Positions 1 to 64,000 of a stretch of 64,000 nt of DNA are shown in pieces (positions within the stretch are counted from its first letter, which is position 1; every line of letters starts with the position of its first letter). The DNA is from an uncultured Roseicyclus sp. Its GTDB lineage: Bacteria; Pseudomonadota; Alphaproteobacteria; Rhodobacterales; Rhodobacteraceae. The translations under genes were made by a program, and so were the position numbers. Below the pieces are notes generated by a model. The model was not told the origin of the DNA, made no database searches, and saw only the letters and a list, made by a program, of their open reading frames with translations. Location: NCBI GenBank assembly GCA_947491935.1, contig CANLLF010000001.1, forward strand, positions 310,001-374,000, in the 5' to 3' direction.

Positions 1-141
1 CCCGTAAATGGTTGTATTCCCATGCGTTCGCGTTTCTCCCCGCCCATCGCGATGCCGACACCAGAGGGCCAGGACGGCAAGCGCGGGGTCGGTGTCCCCC
101 AGATGCGCAAGTGCAAGCGCCGCCCGCTCCGAATGGCTCAA
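1..141 (-). CDS. Partial protein downstream of MoxR ATPase (cut by window edge)
   Basis: An open frame on the minus strand begins with a TTG overlapping the stop of the MoxR-type ATPase gene (TTGA, 138-141) and stays open to the window edge (about 47 residues). It starts SHSERAALALAHLGDTDPALA, an alanine/leucine-rich helical stretch. MoxR ATPases are commonly followed by a partner gene with a von Willebrand A-like or metallopeptidase-like domain, so this may be the start of such a partner. The visible part carries no diagnostic motif, and both the TTG start and the function are inference. Confidence 0.5.
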   Translation of the reverse strand, partial: MSHSERAALALAHLGDTDPALAVLALWCRHRDGRGETRTHGNTTIYG

Positions 142-1232
142 GGCAGGCCCGCCGCTGCACGTGTTTGCGCGTATTCTGCGTAGGCGTCGGATCCGACAAA
201 CGCGTCCTGCCATCCCTTTTCCATCGCGCGCCCGATCAGCAGTTCAAACCCAAAGGTCCTTAGTTCCGCCAACGGCAACCCCAATCGCTCCAACCTGTTC
301 AAATCCGCGAGAATCTCAATGGCGGCCGGCATCCTGGTCCGATCAACTGCACCGATCAGCCCATAGGTTAATGCCGTTAACCCATGCAACGTTTGCGGAT
401 ACATCGCCGCGCGGTCCGCGCGCGATGCGTCCAACATCGCATCGACCTGAACACTCGCCACGATCTCATCGGCAATCAGCGCGAATTCCGCGGCGGCCGC
501 CTCCCCCACGGTCCCTGCAATCATGACCTGCCGCGCGGCTCGATCCGAAATCGTTTTCATGATCGCGCTGACGCGGGCCCAGGCGCGGGGCGTACAGGCC
601 ACCGCTTCACCGCGGCGCAGCGCCTCTTCCGTGGTCTCCAGAAGATCCGGGCGTGTCCGCAGAAACGCCGCTACCGTGGGATGGATTTCCGCCGCTGGCG
701 CATAGTTCTTTAGCCAATCATCGGCGTTGGCCCGGACAATCATGTGGATCAGCCGGTCAGAGAGCGCCGTGCCCATCTCGTAGGCGACCGCACCATCTTC
801 CACCATATTGCCCGCCGCAATGACCATCACCTGATCCGGCAGCATGTGGCGACCGATGCGGCGTTCCTGAAGCAGCCCATATACGGTCGGTTGCAGCGAC
901 GGTGCCGCGGCCGTTAACTCATCAAGAAAAAGGATGGCGGGGGCCTCGGAATCCGGCAAATCCTCCGGTCGATACCAGACGGTCTTGCCCGCATCGTGAT
1001 CATAAAACGGCAAACCGCGCAAATCCTGCGGCTCAATCGTGGTGAGGCGGAGATCGAATAACTCCGCCCCGATCTCCCGGCTAAGCTGCTGGACAATATC
1101 GGTCTTTCCAACGCCAGGCCGCCCGTGCAGCATCCAGCTTGCCGTCATGTCACCGGCCAATTGTGCGTTCCACCCGGCCCGGAGCACGCGCAGGGCCTCA
1201 CCCGCCGACACCTTTGTTACATTGATCGCCAT
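138..1232 (-). CDS. MoxR-family AAA+ ATPase
   Basis: A 364-residue AAA+ ATPase of the MoxR type, cytoplasmic chaperone-like ATPases that work with VWA-domain partners to mature or activate other proteins. Walker A is GRPGVGKT at residues 37-44, Walker B is LFLDE at 101-105, and a sensor-1 Asn follows at about 142 (IAAGN). The family's lid domain fits residues 200-330. It is 3 bp downstream of the small membrane protein gene and overlaps the partial gene to its left, so the three probably form one transcript. The client cannot be told from the sequence. Confidence 0.85.
   Translation of the reverse strand: MAINVTKVSAGEALRVLRAGWNAQLAGDMTASWMLHGRPGVGKTDIVQQLSREIGAELFDLRLTTIEPQDLRGLPFYDHDAGKTVWYRPEDLPDSEAPAILFLDELTAAAPSLQPTVYGLLQERRIGRHMLPDQVMVIAAGNMVEDGAVAYEMGTALSDRLIHMIVRANADDWLKNYAPAAEIHPTVAAFLRTRPDLLETTEEALRRGEAVACTPRAWARVSAIMKTISDRAARQVMIAGTVGEAAAAEFALIADEIVASVQVDAMLDASRADRAAMYPQTLHGLTALTYGLIGAVDRTRMPAAIEILADLNRLERLGLPLAELRTFGFELLIGRAMEKGWQDAFVGSDAYAEYAQTRAAAGLP
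367..382 (+). repeat. GTTAA-N4-GTTAA motif, copy 1
   Basis: GTTAATGCCGTTAACC lies inside the MoxR-type gene, where it reads as Leu-Thr-Ala-Leu-Thr on the minus strand using two rare TTA leucine codons. It is identical to the copy at 32248. Confidence 0.6.
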
Positions 1233-1235
1233 CGC

Positions 1236-1922
1236 TCAGGCCTCCGCCACGTGATGATCCATCCAGGCCGCCAATCGGGCATGGGCCGATACGCCCGCCG
1301 CTTCGACCCGAACCTCCCGCATCATCGTGTCCAACCTCAAATTGGCGCGGTGAAAGTCCCGTTCCGTCACGGTGTCGTCGAACAATGTGAACAAGATGTC
1401 GCGGTCTCCCTCATCCAGGTCCAGGACGTGGGGGGATGGCTCCGCCGATTGCACGGAGACAAGCGTTAATGGCGTTAACCGTGCGAGTTCTGATTGCTCC
1501 GTGAACAAAAGCAGTTCGCCCGCCTCAATCCCGCGGCGCGCTGCAATCCTGCGCAAGGCGGCCTTGGCTCGAAATGAGACCGCATCGATGATCCGCTCGG
1601 CCTCAGCCTCATCCATCAATCGCTCCCGTGCCTTGTCCGACAATCGAAGGACCTTCAACTCGACGACACCGATCAGCAGGACCATCGCCAGCGGCGCTTG
1701 TGTCACCGGGAGGGCCAGATCGCGGGAAAACAACAAGACGATCACGAACGGCAACAACGCTGTCAGATATCGCAGCAACTGCACTTCAACGAGCAACCGC
1801 GCCCAGAGCCCCACGCTCCCGCCGCGCGGGATAACCTGCACCCGTCCAAAGATTTTTTTGGGAAGAGACCGGGTTTCAAGAACGCCGGGATTGCGCAAGG
1901 TCTCGGGGGAAAGAACGAACAT
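1236..1922 (-). CDS. Small membrane-anchored protein next to MoxR ATPase
   Basis: A 228-residue protein starting MFVLSPETLRNPGVLE, preceded by a GAAGAAAG stretch. A longer frame exists to 2096, but it would overlap the divergent phosphomannomutase gene and has no ribosome site, so the shorter start is preferred. Two hydrophobic segments (about residues 50-66 and 76-93) form a hairpin anchor, followed by a soluble helical region rich in Arg and Glu. No named domain is recognised. It ends 3 bp before the MoxR-type ATPase gene, so it is likely cotranscribed with it and could be its membrane anchor or client. Confidence 0.65.
   Translation of the reverse strand: MFVLSPETLRNPGVLETRSLPKKIFGRVQVIPRGGSVGLWARLLVEVQLLRYLTALLPFVIVLLFSRDLALPVTQAPLAMVLLIGVVELKVLRLSDKARERLMDEAEAERIIDAVSFRAKAALRRIAARRGIEAGELLLFTEQSELARLTPLTLVSVQSAEPSPHVLDLDEGDRDILFTLFDDTVTERDFHRANLRLDTMMREVRVEAAGVSAHARLAAWMDHHVAEA
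1465..1480 (+). repeat. GTTAA-N4-GTTAA motif, copy 2
   Basis: GTTAATGGCGTTAACC sits in the small membrane protein gene, reading Leu-Thr-Pro-Leu-Thr on the minus strand, again with two TTA codons. Confidence 0.6.
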
Positions 1923-2061
1923 GCAGGCTTTCTTCGTTGCGTCATCTCGGGCACAGATAAAGATAACCATAGCGCCAATCGATGCGGCGCCAAACGCAAC
2001 TCTGGCCTGTGAACCGTAGCAAAGCCACCGGCCGCAAAGCCGCCCGTACGAGGATATCAAG

Positions 2062-3441
2062 ATGCAGCCGCTTCCCGCCCCCCTGACTTGCTTCAAGGCC
2101 TATGACGTTCGCGGACGGTTGGATGAAGATCTGACCGAGGCAAACGCATACCGCATTGGCCGCGCATTCGCCGATGTGATGGGCGCCCACCGCGTGGTGA
2201 TCGGCCGCGACGTGCGGCCATCATCAGAAGGTCTGGCTAACGCATTGGCCGAGGGTTTGATGGCGGCGGGAGTTGAAGTTCTCGACCTCGGCCTGTCCGG
2301 CACGGAGGAAACGTATTTTGCCGTGTCCCATCTTGAGGCGGATGGAGGGATTTGCGTCACCGCGTCCCATAACCCCATGGAATATAACGGAATGAAGATG
2401 GTGCAATCCGGTTCGGCGCCCATCGGAGATGCGGACGGGATGGCGGATATAAAGGCGCTTGCGGAAAGTGGGGCATTCGCGGATCCCGTTCCGGGCGGGC
2501 GGACGGTCGATATGTCGGAAACCCGCGCGGCCTATGTTGATTGCTGCTTGTCATTTGTCTCAACGTCGGCTCTGAAACCCCTGAAAATACTTGTGAATGC
2601 AGGGAACGGGGCGGCCGGCCCAACCTTTGATGCAATTGCGGGCGCCCTGGCGGCGCGCGGCGTTCCATGGGAATTCATCCGTATTCATCACGAGCCAGAC
2701 GGATCCTTTCCAAACGGGATCCCCAACCCGCTGCTACCCGACAACCAACCACCGACCGGAGAGGCGGTACGCCGCGCGGGGGCCGATCTTGCCGTGGCCT
2801 GGGACGGGGATTTTGATCGCTGCTTTTTCTTTGACCATGAAGGTACGTTCATTCCCGGCGAATATGTCGTGGGCCTTCTGGCCGAGGTTTTCTTGTCGAA
2901 AGCGCCCGGTGCGAAAATCGTGCATGATCCGCGGATCATTTGGAGCACACAAGATGTGGTGGAACGCGCTGGTGGCACATCCATCATGTCGCTATGTGGG
3001 CACACCAATATCAAACAGGTTCTGAGAGACACAAACGCTGTCTATGGCGGGGAAATGTCGGCTCATCACTATTTCCGAGATTTCTTCTACTGCGATTCCG
3101 GCATGATACCGTGGCTGCTGGTTGGGGAATTGCTGGGGCGTCGCGATTGTACGCTCAAGGAGCTTGTTGCGCAGATGGCGATCGATTTTCCATCCTCGGG
3201 CGAGATCAATTTCCGGGTGTCCGACGCGTCGGCTGCGATTGCGCGGGTGGAAACCGCATACGCACCCCACGCAGTGTCGCGGGATGAGACGGACGGCCTG
3301 TCCCTCGCTTTCCCTGATTGGCGACTGAACCTCCGATCTTCTAAAACCGAGCCACTTTTGCGGTTGAACGTGGAGGCGAAGGGAAGTGCCGACCAGGTAA
3401 AGCGGGCGGTGTCCGACCTAGCGGACTTAATCATGGCGTAA
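2062..3441 (+). CDS. manB: Phosphomannomutase / phosphoglucomutase
   Basis: A cytoplasmic alpha-D-phosphohexomutase (459 aa, normal for the ManB/CpsG type) interconverting mannose-6-phosphate and mannose-1-phosphate for GDP-mannose and polysaccharide synthesis, possibly also glucose phosphates. All four signature loops are present: the phosphoserine loop TASHNP (100-105, Ser102), the metal loop DGDFDR (247-252), the sugar-binding loop GEMSAHH (329-335) and the phosphate-binding loop RSSKTEP (424-430). The N-terminus TCFKAYDVRG is typical of CpsG-like enzymes. It is divergent from the small membrane protein gene, with about 140 bp between the starts, and stands alone. Confidence 0.93.
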   Translation: MQPLPAPLTCFKAYDVRGRLDEDLTEANAYRIGRAFADVMGAHRVVIGRDVRPSSEGLANALAEGLMAAGVEVLDLGLSGTEETYFAVSHLEADGGICVTASHNPMEYNGMKMVQSGSAPIGDADGMADIKALAESGAFADPVPGGRTVDMSETRAAYVDCCLSFVSTSALKPLKILVNAGNGAAGPTFDAIAGALAARGVPWEFIRIHHEPDGSFPNGIPNPLLPDNQPPTGEAVRRAGADLAVAWDGDFDRCFFFDHEGTFIPGEYVVGLLAEVFLSKAPGAKIVHDPRIIWSTQDVVERAGGTSIMSLCGHTNIKQVLRDTNAVYGGEMSAHHYFRDFFYCDSGMIPWLLVGELLGRRDCTLKELVAQMAIDFPSSGEINFRVSDASAAIARVETAYAPHAVSRDETDGLSLAFPDWRLNLRSSKTEPLLRLNVEAKGSADQVKRAVSDLADLIMA

Positions 3442-3657
3442 ACCGGCATCAATGTCGGAATTTCTACATGATCGATCCGAATATTGATCCAAACCATCTA
3501 ATTGCGTCGCATAAACTATAGCTATTATTCATCCCGCGAAGACGCTCTGACGCTTTATACACAGACTTACCCCCAGAGTTATCACCACCTCGTCTCACGC
3601 CTTCCTCTTGTCACTCATCCGGCCCCCCGCCATTGTTTGTTCTAACGGGGAGCGGTC
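3442..3657. other. Intergenic region, AT-richer, likely promoter of hydantoinase operon
   Basis: This 216-bp gap between manB and the hydantoinase gene is visibly AT-richer than its surroundings, especially 3460-3570. It probably carries the promoter of the downstream operon. A good ribosome site (GGGGAG) lies just before the ATG at 3658. I see no strong terminator hairpin and no clear operator. Confidence 0.4.
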
Positions 3658-5022
3658 ATGGAACGGGGATGTGTCATCAAAGGCGCGGAGGTGGTTACGG
3701 AAACCGGTCCGGTACGCGCCGACATATCAATCATTGATGGCAAGATCGCGAGCATCGCCCCTGATGCGGATCTCGACGCGCCCGTGATTGATGCAGCTGG
3801 CTTGATCGCCACTCCTGGTGGTGTTGATCCTCACGCCCATATCGAGCAGCGCTCCGGCATGGGTTTGATGAATGCCGACACGTTTGAGACCGCCACATAT
3901 TCGGCGGCGATGGGCGGCACCACAACCGTTATCTCCTTTGCAGCGCAGGGAAAGGGTGAGCGTTTACAAGATGTTGTCGAGGAATACGCGACGTGCGCTC
4001 GCCGGGGGGCAATGATCGATTATGCGTTTCACCTCAGCCTATCGGATCCAGGCGCCCCGCATTTCGATGATGATTTGCGCGCGCTCATCGCCGACGGGCA
4101 TCGGTCGCTAAAGGTTTTCACAACATATGATATCGCGCTGAGTCAGGCCGAGATCGAGCACGTCTTGCGGATCGCGGGGCCGTCGGGCGCTTTGACCTGT
4201 GTTCACGCTGAGGACGATGCAACGTTAGAAGCGGCGCGCAACAAATTGATTGCACTTGGCAAAACACGTCCGAAACACCATGCAGAAGCCCGCCCGAAGG
4301 AGGCGGAGCGGCGCGCTGTTGCGCGCATTTGCGAAGCAGCCATTCGTTGCAATGCGCCCGTGATGATATTTCATGTGTCTTGTGCGGAGGCCGTTGAGGT
4401 TGTGCGTAAAGCGCGAGCCTCCGGTGCGCCGGTAACGGCCGAAACCTGCCCGCATTACCTCGTCATGACGGCAGATATTCTGGATCGCCCGGGGATGGAG
4501 GGCGCCAAGTGGATGTGTTCGCCGCCGCAGCGAAGCAAGGCGGATCAAGCCGCCCTTTGGCGCGCTCTCAAAGACGGTACACTGGACCTCATCTCATCGG
4601 ATCACGCGCCCTATCGCTTTGACGAAACAGGGAAACTCAGCGCCGGGCCCAACCCGCCGTTTCCTGACATTGCCAATGGGCTGCCCGGCCTTGAGACGCG
4701 TTTACCGCTGCTGTTCGATGCGCTTGACCCCGCGCGTTTTGCGCGGCTCACCGCCACCGCCGCCGCCGACATCTATGGGCTTGCGCAAAAGGGTCGGCTC
4801 GTGCCGGGAGCCGATGCCGATATTGTGTTATGGGATCCCGACCGGACCCATACCTATAGATCTGACGACCTCCATGACAATGTTGGATACAATCCGTATG
4901 AAGGTCATAGTGTAACTGGTTGGCCTGCTTACGTTTTTCTTCGCGGCCAGCCAATCGTGACCGACGGCACCCTCACTGCCACACCAGGCCAAGGCCGATG
5001 GATCAACCGGAGCTTGCAATGA
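3658..5022 (+). CDS. Hydantoinase / dihydropyrimidinase
   Basis: A 454-residue cyclic amidohydrolase of the dihydropyrimidinase/hydantoinase family, which opens a hydantoin, dihydropyrimidine or similar cyclic imide ring to an N-carbamoyl amino acid. The binuclear metal site is complete: His59 and His61 (DPHAH), the carboxylated Lys152 (SLKVFTTYD), His183 (VHAED), His239 (FHVSC) and Asp315 (SSDHAPY), at nearly the family's standard numbering. It starts an operon and overlaps the VOC gene by ATGA. The neighbouring racemase favours hydantoin-type chemistry over simple pyrimidine breakdown. No carbamoylase is present in the window, so the substrate stays open. Confidence 0.88.
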   Translation: MERGCVIKGAEVVTETGPVRADISIIDGKIASIAPDADLDAPVIDAAGLIATPGGVDPHAHIEQRSGMGLMNADTFETATYSAAMGGTTTVISFAAQGKGERLQDVVEEYATCARRGAMIDYAFHLSLSDPGAPHFDDDLRALIADGHRSLKVFTTYDIALSQAEIEHVLRIAGPSGALTCVHAEDDATLEAARNKLIALGKTRPKHHAEARPKEAERRAVARICEAAIRCNAPVMIFHVSCAEAVEVVRKARASGAPVTAETCPHYLVMTADILDRPGMEGAKWMCSPPQRSKADQAALWRALKDGTLDLISSDHAPYRFDETGKLSAGPNPPFPDIANGLPGLETRLPLLFDALDPARFARLTATAAADIYGLAQKGRLVPGADADIVLWDPDRTHTYRSDDLHDNVGYNPYEGHSVTGWPAYVFLRGQPIVTDGTLTATPGQGRWINRSLQ

Positions 5023-5414
5023 CCACCCGACCAGATGCCCCCAATCAGCTGACCATAACCTTTCTTTACTACAAGGTTCTTGCCCGGGCCGAGGCGTTCT
5101 ACCGCGATGTGATGGGGTTTCCGTTGGTCATCGACCAACAGGGCCTCGCCAAGATCATGCGCGTCTGCCCCGGGGCGCATATCGGCCTCGTCGATGAGGC
5201 CCACGGCATGCACAAATGGGCCGAAACCCGGCCCGTGCAATTTTGCATAAGGGTCCCGGATGTCGACGCTTGGTACGCGTATATCAAGACACAAGACGTT
5301 GAAAACCTGAGCGAATTGTTCATCAACGACGCTATCGGTATCCGCGCCTTTGTGTTCGATGACCCGGAGGGATACCAAGTCGAAATTCAGACCGCCACAC
5401 GGGCAGGCGCATGA
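5019..5414 (+). CDS. VOC-superfamily (glyoxalase-like) protein
   Basis: A 131-residue protein with the vicinal-oxygen-chelate fold: an N-terminal beta-alpha-beta unit (FLYYKVLARAEAFYRDVMGFPL) and a C-terminal FDDPEGYQVEIQ, where Glu is the typical metal ligand. The start at 5019 is set by the ATGA overlap with the hydantoinase stop, and the stop overlaps the racemase start the same way. An upstream in-frame start (MDQPELAM) is possible but less well coupled. VOC proteins may be isomerases, epimerases, lyases or dioxygenases, and the sequence does not decide which. Being inside the operon argues for a step in the same pathway. Confidence 0.8.
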   Translation: MTTRPDAPNQLTITFLYYKVLARAEAFYRDVMGFPLVIDQQGLAKIMRVCPGAHIGLVDEAHGMHKWAETRPVQFCIRVPDVDAWYAYIKTQDVENLSELFINDAIGIRAFVFDDPEGYQVEIQTATRAGA

Positions 5415-6100
5415 TCGACGGCGAAATCCTTTACGTCATTAACCCCAATTCGTCGCAAGACGTCACAAATGGCATTGATGACGCCATTGCACCCCTCCGC
5501 GCGTTCGGGCGGGAGATCCGATGCCTTACTCTTGCAGAAGGTCCCTCCGGGATCGAAAGCCAGGCGCAAGCCGACGAAACCGTTCCACACGTGCTGCGCC
5601 TTGCTGCAAGCCTCCCCGATGCTGCGGGGTTCGTCATCGCCTGCTTCGGCGATCCCGGTGTTCACGCCCTGCGCGACCGGACGGGCAAGCCAGTACTCGG
5701 CATACAGGAAAGCGCCGTCGCCACGGCGATGACCCTTGGCCAACGCTTTGGGATCATTGCCATTTTGCCTGCTTCAATCCCACGCCATCTGCGCAGCCTT
5801 GGCGCCATGGGGGTGACGGACAGGCTCGCCGGGGACCGCGCCTTGAACCTTGGCGTGGCGGACCTGCAGGACGACACCACCACCTTGGCCCGCATGGTGA
5901 ACGTCGGTACAGACCTGCGCGATCAGGATGGCGCCGATGTTTTGATCCTCGGCTGCGCCGGGATGGCGCGGTACCGCGTCCCGCTGGAGCAAGCGCTGGG
6001 CCTGCCCGTCGTCGACCCGTGCCAGGCCGCTGCCGCCATGGCGCTTGGCCGTATCTCACTGAATCAAAGCCATAAAATCCGAGAACCTCATGCTGACTGA
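5411..6100 (+). CDS. Asp/Glu/hydantoin racemase
   Basis: A 229-residue cofactor-independent racemase of the Asp/Glu/hydantoin racemase superfamily. The two catalytic cysteines are in their expected contexts, Cys78 in ACFGDPG and Cys182 in ILGCAGM, and the N-terminus LYVINPNSS is the family's signature. Such enzymes racemise 5-substituted hydantoins so that a stereospecific hydantoinase can use both isomers, or act as related decarboxylases or isomerases. It overlaps the VOC gene by 4 bp upstream and the DapA-type gene by 11 bp downstream. Hydantoin racemase is the best reading given the hydantoinase two genes upstream. Confidence 0.85.
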   Translation: MIDGEILYVINPNSSQDVTNGIDDAIAPLRAFGREIRCLTLAEGPSGIESQAQADETVPHVLRLAASLPDAAGFVIACFGDPGVHALRDRTGKPVLGIQESAVATAMTLGQRFGIIAILPASIPRHLRSLGAMGVTDRLAGDRALNLGVADLQDDTTTLARMVNVGTDLRDQDGADVLILGCAGMARYRVPLEQALGLPVVDPCQAAAAMALGRISLNQSHKIREPHAD

Positions 6101-6998
6101 ATCCACTGCTGGCGTCTTCACCATCGCCGCCACGCCGTTCCTGCCCGACGGCGCGCTTGACCTGCACAGCATCGACAGGATGATCGAATTCTACGCAGAA
6201 AGGGGCACAACCGGCCTCACGATCCTTGGCATGATGGGGGAGGCTGGCAAGCTCTGGGCGGACGAATCCGAGGCCGTGATCGAGCGTGTGACAACCCGCA
6301 CGGATATGCCGGTGATCGTTGGCGTCTCGGCCTCAGGCATCGCATCTATCGCGGCGCTCAGCACCAAGGCGATGGACCGCGGCGCGGCGGGTGTGATGGT
6401 TGCGCCGCCCATGACCTTACGAACCGACGATCAAATTATCATGTATTTCCAGAATGTTACCGAAGCGCTTGGAGATATCCCGTGGGTTTTGCAGGACTAC
6501 CCGCTGGCGACCGAAGTCCAGATCACCCCGCGCGTGCTCCGCACAATCTTCGACACCTGCCCGACCTGCAAGATGCTCAAGCATGAGGATTGGCCCGGGC
6601 TGGAGAAAATCTCCGCCCTGCGCCGCCAGGAAGCGGAGGGCGCGCGCCGGATGGCGATCCTGTGCGGATCCGGCGGGTTGTTCCTGCTGGAGGAAATGTT
6701 GCGCGGCGCGGATGGCGCCATGACCGGCTTCGCTTATCCCGAGATGATGCGGGATGTGACCCGATTGGCGAAATCGGACCCCGACCGCGCCCGCGACATC
6801 TTCGATGCGTATCTGCCGCTGATCCGGTATGAATGCCAGCCGGGCCTGGGCCTGATGGTGCGCAAACACGTCCTGGCCAAGCGCGGCGCCATTGCCCATC
6901 CCACCATCCGCAAGCCCGGCGGCACGCTTAGCGCCGCCGCGATCGCCGAGATCGACATACTCGTTTCCCGGCAAGAGGCGCGGCTTTCCGCCCTCTGA
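6090..6998 (+). CDS. DapA-family aldolase / lyase
   Basis: A 302-residue class I aldolase of the dihydrodipicolinate synthase superfamily. The Schiff-base lysine is probably Lys164 (KMLKHED) and the active-site tyrosine Tyr137 (LQDYPL), both near the family's usual positions. The GMMGEAGKL loop replaces the GTTGE motif of true DapA, so the substrate is unlikely to be pyruvate plus aspartate semialdehyde. As the last gene of the hydantoinase operon it probably cleaves, hydrates or dehydrates a keto acid formed there. It overlaps the racemase gene by 11 bp. Confidence 0.85.
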   Translation: MLTESTAGVFTIAATPFLPDGALDLHSIDRMIEFYAERGTTGLTILGMMGEAGKLWADESEAVIERVTTRTDMPVIVGVSASGIASIAALSTKAMDRGAAGVMVAPPMTLRTDDQIIMYFQNVTEALGDIPWVLQDYPLATEVQITPRVLRTIFDTCPTCKMLKHEDWPGLEKISALRRQEAEGARRMAILCGSGGLFLLEEMLRGADGAMTGFAYPEMMRDVTRLAKSDPDRARDIFDAYLPLIRYECQPGLGLMVRKHVLAKRGAIAHPTIRKPGGTLSAAAIAEIDILVSRQEARLSAL

Positions 6999-7067
6999 CC
7001 CTCAACGCCCCTTCCGGCCCGCGCCGTTTCGTCCTAAACCCGGCCAAATCGCCCGGAGGAGGGCCGA

Positions 7068-7829
7068 ATGACCCGCCAGACCCCGCGCTTTGCCATCGCG
7101 ATCCCGATGTTGAACGAGGCCGAGACCGTGCCGATCCTTCTGGGCGGATGCGTCGCTGCGGCCGAGGGCCACGGCCCGTTCGAGATCTGCGTGACGAATG
7201 ACGGCTCGACAGACGGGACGGGAGAGGCGCTAAAGGCCTTCCGCGACGCACACCCGAAAGCCAACCTTACCATTATCACGCACCCCAAGCCTGCCGGCCA
7301 ATCCGCCGCGATCCATGCCGCGATTCGCGCGGCATCGGCCCCGATCATCGCGACGCTGGATGGCGATGGTCAGAACCCGCCGGAGGAGCTTCCGAAGCTC
7401 CTTACGCCTTTGCTGGACGGGCCAGAAACCCTTGGCCTTGTGGCGGGCCAGCGGGTGAAACGCGACGATCCCCTGCCCAAGCGACTCGCCTCCCGCGCCG
7501 CCAACACCATCCGGGGCATCCTGCTGAAGGACGGCACCCGCGATACCGGTTGTGGCCTCAAGGCCTTTCGCCGCGATGCCTATCTCGCCCTGCCCTATTT
7601 CGATCACATGCACCGTTATTTGCCCGCGCTCTTCCAACGCGACGGCTGGCAGGTGGCCCATGCAGACGTGGCGCACAAACCACGCGTGGCGGGCGCCTCG
7701 AAATACACCAATCTGGGCCGCGCCATTGTTGGCCTCAGTGACCTGATGGGCGTTGCCTGGCTGATCCGCCGTCGCCGGAAAGTCTTGCCGTCTCAAACCC
7801 AGATCGACCGCCCGGAGGCGTCCAATTAA
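7068..7829 (+). CDS. Family 2 glycosyltransferase (polyprenyl-phosphate sugar synthase type)
   Basis: A 253-residue GT2 enzyme of the DPM1/ArnC type. The N-terminus FAIAIPMLNEAETV starts the GT-A fold, and the nucleotide/metal motif is DGDGQNP (98-104). There is no long C-terminal membrane tail, so it resembles soluble polyprenyl-phosphate mannose or glucose synthases. It probably makes the lipid-linked sugar donor used by the GT39 enzyme two genes downstream. A GGAGGAGGG ribosome site precedes the ATG, and the stop overlaps the next start by 1 bp (TAATG). Confidence 0.87.
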   Translation: MTRQTPRFAIAIPMLNEAETVPILLGGCVAAAEGHGPFEICVTNDGSTDGTGEALKAFRDAHPKANLTIITHPKPAGQSAAIHAAIRAASAPIIATLDGDGQNPPEELPKLLTPLLDGPETLGLVAGQRVKRDDPLPKRLASRAANTIRGILLKDGTRDTGCGLKAFRRDAYLALPYFDHMHRYLPALFQRDGWQVAHADVAHKPRVAGASKYTNLGRAIVGLSDLMGVAWLIRRRRKVLPSQTQIDRPEASN

Positions 7830-8176
7830 TGCAGGAATGGCTGTTCGCGTTCTTCAACATCGATAATTGGTTCGAGTTCTGGTGGGTTGCCCTTGGGTTC
7901 CTGGCCCAGGCGATTTTTGCGTCGCGCTTCATCGTGCAATGGCTCGCCTCGGAAAAGGCCGGCCGCTCCTACGTGCCGGTGGCCTTCTGGTATCTGTCGA
8001 TCAGCGGTGGATTGCTGATGCTGGCCTATGCCATCTACCGGCAGGACCCGGTGTTTATCCTCGGCCAATCGACCGGCGTGATCGTCTATGCCCGCAACCT
8101 GATGCTGATCCACCGCGCCAAACGGGCGGATGCGGAAACGGCGGACGCAGCGGACGCCATTCACGATCAAAGATGA
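7829..8176 (+). CDS. Lipid-A biosynthesis N-terminal domain (LAB_N) membrane protein
   Basis: A 115-residue inner-membrane protein that is nearly all LAB_N domain: WWVALGFLAQAIFASRFIVQWLASEKAGRSYVPVAFWYLSI carries the family's conserved RFIVQW and S-x-P-x-x-FW pattern, with three hydrophobic segments. LAB_N proteins are found next to ArnC-like GT2 and ArnT-like GT39 enzymes and are thought to help move or present lipid-linked sugars, though the role is not settled. It is coupled on both sides (1-bp overlap upstream, ATGA downstream). Confidence 0.88.
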   Translation: MQEWLFAFFNIDNWFEFWWVALGFLAQAIFASRFIVQWLASEKAGRSYVPVAFWYLSISGGLLMLAYAIYRQDPVFILGQSTGVIVYARNLMLIHRAKRADAETADAADAIHDQR

Positions 8177-9813
8177 GCCCTCTCGCCGCCCGCCTCGCGC
8201 CGCTTGCGGTGCTCCTGCTGGCGCTTCTCAGCTTTGCCATCGGCCTCGCGGACTTGCCGGTGCAGGACCGCGACGAGGCCCGCTTTGCCCAGGCCAGTCG
8301 CCAGATGGCAGAGACCGGTGATCTGATCGACATCCGCCTGCAAAACGACGCCCGCCACAACAAGCCCGCGTTGATTTATTGGGCACAAACCGCCGTTCTC
8401 CGGGCCACAGGCGTCACGGGCGAAACCCCGATCTGGCTTCACCGCATCCCCTCCTACCTCGCCGGTGCACTGTCGGCGCTGGCGCTCATCTGGGCCGGGA
8501 CACCCATCGTCGGGCGCCGCGCGGCTATGCTTGCGGGGATCATGTGCGCCACGATCTACATGGTCCATGCCGAGGCGCGGACCGCCAAGACCGATGCCGC
8601 CCTTTTGCTGTCCGTCATTCTCGCCATGGGGGCGCTGGCGCGCATGTATCTGGACCCCGTCAAACGCTGGTCCACACCCGCGATCTTCTGGACGGCGCTC
8701 GCCGCGGGCTTCCTGCTCAAAGGCCCCATGGTCGCGCTGCCCGTTGCCGGTGCGGCGCTGTGGCTCTCCACCAAGGACCGCTCCGCAAGCTGGCTCACCC
8801 GCCTCCGCCCCCTGCCCGGCTTCCTGTGGTTCGTGGCCCTCGCCGCGCCATGGTACGTCGCGATCTCAATCGCTACCGACGGGGCGTTCTGGGCGACGTC
8901 ACTAGGCGGCGATTTCACCGACAAGATCACGGCGGAGGGCGAGCATTCCGGCAGCCCCCCGGGCCTTTACCTGCTGACGATGTGGGCCACGTTCTTTCCG
9001 TGGTCGATCCTGATCCCGCTGGCCCTCCTGCACGCCTGGCGCAGCCGCACAAGCCCGGCCACAGCCATCTTGCTCGGATGGCTTGTCCCCGGCTGGCTGG
9101 TCTTTGAACTCGTGCCGGTCAAACTTGTCCACTACACGCTGCCCCTTTACCCCGCCCTCATGCTGTTGGCAGGCGCCGTCCTTGTCCGCATCACCGATGG
9201 CACTTTGCGCTTCGCCCGCTGGCCCGCCGCGATCGGCACCGGGTTCTGGGTCCTCGCGCTCGCGTTCTTCGCCACCATCGCCATCGCGGCCCCGATAGCA
9301 TATGGAAGCGGACCAAATCCCCGCGCCATCGCAGGCGGCCTTGCGATGATCACTGCCGCCCTTTTCGGCGCGATCAGTCTGTGGCGGCAACAGATCCCCC
9401 GCGCCGTTGCCGGGCTTACCCTTGCGGGCCTCCTCATGGGCTGGACGCTCACCGGCGCCTCCCTCCCCGCGGCGCGAGACTTCTGGATTTCCGACCGTCT
9501 GGCCGAGGCGATGTCTGCCCATATCTGCCTCAGCGGCCCGGTGGCGCTGGCCGGATTTGCGGAGCCGTCCTCCGTCTTCCGTCTGGGGACCGACACGATC
9601 CTGACGGACGCGGACGGCGCGCTGTCCTATCTCGTCGAAGGCGAAAACCGCGCCGCCTGGATCGCCCCGGATCTGCTGGATGAGACACCGCCGGGCGGCG
9701 TGCCGGACGTCACCGAGATCACCGGCATCAACATCGGCAATTTCCGCCCCGTGACCCTGCGCCTGTTCGTCTCGCCGGGCGTCCCCGCGCCAGATGTGCC
9801 ATGCCCCGACTAG
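8173..9813 (+). CDS. GT39-type (ArnT-like) membrane glycosyltransferase
   Basis: A 546-residue polytopic membrane protein of the GT-C class. The first periplasmic loop carries the acidic motif DRDEARF (32-38), matching the catalytic region of ArnT and PMT enzymes, followed by about ten membrane segments and a soluble periplasmic C-terminal domain. It would transfer a sugar from a polyprenyl-phosphate carrier to lipid A or another envelope acceptor. The start at 8173 is chosen because it overlaps the LAB_N stop (ATGA). The stop overlaps the PAP2 gene by 13 bp. Confidence 0.87.
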   Translation: MSPLAARLAPLAVLLLALLSFAIGLADLPVQDRDEARFAQASRQMAETGDLIDIRLQNDARHNKPALIYWAQTAVLRATGVTGETPIWLHRIPSYLAGALSALALIWAGTPIVGRRAAMLAGIMCATIYMVHAEARTAKTDAALLLSVILAMGALARMYLDPVKRWSTPAIFWTALAAGFLLKGPMVALPVAGAALWLSTKDRSASWLTRLRPLPGFLWFVALAAPWYVAISIATDGAFWATSLGGDFTDKITAEGEHSGSPPGLYLLTMWATFFPWSILIPLALLHAWRSRTSPATAILLGWLVPGWLVFELVPVKLVHYTLPLYPALMLLAGAVLVRITDGTLRFARWPAAIGTGFWVLALAFFATIAIAAPIAYGSGPNPRAIAGGLAMITAALFGAISLWRQQIPRAVAGLTLAGLLMGWTLTGASLPAARDFWISDRLAEAMSAHICLSGPVALAGFAEPSSVFRLGTDTILTDADGALSYLVEGENRAAWIAPDLLDETPPGGVPDVTEITGINIGNFRPVTLRLFVSPGVPAPDVPCPD

Positions 9814-10511
9814 TCCTGTTTCTGCTGGTGCTCCTTGTGGCATTTATCGCTGATGCACCGGTGATCGCGGCCCTGCAAAACGCGCCGGACTGGCTGCCTG
9901 CGCTGGCCGCGAAAGTCACGTGGATCGGCAACACGTCGTGGCAAGCCGTCACGCTGGTCACGTTGATGGTGTGTTTCGCCCTCGCCCGCCCGGATCCCGT
10001 CAGCGCGCGCCGGGCGCAGCGCCTGCTCAGCCTCGTGCTGGCCTGTTTTCTGCTGATCTTGCTGACGGGCATTGCCGTGCAAATCCTCAAACACAGTTTT
10101 GGGCGCCCCCGGCCAGACATCCTCGGCGATTTGTCCCCCTACACCTTTGTCCCTTTCGGCTTCACGCGCGGCTGGAACGCGTTCCCGTCCGGCCATTCCA
10201 CCACGATGGGTGCGCTGGCCTTGCTCGCAGGCCGCCTGTTTCCGCGCCTGTGGCCCGTCGCCTGGGGCATCGCCCTCCTCGTGGCGATCAGCCGGGTGAT
10301 CGTGGGCAAGCATTACCCGTCCGACGTGGTGGCGGGCCTTGCGCTCGGCGCTGTCTTGGCGGCCTGGCTTCTGGACCACTGGCGGACAATCGGTGCGGTC
10401 CCGCGCTTTGATCGGCCGTTCCGCCTGCCGCGGCCCGGCATTGGCCCGATCTCAGGCCTCGTGCACATTCCACGCGGGATTGCGTCGTTTTTCCGGCGCC
10501 GGGGCGCGTGA
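9801..10511 (+). CDS. PAP2-family membrane phosphatase (LpxE-like)
   Basis: A 236-residue membrane phosphatase with all three PAP2 motifs: KHSFGRPRP (97-105), PSGHS (129-133) and SRVIVGKHYPSD (164-175, His171 nucleophile). Its place after GT2, LAB_N and ArnT-like genes suggests a lipid A 1- or 4'-phosphatase, or recycling of the polyprenyl phosphate carrier. The family alone does not separate lipid A, undecaprenyl-pyrophosphate and phosphatidylglycerophosphate phosphatases. Confidence 0.87.
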   Translation: MPRLVLFLLVLLVAFIADAPVIAALQNAPDWLPALAAKVTWIGNTSWQAVTLVTLMVCFALARPDPVSARRAQRLLSLVLACFLLILLTGIAVQILKHSFGRPRPDILGDLSPYTFVPFGFTRGWNAFPSGHSTTMGALALLAGRLFPRLWPVAWGIALLVAISRVIVGKHYPSDVVAGLALGAVLAAWLLDHWRTIGAVPRFDRPFRLPRPGIGPISGLVHIPRGIASFFRRRGA

Positions 10512-10512
10512 A

Positions 10513-10539
10513 GGAGGGCTGGTGGCAACCCGGCCTTCC
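10513..10539 (+). terminator. GC-rich hairpin after PAP2 gene
   Basis: A 10-bp stem (GGAGGGCTGG with CCGGCCTTCC, two G-U pairs) with a 7-base loop begins 2 bp after the PAP2 stop. It has no T-run, so it may be a weak or Rho-assisted terminator. Confidence 0.45.
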
Positions 10540-10592
10540 GCCCGGACCGAACACGCATCGGTGCCTAAGGGCAGATCTCCCATGGTGAGTTG

Positions 10593-10625
10593 AGATATAC
10601 CGGAGATATCCTTCAGATATACCGG
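10593..10625 (+). promoter_or_regulatory. Tandem 11-bp direct repeat, candidate operator
   Basis: AGATATACCGG occurs at 10593-10603 and again at 10615-10625, exactly 22 bp (two helical turns) apart, with a further partial copy (CTATATCCG) just after. It lies about 130 bp upstream of the dimethylglycine-dehydrogenase-like gene. The arrangement suggests two protein dimers binding the same face of the DNA. Confidence 0.45.
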
Positions 10626-10753
10626 TTCTATATCCGTCAAAATCCACGTCGCGCACGGCCCAGCCGGATGTCGCAAACATTCTGGACAGGTCTGTCCAAC
10701 ACACTCTAGCCTTGCGGTTAACGGAACGGAGTCGGTGCAGTCGGAGGGACCCC

Positions 10754-13159
10754 ATGAAATCGCATTACCGTGTTGTCGTGATCGGGGGCGGCGTTGTCGG
10801 TTCCTCGGTGCTCTACCACCTCGCCAAATTTGGGTGGAGCGACGTCGTGATGCTGGAACGCTCGGTCCTGACGGCAGGCTCCAGCTGGCACGCGGCGGGC
10901 GGTATTCACGCGCTGAACGCCGATCCCAACATGGCTGCGTTACAGGCTTATACCATTGATCTACTGTCCGAAATCGAGGCTGAGAGCGGCCAGAACATCG
11001 GCCTGCACATGACCGGCGGCTTGACCCTCGCGGGCACGCCAGAGCGTTGGGAATGGCTGCAATCGGCCTACCGCGTATTCCAGTCCATAGGGATCGAGGA
11101 TTGCCATCTGATGACACCGGAAGAGGCGAAACAGGCCTGCCCGATCATGTCGACCGATGGGGTGATCGGCGCGCTCTGGGCCGACCGCGAGGGCTATGTG
11201 GACACGACCGGCACCGTCCACGCCTATGCCATCGCCGCCAAGAAACGCGGTGCGGAATATTACGAGCACACCAAGGTTGAGGATCTGATCCAGACGAAGG
11301 ACGGCTGGGAAGTCATTACCGATAAAGGAAAAATCACATGCGAACACGTGGTGAATGCAGGCGGTCTCTGGGCGAAACAGCTGGGTCGCATGGCCGGGAT
11401 CGAGCTGCCCGTCTCGCCGCTGAAACATCATTACCTGATCTCCGACACGATCCCCGAGCTGGAGCAGCTGGATTTCGAAGTGCCCATGACCGTGGACCTC
11501 GAGGGCTTCACCTATATGCGGCAGGATCAGAAGGGTCTGCTGCTTGGGATCTACGAGATCAATCATGAGCATTGGGCCATGGACGGCGCGCCCTGGGATT
11601 ACGGGATGGAGTTGTTCCAGGAACAGACCGATCGCATTGAAAATGAACTGATTTTAGGGTTTGAACGCTATCCCGCACTGCAGCACACCGGCGTGAAAAC
11701 CTGGGTCAACGGCGCGTTTACCTTCAGCCCCGATGGCAACCCGCTGGTCGGCCCCGTCCCCGGCAAACAAGGCTATTGGTGCGCCTGCGCGGTGATGGCG
11801 GGCTTCCTGCAAGGCGGCGGCGTGGGCAAATCGCTGGCGGAATGGATGATCCACGGCGAGCCCGAGGCCGACACCTACGCCATGGATGTCGCGCGGTATG
11901 GGAATTACGCCGAAAACCGCGAATACATCCGCCAGACGACGGGGCAGTTCTACAGCAGACGTTTCGTGATGTCCTACCCCAACGAACAGCTTCCCGCCGG
12001 TCGCCCCCTGAAACGCGCACCTGCCTATTCCGACATGAGTGCGGCGGGCTGCCGCTGGGGTCAATCCTGGGATCTGGAAGTGCCGCTCTACTTCGCGCCA
12101 TCCGAAGATTTCGTTGAAAATCTGACCCTTAAGCGTTCCAACGCCCACGATATCGTGGGGGAGGAATGCCGGGCGATACGCGAGGGCGTGGGCCTTCTCG
12201 ACATTTCCGGCTTCTCCCGGTTCGAGGTGTCCGGCCCGAACGCGGAGGCCTGGCTTGATCGGCTCATGGCCTCCAAGCTTCCCAAACCGGGCCATGCAAA
12301 GCTTGCGCCCATGCTCGCGCCCTCGGGACGACTGAAGGGAGACTTAACCCTCTTCAATTGGGGCGACGGCACCTGGTGGATTATGGGCAGCTATTACCTG
12401 CGCGCCTGGCACATGCGCTGGTTCAACGATCAACTCGTTAACGGCGTTAACGTCCGGGATCTGGGCGAAGAGATGTGCGGATTCTCCCTCTCCGGCCCGA
12501 AATCCCGCGACGTTCTGCAAAAGCTGGTGCAGAACGACCTTTCCCCCATGCCCTTCATGGGCTGCGCCGGTTTCGATGTCGGCCTGATCCGCGCCAAAGT
12601 CGCCCGGATGAGCGTCACCGGCGAATTGGGGTACGAGATCAATTGCCGCTATGGCGATCACATCACCCTGCGTCAGATGTTGCATGAGGCCGGGGCCGAG
12701 CAAGGGATCCGCGAGGTCGGCTTCAACGCGCTGCTCTCCACCCGTCTGGAAAAGAGTTTTGGCATCTGGTCCGCCGAATTCACCCAAGGCTACAGTGCAG
12801 GCATGACCGGCATGGATCGTTGGATCGACTGGGACAAGGACTTCATCGGCAAGGTGGGCGCGGTGGCGGAGCGGGACGGCAACGGCCCCGCGCAACGGCT
12901 TGTGACGCTGGAAATCGGTGACGGCGACGCAGACGCCACCGGGTATGAACCGGTCTGGCACAATGGCGACAAGGTGGGGTTCATCACCTCCGGCGGCTAT
13001 GGCCACATTGTCCAGAAATCGCTCGCCATGGCGCTGTTGAATGCGGATGTCGCAGCGGAAGGAACGGCGCTGACGACCCATATCGTCGGCGTCGGGCGCC
13101 CCGCCATAGTCATCCCGGCCTCACCTTACGATCCGGCTGGCAAGGCCATGCGGGGATGA
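10754..13159 (+). CDS. Dimethylglycine/sarcosine dehydrogenase-like flavoprotein with GcvT domain
   Basis: An 801-residue fusion of an N-terminal DAO-type FAD domain (GGGVVG at 11-16) and a C-terminal aminomethyltransferase (GcvT-like) folate domain from about residue 430. His46 in the SSWHAAGG context matches the histidine that binds FAD covalently in dimethylglycine and sarcosine dehydrogenases. These enzymes demethylate N-methyl glycines and pass the C1 unit to tetrahydrofolate. The ATG at 10754 is favoured over one 14 codons upstream because GGAGGGA precedes it. The stop overlaps the MttB-type start by 4 bp. Exact substrate (dimethylglycine, sarcosine or another methylamine) is undecided. 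Confidence 0.87.
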   Translation: MKSHYRVVVIGGGVVGSSVLYHLAKFGWSDVVMLERSVLTAGSSWHAAGGIHALNADPNMAALQAYTIDLLSEIEAESGQNIGLHMTGGLTLAGTPERWEWLQSAYRVFQSIGIEDCHLMTPEEAKQACPIMSTDGVIGALWADREGYVDTTGTVHAYAIAAKKRGAEYYEHTKVEDLIQTKDGWEVITDKGKITCEHVVNAGGLWAKQLGRMAGIELPVSPLKHHYLISDTIPELEQLDFEVPMTVDLEGFTYMRQDQKGLLLGIYEINHEHWAMDGAPWDYGMELFQEQTDRIENELILGFERYPALQHTGVKTWVNGAFTFSPDGNPLVGPVPGKQGYWCACAVMAGFLQGGGVGKSLAEWMIHGEPEADTYAMDVARYGNYAENREYIRQTTGQFYSRRFVMSYPNEQLPAGRPLKRAPAYSDMSAAGCRWGQSWDLEVPLYFAPSEDFVENLTLKRSNAHDIVGEECRAIREGVGLLDISGFSRFEVSGPNAEAWLDRLMASKLPKPGHAKLAPMLAPSGRLKGDLTLFNWGDGTWWIMGSYYLRAWHMRWFNDQLVNGVNVRDLGEEMCGFSLSGPKSRDVLQKLVQNDLSPMPFMGCAGFDVGLIRAKVARMSVTGELGYEINCRYGDHITLRQMLHEAGAEQGIREVGFNALLSTRLEKSFGIWSAEFTQGYSAGMTGMDRWIDWDKDFIGKVGAVAERDGNGPAQRLVTLEIGDGDADATGYEPVWHNGDKVGFITSGGYGHIVQKSLAMALLNADVAAEGTALTTHIVGVGRPAIVIPASPYDPAGKAMRG
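12437..12452 (+). repeat. GTTAA-N4-GTTAA motif, copy 3
   Basis: GTTAACGGCGTTAACG within the GcvT part of the dehydrogenase gene encodes Val-Asn-Gly-Val-Asn on the plus strand. Confidence 0.6.
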
Positions 13160-14691
13160 GCGCGCCCCGAGCCAGACGTCGCAATCGCGCCGAGAATAAG
13201 GACGGCCCGCGCCCCTCCGCGCGGGTCACGAATTACGGCCAACTCCGCAATCCCTTCCCACCGATGGAGGTGTTTTCCACCGACCGGATCGAGGCGATGC
13301 ATGAAGCCGCGCTGGACGTGCTGGAGCGACTCGGCGTCAAGGTGCTGCTGCCCGAAGCCGTCCAGATGTTCCGGGCCGCCGGGGCCACGATCAAGGGCGA
13401 TATGGTCCATATCGGGCGTGAGATCGTAGAGGCCGCGATTGCCTCCGCGCCCACCCGGATCGAAGGCCGCGCAGGCGCGCGCCATCGCGATATCGTGCTG
13501 GAACTGGGATCACTTGTGTTCCAGCCCGGCGCCGGTGCCCCCCACGCCACCGATGAGATCCGCGGCCGCCGCCCCGGACGCGCCGAGGATTTCAACGAAC
13601 TCATCCAGTTGACCCATCATTTCGACGTCTTCCAGATGTTGCCACCGCTGATTGAGCCGCAGGATATCCCAACAAACCTGCGCCACTACTTCACGCTCCA
13701 ATCCCAACTGACCAACAGCGACAAATTCCCCTTCATATTTTCCCGTGGCACGCCCCAGGTCCGCGAAAGCTTCGAAATGTTGCGCGATTTCAGAGACCTG
13801 TCGGACGATGAATTCACCGCCGCGCCCCATTGCTACACGATCATCAACACCAACTCCCCCCGCACGCTCGATATCCCGATGGCCCAGGGCCTGATCGACT
13901 TTGCCCGCGCCGGGCAGATCTCCATCGTCACGCCGTTCACCCTGATGGGCGCCATGGCCCCGATCACAGTGGCGGGCGCGATCACGCTGTCCCACGCCGA
14001 GGCCTTGGCCGCGATCACGTTAACGCAGTTAACCAATCCCGGCGCGCCGGTCTGCTACGGGACGTTCACCTCCAATGTGGATATGAAATCCGGGGCGCCC
14101 GCCTTTGGCACGCCCGCGCATTTCCAGGCCTCGCTGGCCGCGGGCCAACTGGCGCGCAAGCTCGGCCTGCCCTGGCGCTCCGCCGCCGGATCGGCCTCCA
14201 ACCTCAACGATGTCCAGGCGGCCAACGAGAACCAGTTTGGGCTCTGGGGGTGCCTTCTGGCCGGGGCGACCGTGGTGATCCATTCCGCCGGTTGGATCGA
14301 AGGCGGCCTCAGCGTCTCTTACGAAAAGCTCATCACCGATGCGGAGATCCTGAACATGGTGGCCGAGCTTTGTGCCGGGGCGGAGGCGGGAACCGCGGAG
14401 ATTGGCCTCGATGCGCTCGAAGAGGTGCAGCCCGGCGGGCATTTCTTCGCCGCCGCCCAAACCATGGCGCGCTATCAGACCGAATTCTACGAACCCGTCG
14501 TGCATGATTACGCCAATTTCGGCACATGGACGGAGCGTGGCGCGAAAGATGCCTCCACCCGGGCGCGCGATGTCTGGCAGGGCATCCTCGCCAATCCCGA
14601 CACGCCGGATATCGACGCCACCCGCCGCGCTGCGCTAGAGGAGTATATCGCCAAACGCACCGCCCAGGGCGGCGCCCATCCGGAGAGTTGA
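13156..14691 (+). CDS. MttB-superfamily methyltransferase (non-pyrrolysine)
   Basis: A 511-residue member of the trimethylamine methyltransferase (MttB) superfamily. It reads through without an in-frame amber codon, so it is the non-pyrrolysine type, some of which transfer methyl groups from quaternary amines such as glycine betaine to a corrinoid protein. It is coupled (ATGA) to the dehydrogenase upstream and abuts the TetR gene. No corrinoid protein or corrinoid reductase gene is in the window. Role in demethylating a quaternary amine ahead of the dehydrogenase and sarcosine oxidase is inferred from context. Confidence 0.83.
   Translation: MSAPRARRRNRAENKDGPRPSARVTNYGQLRNPFPPMEVFSTDRIEAMHEAALDVLERLGVKVLLPEAVQMFRAAGATIKGDMVHIGREIVEAAIASAPTRIEGRAGARHRDIVLELGSLVFQPGAGAPHATDEIRGRRPGRAEDFNELIQLTHHFDVFQMLPPLIEPQDIPTNLRHYFTLQSQLTNSDKFPFIFSRGTPQVRESFEMLRDFRDLSDDEFTAAPHCYTIINTNSPRTLDIPMAQGLIDFARAGQISIVTPFTLMGAMAPITVAGAITLSHAEALAAITLTQLTNPGAPVCYGTFTSNVDMKSGAPAFGTPAHFQASLAAGQLARKLGLPWRSAAGSASNLNDVQAANENQFGLWGCLLAGATVVIHSAGWIEGGLSVSYEKLITDAEILNMVAELCAGAEAGTAEIGLDALEEVQPGGHFFAAAQTMARYQTEFYEPVVHDYANFGTWTERGAKDASTRARDVWQGILANPDTPDIDATRRAALEEYIAKRTAQGGAHPES
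14019..14034 (+). repeat. GTTAA-N4-GTTAA motif, copy 4
   Basis: GTTAACGCAGTTAACC in the MttB-type gene reads Leu-Thr-Gln-Leu-Thr on the plus strand, with TTA codons. Confidence 0.6.
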
Positions 14692-15360
14692 ATGGCCCGC
14701 ACCGACCCGCTGCTGCACCGCGATGATCCCGCCAAGGATCCGCTTGTCGGCCATATCAAGGTTACGCGGGGTGATTGGCTGAATGCGGCGCGCGATGTGC
14801 TGGTGGGCGAAGGTGTGGCCGACGTGAAGATCCTCACGCTTGCCTCCCGGCTCGGCGTGTCGCGATCATCCTTCTACTGGTATTTCGGGTCGCGGGCCGA
14901 TCTGCTCGAAGCGCTGCTGGAGGATTGGGAGATGCGCAATACCGATCCCATCCTGCACCATTGCGCCCTGCCGTCCGCCACGATCACGCAGGCGCTCTGC
15001 AACTTTTTCCGGTGCTTCGTGGATGACACGATCTTCGATCCGCATCTCGATTTTGCAATTCGGGAATGGTCGCGGCGCGACCCATCGGTCCGCGCCCGTA
15101 TCGATGTCGCCGATACCGCGCGCCTCACCGCCGTCACCGCCATGTATGCGCAGCACGGCTATGGCGCGGCGGAAGCGGATATTCGGGCCCGCATCCTCTA
15201 TTTCATGCAGATTGGATATCACGCGCTCGAATTGCGCGAGGCGATGGACCTGCGCATGACCCGCCTGCCCGGATTTCTGGAACACTTTACCGGCGTTCCG
15301 CCCAGTCAGGCCGAGATTGCGGCCTTCTCGGAGTATGCGATGGAGGTGGCGGCGCGGTGA
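14692..15360 (+). CDS. TetR-family transcriptional regulator
   Basis: A 222-residue one-domain repressor type. The N-terminal helix-turn-helix spans about residues 28-75, ending in the TetR hallmark LASRLGVSRSSFYWYFGSRADLLEALL. The C-terminal ligand domain is unassigned. It begins directly after the MttB-type stop and its own stop overlaps the soxB GTG start (GTGA), so it is embedded in the methylamine operon. It probably controls this operon, for example through the repeats at 10593, in response to a methylated amine, but that link is untested. Confidence 0.88.
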   Translation: MARTDPLLHRDDPAKDPLVGHIKVTRGDWLNAARDVLVGEGVADVKILTLASRLGVSRSSFYWYFGSRADLLEALLEDWEMRNTDPILHHCALPSATITQALCNFFRCFVDDTIFDPHLDFAIREWSRRDPSVRARIDVADTARLTAVTAMYAQHGYGAAEADIRARILYFMQIGYHALELREAMDLRMTRLPGFLEHFTGVPPSQAEIAAFSEYAMEVAAR

Positions 15361-16604
15361 AATACTCCGCTTTCACCCTCGCGCGCGAGGCGCTGCGCGG
15401 ACAGAGCGGCTGGCAACCCGCATGGGTAAAGGCAAAGCCAAGGGACGCCTATGATGCCGTCATCGTGGGCGGTGGTGGGCACGGTTTGGCCACCGCCTAT
15501 TACCTTGCCAAAACCCACGGCCTCACGCGCGTGGCGGTGCTGGAAAAGGGCTGGATCGGCGGCGGCAATACCGGGCGCAACACAACCGTGATCCGGTCGA
15601 ACTACTTCTACCCTGAAAGTGTGGCCCTCTATGATCTGGCCCTGCGTCTTTATGAAGGCCTGTCGCGGGAGTTGAACTACAACATCATGCTCAGCCAGCG
15701 CGGTATGCTGATCGCCGCGCACACGCCCGCACAGATGGAGATCTGCAACCGGATCGCCAACGCGATGCAACTCAACGGCGTCGATGGCCGCCTGATGGAG
15801 GCCGACGAAGCCGCCGACAAGGTGCCGTTGGCCAATCAAGGCGCGCGGGTCCGCTACAAGCTGATGGGCGGTATCTGGCAGGGCCGCGCGGGCGTCGCGC
15901 GCCATGATGCGGTCGCCTGGGGCTATGCCCGCGCCGCCTCCGCCCTTGGCGTGGATATCATCGAAGGCTGCGAGGTGTCGGACATCCGCATTGAAGCGGG
16001 CCGTGTCAGCGGTATCGAAACCAATCTCGGCCCGATCCGCACAGATCGCCTCGGCCTCGCCGCCGCGGGTGCCACGCCGGGCCTCGCGGCCAAGGTCGGC
16101 GTCCGCCTCCCGATCCACACCTATGCGCTGCAGGCCTTTGTCTCCGAACCGGTCAAACCGATCCTCGATACGGTGCTGCTGTATCTCGGCACCGGCACCT
16201 ATCTCAGCCAATCCGACAAGGGCGAGTTGGTCATCGGCGGCGGGCTCGACCGCGTCCCGACCCATGGCCAGCACGGCAATCTGCCTGCGCAAGAGCAGGT
16301 CCTTTCGGGCCTCCTGGAGATGTTCCCGAGCTTTGGCCAGCTCAAGCTCCTGCGCCAATGGGGCGGCGTTGTCGATGTGGTCCCCGACAGCTCCCCGATC
16401 CTCGGCCCCGCTGGCCCCAAGGGCCTCTACCTCAATTGCGGCTGGGGCACCGGCGGCTTCAAGGCGATCCCGGCAGGCGGTACGCTTCTGGCCCATATGC
16501 TGGCCACCGGCGCCCATCACCCGATTTCCAAACCCTTTGACCTCGACCGGTTTCGCACCGGCCGCCTCATCGATGAGGCGGCGGGCTCCGGCATCGCGCA
16601 TTAG
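15357..16604 (+). CDS. soxB: Sarcosine oxidase beta subunit
   Basis: A 415-residue subunit of heterotetrameric sarcosine oxidase (not the thiosulfate Sox system). The FAD motif is GGGGHGLATAYY (38-49), and GVARHDAVAWGYAR places His183 at the conserved histidine that carries covalent FMN. The complex oxidises sarcosine to glycine, passing the methyl group to tetrahydrofolate or releasing formaldehyde, with hydrogen peroxide formed. The GTG start overlaps the TetR stop; upstream ATG codons in this frame lie inside the TetR gene. Order soxB-D-A-G is the classical one. Confidence 0.95.
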   Translation: MKYSAFTLAREALRGQSGWQPAWVKAKPRDAYDAVIVGGGGHGLATAYYLAKTHGLTRVAVLEKGWIGGGNTGRNTTVIRSNYFYPESVALYDLALRLYEGLSRELNYNIMLSQRGMLIAAHTPAQMEICNRIANAMQLNGVDGRLMEADEAADKVPLANQGARVRYKLMGGIWQGRAGVARHDAVAWGYARAASALGVDIIEGCEVSDIRIEAGRVSGIETNLGPIRTDRLGLAAAGATPGLAAKVGVRLPIHTYALQAFVSEPVKPILDTVLLYLGTGTYLSQSDKGELVIGGGLDRVPTHGQHGNLPAQEQVLSGLLEMFPSFGQLKLLRQWGGVVDVVPDSSPILGPAGPKGLYLNCGWGTGGFKAIPAGGTLLAHMLATGAHHPISKPFDLDRFRTGRLIDEAAGSGIAH

Positions 16605-16615
16605 GGGGACACGCC

Positions 16616-16864
16616 ATGCAAACCTTCCCCTGCCCCTTCTGCGGCCCGCGTGATGAGACGGAATTCCACTTCGCCGTCGAAGCCGACCATCCCAGGCCGG
16701 AAAATGCGCCATCGGACCTCGAATGGGCCGCCTATCTCTACGCCGTCGACGCGCCACAGGGCCCGGCGCGGGAAATCTGGCTGCATATCCCCTGCGGCGA
16801 ATACTTCGTGATGTCCCGCAATACGCGAACCCGGGACGTGACGGCGTCGGAGGCGCTTCGATGA
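16616..16864 (+). CDS. soxD: Sarcosine oxidase delta subunit
   Basis: An 82-residue subunit that binds zinc and stabilises the heterotetramer. Zinc ligands fit Cys6 and Cys9 (CPFC) and His57/Cys60 (HIPCGEYF). Length and the ending RNTRTRDVTAS are typical. A ribosome site (GGGGGA) precedes it and the stop overlaps soxA by 4 bp. Confidence 0.95.
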   Translation: MQTFPCPFCGPRDETEFHFAVEADHPRPENAPSDLEWAAYLYAVDAPQGPAREIWLHIPCGEYFVMSRNTRTRDVTASEALR

Positions 16865-19674
16865 GCGGCTGGCGGCACCCCGATCTCGGCACGGAAATTG
16901 ACCGCTCCAAGCCCCTTACGGCGGAGGTCGATTGGACGAAAATCCGTGGCTTTCAGGGAGACACACTTGCATCAGCACTCCTCGCCTCCGGTCCCCGCAC
17001 GATTGCGCGGAGCTTCAAGTACCACCGCCCCCGCGGCCTCTACGGGATGGGCGCGGAGGAGCCAAACGCGCTGTTCGACATCACCCGCCACGGCACAACG
17101 ATCCCCAACGAACGCGCCACCCTGACGCCGCTCACCGACGGCCTAAAGGCCCGCGCTGTCAACGCGTCTCCCACGGCCGAGCGCGACCGCGCCCGCTGGC
17201 TCGATCTGCTGCACCGCACCATCCCGGCGGGGTTCTACTACAAGACCTTCATGGCCGGTGGCTGGCACCTCTATGAACCGCGCATCCGCGCCATGGCCGG
17301 TCTCGGCAGGCTCGATCCAAACACAAACCCACCGGCTGACACGCCCACCCGCTCGGCCACTTGCGATCTGCTGGTGATCGGCGCGGGTCCGGCGGGCCTT
17401 GCCGCCGCGAAAGCGGCCGCCGAGCAGGGACGCGCTGTATGGCTGATTGAAGATGCCACCTATCTCGGCGGCGCCCTTCGCTGGCGGGGAGGCGAGATCG
17501 ACGGTGACGACTGGACTGACTTTGCGCGCGCCACTGATACCGCGATCCTCAATTCTGATGGCCGCATCCTGACCAACACAACTGCATGGGGCGCCTTCGA
17601 TCACGGCCTGATTGCCGCGTGGCAACGAAGGGTGGATCATGACGTCCATTGGCGCATTCGTCCGGCGGAAACGATCCTGGCCACCGGCGCGGTCGAGCGC
17701 CCCCTCTGGCCCGCTCAAAATGACCGGCCCGGCGTCATGTCGGCCGAGGCTGCGCACCATTATCTCACCCTTTATGGCGCCGTTGCGGGCCGGCAGCTTC
17801 TGATCGCCACCGGCTCGGATGCCAGCTACGCCACCGCCGCGGCCTTCGCTGCTGCGGGGGCGAGGGTTACGCTGGCCGACGCGCGTGATGTCTCGCCCGA
17901 CGCGCCCGATGGCGTGCGTGTCCTGAGCCGGCAAACACTTCAGGCCGTCCACGGTAAAACGGAAACCTGGGGGGCAACCCTCAACGACCAATACCACAGC
18001 GCCGATACCGTTCTGGTTTCCGGCGGGTTCACACCGTCGGTTCAACTGCATTGCCAATCCGGTGGCAAGCTGGATTGGAACGCGGAGAAAGACGCGCTCG
18101 TTCCCCGGCCTGGCACCAGCCACATGAAAGTCATCGGCGCGGCCAACGGCACGTTCGGTCTTGGCCCGGCCCTGGCAGAAGGGGCGACCGCAGCGGGCGG
18201 CTTGGCCCCCGACACGCCGGACGGGACCAATTGGCGATGGCACCCGGCGCGGCCTGATATCGACGCATCGGGCCGGATCTGGATCGATCTGCAAAACGAC
18301 GTGACCCTGAAGGACGTGAAACTCGCCGCGCGTGAAGGGTTCACATCGGTCGAGCACCTCAAACGTTATACAACCCTTGGCATGGCCACCGATCAGGGCC
18401 GCACGTCGAATTTCCCGGGCCTCGCCGCGATGGCCGACGCGACCGGGCGCAGTATTCCCGAGACCGGAACCACAACCTTTCGCCCACCTGTCCGGCCCGT
18501 GCCGCTGAGTGTGATCGCCGGGCGCAGGCGGGGTGATCTGTTCAACCCACTCAAGCGCTTGCCGCTGGAAGATGCCCATCGCGCCCAAGGCGCCGTCTTC
18601 CGCGAATATGGTGGCTGGCTGCGCCCCTCGGCCTACGGCGAGGACGAAGCTGCCACCATTCAGGCGGAGACCAAAGCGGCCCGCGATACCGTTGCGATCT
18701 ACGACGCCTCGCCTTTGGGCAAGCTGGACATCATCGGGCCGGGCGCGCAAGCGCTGCTTGATTTCGCGTTCTACAACCGTCTGTCGACGTTGAATCCGGG
18801 CCGGGCGCGGTATGCGTTTCTTCTGCGGGAAAGTGGCATCGTGTTTGACGACGGTGTCGTGTTGCGCCCTTCCGACGATCGCTTCGTCGTGTCGGCCTCG
18901 TCGTCCCATGTCGATGCCGTGCGCCTTCTGCTGGAGGACCCGCGACAAGGCCGGTTTGACCCGTCGCAGGTTGCAATCCACGATGTGACGCAAGCCTGGA
19001 CGACACTGACCGTCACAGGTCCGCGCGCGCGCGAGCTGCTGGCGGCGGTGGGTATCGATGTCGACGTCCCGCATATGGGTGTGGCCGAAAACACATGGGG
19101 CGATGCGCCCCTTCGCATCGCGCGGATCAGTTTTACCGGCGATCAATCCTATGAGTTGTCCGTCCCCCTGCCCCACGGGCCGGCGCTCCATGCTCGGCTC
19201 GATGTGGCACTCAACGCCGTGGATGGCCGCTGGATCGGGCTGGAGGCTGTCATGATCCTGCGCGCGGAAAAGGGGTACATCGTGATCGGCAAGGACACGG
19301 ACGGGCTCACGATGCCCCACGATCTGGGCTGGGGCGGGCCGCGTGACATACGCGGGGATGAGTATCTGGGCAAGCAATCGCTCTTTACCGAGGCGGCCAT
19401 GGCCGCCGATCGACGCCAGTTGGTGGGCCTGTCCACCACGAACGTCTTACCCACCGGCGCGCATCTTGTGCCGCTTGACGGCCCGTGCCGGTCGCTTGGG
19501 TTCGTGACGTCCAGTTACCAAAGCCCAAATCTGGGTCGCCCCATCGCGCTGGCCCTTCTGGAAGGCGGTACCGCGATGCAAGGCGCGGAAATCGGCGTGT
19601 TCCACAACGGCGACGTTCAGCGTGCCCGCGTCACACAGGCCTGCACCTTTGATCCGGAAGGGGAGCGGCTATGA
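16861..19674 (+). CDS. soxA: Sarcosine oxidase alpha subunit
   Basis: A 937-residue multidomain subunit. It has an N-terminal ferredoxin-like (Fer2_4) region at about 15-100, a dinucleotide-binding domain with GAGPAG at 174-179 that holds NAD, and a C-terminal aminomethyltransferase (GcvT-like) domain from about residue 560 that binds folate. Length matches the family (about 960-1000 aa). The ATG at 16861 overlaps the soxD stop, which rules out the longer frame beginning inside soxD. The stop overlaps soxG. Confidence 0.95.
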   Translation: MSGWRHPDLGTEIDRSKPLTAEVDWTKIRGFQGDTLASALLASGPRTIARSFKYHRPRGLYGMGAEEPNALFDITRHGTTIPNERATLTPLTDGLKARAVNASPTAERDRARWLDLLHRTIPAGFYYKTFMAGGWHLYEPRIRAMAGLGRLDPNTNPPADTPTRSATCDLLVIGAGPAGLAAAKAAAEQGRAVWLIEDATYLGGALRWRGGEIDGDDWTDFARATDTAILNSDGRILTNTTAWGAFDHGLIAAWQRRVDHDVHWRIRPAETILATGAVERPLWPAQNDRPGVMSAEAAHHYLTLYGAVAGRQLLIATGSDASYATAAAFAAAGARVTLADARDVSPDAPDGVRVLSRQTLQAVHGKTETWGATLNDQYHSADTVLVSGGFTPSVQLHCQSGGKLDWNAEKDALVPRPGTSHMKVIGAANGTFGLGPALAEGATAAGGLAPDTPDGTNWRWHPARPDIDASGRIWIDLQNDVTLKDVKLAAREGFTSVEHLKRYTTLGMATDQGRTSNFPGLAAMADATGRSIPETGTTTFRPPVRPVPLSVIAGRRRGDLFNPLKRLPLEDAHRAQGAVFREYGGWLRPSAYGEDEAATIQAETKAARDTVAIYDASPLGKLDIIGPGAQALLDFAFYNRLSTLNPGRARYAFLLRESGIVFDDGVVLRPSDDRFVVSASSSHVDAVRLLLEDPRQGRFDPSQVAIHDVTQAWTTLTVTGPRARELLAAVGIDVDVPHMGVAENTWGDAPLRIARISFTGDQSYELSVPLPHGPALHARLDVALNAVDGRWIGLEAVMILRAEKGYIVIGKDTDGLTMPHDLGWGGPRDIRGDEYLGKQSLFTEAAMAADRRQLVGLSTTNVLPTGAHLVPLDGPCRSLGFVTSSYQSPNLGRPIALALLEGGTAMQGAEIGVFHNGDVQRARVTQACTFDPEGERL

Positions 19675-20180
19675 TGAAGGAACGCGACTGGACCGACCGC
19701 GCCTTGGCCGAGGGTGAGACGATGACCGTCGCTGGCCTTACGATCCATCTTGCGCCCGCCGCGCCGTCCTGCCTGATCTCCGGCGATCTGGAGGCCGCCA
19801 TCGCGGCCCTTGCACCGGGCGGGCGCTCCATTGGCCTGTTTCAGGACCGTCCACTCATCGCAGCCATCCGCATCGCACGGGACCGCGCCCTGCTGGTCGG
19901 TGCGACGGGTGAGCCCGGCTGGCACGACGGCTATGCCATCAGCCCGGCAACAGGCCTCTACACCTGTTTCCAGATCAGCGGCGCGGATGTCATGGACGCC
20001 TTGACCGAAGGCACCGGCGCGGATCTGACGGCATCGTCGCCTGCGGCAAGCCTGCAATTCGCTGGGATCACGTGCCTGTTGACGCGGCAGGGCAAATTGG
20101 CAGAGCTGTGGGTTGAAGCGGCGATGGCGACCTATGTGACCAGTTGGCTGATGGGCAGGGTCCCGATGAAAAGTGCCTAA
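19671..20180 (+). CDS. soxG: Sarcosine oxidase gamma subunit
   Basis: A 169-residue subunit with a short GcvT-like fold that completes the sarcosine oxidase heterotetramer. It starts at the ATGATG that overlaps the soxA stop. The last 4 bp overlap the convergent stop of the Gfo/Idh/MocA gene on the other strand, so no terminator separates the two transcripts. No folate-recycling genes (folD, purU, glyA) follow, unlike in some sox operons. Confidence 0.92.
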   Translation: MMKERDWTDRALAEGETMTVAGLTIHLAPAAPSCLISGDLEAAIAALAPGGRSIGLFQDRPLIAAIRIARDRALLVGATGEPGWHDGYAISPATGLYTCFQISGADVMDALTEGTGADLTASSPAASLQFAGITCLLTRQGKLAELWVEAAMATYVTSWLMGRVPMKSA

Positions 20181-21190
20181 AGCTCTATCCGCCGCCCCGT
20201 CCGCACGCTTTCATCGGCCGCCATACAGATGGCCAGCGACCGCACGGCATCCTCCATATGGCGCGACAGGTCCAGATCCTCAGTAATCGCGCGGCGCATA
20301 TAGGCCTGTTCAGCATCGCAGAGCGCCTGATGCCCCGGCTCCTCCGCCAGGTCGATGCGCTCATCGCCATCGGGCCGATGGACCAGCAGGCTGCCGACCT
20401 TGGTATGACCGTCAATATCAGCACTTTCGCCGGGCTCCGCATCGGTGATGGACACGGAGCCATTGGGGCTGACCACATCTTTCACGAAGAACGCCGTCTC
20501 CGACATCATCGGCCCCCATCCGGCCTCGTACCAGCCGACCGAGCCATCCTCAAACAACACCTGAAACTGACCGTAATTATACATATTCTCGGGCAGTTCA
20601 TCGGAGAGGCGCAGGCCGATCCCATGCACCGCAACCGGGCGCGCATCGGTGATCTGGCACCAGACATCCACGTAATGTACGCCGCAATCCACGATGGGGG
20701 ATGTGGTTTGCATCAGCGCCTTGTGTGTCTCCCACTCCGCGCCGCTGGATTGCTGGTTGAGGTTCATCCGGAACACGTATGGCCCGCCAAGACCGCGCGC
20801 CTCCTCGATCAACCGCATCCAGGACGGATGGTGCCGCAAGATGTAGCCGACTACGAGCTTGCGCCCGGTGGCCTTGGCGCACGCCACAACCCGCTCGGCA
20901 TCGGCAACGCGGGTGGCCAGAGGTTTTTCGACAAACACATGCGCGCCCGCCTCCATCGCCGCGACGGCCAGATCGGCGTGGCTGTCGGAATAGGTGGCGA
21001 TGACGACGAGGTCGGGGGATTGCGCCAAGCCCTCCTCGAAGGTCGCGAACAGCGGGTAGGCTGTCAATGCCTCCGGCAGGTCGCGGGGGCCGCGATTGAC
21101 GAGGCCCACGATCTCCACGCCCTCCGCCGCGTGATGCGCAAGCGCATGGCTCTGCCCCATATTTCCCAGCCCGACGATCAAGACACGCAC
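20177..21190 (-). CDS. Gfo/Idh/MocA-family oxidoreductase (1)
   Basis: A 337-residue NAD(P)-dependent sugar or cyclitol dehydrogenase. Rossmann motif GLGNMGQSHA at 7-16 and the active-site EKP at 88-90 are intact. The C-terminal domain is of the GFO_IDH_MocA_C type. It is the last gene of the long minus-strand run that begins at 30832 and ends against soxG. Which hydroxyl it oxidises is not visible; it sits beside two relatives and an ABC sugar transporter. Confidence 0.85.
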   Translation of the reverse strand: MRVLIVGLGNMGQSHALAHHAAEGVEIVGLVNRGPRDLPEALTAYPLFATFEEGLAQSPDLVVIATYSDSHADLAVAAMEAGAHVFVEKPLATRVADAERVVACAKATGRKLVVGYILRHHPSWMRLIEEARGLGGPYVFRMNLNQQSSGAEWETHKALMQTTSPIVDCGVHYVDVWCQITDARPVAVHGIGLRLSDELPENMYNYGQFQVLFEDGSVGWYEAGWGPMMSETAFFVKDVVSPNGSVSITDAEPGESADIDGHTKVGSLLVHRPDGDERIDLAEEPGHQALCDAEQAYMRRAITEDLDLSRHMEDAVRSLAICMAADESVRTGRRIEL

Positions 21191-21232
21191 GTTAGTCCCT
21201 CCGCTGATGGGCGCCCCACCCAGCCACCCAGC

Positions 21233-22345
21233 CTAACTCTCCAACCGACGCGCCGCGCCGATTTCAACTTCCTTGCCTGTCATCCGCGAGCGCACAGCGG
21301 CAAAAGCCATGGCAAGGCTCTGCAGATTTTCGGCTGCCCCGTTCGACGGCTCCCGATCCTCCTCGATGGCGCAGAGAAGCTCACCCATCGTGCCTGCAAA
21401 ACCGTCATTGAACCATTGGCCCTCAAGCGCGGGTCGGGCGATGCCGTCGGGTGTTGTCAGGGTCACGCGTTGCTGGCTCAGATCCGGGCCATCGGAGACC
21501 ATGCTGCCCGCTGTGCCGCCCACAAAGGTCGTATCGCGCGGCCCGTGGGGCACGCCGCCATCGAAAACAAGCGAGGCCTGCCCGCCATCAATGCGGACCA
21601 TGGCCTGCGCCAGAAGCGGCACCTTGTTGGCCTGCCCCGCCCCGCGGGCAGCAGACGCAAACACGGCTTCCGCCCTGTCGCCGACGACGGAAGCCACGAA
21701 GTCAAACCAATGGACGCCGAAATCGTAGAGGATCAGATCCTCGATCTCGTCAAACGGGGTACCCGCCGTCCAGCCGTGGGTCCAGTGGACCGCCAGATGT
21801 ACGGACAAGACCTGCCCGATATGCCCGGCGCGGGCGGCCTCGCGCATGAAGGCAAAATGGGGTGACCAGCGGCCATTCTGGTTTACGGCCAGCTTCACAC
21901 CCTGATCCTGCGCCAGCTTCACCAGATCCATGCCGATATCCAGGTCGGTGACAAACGGCTTCTGGCTCAGCACATGTTTGCCTGCCTTCAAGGCCGCGCG
22001 CAGGATCTCAACCCGGTGCTCGGGATGCAGCGTTACATCCACCACGTCGATATCGGGATTGGAGAGGATCGCCTCCCACTCCTCCTCGATCCGCGCATCG
22101 GGGCAGAATTCGGCCGCCTTATCTTCGGCCTTGGCCCGCGTGCGGTTCCAGAGCGCGGCCACCTCGTAACCCTGCGCCCGATACGCATCGAGATGGGAGC
22201 CGGAAATGCCGCCAGTGCCGATCACACCGATCCGGGGGCGGAGATGGGTGGGTTTGGGCGGGCGGTAGGCCACGTCAGGCGCCGCGATCTCGGGCAGATC
22301 GGCGGCCTTCAGCGCATAGGTGTCACTGTCACCGGAATCGCTCAT
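21233..22345 (-). CDS. Gfo/Idh/MocA-family oxidoreductase (2), QKP variant
   Basis: A 370-residue dehydrogenase with an N-terminal extension of about 35 residues before the Rossmann motif GVIGTGGISGSH (40-51). The usual EKP is replaced by QKP (128-130), which leaves the catalytic/NAD-binding lysine but changes the glutamate. The start at 22345 is set by the ATGA overlap with the next upstream gene and discards a longer frame running into that gene. Function as sugar or cyclitol dehydrogenase is inferred. Confidence 0.83.
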   Translation of the reverse strand: MSDSGDSDTYALKAADLPEIAAPDVAYRPPKPTHLRPRIGVIGTGGISGSHLDAYRAQGYEVAALWNRTRAKAEDKAAEFCPDARIEEEWEAILSNPDIDVVDVTLHPEHRVEILRAALKAGKHVLSQKPFVTDLDIGMDLVKLAQDQGVKLAVNQNGRWSPHFAFMREAARAGHIGQVLSVHLAVHWTHGWTAGTPFDEIEDLILYDFGVHWFDFVASVVGDRAEAVFASAARGAGQANKVPLLAQAMVRIDGGQASLVFDGGVPHGPRDTTFVGGTAGSMVSDGPDLSQQRVTLTTPDGIARPALEGQWFNDGFAGTMGELLCAIEEDREPSNGAAENLQSLAMAFAAVRSRMTGKEVEIGAARRLES

Positions 22346-23421
22346 GGCAGAAGCTCCATCGTGCGTTTGGCGGCGGCGGATGCCGCGGCGGTGTCCACGA
22401 TCCGCTGGCCAATCAATGAGATGGCAGGCGAAAGCGGGCCTGCGGGATAGGCGCCGTTCTCGATCACATCCAGAACATATTCGATGGCGCCCCGGCGGCC
22501 TTCGGGCAGCGGGTCCACCGGGATCTCGTGGCGCTCGGGCCGCGCGCGGGTCTGGACCGTGACGGTATCGGCGTAATCCGGGCTGGCAATCGTGCCCTCC
22601 GTGCCGACCAGCACGAAACCACATGTCGGCTGCGGCTGAGTTGTCCAGGGATCGGAAAACGTGCCCCAACGCGTTTCCATCTTGCTGAGGCTGCCCCAAG
22701 GATAGCGGCAGACGGCCACGGCGTGCTGGTCCACCTCGACACGCGGCGTGTGATCAATGGTGCAGGTCACTTCAACGGGAGCCTCGCCCCCCATGAACCA
22801 CGTGCCAAGGGTCGCGCCGTATCCCATGTAATCGAGCAGGCTCCCGCCGCCCGATGCCTTCTTGTACCACCAGCTATCGGGCTTCTGGCGCTCCACCTCA
22901 TCGTCGGACACCTCCACCTTGTCGGCCAGATGATAGAGCGGCCCGCGATTGCCATCGTAGAAATGCACCTCGCGCAGATCGCCGATCATCCCGTCTTCGA
23001 TCAGGCGCTTGGCGGTGTTGTGCGACGCGACCCAGGCCAGTGGCCAGTTGATCGCCAGCACCTTGCCCGTCGCCTCCATCGCCGCGATCATCCGGCGGGC
23101 ATGGTCGGCGCTGTCGGCAAAGGGCTTTTCCACGTGGATATGGACGCCATGGGGGGCAAGGCGCTCGGTCATGTCGGCGTGATCGGCGGGCGCGCTGCAC
23201 AGGATCGCCAGATCATAGGGGCCGGCTGCCATGCAGGCATCGAAATCGGTGAAAACACGCGCCTCGGGCACATCGAAATTCTCCACGGCGCTTTGCATTC
23301 GGGCACGGTCGGGATCGTAAAGGCCCGCGATCTCTGCGTCAGGATGTTCAAACACCTCGCGCAGCAGATCCCCCATATGCATGTGATCGAAGCTGATCCC
23401 GACAACACGATATTTGGCCAT
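22342..23421 (-). CDS. Gfo/Idh/MocA-family oxidoreductase (3), atypical Rossmann loop
   Basis: A 359-residue family member. EKP is present at 98-100, but the N-terminal loop reads VGISFDHMHMGDLL rather than the glycine-rich GxGxxG, so NAD binding may be altered or another cofactor mode used. AGGAGA precedes the ATG at 23421. It follows the second permease gene by 10 bp and is coupled to the next dehydrogenase. Confidence 0.82.
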   Translation of the reverse strand: MAKYRVVGISFDHMHMGDLLREVFEHPDAEIAGLYDPDRARMQSAVENFDVPEARVFTDFDACMAAGPYDLAILCSAPADHADMTERLAPHGVHIHVEKPFADSADHARRMIAAMEATGKVLAINWPLAWVASHNTAKRLIEDGMIGDLREVHFYDGNRGPLYHLADKVEVSDDEVERQKPDSWWYKKASGGGSLLDYMGYGATLGTWFMGGEAPVEVTCTIDHTPRVEVDQHAVAVCRYPWGSLSKMETRWGTFSDPWTTQPQPTCGFVLVGTEGTIASPDYADTVTVQTRARPERHEIPVDPLPEGRRGAIEYVLDVIENGAYPAGPLSPAISLIGQRIVDTAAASAAAKRTMELLP

Positions 23422-23431
23422 CCGATGTCTC

Positions 23432-24454
23432 CTATCTTGTCCCGGTGATCCGCACATAAAGCGCCGTCACCAGCAGAATGATCAACCCGAAGAGAGCAAT
23501 CCGCGCGCCCTCGGGCATTTGCAGAAGCGTCAGCATCGTGTCGATGACCCGCAGGATCAACGCGCCCACGATAGCACCGGCAAACGACCCGCGCCCGCCA
23601 AAGATCGACGTGCCGCCAATCACCGCCGCCGCCACCGAGGGCAACATCAGCGGGTTGGCCAGCGACAGGGACGGCGCGCGGATCATCCCAAGGTACAGCA
23701 AACCCGCGACCGACGCGATCAGACCCGACAGCGCGTAGAGTGCCAGAAACACCTGCCACGACCGAACGCCGGAGAGTTTCGCGGCATGCTCATTGGAACC
23801 CAGCGCGAAGAGGAGCCGCCCGAACCCCGTGGCGCGCATCAGCCAGATGATGAAGATTGCAAATGGTATAAACAAGAACAGGCCGTTGGGCATCGCAAAG
23901 GTACGGCCCGTGCCGAGCCATTCCAGAAAGGCCGGGATCTCCGTTCCCGTGGCGATCACGAAGCGCTGATAGACCTGCAGGCACCCGGTTGCGATCAGGC
24001 CGGTGCCAAGCGTCATGATCAGCGGATGCACCCGCACGACGCCCACGCCAAAGCCGTTCACAAGGCCGACGACCACGCCGACGGCCATTGCGATCAACAC
24101 GGCGGGCACCGGCCCAATGAGCGGCATCAGCGTGGCGCAGACAAAGGCCGAGCAGGTCGCCACGATCCCGGCGCTGAGGTCAATCCCGGCGGTTAACATC
24201 GTTAAGACCTGGCAGGCCGCGATCATCGCCAGGGGAATGGCAAACTTGATCAGGTTGCCAACCCAGAAGGTGGAGATGATCCCCTCGCGTCCCCCCAGAA
24301 ACGGCAGGACGATGCCGGGGCGCATGACTTCCAGCAAACTGATCAGGAAGAACAGGAACGCGATCAGGGGGATGACGGGATTGTCGGCGAGGTAGCGGCC
24401 GAAGCGCACGAGGCGCGGGTCCGATGCGGCGGTTTGCTCCGGATGAATACTCAT
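23432..24454 (-). CDS. Sugar ABC transporter permease (RbsC-like, 1)
   Basis: A 340-residue inner-membrane permease of the BPD_transp_2 (RbsC/XylH) family with about ten membrane segments and the family signature around LTAGIDLSAGIVATCSAF. It pairs with the permease encoded immediately upstream (ATGA overlap) to make a heterodimeric channel for the sugar-type ABC importer encoded here. Confidence 0.9.
   Translation of the reverse strand: MSIHPEQTAASDPRLVRFGRYLADNPVIPLIAFLFFLISLLEVMRPGIVLPFLGGREGIISTFWVGNLIKFAIPLAMIAACQVLTMLTAGIDLSAGIVATCSAFVCATLMPLIGPVPAVLIAMAVGVVVGLVNGFGVGVVRVHPLIMTLGTGLIATGCLQVYQRFVIATGTEIPAFLEWLGTGRTFAMPNGLFLFIPFAIFIIWLMRATGFGRLLFALGSNEHAAKLSGVRSWQVFLALYALSGLIASVAGLLYLGMIRAPSLSLANPLMLPSVAAAVIGGTSIFGGRGSFAGAIVGALILRVIDTMLTLLQMPEGARIALFGLIILLVTALYVRITGTR
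24192..24207 (+). repeat. GTTAA-N4-GTTAA motif, copy 5
   Basis: GTTAACATCGTTAAGA lies in the permease gene and reads Leu-Thr-Met-Leu-Thr on the minus strand with two TTA codons. Confidence 0.55.
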
Positions 24455-25389
24455 GCCCGCACCCCCCGATAGGTCACGATGGCCCCCAGCATGACAACCG
24501 CCACCATGATGACCCCCTCCACGATGGTGGTCACGTTCGGGTCCACCGCCGCCAGCGTCAGGATCGTGCGGATGATCCGCAGGATGAAGACCGCGATGAT
24601 CGGCCCGAGGAGCCCGCCGCGCCCGCCACCCAGAACCACGCCGCCCAACACCACGGCCGCGACAGAAGCCAGCAAGTAAGGGCCGGGCACCGGTTCGCCG
24701 ATCCCGGTCAGCATGATGAGGCTCATGCCGCCCATCGCCGCCAGCACTCCACAAAGCGCGTAGGCCGCCACTTTCGTCCAGCCGACGCTCACCCCGGAGC
24801 GGAACGCGGCCAGCTCGTCGGACCCCACCGCATAGATCGACAACCCGATTTTGGATCGGCGCACGGGCATCCAGACGGCGGCAATTGCAACCGCCATCAC
24901 CACCAAAGCCATCGGCAAGCCGGGGAGGATGGAGCCCCCGATGATGCCCTGCATGGCCTCTGTCACATTGCCGCCCGGCGTGGACAGGATCAGCAGCGCC
25001 ACACCCTCCCACACAAACAACATGGCCAGCGTCACCACGATATCCGGCACTTTGGTGATCACGATCAGGGCGCCGTTGATCGCGCCCATGGCCGTGCCGA
25101 TGCAAAGCGTGATCACAATTGCCGGCACCGCCCCCATGCTTTGCATCAGAACCGCTGCCGTCACCCCGCAGACCGCCATCATCGACGCGATCGACAGATC
25201 GATGCCGCCCACGATCACCACAATCGCCATGGCCGCCGTTGCGAAGGCAAAGGGCAGCGCCGCGCGGGCGAGGCTTTCCAACCCCGTGGCTCCGAAGCTC
25301 GGCTGGATCAGCTTGGTGATGCCCAGAAGGGCGATCAGGAGGACCAGCAGGCCAAGAACCCAGGCGTGTTTCTGCACCAGCCGTGTCAT
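24451..25389 (-). CDS. Sugar ABC transporter permease (RbsC-like, 2)
   Basis: A 312-residue permease of the same RbsC family, with the conserved VVIVGGIDLSIASMMAVCG segment. It overlaps the ATPase stop upstream and the other permease downstream by 4 bp each, so subunits are translated together. Two different permeases, rather than a homodimer, are a common variant in this transporter class. Confidence 0.9.
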   Translation of the reverse strand: MTRLVQKHAWVLGLLVLLIALLGITKLIQPSFGATGLESLARAALPFAFATAAMAIVVIVGGIDLSIASMMAVCGVTAAVLMQSMGAVPAIVITLCIGTAMGAINGALIVITKVPDIVVTLAMLFVWEGVALLILSTPGGNVTEAMQGIIGGSILPGLPMALVVMAVAIAAVWMPVRRSKIGLSIYAVGSDELAAFRSGVSVGWTKVAAYALCGVLAAMGGMSLIMLTGIGEPVPGPYLLASVAAVVLGGVVLGGGRGGLLGPIIAVFILRIIRTILTLAAVDPNVTTIVEGVIMVAVVMLGAIVTYRGVRA

Positions 25390-26876
25390 GAAGCCGCCTT
25401 GTCTTCGGTCAGGCCGTAAGCCGCGCGCATCAGGGTTTCCTCATCGGCCTCGGCGGCGTCGATGACGTCGACCACACGCCCGTTGAAGATCACCACGGCG
25501 CGGTCGCAGGCTAGCGGCACCTCTTCCAGCTCGGACGTGTAGAAAAGCACTGCCGCCCCCTGATCCGCCAATTCGCGAACCAGCGGATAGATCTGCCGTT
25601 TGGTGCGGACGTCGATGCCGCGCGTGGGATCGAAAAGGAGCAATGTCTCCACCCCATGGGCCAGCCAACGCCCGATGGTCACCTTCTGCTGGTTGCCGCC
25701 GGACAGGCGCTGCACCTCACCCTTGGCGCGTGTGTCGATCTGCAGCTTGTCGATGGCATGGCCCACCCGCTCGCGCTCGTGGCGCGTCTTCAATGGCCCC
25801 CAAGATCCGGCGCGCGCGGAGAACGGCAGCGCGATGTTTTCGTGGACCGAGCGTTCGCGTAGCAATGCCTCGGCCCGATCACCGGGCACAAAGGTCAGGC
25901 CCGCTGCAATGGCGTCGGCAGGGTGGCCGAAGCTGACGGGCGCGCCGTCCACCTCGAATGCGCCGCCGGTGGGTTTGCGGAACCCCGCAAGGACATCGAA
26001 CACCTCGTCCTGCCCCTGCCCTTCCAACGCGACCACGCCCAGAACCTCACCGGGATAAAGATCAAACGACACATCCGTAACCTTCGGGGCCACGGCCAGG
26101 CCGCGCGCCCGGATCCGCGGTATGCCTTCGTTCGTGCGGGCGGTGCCGGTCTCCCTGGCGCCAAGGTCGATCTTCGCCCCAAGCATCATCTCGACCACGC
26201 GATTCTCGACGCCGGGCTCGATCTTCAGATCACCTACGCTGCGGCCATCGCGCAGAACGGTCGCACTGTCACACAGCTCGGAGATTTCCGTGAACCGATG
26301 CGAGATATAGATCACGCCGCGTCCCTCATCAGCCTGCGCGCGCACAACCCTCAGAACATTTTCAACCAGATCCGTGGGCAATGCGGCGGTCATTTCATCA
26401 AGAAGCAACACGTCAGGCTCAGCCGCCAAAGCGCGGGCGAGATCAAGGATACGAAGCGTTGCCAGCGGCAGATCGGCAATCATGTGGTCGAGGCGAAGGC
26501 CGTCGACTCCCAAGTCGTTAACCCAGTTAAGACATGGATCCACCGGCGTGTCGCCAAGGCGCAGATTGTCCGCCACGTCGAGATCGGGGATCAGCGACGG
26601 CTCCTGATAGACCGGCACAAGGCCGGATCGGCGGGCCTGGGCAGGTGAGCCGACACGCGCCTCCGTTCCCCGGATCAGGACCTTACCGCTGTCGGGCCGC
26701 AGGGCCCCTGTGAGGATTTTCACGAAGGTGGATTTGCCTGCACCGTTGGCGCCCATAAGCGCAACAACCTCGCCCCGCGCCACGTGAAGGCTCGCGTCGC
26801 TCAGCGCCTTGACCGCGCCAAAACTCTTGGCGATTCCGCTCGCATCAAGCAAGCTCTCGCGCTGCACCTCGTCCAT
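25386..26876 (-). CDS. Sugar ABC transporter ATP-binding protein (two NBDs, RbsA-like)
   Basis: A 496-residue tandem ATPase of the carbohydrate-uptake-2 class. The first NBD has Walker A GANGAGKST (42-50) and Walker B LLLDE (157-161), but its signature region (PLATLRILDLARAL, about 137-150) lacks LSGGQ. The second NBD keeps LSGGNQQ but has no proper Walker A, and its Walker B reads LLLFDPTRGID, without the catalytic glutamate. Such asymmetry is partly normal in RbsA proteins, though the first signature is unusually degenerate. It powers the importer formed with the two permeases and the binding protein. Confidence 0.9.
   Translation of the reverse strand: MDEVQRESLLDASGIAKSFGAVKALSDASLHVARGEVVALMGANGAGKSTFVKILTGALRPDSGKVLIRGTEARVGSPAQARRSGLVPVYQEPSLIPDLDVADNLRLGDTPVDPCLNWVNDLGVDGLRLDHMIADLPLATLRILDLARALAAEPDVLLLDEMTAALPTDLVENVLRVVRAQADEGRGVIYISHRFTEISELCDSATVLRDGRSVGDLKIEPGVENRVVEMMLGAKIDLGARETGTARTNEGIPRIRARGLAVAPKVTDVSFDLYPGEVLGVVALEGQGQDEVFDVLAGFRKPTGGAFEVDGAPVSFGHPADAIAAGLTFVPGDRAEALLRERSVHENIALPFSARAGSWGPLKTRHERERVGHAIDKLQIDTRAKGEVQRLSGGNQQKVTIGRWLAHGVETLLLFDPTRGIDVRTKRQIYPLVRELADQGAAVLFYTSELEEVPLACDRAVVIFNGRVVDVIDAAEADEETLMRAAYGLTEDKAAS
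26517..26532 (+). repeat. GTTAA-N4-GTTAA motif, copy 6
   Basis: GTTAACCCAGTTAAGA within the ATPase gene reads Leu-Asn-Trp-Val-Asn on the minus strand. Confidence 0.55.
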
Positions 26877-26909
26877 GACGCCCCTGATTTTCCTGGGATA
26901 TTTCGGGAT

Positions 26910-26936
26910 CTGCCCCCCGCACCGGGCGGAGGGCAG
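26910..26936 (-). terminator. Hairpin between binding-protein and ATPase genes
   Basis: CTGCCCCCCGC pairs with GCGGAGGGCAG (10 of 11 pairs) around a 5-base loop, 14 bp after the binding-protein stop. With no T-run, it is best read as an mRNA-stabilising or partial-termination hairpin that keeps binding-protein levels above those of the membrane parts. Confidence 0.5.
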
Positions 26937-26950
26937 TATGGCTCAGATCA

Positions 26951-27967
26951 TCAGCCTTCGCAGGCGATGATGTCTTCCATGGAGTAGTCCGTCCAACCCG
27001 GCACGGTAACGGAAACGGGCCATTCGGGATCAAGGTTGGGATTCTGGGCCGCCTCGATCGTGGCGCGCCCGTCTTCGGTGGTGTTCTCCCAAAGGACCGG
27101 ATCGACCAGCACCGTGGTGTCTTCCGGCGCATTACCGTTCAGGATGTCCACCGCCAGCGCGATGCCCGCCCCCCCGACAGAGCCGGGGTTTGTCACCGCC
27201 GCACCGGACAGGCCCTCAACCGTCGACAGATACTCGACAAATCCGGCATTGTCCGCGCCAACAATCGGCACAAGCGGTGCGCCGGATTCGGTGAAGGCAT
27301 CCACGATCACATTGTCGATCCCGCTGGTCCAGACGCCATCAAACGGGATGCCCGTGGCCAGGAAATCAAACATCTGCTGCTTCCCCTGGTCCTGTTGCCA
27401 GCCGGTGAAGACTTCGTGAATGACGTTGATATTTGGGTATTCGGCCAAGGCCCGCTGAAAGCCGTTGTCACGGTCGGTATCGGCCGACACACCCGCAATG
27501 CCGCGCATGTAGACCACATCACCTTCGCCACCCAATTGCTCGAACAGCCATCGCGCGCCGAGATACGCGTATTCCTCCTGGTTGTTCGACAGGATATAGG
27601 CCCCCTCTGCCGTCACGCCCGCATCCACGGCCACCACGACGATGCCCGCCTCAATCGCGGCATCAAGTGCGGAGTTCAGAGCGTCGGGGTTGGCCGGGTT
27701 CAGCACGATCGCATCCACGCCCGCCTCGATCAGGTTGTTGAGGTCCTCAAGCTGGCCGGCCGCATCGGTGTTGCGGTGCGCGACGATCAGGTTTTCCACG
27801 TCGCCCTCAGCCGCCGCCTGAGCGCGCATCGCGCAGATCATCTGCTCACGCCAACCATTGCCCTGAACGGTATTCGACACGCCGATTGTATACGCGTTGT
27901 GCCCGTCCGCATAAGCCGCGGGCGCCAGCATCGCGAGTGCCGCTGCCGTTGTAAGTAGTTTCTTCAT
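26951..27967 (-). CDS. Periplasmic sugar-binding protein of ABC importer
   Basis: A 338-residue type-1 periplasmic binding protein (RbsB/MocB class). A Sec signal peptide covers about residues 1-20 (MKKLLTTAAALAMLAPAAYA, cut before DGH). The mature start YTIGVSNTVQGNGWREQM and the later VDAIVLNPANPDALN fit sugar-binding relatives. GGGAGG precedes the start. It is encoded first in the transporter block, directly after the isomerase gene. The ligand is unknown; neighbours suggest a sugar, cyclitol or their methyl or amino derivative. Confidence 0.9.
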   Translation of the reverse strand: MKKLLTTAAALAMLAPAAYADGHNAYTIGVSNTVQGNGWREQMICAMRAQAAAEGDVENLIVAHRNTDAAGQLEDLNNLIEAGVDAIVLNPANPDALNSALDAAIEAGIVVVAVDAGVTAEGAYILSNNQEEYAYLGARWLFEQLGGEGDVVYMRGIAGVSADTDRDNGFQRALAEYPNINVIHEVFTGWQQDQGKQQMFDFLATGIPFDGVWTSGIDNVIVDAFTESGAPLVPIVGADNAGFVEYLSTVEGLSGAAVTNPGSVGGAGIALAVDILNGNAPEDTTVLVDPVLWENTTEDGRATIEAAQNPNLDPEWPVSVTVPGWTDYSMEDIIACEG

Positions 27968-28020
27968 GGGTAGTCCTCCCTTGGAGTTTTATAAAAGATT
28001 ACAGGAGCTTGGCGCTCTCT

Positions 28021-28935
28021 TTACTTGATATACGGTTGCAAAACGTCCCGGGCGAGGCAGAAGCCCCGCTTCACCTTCTCGTCCGTGCCCTCAAAGTCCC
28101 GATCCTCATGTTCGATGATGACCGGGCCATCGTATCCCACGCGGTAAAGACCGCTGAAAAAGTCGCTCCAATCCACGTCACCGAGGCCGCAGAGCCGCGG
28201 GATCTGCCAGCCCATCCCGGTCGACATCGTGCCGTTTTCATAAAGGCCGTCCCGGTCGACCATCACATCCTTGGCATGAACATGGGCCATCTGGCCGCCG
28301 AACTCCTTGATGAACCGGGTCTGATCGATGAATTGCCAGATCAGGTGGGAAGGGTCGAAATTCATCCCCACAGCCTCCCCCCATTGCTCGAAGAGCCGCC
28401 GCCAAATCTTTGGCGAATAAGCGATATTGTGCCCGCCCGGCCATTCATCGTAGCTGAAGATCATCGGGCAGTTTTCAAAGCACAGCCGCACGCCTGAGGC
28501 CTGGGCATGGGCCACGATGGGGTTGAAGATTTCAATCGCCCGGCCCCAGTTTTCATCGACGGTCAGGCGGCGATCTCCTCCGACGAAGGTGTTAACGACA
28601 TTGACCCCCATGACACCCGCCGCCGTGATCACCTTCATCAAATGGCCGATCACTTCATCCCGATGCTCGGCGTCGGCATGCAGGGGATTGGGGTAATAGC
28701 CAAGACCAGAGATGCGGATGCCGCGTTCGACTAAACCGTCGGCAATCTCGGCACCCTGTGCTGCGGTCAAACCGTCTACGTTGATATGGGACGTGCCGGC
28801 ATAGCGCCGTGCCTCACCGCCCAATGTCGGCCAACAGGCCACTTCCATCGCGGAAAAACCGTTCTTGCCAGCCCAATCGGCCACCTCCATCAGGTCGGTG
28901 TCCTCGAACGGTGCAGTCAATATCCCGAGCTGCAT
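28021..28935 (-). CDS. Sugar isomerase/epimerase-like TIM barrel (IolE/MocC class)
   Basis: A 304-residue AP-endonuclease-2/xylose-isomerase-like TIM barrel. Metal ligands are recognisable: the Glu of LCFENCP, the Asp and His of NFDPSH, the His of HVHAKD and the Glu of IIEHED. Relatives include inosose dehydratase (IolE), MocC and keto-sugar epimerases. It lies 1 bp from the MocA-like dehydrogenase gene and before the binding-protein gene, so it likely acts on the ketone made by the dehydrogenase. Confidence 0.85.
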   Translation of the reverse strand: MQLGILTAPFEDTDLMEVADWAGKNGFSAMEVACWPTLGGEARRYAGTSHINVDGLTAAQGAEIADGLVERGIRISGLGYYPNPLHADAEHRDEVIGHLMKVITAAGVMGVNVVNTFVGGDRRLTVDENWGRAIEIFNPIVAHAQASGVRLCFENCPMIFSYDEWPGGHNIAYSPKIWRRLFEQWGEAVGMNFDPSHLIWQFIDQTRFIKEFGGQMAHVHAKDVMVDRDGLYENGTMSTGMGWQIPRLCGLGDVDWSDFFSGLYRVGYDGPVIIEHEDRDFEGTDEKVKRGFCLARDVLQPYIK

Positions 28936-28936
28936 C

Positions 28937-30097
28937 TCAACCCCCCACTTCGTCCAATCTGACCCAGTGCTCTTCTCGCGCCGACATCACCACCGCGTCG
29001 CAAAACCGCATCTCATAATGACCGTCCTCAAACGTCGCCCAAGTGCTTTCCGGTTGGCGCGTACCCGCTTCAACATCGGCGTATACCGCTCTGAAAAAGT
29101 TGAAAAAACTGTCGGCAAAGCCTTCCACATGCCCCGGCGGCAATGTCGCGGCAGCCGTGCCGGTGCTGTTCATCAAGGTGAAGTCGCGCATCAGCGTCTC
29201 GTTCGCCTTGTCGCGATGGCCGACAAACAAATGATCCGGCGTTTCACTGTCCCAGGCCGCGCTGGCCCTGGACCCCGCCACATCCCATTGCAGGGAGTTC
29301 TTGCGGCCCATATTGATCTGGCTGGTGCTCATCATGCCCCGCACACCGCCTGGATATCGGATGACGATCATGGCGGCGTCATCGGTATCGATCTCGACAC
29401 GTTCGGTGGCGCCGGCGGCACTTGAAAACGTTTCAACCGGTCCCAAGGGCTTTTCCCGTTCCGGGATAAACGTCGCCAGTTCGGCCATGACCGCCTCGGC
29501 CTTAAGCCCGGTCACAAAGCTGGTCAGGTCCACCCAATGGGTGCCGATATCGCCAACCGAGCGCAGCGCGCCGCCCATCTCGGATTGCAAACGCCAGTTC
29601 CAGTCGGTGGGTTTGGCCAACCAATCCTGATGGTAGTGACCTGTAATGAAACGGATGTCCCCCAGGTCCCCCGCCTTCACCATCCCGTGGACCTGTTGGT
29701 TGAGGGGGTAAAACCGGATGTTGTAGCACACAGCGGCGACCCTGCCCGATGCGCGGGCGATCTCCACCATCTCCGCGCTTTCCGCACTGGTCATCGCCAG
29801 CGGCTTTTCGCAGATCACGTGTTTGCCCGCCTGCAGGATTGCCTTCACCTGCCCATAATGTGCGTGGTTGGGTGAGGTGACGTGAACGACGTCGACGCTC
29901 TCGTCAGCCAGAAGGTCAGCCAGATCGGAATAGGCCTTGGCCACGCCCATCTCGGCCGCACGCGCAGCGCCACGTCCGGCAGAGGAGCCCAATACGCCCC
30001 GCACCTGAACGCCCAACCGGCGGAGCGCTTGGGTGTGGACCGTCCCGATGAAGCCAGTGCCGATAACGGCGGCACCGATGCGAGCAAAATCCGTCAT
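28937..30097 (-). CDS. Gfo/Idh/MocA-family oxidoreductase (4)
   Basis: A 386-residue NAD(P)-dependent dehydrogenase with a canonical VIGTGFIG (11-18) and EKP (97-99), and a full-length C-terminal domain. It is the second gene of the minus-strand operon, 12 bp after the SDR gene. Relatives include myo-inositol dehydrogenases, MocA and glucose-fructose oxidoreductases. Compared with the three family members at the operon's far end it is the most canonical, so it may catalyse the first oxidation. Confidence 0.87.
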   Translation of the reverse strand: MTDFARIGAAVIGTGFIGTVHTQALRRLGVQVRGVLGSSAGRGAARAAEMGVAKAYSDLADLLADESVDVVHVTSPNHAHYGQVKAILQAGKHVICEKPLAMTSAESAEMVEIARASGRVAAVCYNIRFYPLNQQVHGMVKAGDLGDIRFITGHYHQDWLAKPTDWNWRLQSEMGGALRSVGDIGTHWVDLTSFVTGLKAEAVMAELATFIPEREKPLGPVETFSSAAGATERVEIDTDDAAMIVIRYPGGVRGMMSTSQINMGRKNSLQWDVAGSRASAAWDSETPDHLFVGHRDKANETLMRDFTLMNSTGTAAATLPPGHVEGFADSFFNFFRAVYADVEAGTRQPESTWATFEDGHYEMRFCDAVVMSAREEHWVRLDEVGG

Positions 30098-30109
30098 GGG
30101 CCGGTTCCT

Positions 30110-30832
30110 TCAAACAACGGAATATCCCCCATCAACCGGAATGGTAACGCCGGTCACGAAGTTCGCGGAATCGCTGGCCAAAAACATTGCCGTCCCCACG
30201 ATATCCACAGGTTGTCCCCAACGCCGCATTGGTGTTCGCGCCTCAACACCTTTCACGAAATCCGGGTCTTGGCGGGCGCGAGCGGATTGATCCGTCACAA
30301 TGAACCCGGGCGCGATCGCATTCACACGAATCCCATCGCTGGCCCAAGCGATAGCAAGGGATTTGGTCATCTGCTCCACTCCGGCCTTGCTGGCGCCATA
30401 GGCCGGGTTCCTGGGGCTTCCAAACCTTGCATACATGGACGCAACATTGATCACTGCGCCATTCCGAAGCGCGTCATGAAACGCCTCGGCGCAGCGTAGA
30501 GAACCCACGAGATTCACGTTCAAAACATGGGAGAAGAACTCAGGATCCATTTCCTCACCGCGTCGGGTGATTGCGGCGCAATTCACAAGAACATCAAGGC
30601 GTTGCGTCCCTCTGGAAAAGGCACGAACGGCTTCGGTATCGGTCACATCAAGCTGCGCATAATCGAACCGTGTTGCATCTTCGGCCGCCGGCTCGGTCTC
30701 GATTCCCGTGATCCGAACACGGGCGCCGGCATCCTGAAACGCCCGCGCAATCGCCGCACCGATCCCGCCACGGCTGGCACCGACAACCAGAACCTCCGCC
30801 CCGGTAAAATCGTGATGCAAGGTCGCGGTCAT
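30110..30832 (-). CDS. SDR-family oxidoreductase (1)
   Basis: A 240-residue short-chain dehydrogenase, first gene of the large operon. The cofactor motif is GASRGGIG (18-25) and the catalytic triad Ser132, Tyr145 and Lys149 (YGASK) is intact; the C-terminus ends in the usual VDGGYSVV. The ATG at 30832 is chosen because the longer frame would run across the operators and into the divergent LacI gene. It probably oxidises or reduces a polyol carbon in the pathway. Confidence 0.87.
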   Translation of the reverse strand: MTATLHHDFTGAEVLVVGASRGGIGAAIARAFQDAGARVRITGIETEPAAEDATRFDYAQLDVTDTEAVRAFSRGTQRLDVLVNCAAITRRGEEMDPEFFSHVLNVNLVGSLRCAEAFHDALRNGAVINVASMYARFGSPRNPAYGASKAGVEQMTKSLAIAWASDGIRVNAIAPGFIVTDQSARARQDPDFVKGVEARTPMRRWGQPVDIVGTAMFLASDSANFVTGVTIPVDGGYSVV

Positions 30833-30877
30833 CCCGCCAACCCCTCTCTCCTGCCATGGCGCATCCCAGCCCCTCCC

Positions 30878-30891
30878 TGTAATCGATTTCA
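30878..30891 (+). promoter_or_regulatory. LacI-family operator, copy A
   Basis: TGTAATCGATTTCA is a near-palindrome centred on ATCGAT with the CG centre typical of LacI-family sites. It lies 46 bp upstream of the SDR start. Confidence 0.7.
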
Positions 30892-30920
30892 TATACCGAA
30901 AAATTGTTCTTTGCGCGTTT

Positions 30921-30934
30921 TGAAATCGATTACA
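30921..30934 (-). promoter_or_regulatory. LacI-family operator, copy B (exact inverse)
   Basis: TGAAATCGATTACA is the exact reverse complement of copy A, 43 bp away centre to centre (about four helical turns), and 60 bp upstream of the lacI-type start. Together they could control both divergent genes by looping. Confidence 0.7.
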
Positions 30935-30994
30935 TACTCCAACCGGGAAGAGATTCGAGTCAACCCGCGATTTGACGAAACAGTCAGAGGTTCC

Positions 30995-32026
30995 GTGGCC
31001 CCGAAAGCAGCAACCATTCAAGATGTGGCCCAAGCCGCGAAAGTATCGACCGCGACGGTCAGTCGCGCATTGTCGAACCCCGATCTGTTGTCCGAGCGGA
31101 CCCGTGCGCAGGTAATGGAGGCGATCAAGACCACCGGATACCGGGTAAATCTGGCGGCACGAAATCTGCGAATGCAGCGCGCGGGTGCGGTTCTGATATT
31201 GGTTCCGAACCTTGGCAAACCCTTCTACTCCACGATTCTCCGCGGCATTTCGGACGGGTTTGCGCGCACCGACTATGCCGTTCTGATCTCGGACACCGAA
31301 AACCGTCCGCTCGCCGATGGAGAATTGGTGGGCAACTTTCTGGACGGGCGCATCGATGGCATCGTCTCGCTTGATGGCGGGATCAGCCCCGCGGCCCTGG
31401 ACCAATGCCGGCACCACAACGTCGATGGCCGCATCGTATTTGCCTGCGAATGGGTGGATGGTTACGCCTTCCCATCGATCCAGTCCGACAATGCCGAGGG
31501 CGCGCGGCTGGCGATCCGGCACCTCTACGATCTGGGCCATCGCAAAATTGCCCATGTCACAGGGCCCCGCGGCAATGTGCTGACCGAGATCCGCCGCCGC
31601 GGCATGTTGGAGGAGCGGAGCCGCCTTCACCTGCCCGCCCGAGGGGATTGGATCATTCGCGGTGATTTCTCGTTGAAATCCGGGCACGACGCCGCCGTTT
31701 CGATCCTGGCGATGGATCCGGAAGATCGTCCGACAGCCGTATTCTGCGCCGCGGACATGGTCGCGTTTGGCCTGATCGCGGGGCTGAGTGCCGGCGGCCT
31801 TGAGGTGCCTGGCGATATCTCCGTCGTCGGATTTGACGATATCGACATGGCCGAAAGCTATGTGCCCGCGCTGACGACAATTCGCCAGGATCGAATGCGG
31901 CTGGGGCAGACCGCGGCTGCGCGCCTTCTGGAGCGTCTCGGCTCCGGCCCTGTGCCCGAGCCACAGGAGGAGCTGCTGCCGGTGGAACTTATCGTTCGGG
32001 ACAGCACGGCGCGGATCGCCAGCTAA
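30995..32026 (+). CDS. LacI-family transcriptional regulator (1)
   Basis: A 343-residue repressor. The HTH is IQDVAQAAKVSTATVSRALSNP (about residues 8-29), followed by the hinge helix (AARNLRMQRAGAV) and a sugar-binding domain of the periplasmic-binding-protein fold. The GTG at 30995 preceded by AGAGG is preferred because it gives the standard short N-terminus. It is divergent from the SDR/ABC operon and shares the operators at 30878 and 30921, so it very likely controls that operon and itself. Confidence 0.9.
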   Translation: MAPKAATIQDVAQAAKVSTATVSRALSNPDLLSERTRAQVMEAIKTTGYRVNLAARNLRMQRAGAVLILVPNLGKPFYSTILRGISDGFARTDYAVLISDTENRPLADGELVGNFLDGRIDGIVSLDGGISPAALDQCRHHNVDGRIVFACEWVDGYAFPSIQSDNAEGARLAIRHLYDLGHRKIAHVTGPRGNVLTEIRRRGMLEERSRLHLPARGDWIIRGDFSLKSGHDAAVSILAMDPEDRPTAVFCAADMVAFGLIAGLSAGGLEVPGDISVVGFDDIDMAESYVPALTTIRQDRMRLGQTAAARLLERLGSGPVPEPQEELLPVELIVRDSTARIAS

Positions 32027-32031
32027 CCTGG

Positions 32032-32757
32032 TCATGGTGCCGCTCCTGCGATCCACTGTTCAAGATCAAGCGCCGAACCGGTGAGTGGGGCGGAGGCGTC
32101 GGAGAGCATCCACACGACCTGAGCCGCGCAATCCCCGGCGGTGATGAATTGCCCCAAAGGCTGCACCGCCGCCCGCGCATCCATCCAACCGGCCCCATGG
32201 GTCGCGTCTTGCATGGCACGCTCCGTTTCCGTCGCCACCCAGCCAAGGTTAATGCCGTTAACCCTTATCCGATCCGCCATATGGGCCTGTGCCGCGTTTT
32301 TCGTCAGCGTCTGGAGCCCGCCCTTGGTGGCGGCATAAATCGCGAGGTCGGGACCACCGCAATGGGCGTTCATCGACTGGATGTTGACGATGGACCCGGC
32401 CGCCCCACGCCCCTTCAGGTGCCGGATGACCTCTGACATCAGAAAGAACGGCGCGCGCAGGTTCACCGCAATAAGGTGGTCGAACCGCTCGACATCCGCA
32501 TCGGTGAAGGAGGCGCGGGTGGTGATCCCGGCCGCATTCACCAACCCATCGATCCGGCCCGCCCGCTCAAGGGCCTGCGCCATGATTGCGGCCGGAGCAT
32601 CGGGCGCAACAAGATCCGCCTGGATGCCATCCGCCATCGCGTCGCGATCCACGCCCAATACCTCCGCCCCGGCCCTCGTGCAGGCGGCGGCAATCGCAGC
32701 CCCGATGCCCCGTGCGGCACCGGTGACCAGCAGCACTTTGCCCGTCAGGTCGCTCAT
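32032..32757 (-). CDS. SDR-family oxidoreductase (2)
   Basis: A 241-residue short-chain dehydrogenase with GAARGIG (13-19) and the catalytic Ser128, Tyr141 and Lys145 (YAATK). It is the last gene of the desaturase/Rieske/PanB-like operon, overlapping the PanB-like stop by 4 bp, and ends 6 bp from the convergent LacI gene. Confidence 0.87.
   Translation of the reverse strand: MSDLTGKVLLVTGAARGIGAAIAAACTRAGAEVLGVDRDAMADGIQADLVAPDAPAAIMAQALERAGRIDGLVNAAGITTRASFTDADVERFDHLIAVNLRAPFFLMSEVIRHLKGRGAAGSIVNIQSMNAHCGGPDLAIYAATKGGLQTLTKNAAQAHMADRIRVNGINLGWVATETERAMQDATHGAGWMDARAAVQPLGQFITAGDCAAQVVWMLSDASAPLTGSALDLEQWIAGAAP
32248..32263 (+). repeat. GTTAA-N4-GTTAA motif, copy 7
   Basis: GTTAATGCCGTTAACC in the second SDR gene reads Val-Asn-Gly-Ile-Asn on the minus strand. 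It has the same 16 bases as copy 1 in another reading frame. Confidence 0.6.
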
Positions 32758-33545
32758 CCGCCGATCCCGTTCAGAAACGCGTCGAAGGCTCCGTCACGCA
32801 TGGCGACCACATGGTCCTTTGCCGGAAACGCCCCGCTTTGAACATCGGCGGCAAATTCGCGGAACGCCGCCACGCGTTCGTCCTGCAACCGGGCATATTC
32901 AGACGCGAAGTCGCGATAGGCCTTGGCGTGCCGCGGCACGCGGGATTTGCCTTCGCCCAGGATATCCTCGGCGAACACGTATTGCGCGTCACATCCCGCA
33001 CCGGATCCCATCGACCACAGCAAGATGTCCAGTCGCGCAGAAATGGCGGCGGCGACTTCCGCGGGCACAACTTCGATCTCGACGGCAATCGCCCCGGCCT
33101 CCTGATAGCGGCGACAGGCCTCAAAAATCTCGATGGCACCGGCGGCATCACGGCCCTGCGCGCGGTAGCCCATCCATCTGTCCCGCGCGGGAATGATACC
33201 CACATGGCCCACGATGGGAATATGCTCACGCGCGAGGTATTCGACCGTCTGAAACGAGCCCGAGCAATAAAACGCATCCGCTCCGGCCTCCGCCATCGGG
33301 CCACACCAGCGCAGGTAATCCTCGGCCGTACCCGCGCTCAGATGCGTCTGGCCCGTCATCGAAAACACGCCCGGCGCCGCGTCGCGGTAACGCGGATCGG
33401 CCACCAGTTCCGGCGGAACCGACGCAATGTCGATGCCAGCGGCCTCCGCAGCCGCCGCCTCATCCATGGTGAAATACCGCAGCATCGTCATCTGGCGCTG
33501 CCCCTTGGCCGCGCGCAGATCGGCGATGGTGGGCCTTTGCCTCAC
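32754..33545 (-). CDS. PanB-like (ketopantoate hydroxymethyltransferase family) protein
   Basis: A 263-residue TIM barrel of the PEP mutase/PanB superfamily. The middle resembles PanB (IPIVGHVGIIPARDRWMGYRAQGRD, then AIAVEIEVVPAEV and a C-terminal SGAFPAKDH), but the family's GIGAG motif reads MGSGAG and the N-terminal metal and substrate loop is not recognisable. PanB transfers a hydroxymethyl group from methylene-tetrahydrofolate to a 2-oxo acid; this divergent copy may be a 2-oxo acid aldolase or a C1-accepting enzyme. The GTG at 33545 overlaps the Rieske stop. Setting among catabolic genes argues against pantothenate synthesis. Confidence 0.78.
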   Translation of the reverse strand: MRQRPTIADLRAAKGQRQMTMLRYFTMDEAAAAEAAGIDIASVPPELVADPRYRDAAPGVFSMTGQTHLSAGTAEDYLRWCGPMAEAGADAFYCSGSFQTVEYLAREHIPIVGHVGIIPARDRWMGYRAQGRDAAGAIEIFEACRRYQEAGAIAVEIEVVPAEVAAAISARLDILLWSMGSGAGCDAQYVFAEDILGEGKSRVPRHAKAYRDFASEYARLQDERVAAFREFAADVQSGAFPAKDHVVAMRDGAFDAFLNGIGG

Positions 33546-33853
33546 ACCTGCACCTGGATGCGACCTTCGGCGATCCGGGCCGGATAGGTCGTCAGCGCCA
33601 CGCAGGCGGGGGTCCGCAGGGCCGCCCCGGTCTTGTAATTGAACCGGCCGTTGTGTTTCGGACATTCGATTTCGTCGTCAAGCACCAAGCCATCGGCCAG
33701 ATGCACCTGTTCGTGGGTACACAGGCCGTCAGTGCAAAACGGAGTGCCATCCTCGTCGCGATAGACAGCAAAGGTGCGGCCAACATGATCGAAACGGATC
33801 ACGTCTTCCTCCTCGATCTCACCTATGGCGCAAACATCGACCCACTCGCTCAT
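33542..33853 (-). CDS. Rieske [2Fe-2S] ferredoxin (MocE-like)
   Basis: A 103-residue soluble Rieske protein with ligands Cys45-x-His47 (CTH) and Cys64-x2-His67 (CPKH). It is encoded 1 bp after the desaturase gene, the arrangement of the rhizopine genes mocD and mocE, in which the ferredoxin feeds electrons to a di-iron oxygenase. The ATG at 33853 lies right after the desaturase stop. No ferredoxin reductase (MocF counterpart) is in the window, so an unlinked one must serve. Confidence 0.88.
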   Translation of the reverse strand: MSEWVDVCAIGEIEEEDVIRFDHVGRTFAVYRDEDGTPFCTDGLCTHEQVHLADGLVLDDEIECPKHNGRFNYKTGAALRTPACVALTTYPARIAEGRIQVQV

Positions 33854-33854
33854 A

Positions 33855-34937
33855 TCAACTCGCCTCCGGCAATGAGGTTTCGGTGTGGAAAGCCTCCACA
33901 TAGGGCTTGGCGCCGGGCGGAAGGGCGCGGCGCGCAAAGTATCCGGGCTCGGTCCGCTGGCGCAGCACCGCGGCGATCATCTCGGCATAGGCATGCGGGA
34001 TCGACGGGTTCGCAGGCGGCAGGTCGTCCTTGATCAACTCATGCAGCGCGGGCAACGCGTGGTAGGGCACCATCGGAAACATGTGGTGTTCGACGTGGTA
34101 ATTCATGTTCCAGTAAAGCCAGCGGCTGACCGGGTTCATGTAAACAGTGCGGGAGTTCAGTCGGTGATCGAGGACGTCTTCGGCCAGCCCGCCATGCTGC
34201 AAGAGCCCCACCAGAACCATGTGCCACGTGCCATAGATCCGCGGCCCTCCGATCAGCATCAGCGGCAGGACAGACCATGTCAGCAGCGCCAGAAGCAGGG
34301 CCACAAGGTGCAACCCAACGAAAAGCCGCGCCCAGAACATCACCTTGGTAACCTCGCTTTCCGGGATGTAATCGGCCTCCTCGGCGTTCGGGCCGCTGAT
34401 GGCCTGCCGCACCAACACGCCGAAATGCTGGAAGGCATCCGGTATTCCGATAAAGGCCAACGCTTTGCGAGCAATGTCGGGGGGCCGCATGACGGTGATC
34501 TCGGGATCTCGTCCGACAATGATTGTATCGGTGTGGTGGCGCGCATGGCTCCAGCGCCACGCAACCGGATTGCGCAGCACCATGAAGCTGGCAAGGGCAT
34601 AGACCCAATCGTTTTTCCACTGCGTCTTGAACGCCGTTCCGTGCCCGCATTCGTGCCACCGGCTGTCACAGGCCGAGCCGTAGAGCACGCCGTAAACCAG
34701 AAAAAACGGCACCGCCCACCATGTGCCCCAGGTGGCAACCCCACCAATGCCTGTCAGCAACAACAGGCCCAACCACAGGATTGTATCACGGGTTGCGGCG
34801 CCGTCATTCCGGCGCATCAGGCCCTTCATGATCTTGCGCGGCACGTCGGTGTGATACCATTCGGCCGAGGCCAGCCCGACGGCAATCGCGCGGTCCCGCT
34901 CCGGGCCGATCAGGGAATAATCCCGTGCTGGTGTCAT
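33855..34937 (-). CDS. Fatty-acid-desaturase-fold di-iron oxygenase (MocD-like)
   Basis: A 360-residue integral membrane di-iron enzyme. Three histidine boxes are complete: HECGHG (95-100), HARHH (131-135) and HVEHH (281-285), with hydrophobic segments between them. The fold includes fatty acid desaturases, alkane hydroxylases and MocD, which is thought to O-demethylate rhizopine. Pairing with a Rieske ferredoxin rather than cytochrome b5 or rubredoxin supports the MocD-like reading. First gene of its operon, divergent from the second LacI gene. Confidence 0.85.
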   Translation of the reverse strand: MTPARDYSLIGPERDRAIAVGLASAEWYHTDVPRKIMKGLMRRNDGAATRDTILWLGLLLLTGIGGVATWGTWWAVPFFLVYGVLYGSACDSRWHECGHGTAFKTQWKNDWVYALASFMVLRNPVAWRWSHARHHTDTIIVGRDPEITVMRPPDIARKALAFIGIPDAFQHFGVLVRQAISGPNAEEADYIPESEVTKVMFWARLFVGLHLVALLLALLTWSVLPLMLIGGPRIYGTWHMVLVGLLQHGGLAEDVLDHRLNSRTVYMNPVSRWLYWNMNYHVEHHMFPMVPYHALPALHELIKDDLPPANPSIPHAYAEMIAAVLRQRTEPGYFARRALPPGAKPYVEAFHTETSLPEAS

Positions 34938-35180
34938 CGCTTCCCCCTTCGCAATCTGCCGTGCCCCCTTTGCGGCCGGGGCGGCTCACCTCAGCTTTGC
35001 AGCCCAGATCAGGATCGCGGGTCCCGCACTGGGAGTCAACAAATCCTTGATGCAAAATGAGGTGGACTTAGCTTCGCGTGCATTCTTGGACCGCGCTCCC
35101 ATCGCCTAAGGCCATATTTTATTGACAGCCAAACAGATTTGACCGATCACCTCAAAAAACATCAATAGGGACACCCTCCC
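34938..35180. promoter_or_regulatory. Divergent promoter region between desaturase operon and LacI gene
   Basis: A 243-bp gap separates the two divergent starts. It contains a TTGACA box (35122-35127) and a loose inverted repeat TTTGA-N9-TCAAA (35138-35156) upstream of the LacI-type gene. No ATCGAT-centred palindrome like the one at 30878 is present, so the second LacI protein must recognise a different sequence. Confidence 0.35.
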
Positions 35181-36200
35181 ATGCGCCCCACCCTGAACGA
35201 TCTTGCCGAGGCCGCTGGCGTCTCCACCGCGACAGTGGACCGGGTGCTGAACAATCGCCCAAACGTCTCTGCGCGGACGCGCGAGATTGTGGAAGTCGCG
35301 GCCCGCCGCATCGGCTATCTTGCCGACGACGACAGCACCGGGCGCCCGGTCCATCTGGTGGCCCTCCTGCCCGCCGGAACCAACCAGTTCATCCGGGACC
35401 TGCGCGCGCACCTCGCTGCGCAGGCCGCCGCCGTGGCGGGCGTGACCCTGGACATTCGTGAAACCGACAGCCTCACGCCAGCCGATCAGGCCCGGGCGCT
35501 TGGCCGTGTGGGTCCGGCGGACGGTGTCATCGTTGTGGCGTTGAACCACCCTTTTGTGCGGGATGCCATCCTTACCCTCACCGCGCGCGGCACACCGGTG
35601 GTCACGCTTGCCTCCGACCTCTCGGGCTCGGACCGGTTGGCATATGTCGGGGTTGATAACGCCCAGGCCGGGCGCCTGGCCGGACAGGTCATCGGCCGGT
35701 TCCTGGGGCGGCAACCTCGAGGAAAAATTGCCTTTTTCGCAGGAACGCTGGCCTATCGCGGGCATCAGGAGCGCGAGATGGGCCTACGGCAGATCCTGGC
35801 CGAAGATCACCCCGGCCTCACCCTTCTTGACCTGCGTGAAAGCCGCGAAGACCGCGACCGTGCCCGGGATCAGACACGCGCCTTGCTGGCCGAACACCAG
35901 GACCTTCTGGCCATATACAATGCCGGGGGCGGCACGGCCGGGATCGCCACAGCGCTGGAAGAGACCGGGCGCACCGACAAGATCGTCTTCACCGCCCACG
36001 AAGCCACCGCGCGCAACAAGGCATTGTTGCAAAGCGGTACGCTGGATGCCGTGATCGATCAGAACGCGCGGGCCGAAGCTCGTGAAGCCCTCGCCATACT
36101 CGTGGCCCATACCCGCAACCTGCCCCACAACCGGGTTCCGCCCCGCCTGCAATTGATCCTGCGTGAGAATATCCCACACGACCCCGCGCCGCCCGTTTGA
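35181..36200 (+). CDS. LacI-family transcriptional regulator (2)
   Basis: A 339-residue regulator with HTH LNDLAEAAGVSTATVDRVLNNR (4-25). The effector domain resembles the ribose/AI-2-type binding fold with GVDNAQAGRLAGQVIGRFLG. It is divergent from the desaturase/Rieske operon and probably controls it. The HTH has TVDRVL where the first LacI protein has TVSRAL, consistent with different operators. Confidence 0.9.
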   Translation: MRPTLNDLAEAAGVSTATVDRVLNNRPNVSARTREIVEVAARRIGYLADDDSTGRPVHLVALLPAGTNQFIRDLRAHLAAQAAAVAGVTLDIRETDSLTPADQARALGRVGPADGVIVVALNHPFVRDAILTLTARGTPVVTLASDLSGSDRLAYVGVDNAQAGRLAGQVIGRFLGRQPRGKIAFFAGTLAYRGHQEREMGLRQILAEDHPGLTLLDLRESREDRDRARDQTRALLAEHQDLLAIYNAGGGTAGIATALEETGRTDKIVFTAHEATARNKALLQSGTLDAVIDQNARAEAREALAILVAHTRNLPHNRVPPRLQLILRENIPHDPAPPV

Positions 36201-36210
36201 TGCAGATCAA
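36197..36210 (+). promoter_or_regulatory. Perfect FNR/FnrL-type box
   Basis: TTGATGCAGATCAA is a perfect TTGAT-N4-ATCAA palindrome, the consensus for FNR/FnrL oxygen-responsive regulators. It overlaps the last codons of the LacI gene and lies about 70 bp upstream of the DUF6455 start, a distance suited to activation from near -41. Confidence 0.75.
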
Positions 36211-36272
36211 AGCGCGGATGCGCGCGTGACGGCACCTTGCTCATGTCCACATGCATGGGAGGACACCCACGA

Positions 36273-36500
36273 ATGTTCGCTTTCAAATCGTTGGATAAGA
36301 GCGCCGATCTGGTGCGCGGCATGGCCGACCGCACCGATACGGACCTGTCCACACCTCTGGCCGTCAGCCAGTTCCGCCAGATGGTGCTGGCCTGTTCCGG
36401 CTGCACGGATCAGGATGGATGCGCCAAATTGCAGGCCGAAAATGACCACCTCGATGCGGCGCCGGGCTATTGCCGGAACGCGGGACGGATGACCGGCTAG
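36273..36500 (+). CDS. DUF6455-family small cysteine-rich protein
   Basis: A 75-residue cytosolic protein with the DUF6455 cysteine pattern: Cys41, Cys44, Cys50 and Cys67 (CSGCTDQDGC, then LQAENDHLDAAPGYCRNA), which could bind a metal or an iron-sulfur cluster. Function is unknown. The ATG at 36273 follows GGAGGA by 9 bases; an alternative start lies 10 codons upstream. An FnrL-type box lies upstream, so low-oxygen induction is likely. The last 4 bp overlap the convergent DapA-type gene. Confidence 0.8.
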   Translation: MFAFKSLDKSADLVRGMADRTDTDLSTPLAVSQFRQMVLACSGCTDQDGCAKLQAENDHLDAAPGYCRNAGRMTG

Positions 36501-37453
36501 AGCTGCAGCCCACAGGCCTCGAACGCCTCCCGCGTTGCGGCCTTTTCCGCGTCGGTCAGGTTCAGCATCGGCGCGCGCACCGGGCCGCCGACCTGGCCCA
36601 GTAGTTCCTGCCAGTATTTGCCATGGGCCTGCGGCTTGTCTGCGGGCTTGGTGCGTTTGAACGCCTCGCGCACCGGGTTCAGGCTATCGCTCACCGCGCG
36701 TGCCTCATCGAACCGCCCCTCGAAGGCCAGCCGCGTATACTCGTTCATCCGCTGATCGGCCTTCGATTGAAGCTGATAGGGCGGCGACGAACAAAGGTAC
36801 AGCTTCCAACCCAGCTCCTCGATATTCTCAAGCCATTCCGCTTCCGAGGCGGTGGAGACATGGATCTTGTCGCCCGCCAGCCGCGTGAGCTCCGCGTATA
36901 AGGGCCGGGGAACCGAGTATTTGATCGCCACGATATTGGGCAGATCCGCAATCCGCGCACAAAGCTGGGGAGACATCAGGTAGCCACTGTCCGGATGGCT
37001 CCACATCGCGATCCCGATCTCCACGCGCTCGCATAGGGCTTTGTAATACTGATACAAAATCTCGTCCTGCTCGGTCACGAAATGCAGAACCGGCGCGTGA
37101 ACCACCACGTAATCCGCGCCACATTCCTGCGCGTGCAGCGCCAGTTCCACCACCGTTTCGAAATTCTGATCGGAGGCCGAGAAGATTGTGCCCGCGGCGC
37201 CGTCGCATTCCTCCACCGCCACCTCGATATTCCGCTTCCGCTCCTCAAGCGACATGGAGAAAAACTCGCCCTGCTTGCCTGCAACGAACAGGCCCGCGAT
37301 CCCCAGATCGTCGACCCAGTGGCGGATGTTGGACCGGAACCCGGCCTCATCGAAGGCCCCGTCGTCCCGCCACGGGTTCAGGCACGCAGCCCAGATCCCG
37401 CGCATGTTCTCGCGCGCATAATCCTTGGCGTCGAGGCGGCTGTAATTCATCAT
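36497..37453 (-). CDS. DapA-family aldolase / dehydratase (2)
   Basis: A 318-residue class I aldolase-fold enzyme. Lys178 in NIVAIKYSV is the Schiff-base lysine, but the active-site tyrosine loop reads AMWSHPDSGYL and the GTTGE loop reads GKQGEFFSM, so the substrate differs from DapA. The start at 37453 overlaps the upstream CoxL-type stop by 4 bp and is preceded by AAGGAG. Its partner in a step is presumably that molybdenum hydroxylase. Confidence 0.83.
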   Translation of the reverse strand: MMNYSRLDAKDYARENMRGIWAACLNPWRDDGAFDEAGFRSNIRHWVDDLGIAGLFVAGKQGEFFSMSLEERKRNIEVAVEECDGAAGTIFSASDQNFETVVELALHAQECGADYVVVHAPVLHFVTEQDEILYQYYKALCERVEIGIAMWSHPDSGYLMSPQLCARIADLPNIVAIKYSVPRPLYAELTRLAGDKIHVSTASEAEWLENIEELGWKLYLCSSPPYQLQSKADQRMNEYTRLAFEGRFDEARAVSDSLNPVREAFKRTKPADKPQAHGKYWQELLGQVGGPVRAPMLNLTDAEKAATREAFEACGLQL

Positions 37454-39537
37454 CCTATCTCCTTGGCGCGCATCGCCGTCCAGATCTTGCACGGGGTCAG
37501 CGGCATGTCGATATGATCCACGCCCAGGGGCTGCAACGCATCCAGCACGGCGTTCAGGATCGCCGCCGGCGCGCCTATGGTTCCGGCCTCCCCCACACCC
37601 TTCGCGCCAAGGGCGTTCATGGAGCTTGGGTGTTCCGTCTTGTGGATGGCAATCTGCGGCAGATCGACGGCCCGTGGCAGGGCGTAGTCCATCAGGCTTC
37701 CGGTCAGAAGCTGGCCATCTGCGTCGTGGATCACCGCCTCCATCAGGGCCTCGCCCAGGCCCTGGGCAAATCCACCGCGGATCTGGCCTTCCACGAAGGC
37801 CGGGTTGATCAGGTGGCCCGCATCGTCAAAGCAGGTGGCCTGCTCGATATGCACCGCCCCGGTGTCGCAATCCACCTCAAGCGCCACCAGATAGGCACCA
37901 TAGCCCCAGGCCTGCCCTTCGTTTTCGTAGCGTACATTCTCAACCATGGGCAGGGCGGCCCCGCGCAGGCGACGGGCCCGCAGGCGCTCGCAGGCCAGAA
38001 ACACCGCACTGCCGCCAATCGCCGTTCCGCGCGAGGCCAGGGCACCAATGCCCGGCGGGCAGGTGCCGGTATCGCCCTGCACCACGCGGATATCTTCGAA
38101 CGGCACCTCGAGGATTTCGGCGGCGATCTGAGCAAAGACCGTCTCACGCCCATGGCCCTGGCTGGACGAGCCGCTGGCCACGGAAACGCGCCCGTCCTCG
38201 GCCCACGTGACACACGCGCTTTCAAAGCCGGAACCGGATGGCTCCAGATAGAACGCCACCCCGATCCCCGATAATGCGCCCTCTTCCCGCCGTCGGTTGC
38301 GGCGCGCCAGCAGGTCGTCATATCCCGCGATCATTGCAAGGCGCGACAGAGCGTCGGGATAATCGCCGGTATCCAATAGGTTGCCTGTGGCCGTCCGGAA
38401 GGGCAATGCGCCGGAGGCATGGACATTGCGGCGCCGGATCTGAAACGGGTCAAGCCCGCTGGCCTGCGCGGCCCTGTCCACCAGACGCTCCATCAGGCAG
38501 GCCGCCTCAGGCCGCCCCGCGCCGCGATAGATGCCTGTGACCCCAAGCGCATCGGGAACAACCTCCGTTTCGATATCGACACTGGGAATGTCATAGCCAC
38601 CGGGCAGGATTCGCGCGGCGTTCCACCCGGGGATCAGCCCCGAATTAGGCAGCCAAGGCCCCACCGGCGCACTGATCCGCGCCTCAAGCGCAAGGAAAAT
38701 GCCCTGGGCATCGAAGGCAAGACGCCCCCGGCTCGTGATGCCGCGCCCATGGGTCGCCGACAGCAAGTCTTCGCCCCGTGTCGCGCACCATCGGACCGAC
38801 CGCTTGTGGGTCAGCGCCGCCCAGACGGCGAAAACCTCTTCGGGATAAAGCGAGGCTTTCATGCCGAACGCGCCGCCCACATCGGGGGCGATCACGTGCA
38901 GCGATGACGGCTTGACCGACAGGATCTGCGCCAGTTCCGAGCGCGTGCGATGCGGCGTTTGAGTCGAGTGCCAGATCGTGAGGCCGCTCTCAGACCACTC
39001 AACCGCAATGGCGCGGCCCTCCATTGGCGACGGGGCGAGCCGGGGATGCGCCAACTCGACCTCCACCACATGGGCGGCATCTGCAAACGCCTGAGCGGTA
39101 TCACCCGTGCGCCAGGTTTTGGCCGCCACCGGGCGGGCATCCAGCGGGGTCGTTGGATCCTCTATGTCAGGCCAGATCGCCTCAAGCGCATCGAGCGCAA
39201 CGGGCGTGGTCTCTGCGAGGACCGCCGCAATCGGTTGGCCGAGGCAGGTGATCTCCGGACCGCCCAGAACGGGATAGCCTGTCTCCCTCAGAACCGGCAG
39301 AACCGCGTTGACGGAGAGCTTTCCCAAACCCTGCAGATCGGCGCTGGTATGGACCGCATGGACACCTGGCAGGTCGCGCGCAGCATCAACATCAAGCGCG
39401 CTGATCCGCCCCCGTGGCACCGGGCTGCGCAGAAAGGCCAGATGGAGCGGGCGGTCCAGCGCGACATCGGCCACGAAGCGCCCTTCTCCGCGCAACCGCG
39501 CATCGGCCGTGGCGTCGGAAAGCGAGCGCCCAATCAT
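37450..39537 (-). CDS. CoxL/xanthine-dehydrogenase-type molybdopterin subunit (orphan)
   Basis: A 695-residue large subunit of the xanthine dehydrogenase/CO dehydrogenase family, somewhat shorter than typical CoxL (about 750-800). The cofactor and active-site regions are recognisable: DVGGAFGMK, the YRGAGRPEA loop and, near the C-terminus, GVGEAGTIGAPAA with the catalytic Glu. Such enzymes hydroxylate N-heterocycles, purines or aldehydes. The FAD (CoxM) and 2Fe-2S (CoxS) subunits are not adjacent, so they are encoded elsewhere or the protein works differently. The ATG at 39537 is preferred over a TTG two codons upstream. Confidence 0.85.
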   Translation of the reverse strand: MIGRSLSDATADARLRGEGRFVADVALDRPLHLAFLRSPVPRGRISALDVDAARDLPGVHAVHTSADLQGLGKLSVNAVLPVLRETGYPVLGGPEITCLGQPIAAVLAETTPVALDALEAIWPDIEDPTTPLDARPVAAKTWRTGDTAQAFADAAHVVEVELAHPRLAPSPMEGRAIAVEWSESGLTIWHSTQTPHRTRSELAQILSVKPSSLHVIAPDVGGAFGMKASLYPEEVFAVWAALTHKRSVRWCATRGEDLLSATHGRGITSRGRLAFDAQGIFLALEARISAPVGPWLPNSGLIPGWNAARILPGGYDIPSVDIETEVVPDALGVTGIYRGAGRPEAACLMERLVDRAAQASGLDPFQIRRRNVHASGALPFRTATGNLLDTGDYPDALSRLAMIAGYDDLLARRNRRREEGALSGIGVAFYLEPSGSGFESACVTWAEDGRVSVASGSSSQGHGRETVFAQIAAEILEVPFEDIRVVQGDTGTCPPGIGALASRGTAIGGSAVFLACERLRARRLRGAALPMVENVRYENEGQAWGYGAYLVALEVDCDTGAVHIEQATCFDDAGHLINPAFVEGQIRGGFAQGLGEALMEAVIHDADGQLLTGSLMDYALPRAVDLPQIAIHKTEHPSSMNALGAKGVGEAGTIGAPAAILNAVLDALQPLGVDHIDMPLTPCKIWTAMRAKEIG

Positions 39538-39678
39538 TCTCAAATCCCGTTAACCAGTGGCCCCACGAAATCACGTCGCGCCCGCTAAGGGAATACCCAT
39601 CTGGTCCGGCGCGGTGGCGCAACTGGATGTCACGCCGTTGGCGCAGTAGAGTTTCTCAACGCGGACGCGGGAGACAAC

Positions 39679-40440
39679 ATGCGGATTGGCATCATCGGGA
39701 AAGGCGCGATTGCGTCCTATGTCGCCAATGCTTTGGCGGCGGCACCGGATGTGCATCTGGCCGCCCGCCTTTTGCGGCAGCCGCAGGCCAACGCCGTGAC
39801 GCGTGTCGCCGATTTGCCGCCTTTGGACCTCTTGGTGGATTGTGCGGGCCATGCGGGCCTCACCGCCCATGGGGCGGAGGCGTTGGACGCGGGCATCGAC
39901 GTGTTGACCCTGTCGCTGGGAGCGCTCGCAGATGCGGATCTACACGCCCGCCTGGAGGCGGCGGCCCGGGACGGCGGTGCCTGCTTGCATCTCGCCACCG
40001 GCGCCATTGGTGCGCTGGATGCCTTGCGCGCGGCGCGGGTCGGGGGGCTCAGCGCCGTGCGGTATTCCGGCACGAAACCTCCGCAGGGCTGGCGCGGCTC
40101 CCCGGCGGAGGAGGTCATGGATCTCGACGCTGTCAACGCCCCCACGGCGCATTTCACGGGCCCTGCGCGGGAGGCCGCCCTGCGCTATCCGAAAAACGCC
40201 AATGTGGCCGCCGCCGTGGCACTGGCTGGGATCGGATTTGATGAGACGGAGGTAAAGCTGATCGCCGATCCGGGTGCGCCGGGCAACACCCACCGGATCG
40301 AGGCGGAGGGCGCCTTCGGCACGCTTGATTTCACCATCACTGGCACCAGCCTGCCGGACAATCCGCGCTCGTCGGCCTTGGCCGCGATGTCCGCCGTCGC
40401 CGCCATCGCGCAGGCGCACGCGCCGATCCGGTTTCTCTAG
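39679..40440 (+). CDS. nadX: L-aspartate dehydrogenase
   Basis: A 253-residue NAD(P)-dependent aspartate dehydrogenase. The Rossmann motif is GIIGKGAIA (4-12), the substrate-binding block PKNANVAAAVALAG spans 171-184 and the catalytic His205 lies in GNTHRI. It converts L-aspartate to iminoaspartate or oxaloacetate, used in NAD synthesis in some bacteria and in aspartate breakdown in others. It is on the plus strand between two minus-strand groups, with GGGAG before its start. Confidence 0.87.
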   Translation: MRIGIIGKGAIASYVANALAAAPDVHLAARLLRQPQANAVTRVADLPPLDLLVDCAGHAGLTAHGAEALDAGIDVLTLSLGALADADLHARLEAAARDGGACLHLATGAIGALDALRAARVGGLSAVRYSGTKPPQGWRGSPAEEVMDLDAVNAPTAHFTGPAREAALRYPKNANVAAAVALAGIGFDETEVKLIADPGAPGNTHRIEAEGAFGTLDFTITGTSLPDNPRSSALAAMSAVAAIAQAHAPIRFL

Positions 40441-40446
40441 GCGCAA

Positions 40447-41709
40447 TCAGTCGATCAGCGCGGTCGACAGGGCCGGGAAGTAGCTGAGCAGGATCAGGAC
40501 CGCCGTGACCGCAAGCAAGAACGGCCAGAGCGCCCGCAGGATACGGCCCGTGGGCGTTTCACTCATCGCGCTGGCAATATAGAGGCCCACGCCAACCGGC
40601 GGCGTCAGCAGTCCGAGGACCAGGTTCAACGAGATCACCACGCCAAACTGATAGGGGCTGATCCCGTAGCTTTCGATGGCAATCGGCAGAAGGATCGGCG
40701 TGACCAGAATGATCGCCGCGATCCCGTCGATCAACATGCCGACGAACAGCAAGACGAGGTTCACGATCAAAAGGAACACAAACGGGTTCTGCGTGATCGT
40801 GGTGATGAATTCCGCCAGCCGTTGCGGCAGCGCCTCGTAGATAATCACCCATCCGAAGACATTGGCGGCGGCGATCATGAAGATGATCAGCGAGGCATTC
40901 AACGCTGTGCGCTTGAACATTTCGAACAGCTTTTGCGGCTTCAACTCACGATAGAGCAACCAACCCAGCAAAAACGCCACCACAGAGGCGACGGCGGCGG
41001 ATTCAGTGGGGGTTGCGATACCGCCAATGATCCCACCGATGATCGCGGCCGGGATCAGCATCGCGGGCAGCGCGTAGAGCACGGCATTCCACGCGTCTTT
41101 GGCGGCCAGCCACTCGCCCTTGGGGAATTGGTGACGCAACCCGATCAGCGCGATCACCACGGCGAAACAGGCCGCGAGGATCAAGCCGGGAATGATGCCC
41201 GCCAGAAACATGTCGCCGATGGGGATCTGCGCCAGAACGCCATAGATCACGAAGAGCATCGAGGGCGGGATCACCGGCGCCAGAAGCCCGCCTGCTGCGG
41301 TGGTCGCCGCGGCAAATCCCCTGTCGTACCCCTCCTCCTCCATGGCGGGCACCATGGCGCGCGACATCACCGCGATCTGGGCGGCGGCGGAACCGACGAT
41401 GGCGGCCATGAACATGTTGGCCAGCAGGTTGATATAGGCCAGCCCGCCCCGGAAGCCGCCGACGAAAACGCGGGCGGCGTTGATCAGGCGGCGGGTCATC
41501 CCGCCTTCGTTCATCAGTTCTCCGGTCAGCATGAACAGCGGGATGGCGAGCAATCCGTAGGCTTCGATGCCTGAAAACATCCGCTGCGCGAAGCTTTCGT
41601 ACAGGATCGTGTTGTCACTCTCCCAGATGTACCAGATCGCCGTCAGCGAAAGGACAATGGCCACCGGAACGGCCAGCAGAAGCTTGGCGAAGAAGAGCGC
41701 CGGGGTCAT
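40447..41709 (-). CDS. dctM: TRAP transporter large permease (DctM)
   Basis: A 420-residue inner-membrane protein of the TRAP large-subunit (DctM) family, about 12 membrane segments, with the signature blocks LLAIPLFMLTGELMNEGG and GGLLAPVIPPSMLFVIYG. The start at 41709 is set by ATGA overlap with dctQ; the longer frame is discarded. With DctQ and DctP it takes up an organic acid using a sodium or proton gradient. Confidence 0.93.
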   Translation of the reverse strand: MTPALFFAKLLLAVPVAIVLSLTAIWYIWESDNTILYESFAQRMFSGIEAYGLLAIPLFMLTGELMNEGGMTRRLINAARVFVGGFRGGLAYINLLANMFMAAIVGSAAAQIAVMSRAMVPAMEEEGYDRGFAAATTAAGGLLAPVIPPSMLFVIYGVLAQIPIGDMFLAGIIPGLILAACFAVVIALIGLRHQFPKGEWLAAKDAWNAVLYALPAMLIPAAIIGGIIGGIATPTESAAVASVVAFLLGWLLYRELKPQKLFEMFKRTALNASLIIFMIAAANVFGWVIIYEALPQRLAEFITTITQNPFVFLLIVNLVLLFVGMLIDGIAAIILVTPILLPIAIESYGISPYQFGVVISLNLVLGLLTPPVGVGLYIASAMSETPTGRILRALWPFLLAVTAVLILLSYFPALSTALID

Positions 41710-42263
41710 GTGGCGATCTCCCGCGCGCCGGTCTCTGGTGGTGAGAAATCCAACAGATGCGCCAGCGCGTGCAGGAACGCGCCCGCGGAGAAGAGCGGCA
41801 TCACCATCCAGACGATCCATTTCGGGATCCCGATGGTGCTGGTCGGCTCGGCATAGATGAAGTTGAACGTCGCGCCCTGAAACGCCATCGCGTCAAAACC
41901 TGCCGTCCAGATGTCGAGCGGCAGATACCAGCGCCAGCAGAAATAGAGCATCGCGCAGGCGAAGACGAAAACCAGCACATCGACCAGTTTCGCCGCCACC
42001 CGTTGCGCGGGCCTCGGCAAGGCATCGGTCAGGATCGTGATGGCAACCTGCTGGCGATAATGGATCGCGGCGGACGCGCCCAGAAACGTCATCCAGACCA
42101 TGGTGTAGATCGCGGCCTCATCCACCCAGAACAGCGCATTGTTCAGGCTGCGTGTGACCACATTAAGCAGGATCAGGCCTGTGACCCCCCCGGCCAGAAT
42201 GGCCGCCGCCGCCAGCTCACATCGTGCCCAGAAGGCAGAGATCCTGTTCAACATGCCACCCAT
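41706..42263 (-). CDS. dctQ: TRAP transporter small permease (DctQ)
   Basis: A 185-residue four-helix membrane protein with the family's FWVDEAAIYTMVWMTFLGASAAIHYRQQVAI block. It lies between dctP and dctM and overlaps dctM by 4 bp. The start at 42263 or three codons later (MLNRIS) are both possible. Confidence 0.9.
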   Translation of the reverse strand: MGGMLNRISAFWARCELAAAAILAGGVTGLILLNVVTRSLNNALFWVDEAAIYTMVWMTFLGASAAIHYRQQVAITILTDALPRPAQRVAAKLVDVLVFVFACAMLYFCWRWYLPLDIWTAGFDAMAFQGATFNFIYAEPTSTIGIPKWIVWMVMPLFSAGAFLHALAHLLDFSPPETGAREIAT

Positions 42264-42328
42264 CCCGGCGCTTCAAGAGGTGCGCAGGCTTTCACCCGCA
42301 CACCCCTCAATTCATTGCTTCCGTTGGA

Positions 42329-45368
<3,040 letters not shown>

Positions 45369-45372
<4 letters not shown>

Positions 45373-46682
45373 ACGGAGGCATCCCAGGGGCAGGCATCCC
45401 GCCGGTCCGCATCGGCTTTCCGGCTGGCGGCCATCCAATCGTCATCGGGCGCAATCGCGTCGTTCGAGAGAGGGCCCCGGATCGCCTCCGTCCCGCCATT
45501 CTGCATCTTCAACCCGGCGGCGTCGCCCGCCTCCATCGCCTTGATCGCGCCGCGCAACATGCGGCGGTACGTTATGATCCCGACATCGGTCTTGCCCAGA
45601 TGCTCGTGGCGGCGGTCCTGGATGCGGCCCATGCTCTCCACCGCCCATTGGTCATGCACGTTGATGTCGAGGCCCATGCCCGTATAGGTCATCTTCCCCT
45701 GCTCTTCCGCGTCGTAACCGTAATTGTTTCGCGCATTTTTGAGGGGCGCATAATCCGGCAGGCGATGTTCGGCGAGGCGCTGGTCGCGCATCAAAGCCTT
45801 GTCGACCGGCGCGCCGAAGCTGGTGAACATCGAATACCAATAACAGGTCTGGTCATCGACGGGCACATGCCATTGGGTGATCGTCATCTCGCGGCTCATC
45901 GGAATGCAGATGGCCTGCGGGAAGATCTGGTTGGTGACGCGCACATGGGTGCGGCCATCGTCGAGGTGCCGCAGGGCGGTGAGTTTCAGCCCGTAATCCG
46001 TCTCGTCCACGCTGATCTCCGGGCGCGGGTAATCCCGCAGGAGCTTCGTCATCGGGATGTCCGTATTCCCGGCCTTGTCGCGGAATTGCTTGCCGTAGCT
46101 GTCCGCCGGGTCCTCATCCTGCAGGAACCGGTGCAGGAACGACGCATGGGCCGGGTCGATGCCCACTTCCATCGCCTGCAACCAGTTGCATTCCCACAGG
46201 CCCTTGAAGGCGAACACATGGGTGTTGGGCGCGCGGAAACAATCGAAATCGGCGAAAGGCGGCGGGTCGCCCTCCCCCATATAGGCCCAGATGATCCCGT
46301 TCTTTTCCACCACCGGATAAGACACGGCCTGGATCTGCTCGTGCATCCGGCTGCCCTCGGGCTCACCGGGTTGCTCCACGCATTGCCCGGAGCAGTCGAA
46401 ATGCCAGCCGTGAAACGGGCAGCGCAGCCCGTTATCCTCCAACCGCCCATAGGCCAGATCCGCGCCACGATGCGGGCAATGCCGACCGATCAGACCCAGG
46501 TTGCTGCTCTCGTCGCGAAACAGCACCAGGTCCTCGCCCATCAACGTGACCGGAACCACCGGGCGCGCACCCATCAATTCGTCGCTGAGCGCCGCCGGTT
46601 GCCAATAGTGCCGCAATACGGCCCCCGCACCCGTTCCAGGCCCCACGCGGGTGATCTGGTCATTCATCTCCTGGCTCATCAT
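45369..46682 (-). CDS. Rieske non-heme iron oxygenase, alpha subunit (phthalate-dioxygenase type)
   Basis: A 437-residue ring-hydroxylating or demethylating oxygenase. The Rieske cluster ligands are Cys69, His71, Cys88 and His91 (CPHRGADL, CPFHGWHF); the mononuclear iron site includes His179 and His184 (DPAHASFLH). The WKACDTNE-type upstream text is not translated; ATGATG at 46682 follows GGAGGG. Relatives include phthalate 4,5-dioxygenase, LigX and O-demethylases, and no beta subunit is expected. A dedicated reductase is missing from the window. First gene of the minus-strand cluster, behind a strong palindrome at 46778. Confidence 0.87.
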
Positions 46683-46777
46683 CGGCGGTGGCCCTCCCTC
46701 ATTGGTGTCGCAGGCTTTCCACAAATCCGGGCCATGTCAACGCAAGCGCCCTCCAAAAACCGGCCCCTCCCTTGCTA

Positions 46778-46798
46778 TTTGAGACCGGAAGTCTCAAA
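46778..46798. promoter_or_regulatory. Perfect palindromic operator (GntR-like)
   Basis: TTTGAGAC-N5-GTCTCAAA is a perfect inverted repeat (8-bp arms) in the 222-bp gap between the divergent Rieske oxygenase and soeA genes. Its form resembles sites for GntR/FadR-type regulators. No GntR gene is in the window. Confidence 0.6.
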
Positions 46799-46904
46799 AT
46801 CCAAAGTGAACTGGCCCTAACACCCGCGCGTTTTGGTCATATGGCTATGTGGCGCTGTGCGAGAATAACTCGACCGAGACCACACCTTGGGAGGGACATA
46901 CGAC

Positions 46905-49694
46905 ATGGCGCAACCGACATTGGAACTGTCGCCCCAGGTCTCCGACGAAATCCGCAAAACCACCTGCTACATGTGCGCCTGCCGCTGCGGGATCAACGTG
47001 CATATGAAGGACGGAAAAGCTGCCTATATCGAGGGAAACCGCGACCATCCGGTGAACCAGGGCGTGCTCTGCGCCAAGGGGTCGGCGGGCATCATGCAGG
47101 TCAACGCGCCGTCCCGCCTGCGCGCGCCGCTGAAACGCGTCGGCCCGCGCGGCTCCGGTGAGTTCGAAGAGATCAGCTGGGAGGAGGCCTACGGCATCGC
47201 CGAAGGCTGGCTGCGCCCGATCCGGGAGGAAGACCCCTCGAAGCTCGCCTTCTTCACCGGCCGCGACCAGTCGCAAAGCTTCACCTCCTTCTGGGCGCAG
47301 AACTTCGGCACACCCAATTACGCGGCCCATGGCGGCTTTTGCTCCGTCAACATGGCCGCCGCTGGCATCTACACCATGGGCGGCGCGTTTTGGGAATTCG
47401 GCCAGCCCGACTGGGACCACACCAAGCTGTTCCTGTTGTTCGGGGTCGCCGAGGATCATGACTCAAACCCGATCAAGATGGGTCTCGGCAAGATCAAGGC
47501 GCGTGGCGCGAAGGTGATCGGCGTGAACCCGATCCGCTCGGGCTATAACGCCGTGGCCGACGAGTGGGTCGGCATCACGCCCGGCACAGACGGGCTCTTC
47601 ATCCTCGCACTCGTGCATTGCCTGATGAAAGCAGGCAAGATCGACCTTGATTACCTCGCCCGCTGGACCAACGCGCCAGTGCTGGTCGACAAGGACACCG
47701 GCCTGCTGCTGCGCGACAAGGACGGTAAGGAATTGGTCATCGACCGGGCGACGGGCAAGCCAACCGCTTTCGACACACAAGGCGTGCAGCCGGATCTCAG
47801 CGCCACCCACAAGGACGGCCACAAGCCCGTCCTCCACCTGATGGCCGAGCGCTACATGTCCGAGGACTACGCGCCCGAGGCCGTCGCCGAGCGTTGCGGC
47901 ATCCCGGCCCCCCGCATCCGTGCCATCGCCGCCGAACTGGCCCGCGTGGCCTTCGAGGAAAGCTTCGAGCTTCCCATCACCTGGACCGATTTCCGCGGCG
48001 AAACGCATACGTCCATGACGGCCCGCCCCGTCTCCATGCACTCGATGCGCGGGATCAGCGCCCATGCCAACGGCTTCCAGACCTGCCGCGCGCTCCACGT
48101 CCTGCAGATCCTGCTTGGCACGGTGGAGGCCCCCGGCGGCTTCCGCTTCAAGCCGCCCTACCCCAAGCCCGCCACGGCGCACCCAAAGCCCCATGTGAAG
48201 GTCACGGCCAACTCCCCCCTGAACGGCCCGCATCTGGGCTTCGTGCATGGCCCCGAAGACCTCGCCCTGAAGGAAGACGGCACGCCCGTCCGCATCGACA
48301 AGGCTTATACTTGGGAAAACCCCATGTCGGCCCATGGGCTGATGCATATGGTGATCTCCAACGCCCATGCCGGGGACCCGTACAAGATCGACACGCTTTT
48401 CATGTACATGGCCAACATGTCGTGGAACTCATCGATGAACACGACCGGCACGATGAAGATGCTGACGGACAAGGACGAGAATGGCGACTACGTCATCCCC
48501 CACATCATCTATTCCGATGCCTATAGCTCGGAAATGGTGGCCTATGCCGATCTGATCCTGCCCGACACGACCTACCTTGAACGCCACGATTGCATCTCGC
48601 TGCTCGACCGCCCGATCTGTGAGGCCGACGCGGCCGCCGACGCGATCCGCTGGCCCGTGATCGAGCCCGACCGCGACGTCAAAGGCTTCCAATCCGCCCT
48701 CTGCGATCTCGGCGCGCGGCTCGGCCTGCCGGGCTTCACAAATGAAGACGGCTCCCAGAAATACGCCGATTACGGTGATTACATCACCAACCACCTGCGC
48801 CGCCCGGGCATCGGGCCGCTGGCAGGCTGGCGCGGCGAGAATGGCGACCAGACGGGCCGGGGCGATCCCAACCCCGACCAGCTACAACGCTACATCGATA
48901 ATGGTGGCTTCTTCGTCAGCCACATCCCCGATGGCGCGCAATACATGAAGCCGTGGAATAGCGCCTATCAGGATTGGGCCGTATCGATGGGCCTTTACGA
49001 CGCGCCGCAGCCCTACCTCTTCTCGCTCTATGTGGAGCCGATGCAGAAGTTCCGCCGCGCGGCGGAAGGGCACGGGGATATCCAGCCCCCCGATCACCTG
49101 CGCGCGCGGGTGCGGGAAAACATGGATCCGCTCCCCTTCTGGTCCGACCCCGCGCCCGCCAACATGGTGGACGAGTATCCCATCACCGCGCTCACCCAGC
49201 GCCCGATGGCGATGTACCATAGCTGGGGCACCCAGAACGCGTGGCTGCGCCAGCTCCACGGCCACAACCCGCTCTACATGCCTACAAAACTGATGCGCGA
49301 GAACGGCCTCAGCGATGGCGACTGGGCCAAAGTCACGTCCCCCCACGGCTCCATCACCGTGCCGGTGATGGAAATGGCGGCGCTGAATGAGAACACCGTC
49401 TGGACATGGAACGCCATCGGCAAACGCAAAGGCGCCTGGGCGCTCGACAATGATGCGCCCGAGGCGACCCGGGGTTTCCTCCTGAACCACCTGATCCACG
49501 AACTCCTGCCGCCCAGGGGCGACGGGATGCGCTGGACCAATTCCGACCCGATTACCGGCCAGGCCGCCTGGTTCGACCTCAAGGTCCGCATCGAAAAAGC
49601 CACCGCGCCCACTGAGTCCCAGCCCGCATTCCCGCCCATCAAATCGCCCGTGGGCAAGGGCCCGAAAGACCTCGCCTGGAAGGTCGGCCGATGA
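46905..49694 (+). CDS. soeA: Sulfite dehydrogenase (quinone) molybdopterin subunit SoeA
   Basis: A 929-residue molybdopterin oxidoreductase of the complex-iron-sulfur class. The N-terminal 4Fe-4S motif is Cys21-x2-Cys24-x3-Cys28-x27-Cys56. There is no Tat signal, as expected for cytoplasmic SoeA. With a four-cluster ferredoxin and a DmsC/NrfD-type anchor following, the set fits SoeABC, which oxidises sulfite to sulfate and reduces quinone, e.g. for sulfite released from organosulfonates. The ATG at 46905 follows GGGAGGG; one six codons upstream has no ribosome site. Polysulfide or thiosulfate reductase is a less likely reading. Confidence 0.87.
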   Translation: MAQPTLELSPQVSDEIRKTTCYMCACRCGINVHMKDGKAAYIEGNRDHPVNQGVLCAKGSAGIMQVNAPSRLRAPLKRVGPRGSGEFEEISWEEAYGIAEGWLRPIREEDPSKLAFFTGRDQSQSFTSFWAQNFGTPNYAAHGGFCSVNMAAAGIYTMGGAFWEFGQPDWDHTKLFLLFGVAEDHDSNPIKMGLGKIKARGAKVIGVNPIRSGYNAVADEWVGITPGTDGLFILALVHCLMKAGKIDLDYLARWTNAPVLVDKDTGLLLRDKDGKELVIDRATGKPTAFDTQGVQPDLSATHKDGHKPVLHLMAERYMSEDYAPEAVAERCGIPAPRIRAIAAELARVAFEESFELPITWTDFRGETHTSMTARPVSMHSMRGISAHANGFQTCRALHVLQILLGTVEAPGGFRFKPPYPKPATAHPKPHVKVTANSPLNGPHLGFVHGPEDLALKEDGTPVRIDKAYTWENPMSAHGLMHMVISNAHAGDPYKIDTLFMYMANMSWNSSMNTTGTMKMLTDKDENGDYVIPHIIYSDAYSSEMVAYADLILPDTTYLERHDCISLLDRPICEADAAADAIRWPVIEPDRDVKGFQSALCDLGARLGLPGFTNEDGSQKYADYGDYITNHLRRPGIGPLAGWRGENGDQTGRGDPNPDQLQRYIDNGGFFVSHIPDGAQYMKPWNSAYQDWAVSMGLYDAPQPYLFSLYVEPMQKFRRAAEGHGDIQPPDHLRARVRENMDPLPFWSDPAPANMVDEYPITALTQRPMAMYHSWGTQNAWLRQLHGHNPLYMPTKLMRENGLSDGDWAKVTSPHGSITVPVMEMAALNENTVWTWNAIGKRKGAWALDNDAPEATRGFLLNHLIHELLPPRGDGMRWTNSDPITGQAAWFDLKVRIEKATAPTESQPAFPPIKSPVGKGPKDLAWKVGR

Positions 49695-49750
49695 TGCAGA
49701 ACCGGCTCGAACCCGCCCCCCTTCCTTGTTTTCAAAATATCCCGGGGAGC

Positions 49751-49807
49751 GCGAGGGGCGTCGTCCATCGTGCTCGAACCGATGGCGCACGATGTCCGAC
49801 CCCTCGC
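49751..49807 (+). repeat. Large imperfect hairpin between soeA and soeB
   Basis: GCGAGGGG (49751) pairs with CCCCTCGC (49800), and the inner CATCGTGC (49766) with GCACGATG (49787), leaving a 13-base loop and an almost continuous stem of about 20 pairs. It follows the segment TTTTCAAAATATCCCGGGG. The whole 167-bp gap is unusual between subunit genes of one complex and looks like an inserted intergenic repeat. Confidence 0.6.
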
Positions 49808-49861
49808 ACGGTCGACGCGCGACAGCGCGGCGAAACCCCTTTCCCACGCCAGGCCTGACCC

Positions 49862-50644
49862 ATGACCCAGCTTCCGACCTCGACCCAAAAGAAACTCGGC
49901 CTTGTGATCGACCTCGACACCTGCGTCGGCTGCCATGCCTGCGTGATCTCCTGCAAAGGCTGGAACACCGAGAATTACGGCGCACCGCTCTCCGATCAGG
50001 ATCCCTACGGCGCCAACCCCTCGGGCACGTTCCTCAACCGGGTCCACAGCTACGAGGTCACGCCGCTCGCCACCTCCGCCAAGCCGCATCCCACGGCCCA
50101 GACCATCCATTTCCCGAAATCCTGCCTGCATTGCGAAGACGCGCCCTGCGTCACCGTTTGCCCCACCGGGGCCTCCTACAAGCGGGTCGAGGACGGGATC
50201 GTTCTGGTCAACGAGGCCGACTGCATCGGCTGCGGGCTCTGCGCCTGGGCCTGCCCCTATGGCGCACGGGAACTCGATCAGGACGAAGGGGTGATGAAAA
50301 AATGCACCCTCTGCGTTGACCGCATCTATAACGAGAATCTGCCCGAGGAAGACCGCGAACCGGCCTGCGTGCGCACCTGCCCGGCGGGCGCGCGCCATTT
50401 CGGCGATTTCGCGGATCCCGACAGCAATGTCTCGAGACTCACAGCCGAACGCGGCGGCATCGACCTGATGCCGGAACAGGGCACCAAACCGGTCAACCAA
50501 TACCTGCCCCCACGCCCCAAGGACGACCTGCCCGAATTCGACGTGCTCGCGCCCTATCTTGAGCCTGTGGCGGAAAATCCCGGCGGCTTCATCGGCTGGC
50601 TCGACAAGGCCCTCGACAAGCTGCCCTCGAAGGGAGCCAACTGA
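49862..50644 (+). CDS. soeB: Sulfite dehydrogenase iron-sulfur subunit SoeB
   Basis: A 260-residue ferredoxin-type electron-transfer subunit with four 4Fe-4S cysteine groups: CVGCHACVISCKGW, CLHCEDAPCVTVCP, CIGCGLCAWACPYG and CTLCVDRIY plus CVRTCP. It passes electrons from the molybdenum subunit to the membrane anchor. The stop abuts the soeC ATG (TGATG, 1-bp overlap). Separated from soeA by a 167-bp palindrome-containing gap. Confidence 0.88.
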   Translation: MTQLPTSTQKKLGLVIDLDTCVGCHACVISCKGWNTENYGAPLSDQDPYGANPSGTFLNRVHSYEVTPLATSAKPHPTAQTIHFPKSCLHCEDAPCVTVCPTGASYKRVEDGIVLVNEADCIGCGLCAWACPYGARELDQDEGVMKKCTLCVDRIYNENLPEEDREPACVRTCPAGARHFGDFADPDSNVSRLTAERGGIDLMPEQGTKPVNQYLPPRPKDDLPEFDVLAPYLEPVAENPGGFIGWLDKALDKLPSKGAN

Positions 50645-51516
50645 TGCATCCGGCCCCCTCCGTCATCATCTTCACCACGCTGTCGGGTCTCGGCTTCGGC
50701 CTGCTGGTTTTCCTGGGCCTTGGCCTGCCCGCCGTCACGGGCCTCACCGCGTTCTGGTTCTTCGCCATCGGCTACGTGCTGGCCGTGGGCGGGCTGATGT
50801 CTTCCACCTTCCATCTCGGCCACCCGGAACGGGCGTGGAAGGCCTTCTCACAATGGCGTTCCTCCTGGCTCTCCCGCGAGGGCATCTGCGCCGTCGCGGC
50901 GCTCATCATCATGGCGCTCTACGGCGCGGGCCTGGTCTTCTTCGACAGCCAGTGGACCATCCTCGGCTGGCTCGGCGCGGCCCTCAGCCTAGGCACCGTC
51001 TTCACCACCTCGATGATCTACGCGCAGATGAAAACCGTCCCGCGCTGGCACATACCCTGGACGCCAGCGAAATTCTTGACGCTGTCGCTGGCAGGTGGGG
51101 CCCTTCTGGCCGGTCAGGCCTTTGCCGCGATCATCCTACTCCTGCTCGCCGCCGCGATCACCATCGCCACCTGGATCATTGGCGACGGCGCGTTCAAAGC
51201 CTCCGGCACCGATATGGAAACGGCCACCGGCCTCGGCGCCATCGGCAAGGTCAAGGCGTTCGAGCCGCCCCATACCGGCACCAATTACCTGCTGCGCGAA
51301 TTCGTCCACGTGGTGGGCCGCAAACACGCCTTCAACCTGCGCGTCATCGCGTTTGTTTTCGCCTTCGTGATCCCGATCCTCTTGATGGTCCTACTCGTCA
51401 ATCACGTTACCGCCGCCATCGCCATCCTCAGCCACCTCATCGGTGTCGCCGTGGCACGCTGGCTCTTCTTCGCCGAAGCCGAACATGTCGTGGGCCTTTA
51501 TTACGGCAAGCGCTGA
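50644..51516 (+). CDS. soeC: Sulfite dehydrogenase membrane anchor SoeC
   Basis: A 290-residue DmsC/NrfD-type integral membrane protein with about eight hydrophobic segments, anchoring SoeAB to the inner face of the membrane and reducing quinone. The second segment is followed by SSTFHLGHPERAWKAF, a conserved stretch of the DmsC family. It is coupled to soeB. Confidence 0.87.
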   Translation: MHPAPSVIIFTTLSGLGFGLLVFLGLGLPAVTGLTAFWFFAIGYVLAVGGLMSSTFHLGHPERAWKAFSQWRSSWLSREGICAVAALIIMALYGAGLVFFDSQWTILGWLGAALSLGTVFTTSMIYAQMKTVPRWHIPWTPAKFLTLSLAGGALLAGQAFAAIILLLLAAAITIATWIIGDGAFKASGTDMETATGLGAIGKVKAFEPPHTGTNYLLREFVHVVGRKHAFNLRVIAFVFAFVIPILLMVLLVNHVTAAIAILSHLIGVAVARWLFFAEAEHVVGLYYGKR

Positions 51517-51523
51517 GCAAAGA

Positions 51524-51539
51524 TGTGCAAGCTTGCACA
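51524..51539. promoter_or_regulatory. Perfect 16-bp palindrome after soeC
   Basis: TGTGCAAGCTTGCACA is a perfect palindrome 7 bp past the soeC stop. It could be an operator for the dimethylargininase gene at 51693 or a short cruciform; no T-run follows. Confidence 0.5.
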
Positions 51540-51692
51540 AGGCATCTAACCTATTGAATATTAAACAGAAGGTGGATTCTGTTAACCTCCGCTTAAGGAA
51601 TTGCATCGCACATACGAGCCGATGCGCTGGTGTTCTGGCCCAAGCCGCGTAGGCTGGTCCGAAGCACCGACGGGATCTGCCGGAGACACGCC

Positions 51693-52484
51693 ATGGGACG
51701 CTCCTTCACCTTCAGCCACGCGATCTGCCGGACACCGTCGACCTCCATCATCGACGGCCTGCGCGCCGTTGATACCGGCACGCCAAATCTCGATACGTTC
51801 CGACAGCATCATCGGGATTATGTGACGGCCCTCCGGTCAACCGGTGCAGAGGTGATTGTGCTGGACCCGCTGGACGCGTTCCCCGATTCCGTCTTTGTCG
51901 AGGACGCAGCCCTCTGCCTGCCCAAGGGTGCGGTCCTGATGCGTCCGGGTGCGCCGAGCCGCCTGGGAGAGGCCGCCGCCATCGCGCCTGCCATCACGGC
52001 GGCCTATGGGGACGTCCGGACCATCACCGGCCCCGGTTTCATCGAAGGCGGCGATATTCTGGTCACGGAACGGGAGATCCTCGTCGGCAAATCAGCCCGC
52101 ACCGATGCGGATGGCGTCGCGGAATTGCGGCGCATCGTCAGCGATTGGGGCTACACTTTGCGCGAGCTTCAGACCCCGCCCGACATCCTGCATTTCAAGA
52201 CCGATTGCAGCCTGCTGGATGAAGATACGATCCTGTCCACCCGGCGGCTCGCCGCGTCGGGCTGTTTCGAGGGGTACAAGGTGATCAACACCGCTGAGGG
52301 TGAAGAGGCCTGCGCCAACGCGATCCGGTTCAACCACCTCGTCTTGATGCCTGCGGGCTTCCCGCGCACTGCCGATACGCTCGACAAAGCGGGCTACGAA
52401 ATTGTCGAGATCGGCAATTCGGAAGCCGCGAAGCTCGATGGCGGCATGTCTTGCCTATCGCTGCGGTTTACGCCTCCGGCCTGA
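51693..52484 (+). CDS. N(G),N(G)-dimethylarginine dimethylaminohydrolase
   Basis: A 263-residue amidinotransferase-fold hydrolase that converts methylated arginine to citrulline and methylamine or dimethylamine. The catalytic Cys254 (GGMSCLSL) and His167 (LHFKTD) and the PGFIEGGD substrate block match DDAH, with Cys and His five residues off the numbering of the Pseudomonas enzyme. The ATG at 51693 follows GGAGA. It stands alone. Its methylamine products could link to the methylamine-demethylating genes elsewhere in the window, though the two are 30 kb apart. Confidence 0.88.
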   Translation: MGRSFTFSHAICRTPSTSIIDGLRAVDTGTPNLDTFRQHHRDYVTALRSTGAEVIVLDPLDAFPDSVFVEDAALCLPKGAVLMRPGAPSRLGEAAAIAPAITAAYGDVRTITGPGFIEGGDILVTEREILVGKSARTDADGVAELRRIVSDWGYTLRELQTPPDILHFKTDCSLLDEDTILSTRRLAASGCFEGYKVINTAEGEEACANAIRFNHLVLMPAGFPRTADTLDKAGYEIVEIGNSEAAKLDGGMSCLSLRFTPPA

Positions 52485-52546
52485 CGGGATTATCCCCTCT
52501 ATCACCGGCCATCCGGCAAGCCGCCACTCCGCTCGGGCCTCTTGTT

Positions 52547-52562
52547 AGTTACAAAAGCAACT
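52547..52562. promoter_or_regulatory. Imperfect palindrome upstream of hmgA
   Basis: AGTTAC-AAAA-GCAACT (one mismatch between arms) lies 38 bp before hmgA. The form resembles MarR- or IclR-family sites controlling homogentisate genes. No such regulator gene is adjacent. Confidence 0.4.
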
Positions 52563-52599
52563 GTTACTCCCGGCAGGACCGCGAACGGGAGATGCCGCC

Positions 52600-53955
52600 A
52601 TGAACGAACAGTCCGATCCCCGCCCGATGATTCAGGCCCCAAGCCACCCCGGCCCGCACGAGGGCTATATGCCCGGCTTCGGCAATGATTTCGAGACCGA
52701 GGCCCTGCCCGATGCGCTCCCCCAGGGCATGAACTCGCCCCAGAAGGTCAATTACGGCCTCTATGGCGAGCAGCTTTCCGGCACCGCCTTCACCGATGTG
52801 CGGCCCGAGCGGACGTGGTGCTACCGCATTCGCCCCTCCGTCAAGCATTCGCATCGCTATGAGAAGATCGACCTGCCCTATTGGCGCTCCGCCCCCGATG
52901 TGGACCCGGACGTGACCTCGCTGGGCCAGTATCGCTGGGATCCCGTGCCCCATTCCGATGCGCCGCTCACGTGGCTCACGGGCATGCGCACGATGACCAC
53001 GGCGGGCGATGTGAACACGCAGGTCGGCATGGCGTCGCACATCTACCTCGTCACGCAAAGCATGGTGGATGACTACTTTTTCTCCGCCGACAGCGAGCTT
53101 CTGGTGGTGCCGCAGGAGGGCCGCCTGCGCTTCTGCACCGAGCTTGGCATCATCGACCTGGAACCGCAGGAGATCGCCATTCTGCCGCGCGGCCTGCTCT
53201 ACCGGGTGGAATTGCTCGACGGCCCCGCGCGCGGCTTTGTCTGTGAGAATTACGGCCAGAAATTCGAGCTTCCGGGCCGCGGGCCGATCGGGGCCAATTG
53301 CATGGCCAATCCGCGCGACTTCAAGGCGCCGGTTGCCGCCTATGAGGATCGCGAGGTGCCCTCGACCGTCACCATCAAATGGTGCGGCCAGTTCCACGAG
53401 ACCAAGATCGCGCAGAGCCCGCTCGACGTCGTGGCCTGGCACGGCAATTACGCGCCTTACAAGTATGATTTGAAAACCTATTGCCCGGTCGGCGCGATCC
53501 TGTTCGATCACCCCGATCCGTCGATCTTCACGGTTCTCACCGCGCCCTCGGGCCAACCGGGCACGGCCAATATCGACTTCGTGCTGTTCCGCGAACGCTG
53601 GATGGTGATGGAGGATACCTTCCGCCCGCCCTGGTATCACAAGAACATCATGTCCGAGCTGATGGGCAACATCTACGGCCAGTACGATGCCAAGCCCCAG
53701 GGCTTCGTGCCGGGCGGTGTGTCACTCCATAACATGATGATCCCCCACGGGCCGGACCGGGAGGCGTTCGAGAAGGCATCGAACGCGAACCTGGGGCCCG
53801 ACAAGCTCGACAACACCATGTCCTTCATGTTCGAAACCCGCTTTCCCCAGCACCTGACGGCTTTCGCGGGCAAGGAGGCCCCGATGCAGGACGATTACAT
53901 TGATTGCTGGACCTCGCTGGAGAAGAAATTCGACGGCACGCCGGGCCGCAAATGA
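52600..53955 (+). CDS. hmgA: Homogentisate 1,2-dioxygenase
   Basis: A 451-residue iron dioxygenase that opens homogentisate to 4-maleylacetoacetate. [25 protein letters not shown] is the family's conserved N-terminus; the iron-binding region is [12 protein letters not shown] and [12 protein letters not shown] near residues 345-385. Length is standard. It starts the homogentisate operon, and its stop overlaps a 39-codon gene (ATGA). Confidence 0.95.
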
Positions 53956-54071
53956 GCGACGCCGTGGTCGACCTTCTGTTCTGGATCGTGGTCATGGTAG
54001 GCTTGTTTTTTGGCCTTCGCTATTTGCAAAAACGGCGCAAGGGCCCCGATGACAGGGAGGACAAGAGATGA
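53952..54071 (+). CDS. 39-aa single-span membrane protein in hmg operon
   Basis: A 39-codon gene encoding a short acidic start, one hydrophobic span ([20 protein letters not shown]) and a basic then acidic tail ([13 protein letters not shown]). It is overlapped by ATGA at both ends, with hmgA before and the DUF1428 gene after, and a GGGAGGA ribosome site for the next gene falls inside it. The double coupling argues that it is translated. No family is recognised; the topology suggests an anchor or regulatory small protein. Confidence 0.65.
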
Positions 54072-54424
54072 GCTATGTTGACGGCTTCATCATCCCGGTG
54101 AAAACCGACCGCAAGGACGATTACATCGCCGCCGCGAAACAGATGTGCGCGCTCTACCTCGCCCATGGGGCCACGCGGTGCGTGGAGACATGGGCCGAAG
54201 GGATGGACCGGGGCAACAGAACTTCGTTCCCCCGCGCGGTCGATATGGATCAGGGCGAGGCCGTGGTGTTTTCGTGGATGGAATTCCCCGACAAGGCCAC
54301 CAGCGACGCGGCGCATCAGGCGGTCTGGTCCGATCCCGCGACCGAGGCCCTGATGGGCGACGGGCTCGTCGATGGCGCGCGCATGATCATCGGCGGCTTC
54401 GACGTGCTGCTGGACCTCACATGA
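54068..54424 (+). CDS. DUF1428-family protein
   Basis: A 118-residue protein of the DUF1428 family (dimeric alpha-beta barrel type), recognised from [26 protein letters not shown] and VVFSWMEFPDKATRD-like text in the middle. Function is unknown. It sits between the small membrane gene and maiA, overlapping both by 4 bp, so it is tied to tyrosine or phenylacetate catabolism by context only. Confidence 0.85.
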   Translation: MSYVDGFIIPVKTDRKDDYIAAAKQMCALYLAHGATRCVETWAEGMDRGNRTSFPRAVDMDQGEAVVFSWMEFPDKATSDAAHQAVWSDPATEALMGDGLVDGARMIIGGFDVLLDLT

Positions 54425-55071
54425 TCCTCTACACCTACTGGCGCTCCACCACCTCCTACCGCGTGCGCGCGGCGCTGAACCTCAAGGGCATCGCCTATGA
54501 ACAGCGCGCGGTGAATCTGGTGGCCGGCGATCAGACGACCCCGGATTACATCGCGCTGAACCCCGGCGCAGGTGTCCCGGCCCTGCAACTCGATGATGGC
54601 ACGGTCCTCACCCAATCCCTTGCCATCATCGACTATCTCGACGCCACGCATCCGGAATCGCCGATGCTGTCGGGCGATCCGGCCCATCGCTGCAGGCAAC
54701 TCGCCGTGGCGCTCAGCATCGCCACTGATATCCATCCGGTGAACAACCTGCGCGTCATCGGCCAGCTCAAATCCCGCTTCGGCGCGTCCCCCGAGGACGC
54801 CAAGGCGTGGATGCAGCATTGGATGGCGGAGGGCTTCACCGCCACCGAGGCGATGCTGCCCGAGGGCGCGCATTTCGCCTTCGGCGACACCCCGGACCTC
54901 GCCGATCTCTGCATCGTGGCGCAGCTCTACAACGCCCATCGCTGGGGCGTGGACCTCGCGCCCTACCCGAAGCTCCGCCGGATCGAGGCCGCCTGCCTCG
55001 CCGTCCCGGAAATCGCCGCCGCCGCCCCCGAGGCGCAACCCGACGCCGCCCCGCCTGCCCCATCCCCGTAG
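54421..55071 (+). CDS. maiA: Maleylacetoacetate isomerase
   Basis: A 216-residue zeta-class glutathione transferase that isomerises maleylacetoacetate to fumarylacetoacetate using glutathione. The N-terminal active-site segment reads YWRSTTSYRVRAALNLKG, in place of the usual RSSCSWRVR; Ser and the following Arg are kept but the Cys is Thr. The ATG at 54421 overlaps the DUF1428 stop. The C-terminus is proline/alanine-rich and slightly longer than usual. Confidence 0.9.
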   Translation: MILYTYWRSTTSYRVRAALNLKGIAYEQRAVNLVAGDQTTPDYIALNPGAGVPALQLDDGTVLTQSLAIIDYLDATHPESPMLSGDPAHRCRQLAVALSIATDIHPVNNLRVIGQLKSRFGASPEDAKAWMQHWMAEGFTATEAMLPEGAHFAFGDTPDLADLCIVAQLYNAHRWGVDLAPYPKLRRIEAACLAVPEIAAAAPEAQPDAAPPAPSP

Positions 55072-55161
55072 CGCCCCCATCCTTTCATCCTGGCAAGAAA
55101 ACTCCCCCCGGAGGGCCCGCCAATAACCCGGCGCGCCCCGGGTCCACCCAGAAAGACGAGC

Positions 55162-56415
55162 ATGACCGATCTCAAACGCGCCTGGCTGGCCTCCGCCAAC
55201 CTCCCGGAGGCCGACTTCCCCCTCAACAACCTGCCCTACGGCGTCTTTTCCGTCGAGGACGGTGATTTGCGCTGCGGCGTGGCGATCGGCGACCGGATCG
55301 TGGATGCAACCGGTCTGGAGGCGGCGGGCCTGCTGCGGGCCGATCCCGATGCGGATGTGCTCGACGCGCCCTACTGGAACGATTTCATGGAACTGGGCCC
55401 CGCCGCCTGGTCGGCCTACCGCGCCGCCCTCACCGCGATGCTGGAAGACGGCGCCGACGAGGACGCGCAGGACGCCATCACCACCTATTCCGTGAAGATG
55501 GCCGAAGCCACGCTGCACATGCCCTTCCGTGTCGCCGAATACACCGATTTCTACGCAGGCCGCCACCATGCCACCAATGTCGGCACCATGTTCCGGGGCG
55601 CGGAAAACGCCCTGCCGCCCAACTGGCTCCACATCCCGATCGGCTACAATGGCCGCGCGTCGTCGGTCGTCGTCTCGGGCACCAAGATCCGCCGCCCCTG
55701 GGGGCAACTGAAGTCGCCCGACCACGACACCCCGATCTTCGCCCCCTCCCGCCGCTTCGATATCGAGCTGGAACTGGGCGCCATCGTGGGCACGGATTCG
55801 GACGGCCCCCTCACGGTAGATCAGGCGTTCGAGAATATCTTCGGTTATGTCCTGCTGAACGACTGGTCGGCGCGCGATATCCAGGCATGGGAATACCAGC
55901 CCCTTGGACCGTTCCAGGCCAAGGCGACCGCCACAACCATTTCGCCCTGGATCGTTCGAGCAGAGGCCCTCGCCCCGTTCCGCACCGCCACGCCGCCGCG
56001 CGAAAAGCCGCTCCTGCCGCATCTGCAGGATACCGCGCCGATGCTCTACAATATCGAGCTTGCCGTAACGCTCAATGGCGAGCAGATCGCGCGCACCAAT
56101 TACAACGAAATGTATTATTCCGCGGCCCAGCAGCTGGCGCACCATTCCACGTCCGGCTGCCCGATGCGCACGGGCGACCTGCTCGGCTCGGGCACCATTT
56201 CGGGGCCGGAGAAGCAGAACCGCGGATCGCTCCTGGAACTCAGCTGGGGCGGGAAGGAGCCGCTGACGCTGAAATCCGGCGACACGCGCACCTTCATCGA
56301 GGATGGCGATACGCTTGCGCTCCACGGGGCGGCGAAGGGCAACGGGTTTCAGGTTGGATTTGGTCCCTGTACGGGCCAAGTTGTCCCGGCCAAGGACGAT
56401 CCATTTTCAAACTGA
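55162..56415 (+). CDS. fahA: Fumarylacetoacetase
   Basis: A 417-residue hydrolase that splits fumarylacetoacetate into fumarate and acetoacetate, ending the homogentisate pathway. The N-terminal domain precedes the catalytic region with DFYAGRHHATNVG (about 129-141), metal ligands in ELELGAIVG and NDWSARDIQAWEYQPLGPF, and the end motif GSGTISGPE. Normal length. It follows maiA by 90 bp. Confidence 0.95.
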   Translation: MTDLKRAWLASANLPEADFPLNNLPYGVFSVEDGDLRCGVAIGDRIVDATGLEAAGLLRADPDADVLDAPYWNDFMELGPAAWSAYRAALTAMLEDGADEDAQDAITTYSVKMAEATLHMPFRVAEYTDFYAGRHHATNVGTMFRGAENALPPNWLHIPIGYNGRASSVVVSGTKIRRPWGQLKSPDHDTPIFAPSRRFDIELELGAIVGTDSDGPLTVDQAFENIFGYVLLNDWSARDIQAWEYQPLGPFQAKATATTISPWIVRAEALAPFRTATPPREKPLLPHLQDTAPMLYNIELAVTLNGEQIARTNYNEMYYSAAQQLAHHSTSGCPMRTGDLLGSGTISGPEKQNRGSLLELSWGGKEPLTLKSGDTRTFIEDGDTLALHGAAKGNGFQVGFGPCTGQVVPAKDDPFSN

Positions 56416-56433
56416 CCCAAAAGGACAACACCC

Positions 56434-56898
56434 ATGCGTTCCATTCTCTTTGCCGCGGCCCTCGCCATCACGCCCACCCTCGCCGCCGCCCAGGCCGATG
56501 AGGCGCTGGTGCGCGAATATGCGGCCCTTCCCGCCGTCCAGCAGATGATGGCCGCGATGATGTCGCCCGAGGCCGCCACCGCGCAGTTGGAGGCCACCCT
56601 GCCGCCGGGCCTCGAACTCAGCGATGAACAGCTCACCCAGATCGGCGCGATCATGTCCGAAGAGCTGGTGGATTTTCAGCCCCGGATGGAGGTGCTGATG
56701 ATCGACGCGATGATCGAGAGCTTCACCGATGAAGAGGTGCAGGCGATGATCGATTTCTATTCCAGCGATGTGGGCGCCTCGATCCTGCTGCGCACGCAGC
56801 CGATGTTTACCAGCATCATGGCCACCATGGCCCCCGAACTCCAGGGCCGGATGATGGCCCGTCAGGCCGACATCATGGCCATCATCACGCAACAATAG
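56434..56898 (+). CDS. DUF2059-family secreted protein
   Basis: A 154-residue protein with a Sec signal peptide (about residues 1-20, LAAAQA) and a Met-rich helical DUF2059 region; SFTDEEVQAMIDFYSSDVGASIL is the family's conserved segment. Function unknown, probably periplasmic. It lies 18 bp after fahA and 10 bp before the MBL-fold gene. Confidence 0.83.
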   Translation: MRSILFAAALAITPTLAAAQADEALVREYAALPAVQQMMAAMMSPEAATAQLEATLPPGLELSDEQLTQIGAIMSEELVDFQPRMEVLMIDAMIESFTDEEVQAMIDFYSSDVGASILLRTQPMFTSIMATMAPELQGRMMARQADIMAIITQQ

Positions 56899-56908
56899 GA
56901 CAACACAC

Positions 56909-57859
56909 ATGGCCAAAGCCTTCGCCTCCCAGGGGGACATGACGGAAAAGACGATCACCTTTGACGAGGTGGGCGACGGGCTCTGGGCCTTCACAGCCGA
57001 GGGGGACCCCAATTCCGGGGTCATCATCGGCGATGACAGCGTCATGATCGTGGAGGCGCAGGCCACGCCGCGGCTTGCGGGGAAGGTGATCGAGAAGGTC
57101 CGCTCGGTCACCGACAAGCCGATCTCGCATCTGGTGCTGACCCATTACCACGCCGTCCGCGTGCTCGGCGCCTCGGCCTACGACGCCGATCAGATCATCA
57201 TGTCCGACGTGGCCCGCGCCATGGTCGTGGAGCGCGGGCAGGAGGATTGGGACAGCGAGTTTCAACGCTTCCCGCGCCTCTTCGAGGGGCATGAAAGCAT
57301 CCCCGGCCTCACCTGGCCAACCACGACCTTCTCGGACGCGATGACCGTCTATCTCGGCAACCGGCGCGTGGATATCAAGCAGATCGGCCGGGCCCATACG
57401 GCGGGCGACGCCATTATCCACGTCCCCGACGCCAATGTCATGTTCACCGGCGACATCGTCGAAGACCACTCCGCCTGCTATTGCGGCGATGGCCATTTCG
57501 CCGATTGGGGCCATACGCTCGACGCCATCGCAGCATATGACGTGGATGCGATCGCCCCGGGGCGCGGCGGAGCTTTGATCGGCAAGGACGCCGTGAGCCG
57601 CGCCATCACCTCCACCCGCGATTTCGTTGACAGCACCTACCGCCCGGCCGCCCGCGTCGCCGCCAAGAACGGCTCCCTCAAAGACGCCTGGGATGCAGTG
57701 CGCGACGCCTGCGACCCAAAGTTCAAGGACTACGCCATCTACGAGCACTGCCTCCCCTTCAACGTCGCCCGCGCCTATGACGAGGCCCGCGGGATAGACC
57801 ATCCACGCATCTGGACCGACAAGCGCGATATCGAAATGTGGGAGCAATTGCAGGGCTAG
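56909..57859 (+). CDS. MBL-fold metallohydrolase with altered metal motif
   Basis: A 316-residue metallo-beta-lactamase-fold protein. The family motif HxHxDH reads HYHAVRVLG here: the second pair Asp-His is replaced by Arg-Val, so one of the two metal sites is probably lost. Later ligands are present (GRAHTAGDAI, FTGDIVEDH, a Cys-rich ACYCGDGH). It could be a mononuclear hydrolase or a lactonase-like enzyme in aromatic breakdown. It belongs to the block ending in the flavin hydroxylase; a degenerate copy of its C-terminus survives at 58361-58423. Confidence 0.83.
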   Translation: MAKAFASQGDMTEKTITFDEVGDGLWAFTAEGDPNSGVIIGDDSVMIVEAQATPRLAGKVIEKVRSVTDKPISHLVLTHYHAVRVLGASAYDADQIIMSDVARAMVVERGQEDWDSEFQRFPRLFEGHESIPGLTWPTTTFSDAMTVYLGNRRVDIKQIGRAHTAGDAIIHVPDANVMFTGDIVEDHSACYCGDGHFADWGHTLDAIAAYDVDAIAPGRGGALIGKDAVSRAITSTRDFVDSTYRPAARVAAKNGSLKDAWDAVRDACDPKFKDYAIYEHCLPFNVARAYDEARGIDHPRIWTDKRDIEMWEQLQG

Positions 57860-57862
57860 AGC

Positions 57863-58201
57863 ATGATGAATGGTCTATGGATCGCTTTTACAGCTATTTT
57901 CGTGGGGCTTCTTTGCATCTCATTCTTCAATCTGTTCGCTTTGTTGTTGAGCTTGCAATCAAGGGTTCAGGAGGTCCGGCGAGAATACCGCTGGCGGGAT
58001 TTTGAAACGTTGGGAGTACGCAGCTTCTTCCGCGTAGCTGCCTATTACAAGAACCGAAAATGGTGGCTGAAGGCCATTGGCTCTTTGCTCGTCGGGGTCC
58101 TGTCGCTCTTTGCGATGCTCGCCTTTTTGGAAAGCACACTGGGAGTGACGGATTATCCGTTTCAAACCTTTCCATCTTTGTCGCCTGCCTCTCCAGACTG
58201 A
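57863..58201 (+). CDS. Hypothetical two-span membrane protein, AT-rich
   Basis: A 112-residue protein with two hydrophobic stretches (about 5-30 and 70-92) and a basic middle (RRYEYRWRDFETLGVRSFFRV-like). No family recognised. Its base composition (near 50% GC by eye) is clearly lower than its neighbours, and the ribosome site is weak, so it may be a recent acquisition inserted between the MBL-fold gene and the chimeric remnant. Confidence 0.55.
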   Translation: MMNGLWIAFTAIFVGLLCISFFNLFALLLSLQSRVQEVRREYRWRDFETLGVRSFFRVAAYYKNRKWWLKAIGSLLVGVLSLFAMLAFLESTLGVTDYPFQTFPSLSPASPD

Positions 58202-58242
58202 AATGGGCGACCGGAGTGCTTCAAACAACGGGAATACCTAAC

Positions 58243-58423
58243 ATGGTCAGAGCCACCTACGCCCTCGCCCACGAACTCTATCCCGGCGCGCCGGTCGCGG
58301 ATCAATCCGCCGACGTACCTGCCCGCCGCCCCGGTATCATCGCCGTTGCCACCGGCCTCGCCCACGCCCGCATCCGGACCGACAGACAGAGACATCGAGA
58401 TTTGGAAGGCGTTGCAGGGATGA
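58243..58423 (+). pseudogene. Chimeric remnant: hydroxylase N-terminus joined to MBL-fold C-terminus
   Basis: The first part (58243-58360) nearly copies the start of the flavin hydroxylase at 59146: ATYALAHELYP-APVADQSAD and later VATGL are shared, with the FAD-binding GGGPIG lost. From about 58361 the sequence instead matches the last codons of the MBL-fold gene (RIWTDKRDIEMWEQLQG, stop): with one frameshift it reads RDIEIWKALQG, stop. Best explained by tandem duplication of an MBL-hydroxylase pair followed by an internal deletion. Confidence 0.75.
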
Positions 58424-58424
58424 T

Positions 58425-59051
58425 CTACGACGTCTCTGATTTGCGCGCCGCCAGCGCCGTAGCGATATGGGCCACACCGGCAAAGGTGAGCTCGATACCC
58501 AGGAACAGGCCCAGGATGCTCAGCGCCGCCTCGGGCAACGTCGCGAAGATGAACACGCCGAGCGCGGCGGTCACGACGCCTGACGCAACGATCCAACCCC
58601 AGCCCTCGCGTTCCCGCATTTGCACGCCCAGCCACACGCGCAGGACGCCCATGGCAAGGAACAGCGACGCGATGGTCAGGGTCAGCGACAGCAGCCCCGC
58701 CAGCGGGTTGGCCCACAGCGCGATTGCAAAGACCACGGCCAGCAGCCCCGCAAACCCGCCCAGAAGGCGGCCTCCGGTCGTGCCGTCCTCGTTGCGGAAG
58801 GCCAGCCACATCGCAATGATACCGCCGATCAGGAACGCCGCGGCGATCAGGCTCTGGGCGATCAGGGAGGCGATGAAGGGGTTCAGGAACGCCACGAAAC
58901 CGCCGATCAGGTATATGACACCCGCGAAGGCCATCCATTTCCAGTTCAGGGACGGACGCGGGACAGGCCCGTCTTCCGCGCGCTCGAAATTGTCTCCCGG
59001 TGCGGTGGGTTCGGGCGCGCCGGTGCGTGGATCGAAGGTCGGCTCTGTCAT
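58425..59051 (-). CDS. hdeD: HdeD-family membrane protein
   Basis: A 208-residue inner-membrane protein of the HdeD/DUF308 family with six membrane segments after a 35-residue soluble N-terminus. HdeD takes part in acid resistance in Escherichia coli; in other bacteria its role is unclear. It is the only minus-strand gene between the hmg and hydroxylase genes and lies exactly between the chimeric remnant and the intact hydroxylase, so it may have been inserted during that rearrangement. Confidence 0.83.
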   Translation of the reverse strand: MTEPTFDPRTGAPEPTAPGDNFERAEDGPVPRPSLNWKWMAFAGVIYLIGGFVAFLNPFIASLIAQSLIAAAFLIGGIIAMWLAFRNEDGTTGGRLLGGFAGLLAVVFAIALWANPLAGLLSLTLTIASLFLAMGVLRVWLGVQMREREGWGWIVASGVVTAALGVFIFATLPEAALSILGLFLGIELTFAGVAHIATALAARKSETS

Positions 59052-59145
59052 GGGTATGCTCCGTCAGTCTGCGAAAACCTTACACTTGGAACGTGCCACG
59101 CCCCCGCCCGGTTCCGCACCCGCCCCCAGAACGGAGGTCTAAGCC

Positions 59146-60771
59146 ATGGTCGGCGCCACCTACGCCCTCGCCCACGAACTCTATCCCTACGCGCCGGTCG
59201 CAGATCAATCCGCCGACGCGCCGCCGCATCATCCCGTCATCATCGTCGGCGGCGGGCCCATCGGTGTCGCCACCGGCCTCGACCTCGCGCAAAAGGGTAC
59301 GCCAGCGCTGATCCTCGATGACCATGACGGGGTCGGCATGGGCTCCCGCGCGATCTGTTTTGCCAAGCGGACCCTGGAGATTGCCGACCGCCTCGGCGCA
59401 GGCGCGGAGATGGTGGAGAAGGGCGTGGTTTGGAATGTCGGCCGTGTCTTTCACGGCGAGGGCGAGGTGTTCAACTTCAACCTCCTGCCCGAGGACGGCC
59501 ACGGAAACCCCGCCTTCATCAATCTGCAGCAGCCCTATTTCGAGAAGTTCTTGATCGACGCCCTGCGCCGCGCGGAGGCCGAGGGCAAACCGGTCGAAAT
59601 CCGCGGTCGCAATGTCGTGACCGGGATCAGCCAGGATGCCGACAAGGTCACGCTGCACATCGACACGCCCGACGGCCCCTACACCCTGACCGCCGATTAC
59701 GTCATCGCCTGCGACGGGGCCCGCTCCCCCACCCGCGACATGATGGGGCTGAGCTTCGATGGCCGCGTCTTCGAGGATAATTTCCTGATTGCCGACGTGA
59801 AGATGACGGCCGACTTCCCCACCGAACGCTGGTTCTGGTTCGAACCGCCGCTCGCCAACGCCCCGCAATCCGCGCTCCTGCACAAGCAGCCCGACGATGT
59901 CTGGCGCATCGATTTTCAGCTGGGATGGGACATTGACCGCGAGGCAGAGCTCGACCCCGCGAAAATCCGCCAGCGCATCGATGAATTCCTGCCCGACGGC
60001 ACGGAGTATGAGCTGGTCTGGACCTCCATCTACACGTTCCAATGCCGCCGCATGGAGCGCTTCCGCCATGGCCGCGTGTTGTTCGCCGGCGACGCCGCGC
60101 ACCAGGTGTCGCCCTTCGGCGCGCGCGGGGCGAATTCCGGCATCCAGGACAGCGACAACCTCGCCTGGAAACTGGATCTGGTCCTCAAAGGCCTCGCCCC
60201 CGACACCCTGCTCGACACCTATCACGACGAACGCGCCCACGGGGCCGACGAGAACATCCTCAACTCCACCCGCGCCACGGACTTCCTGACGCCGAAATCC
60301 GAGATATCCAAGATCTTCCGCAACGCGGTTCTGACGCTGGCCAGGGATCACGCCTTCGCTCGCCCCATGGTCAATTCCGGCCGCCTCTCCGTGCCGTGCA
60401 CTTATGATGGCCTGCCGCTGAACACGCCCGACGCCCTGACCGGCCCCGCCCGCACCCGCCCCGGCTCGCCCTGCCCCGATGCGCCGCTGGCCGATGGCTT
60501 CTTGCTCGACCGCCTGCCGGGCTGCTTCACCCTGCTCGCCCTCAACACGGACCCACCCGATATCGCGGAGGTGGGCGGCATCCCGATCCGAACACTCACG
60601 CTCCATGGCGCCGACATCACCGATGCCCTGCGCGATCGCTACCTGGGTGACGCGCCGCACGCGCTCTACCTGATCCGCCCCGATCAGCATGTTGCCGCCC
60701 GCTGGCCCAACGCCGATGCCGCCACGATCACAACCGCCCTCACCACTGCCACAGGCCAGCCATGCAACTGA
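59146..60771 (+). CDS. FAD-dependent aromatic hydroxylase (MhpA/MhaA-like)
   Basis: A 541-residue group A flavin monooxygenase. FAD/NADPH motifs are present: GGGPIG (31-36), the ACDGARS segment and FAGDAAHQVSPFGARGANSGIQDSDNLAWKL. Relatives hydroxylate phenols such as 3-(3-hydroxyphenyl)propionate or 3-hydroxyphenylacetate. GGAGG precedes the ATG. Its stop overlaps the DUF2783 gene by 10 bp. With hmgA-maiA-fahA nearby, an enzyme that makes homogentisate from 3-hydroxyphenylacetate is a sensible proposal. Confidence 0.85.
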   Translation: MVGATYALAHELYPYAPVADQSADAPPHHPVIIVGGGPIGVATGLDLAQKGTPALILDDHDGVGMGSRAICFAKRTLEIADRLGAGAEMVEKGVVWNVGRVFHGEGEVFNFNLLPEDGHGNPAFINLQQPYFEKFLIDALRRAEAEGKPVEIRGRNVVTGISQDADKVTLHIDTPDGPYTLTADYVIACDGARSPTRDMMGLSFDGRVFEDNFLIADVKMTADFPTERWFWFEPPLANAPQSALLHKQPDDVWRIDFQLGWDIDREAELDPAKIRQRIDEFLPDGTEYELVWTSIYTFQCRRMERFRHGRVLFAGDAAHQVSPFGARGANSGIQDSDNLAWKLDLVLKGLAPDTLLDTYHDERAHGADENILNSTRATDFLTPKSEISKIFRNAVLTLARDHAFARPMVNSGRLSVPCTYDGLPLNTPDALTGPARTRPGSPCPDAPLADGFLLDRLPGCFTLLALNTDPPDIAEVGGIPIRTLTLHGADITDALRDRYLGDAPHALYLIRPDQHVAARWPNADAATITTALTTATGQPCN

Positions 60772-60950
60772 ACACTCAGCCGAACATCCCCGATCCCGAC
60801 GGCTTCTACGATGAGTTGCTCGCTACGCATCAGGGCCTGACCAAGGATCAATCCGACGCGCTCAACGCGCGGCTTATCCTGATCCTCGCCAACCATATCG
60901 GTGACCGGGACATCCTGCGCGAGGCGCTCAAGGCCGCTGGCCCTAGCTGA
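60762..60950 (+). CDS. DUF2783-family small protein
   Basis: A 62-residue (about 7 kDa) helical protein of the DUF2783 family (IPDPDGFYDELLATHQGLTKDQSDALNARLILILANHIGD). It overlaps the flavin hydroxylase by 10 bp, so the two are made together. Size and position recall the small coupling protein of two-component 3-hydroxyphenylacetate hydroxylase. The last 8 bp overlap the convergent zinc-finger gene. Confidence 0.8.
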   Translation: MQLNTQPNIPDPDGFYDELLATHQGLTKDQSDALNARLILILANHIGDRDILREALKAAGPS

Positions 60951-61275
60951 ACCGTTCCCAGGCCGATTGCCGCGAGATACCCAAGGGCTGCGCGATCTTT
61001 GCCCAGCTCACCTCGCGCCTGCGCAATGCATCCACCGCACGCGCCAAATGCTCGCCATAGGAATTGGCGGTGTCATCCAGCGCCTTCAACGCACCAAGCA
61101 AACGCTCGGTCGGCCAGGTCTCGGGGTCAAACCGATCGGGCGGCACCTCCCCGTCTGCCATGATGGTGCGGCACACCTCCACACATTCGTTGCAGATATG
61201 TAATCCACCCGGACCAGCCGCCAGTTTGGCAATCTCCGCATCGGATTTACCGCAAAAGGAACATCTCAGACCCAT
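60943..61275 (-). CDS. ClpX-type zinc-finger protein with C-terminal helix-turn-helix
   Basis: A 110-residue protein. The N-terminus is a ClpX C4 zinc finger (Cys5, Cys8, Cys28, Cys31: CSFCG, ICNECVE) but no AAA+ domain follows. Instead residues about 85-108 (RREVSWAKIAQPLGISRQSAWERF) look like a helix-turn-helix. AGGAGG precedes the start, and two copies of a 19-bp palindrome lie immediately upstream. It is likely an autoregulated small DNA-binding protein; the regulator role is inference. Confidence 0.8.
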   Translation of the reverse strand: MGLRCSFCGKSDAEIAKLAAGPGGLHICNECVEVCRTIMADGEVPPDRFDPETWPTERLLGALKALDDTANSYGEHLARAVDALRRREVSWAKIAQPLGISRQSAWERFS

Positions 61276-61285
61276 CTTCGCCTCC

Positions 61286-61322
61286 TGTCAGGTTATTCCT
61301 GACTGTCAGGTAAAACCTGACA
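61286..61322. promoter_or_regulatory. Tandem 19-bp palindromic operators
   Basis: TGTCAGG-TTATT-CCTGACT (61286-61304) and TGTCAGG-TAAAA-CCTGACA (61304-61322, perfect) lie 18 bp apart just upstream of the ribosome site of the zinc-finger/HTH gene. A TTGACG box (61330-61335, minus strand) sits at -35 distance, so a bound protein would cover the -10 region. Confidence 0.75.
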
Positions 61323-61346
61323 CTGAAAACGTCAAGATGCGGCACC

Positions 61347-61697
61347 TTACATATCGCGGAAAAACGTCAATTCGTGGCCATGCAGATCGGTCACCGTAAA
61401 CTGCCGCAAGCCCCACGGCGTATCGCCCAACGGCCCGGTGATACGGGCCCCGCGGGCGGACAGATCCGCCTCCACCGCATCGACATCGGCACAGAAGATC
61501 CACAGGACAACGGGCTGAATCGGCCCCGTCACCTCGCGCAGGAAAATCGCGCAATCGCCATGGGCCACGCCACCGATGCGCCCCCCCTCGTGGTGCCATT
61601 TGATCTCGAACCCGAAATGGTCGCGGTAATAGGCCTGTGCCACGGGCACATCACGGACCGGCAGCGCAGGTGTCGCAGTGGCAAGAGAATACGTCAT
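61347..61697 (-). CDS. VOC-superfamily (bleomycin-resistance-like) protein
   Basis: A 116-residue glyoxalase/bleomycin-resistance-type protein: ATPALPVRDVPVAQAYYRDHFGFEI at the start and LRQFTVTDLHGHELTFF at the end, with the metal Glu. A single domain of the drug-binding or lactoylglutathione-lyase-like type. It is separated by the operators from the zinc-finger gene and reads toward them, so its transcript may run into that gene. Substrate unknown. Confidence 0.8.
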   Translation of the reverse strand: MTYSLATATPALPVRDVPVAQAYYRDHFGFEIKWHHEGGRIGGVAHGDCAIFLREVTGPIQPVVLWIFCADVDAVEADLSARGARITGPLGDTPWGLRQFTVTDLHGHELTFFRDM

Positions 61698-61725
61698 GCC
61701 CCCAAGACTAGCACATTGTCGCCCC

Positions 61726-62499
61726 TCACATCAGATGGGCAAAATCCGGATGCGCGGCAAAGCGCCATTTGCGCAGCGGCCCGGCCATGACGTTGAGATA
61801 ATACATCTCCACCCCGTAGGGCGTGCCGCAGGGATGATGCCCGCGCGGCACCAGCACCACGTCGCCATCGGACACCGCCATGGTTTCGTCCAGGCCGCCA
61901 TCCTCGGTAAACACCCTCTGCACGCCAAAGCCGGTGCCGGGGTTCAATCGGTGATAATAGGTCTCTTCCAGATAGGTGATGCGCGGAAAATCATCCTCGT
62001 CATGGCGGTGCGGCGCGTAGCTGCTCCAATGACCGGCGGGCGTGAACACCTCCGTCACCAGCAGGCTGTCGGCCACGTCGCGGTCCTCCATGGCGATGTT
62101 GTGGATGTGGCGCAGATTGGTGCCCTCGCCCCGGTCCACCATCTCGATCCCCTCCGGCCCCAAGGCCTGCGCAGGTCGGTCGCCGGAGCCGGGCGCTGAA
62201 CATACGGCCAGCACGCAATCGGTGACCGCTGTCACCTTCCACTCGCCCGGCTGATAGGCACAGGCTGGCGGCGTTTTCTCCCAGACGCTCATCCGCTCGC
62301 CCATCTCTCCCAGCCCATCGACAACCGCGCGGCCTTCGACCAGCACAAGGATCACTTCGCGCCCGGCCTCGCCGCCCGTCGCAACTTCACCGGGCGCCAG
62401 ATGCCAGACGTCAAACCCGACATAGCCCCATCGGGCACTCTCGGGTGTGATGGCATGGACCTTGCCGGTTGATCCGTTCGGTTTGACCAGTAGATCCAT
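61726..62499 (-). CDS. iolB: 5-deoxy-glucuronate isomerase
   Basis: A 257-residue double-cupin isomerase of inositol catabolism that converts 5-deoxy-D-glucuronate to 2-deoxy-5-keto-gluconate. GHWSSYAPHRHD, a conserved metal-binding block, and LVPRGHHPCGTPYGVEMYYLNVMAG at the C-terminus are hallmark stretches. The ATG at 62499 follows AGGGGA and overlaps the PhyH stop by 1 bp. Confidence 0.92.
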   Translation of the reverse strand: MDLLVKPNGSTGKVHAITPESARWGYVGFDVWHLAPGEVATGGEAGREVILVLVEGRAVVDGLGEMGERMSVWEKTPPACAYQPGEWKVTAVTDCVLAVCSAPGSGDRPAQALGPEGIEMVDRGEGTNLRHIHNIAMEDRDVADSLLVTEVFTPAGHWSSYAPHRHDEDDFPRITYLEETYYHRLNPGTGFGVQRVFTEDGGLDETMAVSDGDVVLVPRGHHPCGTPYGVEMYYLNVMAGPLRKWRFAAHPDFAHLM

Positions 62500-63641
62500 C
62501 ACATTCCCCTGCGCGCGATCTGCGCATCCAGTGCGGCGCTGAACGCCTCCGCGCTCATGCCCTCGGCCAAACCGCGCCGGAGCAGCGCCGCCATGCTTTC
62601 GGGGGCCAGCCCGCCCACCGGCGGGTCGGTGTCGAGGTTCGTGGGAAAGGCATAGCCCTCCGCCGTGCAGGCAATCGCCGCCGCGCGCCGATCCTCGGGC
62701 AAGTCGCCCATCACGTCGAAGATCAGCTTCGACATCCCGACCCGGTCCACGCTCTCCATCGCGCGGCCAAAGGCCGAGGAGACCTGCAACAGGTTCGCCA
62801 TCCGGTGAATATCCTCCGACACGTTCGCCCCAGCCGCGTGGAAGAGCGCCGGGTTGAAGAACAAGCCATCGCCCTTCTCCAGCGGCAGTTGGATGCAATG
62901 CGCCTCGAAATGCGCCGCGAATTCGGGGCGGCGATAGGCCATATAGCCCGCCGCGAACATCTGACTGAACGGCAGCAACTTCGTCGGCCCACTCTCGACC
63001 GGCATGTCGCAATGGGCCAGCGCGCCCTGCAATGTCATCACCTGGCTCAGATCATGGACATGGGCCGGATATCTTGCCGCCACCTCCGCCGTCTGGAACC
63101 CGAGGTGATAATCGCGATGCGCCACCTGCGCCTGCCCGCCGGGCCGCACGACGTTGACCTGCGCCGTCATCTGGAAATCCGGGCCCAGCCACGCCTCGGC
63201 CACCGCCGCCACGGCAGGCGCCCCGTAATAGGCCGCATACCCCGCAGGATCCAGTTTGCAGTGCTTTTCCAGTGCGTTCCAGATCCGTGAATTGGCCCCT
63301 GCGGCGGCGAAGTGATCCGCCCCGCCGCCCTGCCCGGCCTCGTCCGCGATGATCCGCTCGAAAACCGCGCTGGCGGCGTCAATTGCCCGGTGATCCGGCT
63401 GCGCCTGTTTCAGCACCACCGCGCCCGCGGACTTGCCCAGAACCCAGGCCCATTCGGCCAGCAACTCGGACCGCCCGGCCCCCGCCAGGACATCCGCCAA
63501 CGCCGTCATATCGTAGATCGGCACGTTCTTCTCAACCCGATCCGTGAAGGACAGCTCCGACGCTTCGAGCCGCCGCGACGTCAACTCTGCAAACTCCGCC
63601 AGCGAGCCGCTGTCGGAGGAAAAGTATCCCGTGTGCTTCAT
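62499..63641 (-). CDS. Phytanoyl-CoA dioxygenase (PhyH) family protein
   Basis: A 380-residue Fe(II)/2-oxoglutarate-dependent oxygenase. Iron ligands fit HxD in VAHRDYHLGF (about 173-182) and the distal His of LFHAAGANVSED with the RMAN arginine. Placed between a sugar-type ABC ATPase and iolB, it probably hydroxylates or demethylates an inositol derivative, rather than phytanoyl-CoA. Starts 15 bp after the ABC gene. Confidence 0.82.
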   Translation of the reverse strand: MKHTGYFSSDSGSLAEFAELTSRRLEASELSFTDRVEKNVPIYDMTALADVLAGAGRSELLAEWAWVLGKSAGAVVLKQAQPDHRAIDAASAVFERIIADEAGQGGGADHFAAAGANSRIWNALEKHCKLDPAGYAAYYGAPAVAAVAEAWLGPDFQMTAQVNVVRPGGQAQVAHRDYHLGFQTAEVAARYPAHVHDLSQVMTLQGALAHCDMPVESGPTKLLPFSQMFAAGYMAYRRPEFAAHFEAHCIQLPLEKGDGLFFNPALFHAAGANVSEDIHRMANLLQVSSAFGRAMESVDRVGMSKLIFDVMGDLPEDRRAAAIACTAEGYAFPTNLDTDPPVGGLAPESMAALLRRGLAEGMSAEAFSAALDAQIARRGM

Positions 63642-63656
63642 TGGTCCGTTCCCTGT

Positions 63657-64000
63657 TCAGACAGTTCCGCCAAGCGAACCCTCAAGCTGCGCCATCTCCT
63701 GGCCACCGGCCATCAGGTCCTGCAACTCCTCGGGTGTGATCTCACCCCGGGCGGCGGTGCCGAGCGTCTTGCCGCGGTTGAGCACGGTAAACCGATCCCC
63801 CACCGCCATGGCGTGGCGCACATTGTGGGTGATGAAGACGACGCCGATGCCGGATTTGCGCACCCGGTCGACGGTTGCCAGCACGTTGGAGGTCTGCCGC
63901 ACGCCCAGCGCCGAGGTCGGCTCATCGAGGATCAGGACTTTCGCCCCGAAATAGACCGCGCGCGCAATGGCCACCGTCTGCCGTTCCCCGCCTGACAGCG
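63657..64000 (-). CDS. Sugar ABC transporter ATP-binding protein (partial, window edge)
   Basis: The C-terminal 114 residues of a single-NBD ATPase. Visible are the signature LSGGERQ at the edge, Walker [13 protein letters not shown] and the H-loop ITHN. It stops after one NBD, so it is the short FrcA-like class rather than the tandem RbsA class. It is the first visible gene of the iolB group; the transporter's other parts lie beyond the window. Confidence 0.88.

Follow-up and report, generated by a model that had tools for sequence, protein, structure and literature searches.

Plant cyclitols and algal sugars often carry methyl ethers, and to our knowledge their removal by bacteria is understood in few cases. 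A gene cluster in 64,000 nucleotides of DNA from an uncultured Roseicyclus sp. (the whole stretch is referred to here as the window) raises the question of whether it encodes such a removal and, if so, from which substrate. A preliminary description had linked the cluster to catabolism of rhizopine (3-O-methyl-scyllo-inosamine), for which rhizobia reportedly use mocABCRDEF, in work said to be that of Bahar in 1998 and Rossbach in 1994.

Two operons and their regulators

Profile searches of the window placed every gene class named in that description in two operons (Table 1): four Gfo/Idh dehydrogenases, a binding protein, an IolE-like protein, a di-iron oxygenase, a Rieske protein, two SDRs, a PanB-like protein and two LacI regulators were all recovered. 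Its remark that a kinase is lacking held as well, in that none of the genes scanned from 20177 to 37492 matched a kinase family. The ABC ATPase and the two permeases (23432-26876) were missing from its list, and LacI regulator 1 (35181-36200) lies outside the part of the window that it covered (20177-34937).

Operon A (34937-32032) reads mocD-mocE-PanB-like-SDR and is translationally coupled, with a gap of 1 nt between MocD and MocE and 4-nt overlaps at the MocE/PanB-like and PanB-like/SDR1 junctions. Operon B (30832-20177) encodes an SDR, a Gfo/Idh protein, a TIM barrel, a CUT2 transporter and three more Gfo/Idh proteins. The starts of three mechanically called ORFs (33542-33937, 32754-33665 and 30110-32056) had been placed too early and were corrected to ATG 33853 for MocE, GTG 33545 for the PanB-like gene and ATG 30832 for SDR2.

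Each operon is accompanied by one divergent LacI gene; LacI1 would govern operon A, and LacI2 would govern operon B. With at most one mismatch allowed, AAATCGATTNCA has six matches in the window, four of them in the gap between SDR2 and LacI2 (both strands), with 0.87 expected; two palindromes lie in the same gap. Relatives of LacI1 are found divergent to mocD in many other loci. A search for a conserved operator upstream of mocD found none, and scans for promoters and terminators gave a result no better than that for shuffled sequence.

Table 1. Coordinates (in the window) and supporting matches of the features of the locus
Feature	Position	Strand	Support
Gfo/Idh dehydrogenase 1	20177..21190	-	PF01408 89.7 bits
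Gfo/Idh dehydrogenase 2, start ATG 22345	21233..22345	-	PF01408 73.2 bits
Gfo/Idh dehydrogenase 3	22342..23457	-	PF01408 64.4 bits
ABC permease B, start ATG 24454	23432..24454	-	PF02653 109.5 bits
ABC permease A	24451..25389	-	PF02653 101.6 bits
Sugar ABC transporter ATPase, two matching stretches	25386..26876	-	PF00005 137 bits
CUT2-type sugar-binding protein	26951..27967	-	PF13407 178.5 bits
IolE-like TIM barrel, sugar isomerase/dehydratase-type	28021..28935	-	PF01261 109.5 bits
Gfo/Idh dehydrogenase 4	28937..30097	-	PF01408 100.7 bits
SDR dehydrogenase 2, opening operon B	30110..30832	-	PF13561 192.8 bits
Two LacI-type operator palindromes between SDR2 and LacI2	30878-30891, 30921-30934	.	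motif search
LacI regulator 2, divergent from SDR2, start GTG 30995	30995..32026	+	PF00356, PF13377
SDR dehydrogenase 1, end gene of operon A	32032..32757	-	PF13561/PF00106; NF004847 281.8 bits, cut-off 240
PanB-like protein (PanBx), GTG start overlaps mocE stop	32754..33545	-	PF02548 125.4 bits
MocE-like Rieske [2Fe-2S] ferredoxin	33542..33853	-	TIGR02377 159.6 bits, cut-off 136.15
MocD-like membrane di-iron oxygenase, predicted O-demethylase	33855..34937	-	PF00487 132.5 bits
LacI regulator 1, divergent from mocD	35181..36200	+	PF00356 51.6 bits, PF13407 158.9 bits

Much of this arrangement recurs elsewhere. Locus L177 has MocD-MocE-PanB-like-SDR-Gfo4-TIM-SBP-ABC-permease at 55 to 75% identity, and L014 carries nine more window genes at 60 to 83%, in addition to MocE (58%) and a permease of only 32% identity. 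The same module minus the PanB-like gene is present in L179 and L182, whose genomes (G566 and G625) gave no PanB-like match at an E value of 1e-55. Since the same genes adjoin one another in other genomes, their clustering is more than chance, and the oxygenase and sugar genes form what we read from gene order as one system. Sarcosine oxidase, DMGDH-like and MTTB genes at 10.7 to 20.2 kb were also considered for the module, because they too are folate users; they were rejected, as none of the retrieved loci has a close relative of them next to the module and matches of this type reached only 25 to 31%, in three loci (L156, L211 and L248).

Among the sugar genes, the nearest curated model for Gfo4 is levoglucosan dehydrogenase, although at 176.6 bits it falls below the cut-off of 650 (NF052479). 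The IolE-like protein scores 34.8 bits against a cut-off of 290 (TIGR04379), and its relatives of known structure are weak (PDB 2zds, 67.3 bits; 8ro4, 23 bits). As described in the accessible part of PMC7676230, the levoglucosan pathway LgdA-LgdB1-LgdB2-LgdC likewise clusters a LacI regulator, an SBP, an ATPase and two permeases with Gfo/Idh dehydrogenases and a protein of sugar-isomerase type, a likeness that by analogy suggests 3-keto-sugar chemistry; it differs from the window in the low LgdA score of Gfo4 and in the window's additional predicted O-demethylase and PanB-like protein.

The MocD/MocE pair

The accessible part of PMC10107442 gives mocDEF as part of rhizopine catabolism and reports induction of the mocD promoter by rhizopine. 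MocD of the window is identical at 223 of 356 positions (63%) to MocD of the rhizopine locus L154, the MocR of which scores 765.1 bits against a cut-off of 650, and, among the matches listed, is 62 to 73% identical to plasmid proteins, mostly rhizobial. It carries the histidine boxes HECGH (95), HARHH (131) and HVEHH (281); MocE has a C-x-H ... C-x2-H motif at residue 45 and is 66% identical to MocE of L154. Judged by homology, the pair is genuinely related to the O-demethylase proteins of rhizopine catabolism. The acyl-lipid desaturase model DesB gives MocD only 28.1 bits (cut-off, 500), and the nearest desaturase-like (PF00487-like) protein of its own genome is 30% identical to it; by these scores MocD is far from the acyl-lipid desaturases, in keeping with the earlier placement of 33855-34937 in a MocD-like class. 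A structure search with MocD returned no solved relative.

No MocF ferredoxin reductase was found in the cluster. With MocF of L006 as the query, the best match in the Roseicyclus genome was on another contig (C4), at 44% identity; its nearest curated models (HcaD and AndAa) both scored below cut-off.

A PanB-like clade beside the oxygenases

The PanB-like protein exceeds the PF02548 cut-off of 28.7 bits and so belongs to the broad family, with scores below the curated PanB cut-offs (TIGR00222, 95.9 versus 207.55 bits; NF001452, 114.6 versus 272 bits). PanB structures are the best fold matches of its predicted structure (pLDDT, 92.3), and it has in common with PanB (ketopantoate hydroxymethyltransferase) the fold, H136, which we take to be an active-site residue, and E181, presumably the catalytic base. 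In contrast, D45, D84, E114 and K112 of PanB, which we take to be Mg2+ ligands, are replaced in the window protein by P, G, S and Y. Across the 91 rows of the clade alignment, D84, K112 and E114 are never kept, and none of the six commonest letters in the D45 column (83 of 91 rows) is D, whereas H136 and E181 are each kept in all 91. In quick tree builds with long branches, this clade was separate from PanB, and the result was the same with seven distant homologues (lacking D84 and E114) or with true PanB as the reference; reference PanB genes over cut-off were present in 3 of 13 genomes, two of which were used, while L257 was left out for want of an open frame containing the motif. Five further PanB homologues lack D84 and E114 too but keep D45 and K112. 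The window protein itself deviates from its own family at the nearly invariant positions 123-132, a loop that is also the weakest region of the structure model.

The neighborhoods of the PanB-like gene were scanned in the best 80 of 103 relatives, found with a query alignment built from oxygenase-linked members; since several of these 80 loci come from near-identical single-cell genomes, the counts behind the fractions are partly dependent on one another. Of the best 80, 40 have a MocE ferredoxin within 7 kb and 39 have a di-iron oxygenase of either of two unrelated kinds (MocD or PF04116); neither oxygenase was present within that distance in 41, including Pelagibacter, Verrucomicrobia and Actinomycetota groups. 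In L065 the partner is a PhyH gene, and in the subset of neighbors scanned, the PanB-like genes of Verrucomicrobia and Actinomycetota had no common partner. Seen from the oxygenase, a PanB-like gene lies no more than 3 kb away at 38 of 82 MocD places, and among 248 genomes of the family, the PanB-like gene and MocD occur in 65 and 57, with both in 41 (odds ratio, 17.8; kinship ignored). This co-occurrence, together with the synteny, ruled out a chance neighbor.

A rhizopine locus of Phyllobacterium has the gene order mocDEF-PanB-like-PurU-FolD, and this PanB-like/PurU/FolD tail is absent from the moc gene lists in the accessible parts of PMC10107442 and PMC6668481. PurU and/or FolD are found near the PanB-like gene in L006, L007, L030, L039, L047, L150, L154, L155 and L156; they are adjacent in just 3 of the best 80 of 103 loci, and the Roseicyclus genome has no PurU over cut-off. 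The "added PanB-like aldolase" of the preliminary description is therefore present but is no mere add-on, being a recurrent partner of the oxygenase that also occurs in the rhizopine locus. The new point is this clade as a recurrent partner of such oxygenases, without the residues that align with the presumed Mg2+ ligands of PanB. Annotation labels its members a vitamin-B5 enzyme (e.g., in L006, L007, L010, L012 and L154).

We know of no tetrahydrofolate site in the PanB-like protein, which is nevertheless predicted to act on a one-carbon unit and may hand the released unit to tetrahydrofolate. With somewhat less than even confidence, we propose that the clade represents a new family that would pass the one-carbon unit of a demethylase (MocD, PF04116 or perhaps PhyH) straight to tetrahydrofolate, as formaldehyde or a hemiacetal and with no free formaldehyde, which would make it an overlooked step in the breakdown of rhizopine and methyl-polyols by bacteria as far apart as rhizobia and those of the ocean.

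Proposed pathway and competing substrates

The operon probably removes a methyl group from a methylated sugar or cyclitol by way of a rhizopine-type enzyme pair. Our best explanation, which we consider to have an even chance of being correct, is a module for the inducible breakdown of an O-methylated sugar or cyclitol. The gene content, the coupling, the synteny, the families of MocD and MocE and the loss of the presumed PanB metal ligands are observed, whereas we infer all reactions, the substrate class, the one-carbon role of the PanB-like protein and the regulation. The CUT2 transporter would import the substrate, and MocE, served by a reductase from elsewhere in the genome, would pass electrons to MocD, whose hydroxylation of the O-methyl group would release it as formaldehyde. 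Transfer of the one-carbon unit to tetrahydrofolate would fall to the PanB-like protein, while both SDRs, together with the Gfo/Idh proteins and the IolE-like TIM barrel, would convert the freed polyol via keto intermediates to a sugar of central metabolism. A single module for a methylated substrate, as had been suggested earlier, is plausible, given that L014, L177, L179 and L182 all keep oxygenase and sugar genes together. Counting against it are the 41 of 80 loci (best 80 of 103) without an oxygenase, the modules of L179 and L182 without a PanB-like gene, the rare PurU/FolD adjacency (3 of those 80), the lack of a PurU of its own and of MocF in the cluster, and the departure of the PanB-like protein from its family at 123-132. 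Oxidative methyl-ether removal with release of formaldehyde is also described in PMC10033563 for marine bacteria, in which a P450, an oxygenase of another family than MocD, demethylates 6-O-methyl-D-galactose.

Loci of rhizobia and Rhodobacteraceae that combine mocDEF and a PanB-like gene with IolG, LacI and a TIM barrel (L007, L023, L156, L195 and others) share with the window the LacI gene divergent to mocD and the placement of mocE and the PanB-like gene in one run; they differ in having MocF and/or IolG and another transporter, where the window has Gfo4, the IolE-like protein and its own SBP type. The substrate might be an O-methyl-inositol of the pinitol, ononitol or bornesitol type, demethylated by MocDE and then passed to the host's ordinary inositol pathway. 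IolD (784.2 bits; cut-off, 715) and IolG (421.7 bits; cut-off, 355) are encoded on the window's contig, about 32 to 40 kb farther right, the PanB-like gene adjoins an over-cut-off IolG in L007 and L008 and an over-cut-off IolD in Pelagibacter (L062), and an IolG relative lies within 5 kb in 17 of the family's 79 MocD loci. However, no protein of the window module passes the IolG or IolE cut-off, its relatives L177, L179 and L182 gave no IolG match, its binding protein is of another type than that of the IolG-bearing loci, and Gfo4 is closer to levoglucosan dehydrogenase than to IolG; we regard a methyl-inositol as a rather unlikely substrate.

The retained residues of the PanB-like protein could also point to C-demethylation, in which the oxygenase would hydroxylate a C-methyl branch, as of a C-methyl cyclitol, and the PanB-like protein would remove the CH2OH group by retro-aldol cleavage, the reverse of the PanB reaction. 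PanB itself makes such a bond, the presumed base E181 and H136 are invariant in the clade, and the dehydrogenases of the cluster could make the required ketone. This chemistry is nonetheless improbable, given that the presumed Mg2+ ligands holding PanB's keto substrate are lost, that relatives occur in the rhizopine locus, where the substrate is an O-methyl ether, and that modules without the PanB-like gene exist.

It is very doubtful that operons A and B are unrelated neighbors, despite the two LacI genes and the rhizobial plasmids that carry mocDE-PanB-like without operon B, for genes of both are found together in L014, L177, L179 and L182. The PanB-like gene could then also serve pantothenate synthesis, because the genome has no other PanB, this gene being its only TIGR00222 match (below cut-off). 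A PanB over cut-off was, however, found in none of eight same-genus genomes searched, and the PanB-like gene is present in just about 57 to 65 of the 248 family genomes, which argues against a general vitamin gene.

As for rhizopine itself, comparisons for MocF, MocR, MocB, MocA and MocC all failed to place the window among rhizopine loci. MocR of L154 had no match in the window at an E value of 1e-6, where two LacI genes stand instead. The binding protein reaches 20 bits with the MocB model NF052284 (cut-off, 420), a poor yardstick given that the SBP adjoining mocR in L154 did not match it at 1e-15. That SBP is 28% identical to the window's binding protein over 219 residues, and the best curated matches of the latter are YtfQ (66.6 bits) and RbsB (59.1 bits), which fall well short of the respective cut-offs; a binding protein is thus present as claimed, but its likeness to MocB is in part contradicted. 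The L154 Gfo/Idh protein adjoining mocR (MocA by position) is 26.9% identical to Gfo4 and 26% identical to Gfo1 over 194 columns, with no match to Gfo2 or Gfo3 at 1e-6. For MocC, which we take to be IolE-type, the IolE-like protein is 30% identical to the L154 IolE-type protein over 100 residues. By these comparisons, any relationship of the window's binding, IolE-like and Gfo/Idh proteins to MocB, MocC and MocA is distant at best. Furthermore, S. meliloti has a mocDEF-PanB-like set on pSymB (L005) besides the rhizopine-type set on pSymA (L155), so that presence of the oxygenase does not mark a locus as one for rhizopine. Within the accessible parts of PMC10107442 and PMC6668481, the moc genes resemble the window in orthologue-like MocD and MocE, sugar ABC import, Gfo/Idh proteins and an IolE-like TIM barrel, and L154 has a PanB-like protein as well; the window differs in that LacI takes the position of MocR, in its lack of MocF and in having another binding protein, other dehydrogenases and two SDRs. 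Even with MocD at 62 to 63%, MocE at 66% and the PanB-like protein at 52% identity to the L154 proteins, the rhizopine link made earlier is hardly credible.

If the module does act on an O-methylated sugar or cyclitol, the window would show the rhizopine demethylase put to a second use, and the PanB-like clade would mark methyl-ether catabolism and supply the missing one-carbon link from demethylation to folate.

Cluster layout and relation to rhizopine catabolism

All gene classes listed in the preliminary description, which had proposed a rhizopine- or methyl-cyclitol-like catabolon, were found at positions 20177 to 36200 of the window, with corrected start sites. Operons A and B lie on the same strand, and the junctions within operon A (one 1-nucleotide gap and two 4-nucleotide overlaps) argue for one coupled transcript. 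Each operon has a divergently oriented regulator gene, LacI1 next to mocD and LacI2 next to SDR2; upstream of mocD, no palindrome pair resembling the one between SDR2 and LacI2 was found. The LacI1 gene and a DHDPS-family gene flank one for a small DUF6455 protein, a methylated-amine block converges on the cluster, and a separate catabolic block includes a Rieske oxygenase.

Features of the cluster and its surroundings (window positions)
Feature	Position	Strand	Context
mocD	34937-33855	minus	operon A
mocE	33853-33542	minus	operon A
PanB-like gene	33545-32754	minus	operon A
SDR1	32757-32032	minus	operon A
SDR2	30832-30110	minus	operon B, first gene
Gfo4, IolE-like TIM barrel, binding protein, ATPase, two permeases, Gfo3, Gfo2, Gfo1	down to 20177	minus	operon B, in this order after SDR2
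Two 14-base LacI-operator-type palindromes	30878-30891, 30921-30934		between SDR2 and LacI2
Small DUF6455 protein	36237-36500
Methylated-amine block	10712-20180
DMGDH-like protein with GCV_T domain	10712-13159		methylated-amine block
MTTB-type methyltransferase	13156-14691		methylated-amine block
Sarcosine oxidase-like genes	15066-20180		methylated-amine block
Xanthine dehydrogenase-type MoCo subunit, TRAP transporter, 3-HAO-like and glutamine-synthetase-like proteins	37450-46724		separate catabolic block
Rieske oxygenase	45372-46724		separate catabolic block

In the model of Bahar (1998), the mocDEF trio reportedly takes off the O-methyl group of rhizopine. The window MocD, a PF00487 member with three histidine boxes, is 62 to 73% identical to plasmid proteins, mostly of Rhizobium and Sinorhizobium (among the 60 records listed of 283 matched), but with the host genome's other PF00487-like protein it shares 30% identity. 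Our reference rhizopine locus was that of Phyllobacterium zundukense (L154), in which a MocR scoring 765.1 bits (cut-off, 650) adjoins mocD, mocE, and mocF; its MocD shares 63% identity with the window protein over 356 residues, and the window MocE exceeds the cut-off of the MocE family model. Rhizopine catabolism includes mocDEF, and the mocD promoter is induced by rhizopine (PMC10107442).

MocR and MocF, both encoded in L154, are absent from the window, and the closest MocF relative in the host genome (44% identity) lies on a different contig. The binding, IolE-like, and Gfo/Idh proteins are just distant relatives of their L154 counterparts and score under curated cut-offs, with the rhizopine-SBP model being a weak yardstick, since the SBP beside mocR in L154 itself misses it at E 1e-15. 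The interpretation first proposed is thus supported in part: in its workings the cluster resembles a system for the demethylation of methyl ethers, but it is not the rhizopine system.

Synteny and candidate substrates

Within 12 kb, an alphaproteobacterial MAG (L014) carries relatives of MocD, MocE, the PanB-like protein, Gfo3, Gfo2, Gfo1, both permeases, the ATPase, the binding protein, and the IolE-like protein, most at 58 to 83% identity (one permease, 32%). A single run in genome G475 (L177; 55 to 75%) comprises MocD, MocE, the PanB-like protein, an SDR, Gfo4, and the IolE-like protein, binding protein, ATPase, and permease, and two further loci (L179 and L182) have this type of run minus the PanB-like gene. 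On the basis of this synteny, we conclude that the oxygenase and sugar genes form one system, of which the PanB-like gene is a frequent yet dispensable member. In Cribrihabitans (L022), relatives of MocE, SDR1, LacI2, and SDR2 are ordered as in the window.

The closest curated model to Gfo4 is levoglucosan dehydrogenase (176.6 bits; cut-off, 650), the TIM barrel is weakly similar to 2-hydroxy-3-keto-glucal hydratase (23 bits), and the gene set as a whole resembles the levoglucosan cluster of LacI, SBP, ATPase, two permeases, LgdA, LgdB, and LgdC (PMC7676230). Together, these similarities point to a methylated sugar or glycoside as the putative substrate of 3-keto-sugar chemistry. A methylated cyclitol is also a possible substrate: many operon A relatives are linked to IolG, the host encodes IolD and IolG above cut-offs 32 to 40 kb to the right of the cluster, and the SBP of that inositol cluster reaches 267.8 bits against the rhizopine-SBP model, whose cut-off is 420. 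This inositol cluster (L141; G000:C1:374001-392000, right of the window) also encodes an IolB-like protein, and its SBP is closer to that model than the window SBP is.

Partners and clade of the PanB-like protein

Genome contigs were searched with a nine-member alignment whose rows all came from oxygenase-linked loci, which makes the sample non-neutral. Among the best 80 of 103 PanB-like loci, a MocE ferredoxin was present within 7 kb in 40, an oxygenase of the MocD or PF04116 "sterol desaturase" type in 39, both together in 37, MocF in 24, and PurU or FolD in 3; the remaining half, from Pelagibacter, Verrucomicrobia, Planctomycetes, and Actinomycetota, had no such partner. In one Pelagibacter locus (L062), the PanB-like gene has a 2OG-oxygenase-like gene and an IolD scoring above its cut-off nearby; there and in other Pelagibacteraceae, it sits in an inositol cluster with DUF1907, ketopantoate-reductase-like, and 2OG-oxygenase-like proteins.

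In a second, MocD-anchored sample of 248 family genomes (MocD at E 1e-60, PanB-like at E 1e-55), MocD occurred in 65, the PanB-like protein in 57, and both in 41 (odds ratio, 17.8; Fisher P = 2e-17, kinship ignored). The PanB-like gene lay within 3 kb of MocD at 38 of 82 MocD places, and MocD within 3 kb at 39 of 89 PanB-like places; within 5 kb, 79 MocD neighborhoods contained MocE in 47 cases, the PanB-like gene in 37, and both in 32. In a quick tree, the oxygenase type switched at least four times among partnered rows. Two loci (L201 and L035) have paired adjacent PanB-like genes in opposite cassettes, in L201 one with MocD and the other with a PF04116 oxygenase, IolG, and a transporter. 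Marine single-cell genomes (L056, L057, and relatives) combine two MocD-like genes, MocF, MocE, one or two PanB-like genes, and a PF04116 oxygenase, L056 additionally having an SGL lactonase and an IlvD/Edd-type sugar-acid dehydratase; these clusters look like methyl-sugar oxidation in ocean bacteria.

In the same kind of quick tree, one branch (SH-aLRT, 100) separated 91 PanB-like rows from two true PanB proteins and five other homologues. The AlphaFold model (mean pLDDT, 92.3) matched PanB structures best (TM, 0.60 to 0.69 in ranks 1 to 28). Positions aligned to D84, K112, and E114 of Escherichia coli PanB, which with D45 we take to form the metal/keto-acid site, were replaced in all 91 rows, and the six commonest letters at the D45 position (83 rows) were all non-D; H136 and E181, the latter presumably the base, were retained throughout. 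A literature search located no paper on the active-site roles of these residues. The five other homologues likewise lack D84 and E114, so this loss is partly not clade specific.

A possible link to folate

PanB uses methylene-tetrahydrofolate as a substrate. Nine loci (L006, L007, L030, L039, L047, L150, and L154 to L156) have PurU and/or FolD in the vicinity of the PanB-like gene. In L154, the order is mocR, mocD, mocE, mocF, PanB-like gene, and purU, followed by a FolD-like stretch at 16504, and Sinorhizobium meliloti BL225C has the same gene order; the PanB-like gene of this rhizopine-type locus (L155:14770-15575) is spread over two frames, through a frameshift or sequencing error, and intact relatives are known. 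The rhizopine gene lists consulted give mocABCRDEF without a PanB-like gene, purU, or folD (PMC10107442). Our search, thin on subscription journals, found no paper joining "rhizopine" and "formyltetrahydrofolate deformylase"; one pairing "rhizopine" with "hydroxymethyltransferase" concerned serine hydroxymethyltransferase.

Demethylation by MocDE would release formaldehyde, and the PanB-like protein might then transfer the C1 unit to folate. Such a role would fit the sequence data, because the keto-acid-holding metal site is lost while the base is kept, the gene adjoins oxidative demethylases of unrelated families, and FolD and PurU come next in some operons. Against it stand the lack of a PurU over cut-off in the host genome and the rarity of PurU/FolD adjacency (the 3 of 80 loci, best 80 of 103). 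The main rival to this folate role is retro-aldol chemistry on a C-hydroxymethyl group. A contribution to pantothenate synthesis is conceivable, given that the host otherwise has no PanB over the TIGR00222 cut-off, but the gene is accessory and none of the eight same-genus genomes searched has such a PanB either, a pattern that suggests dependence on pantothenate or a different route. The PanB-like clade is the element of the cluster most deserving a bench test.
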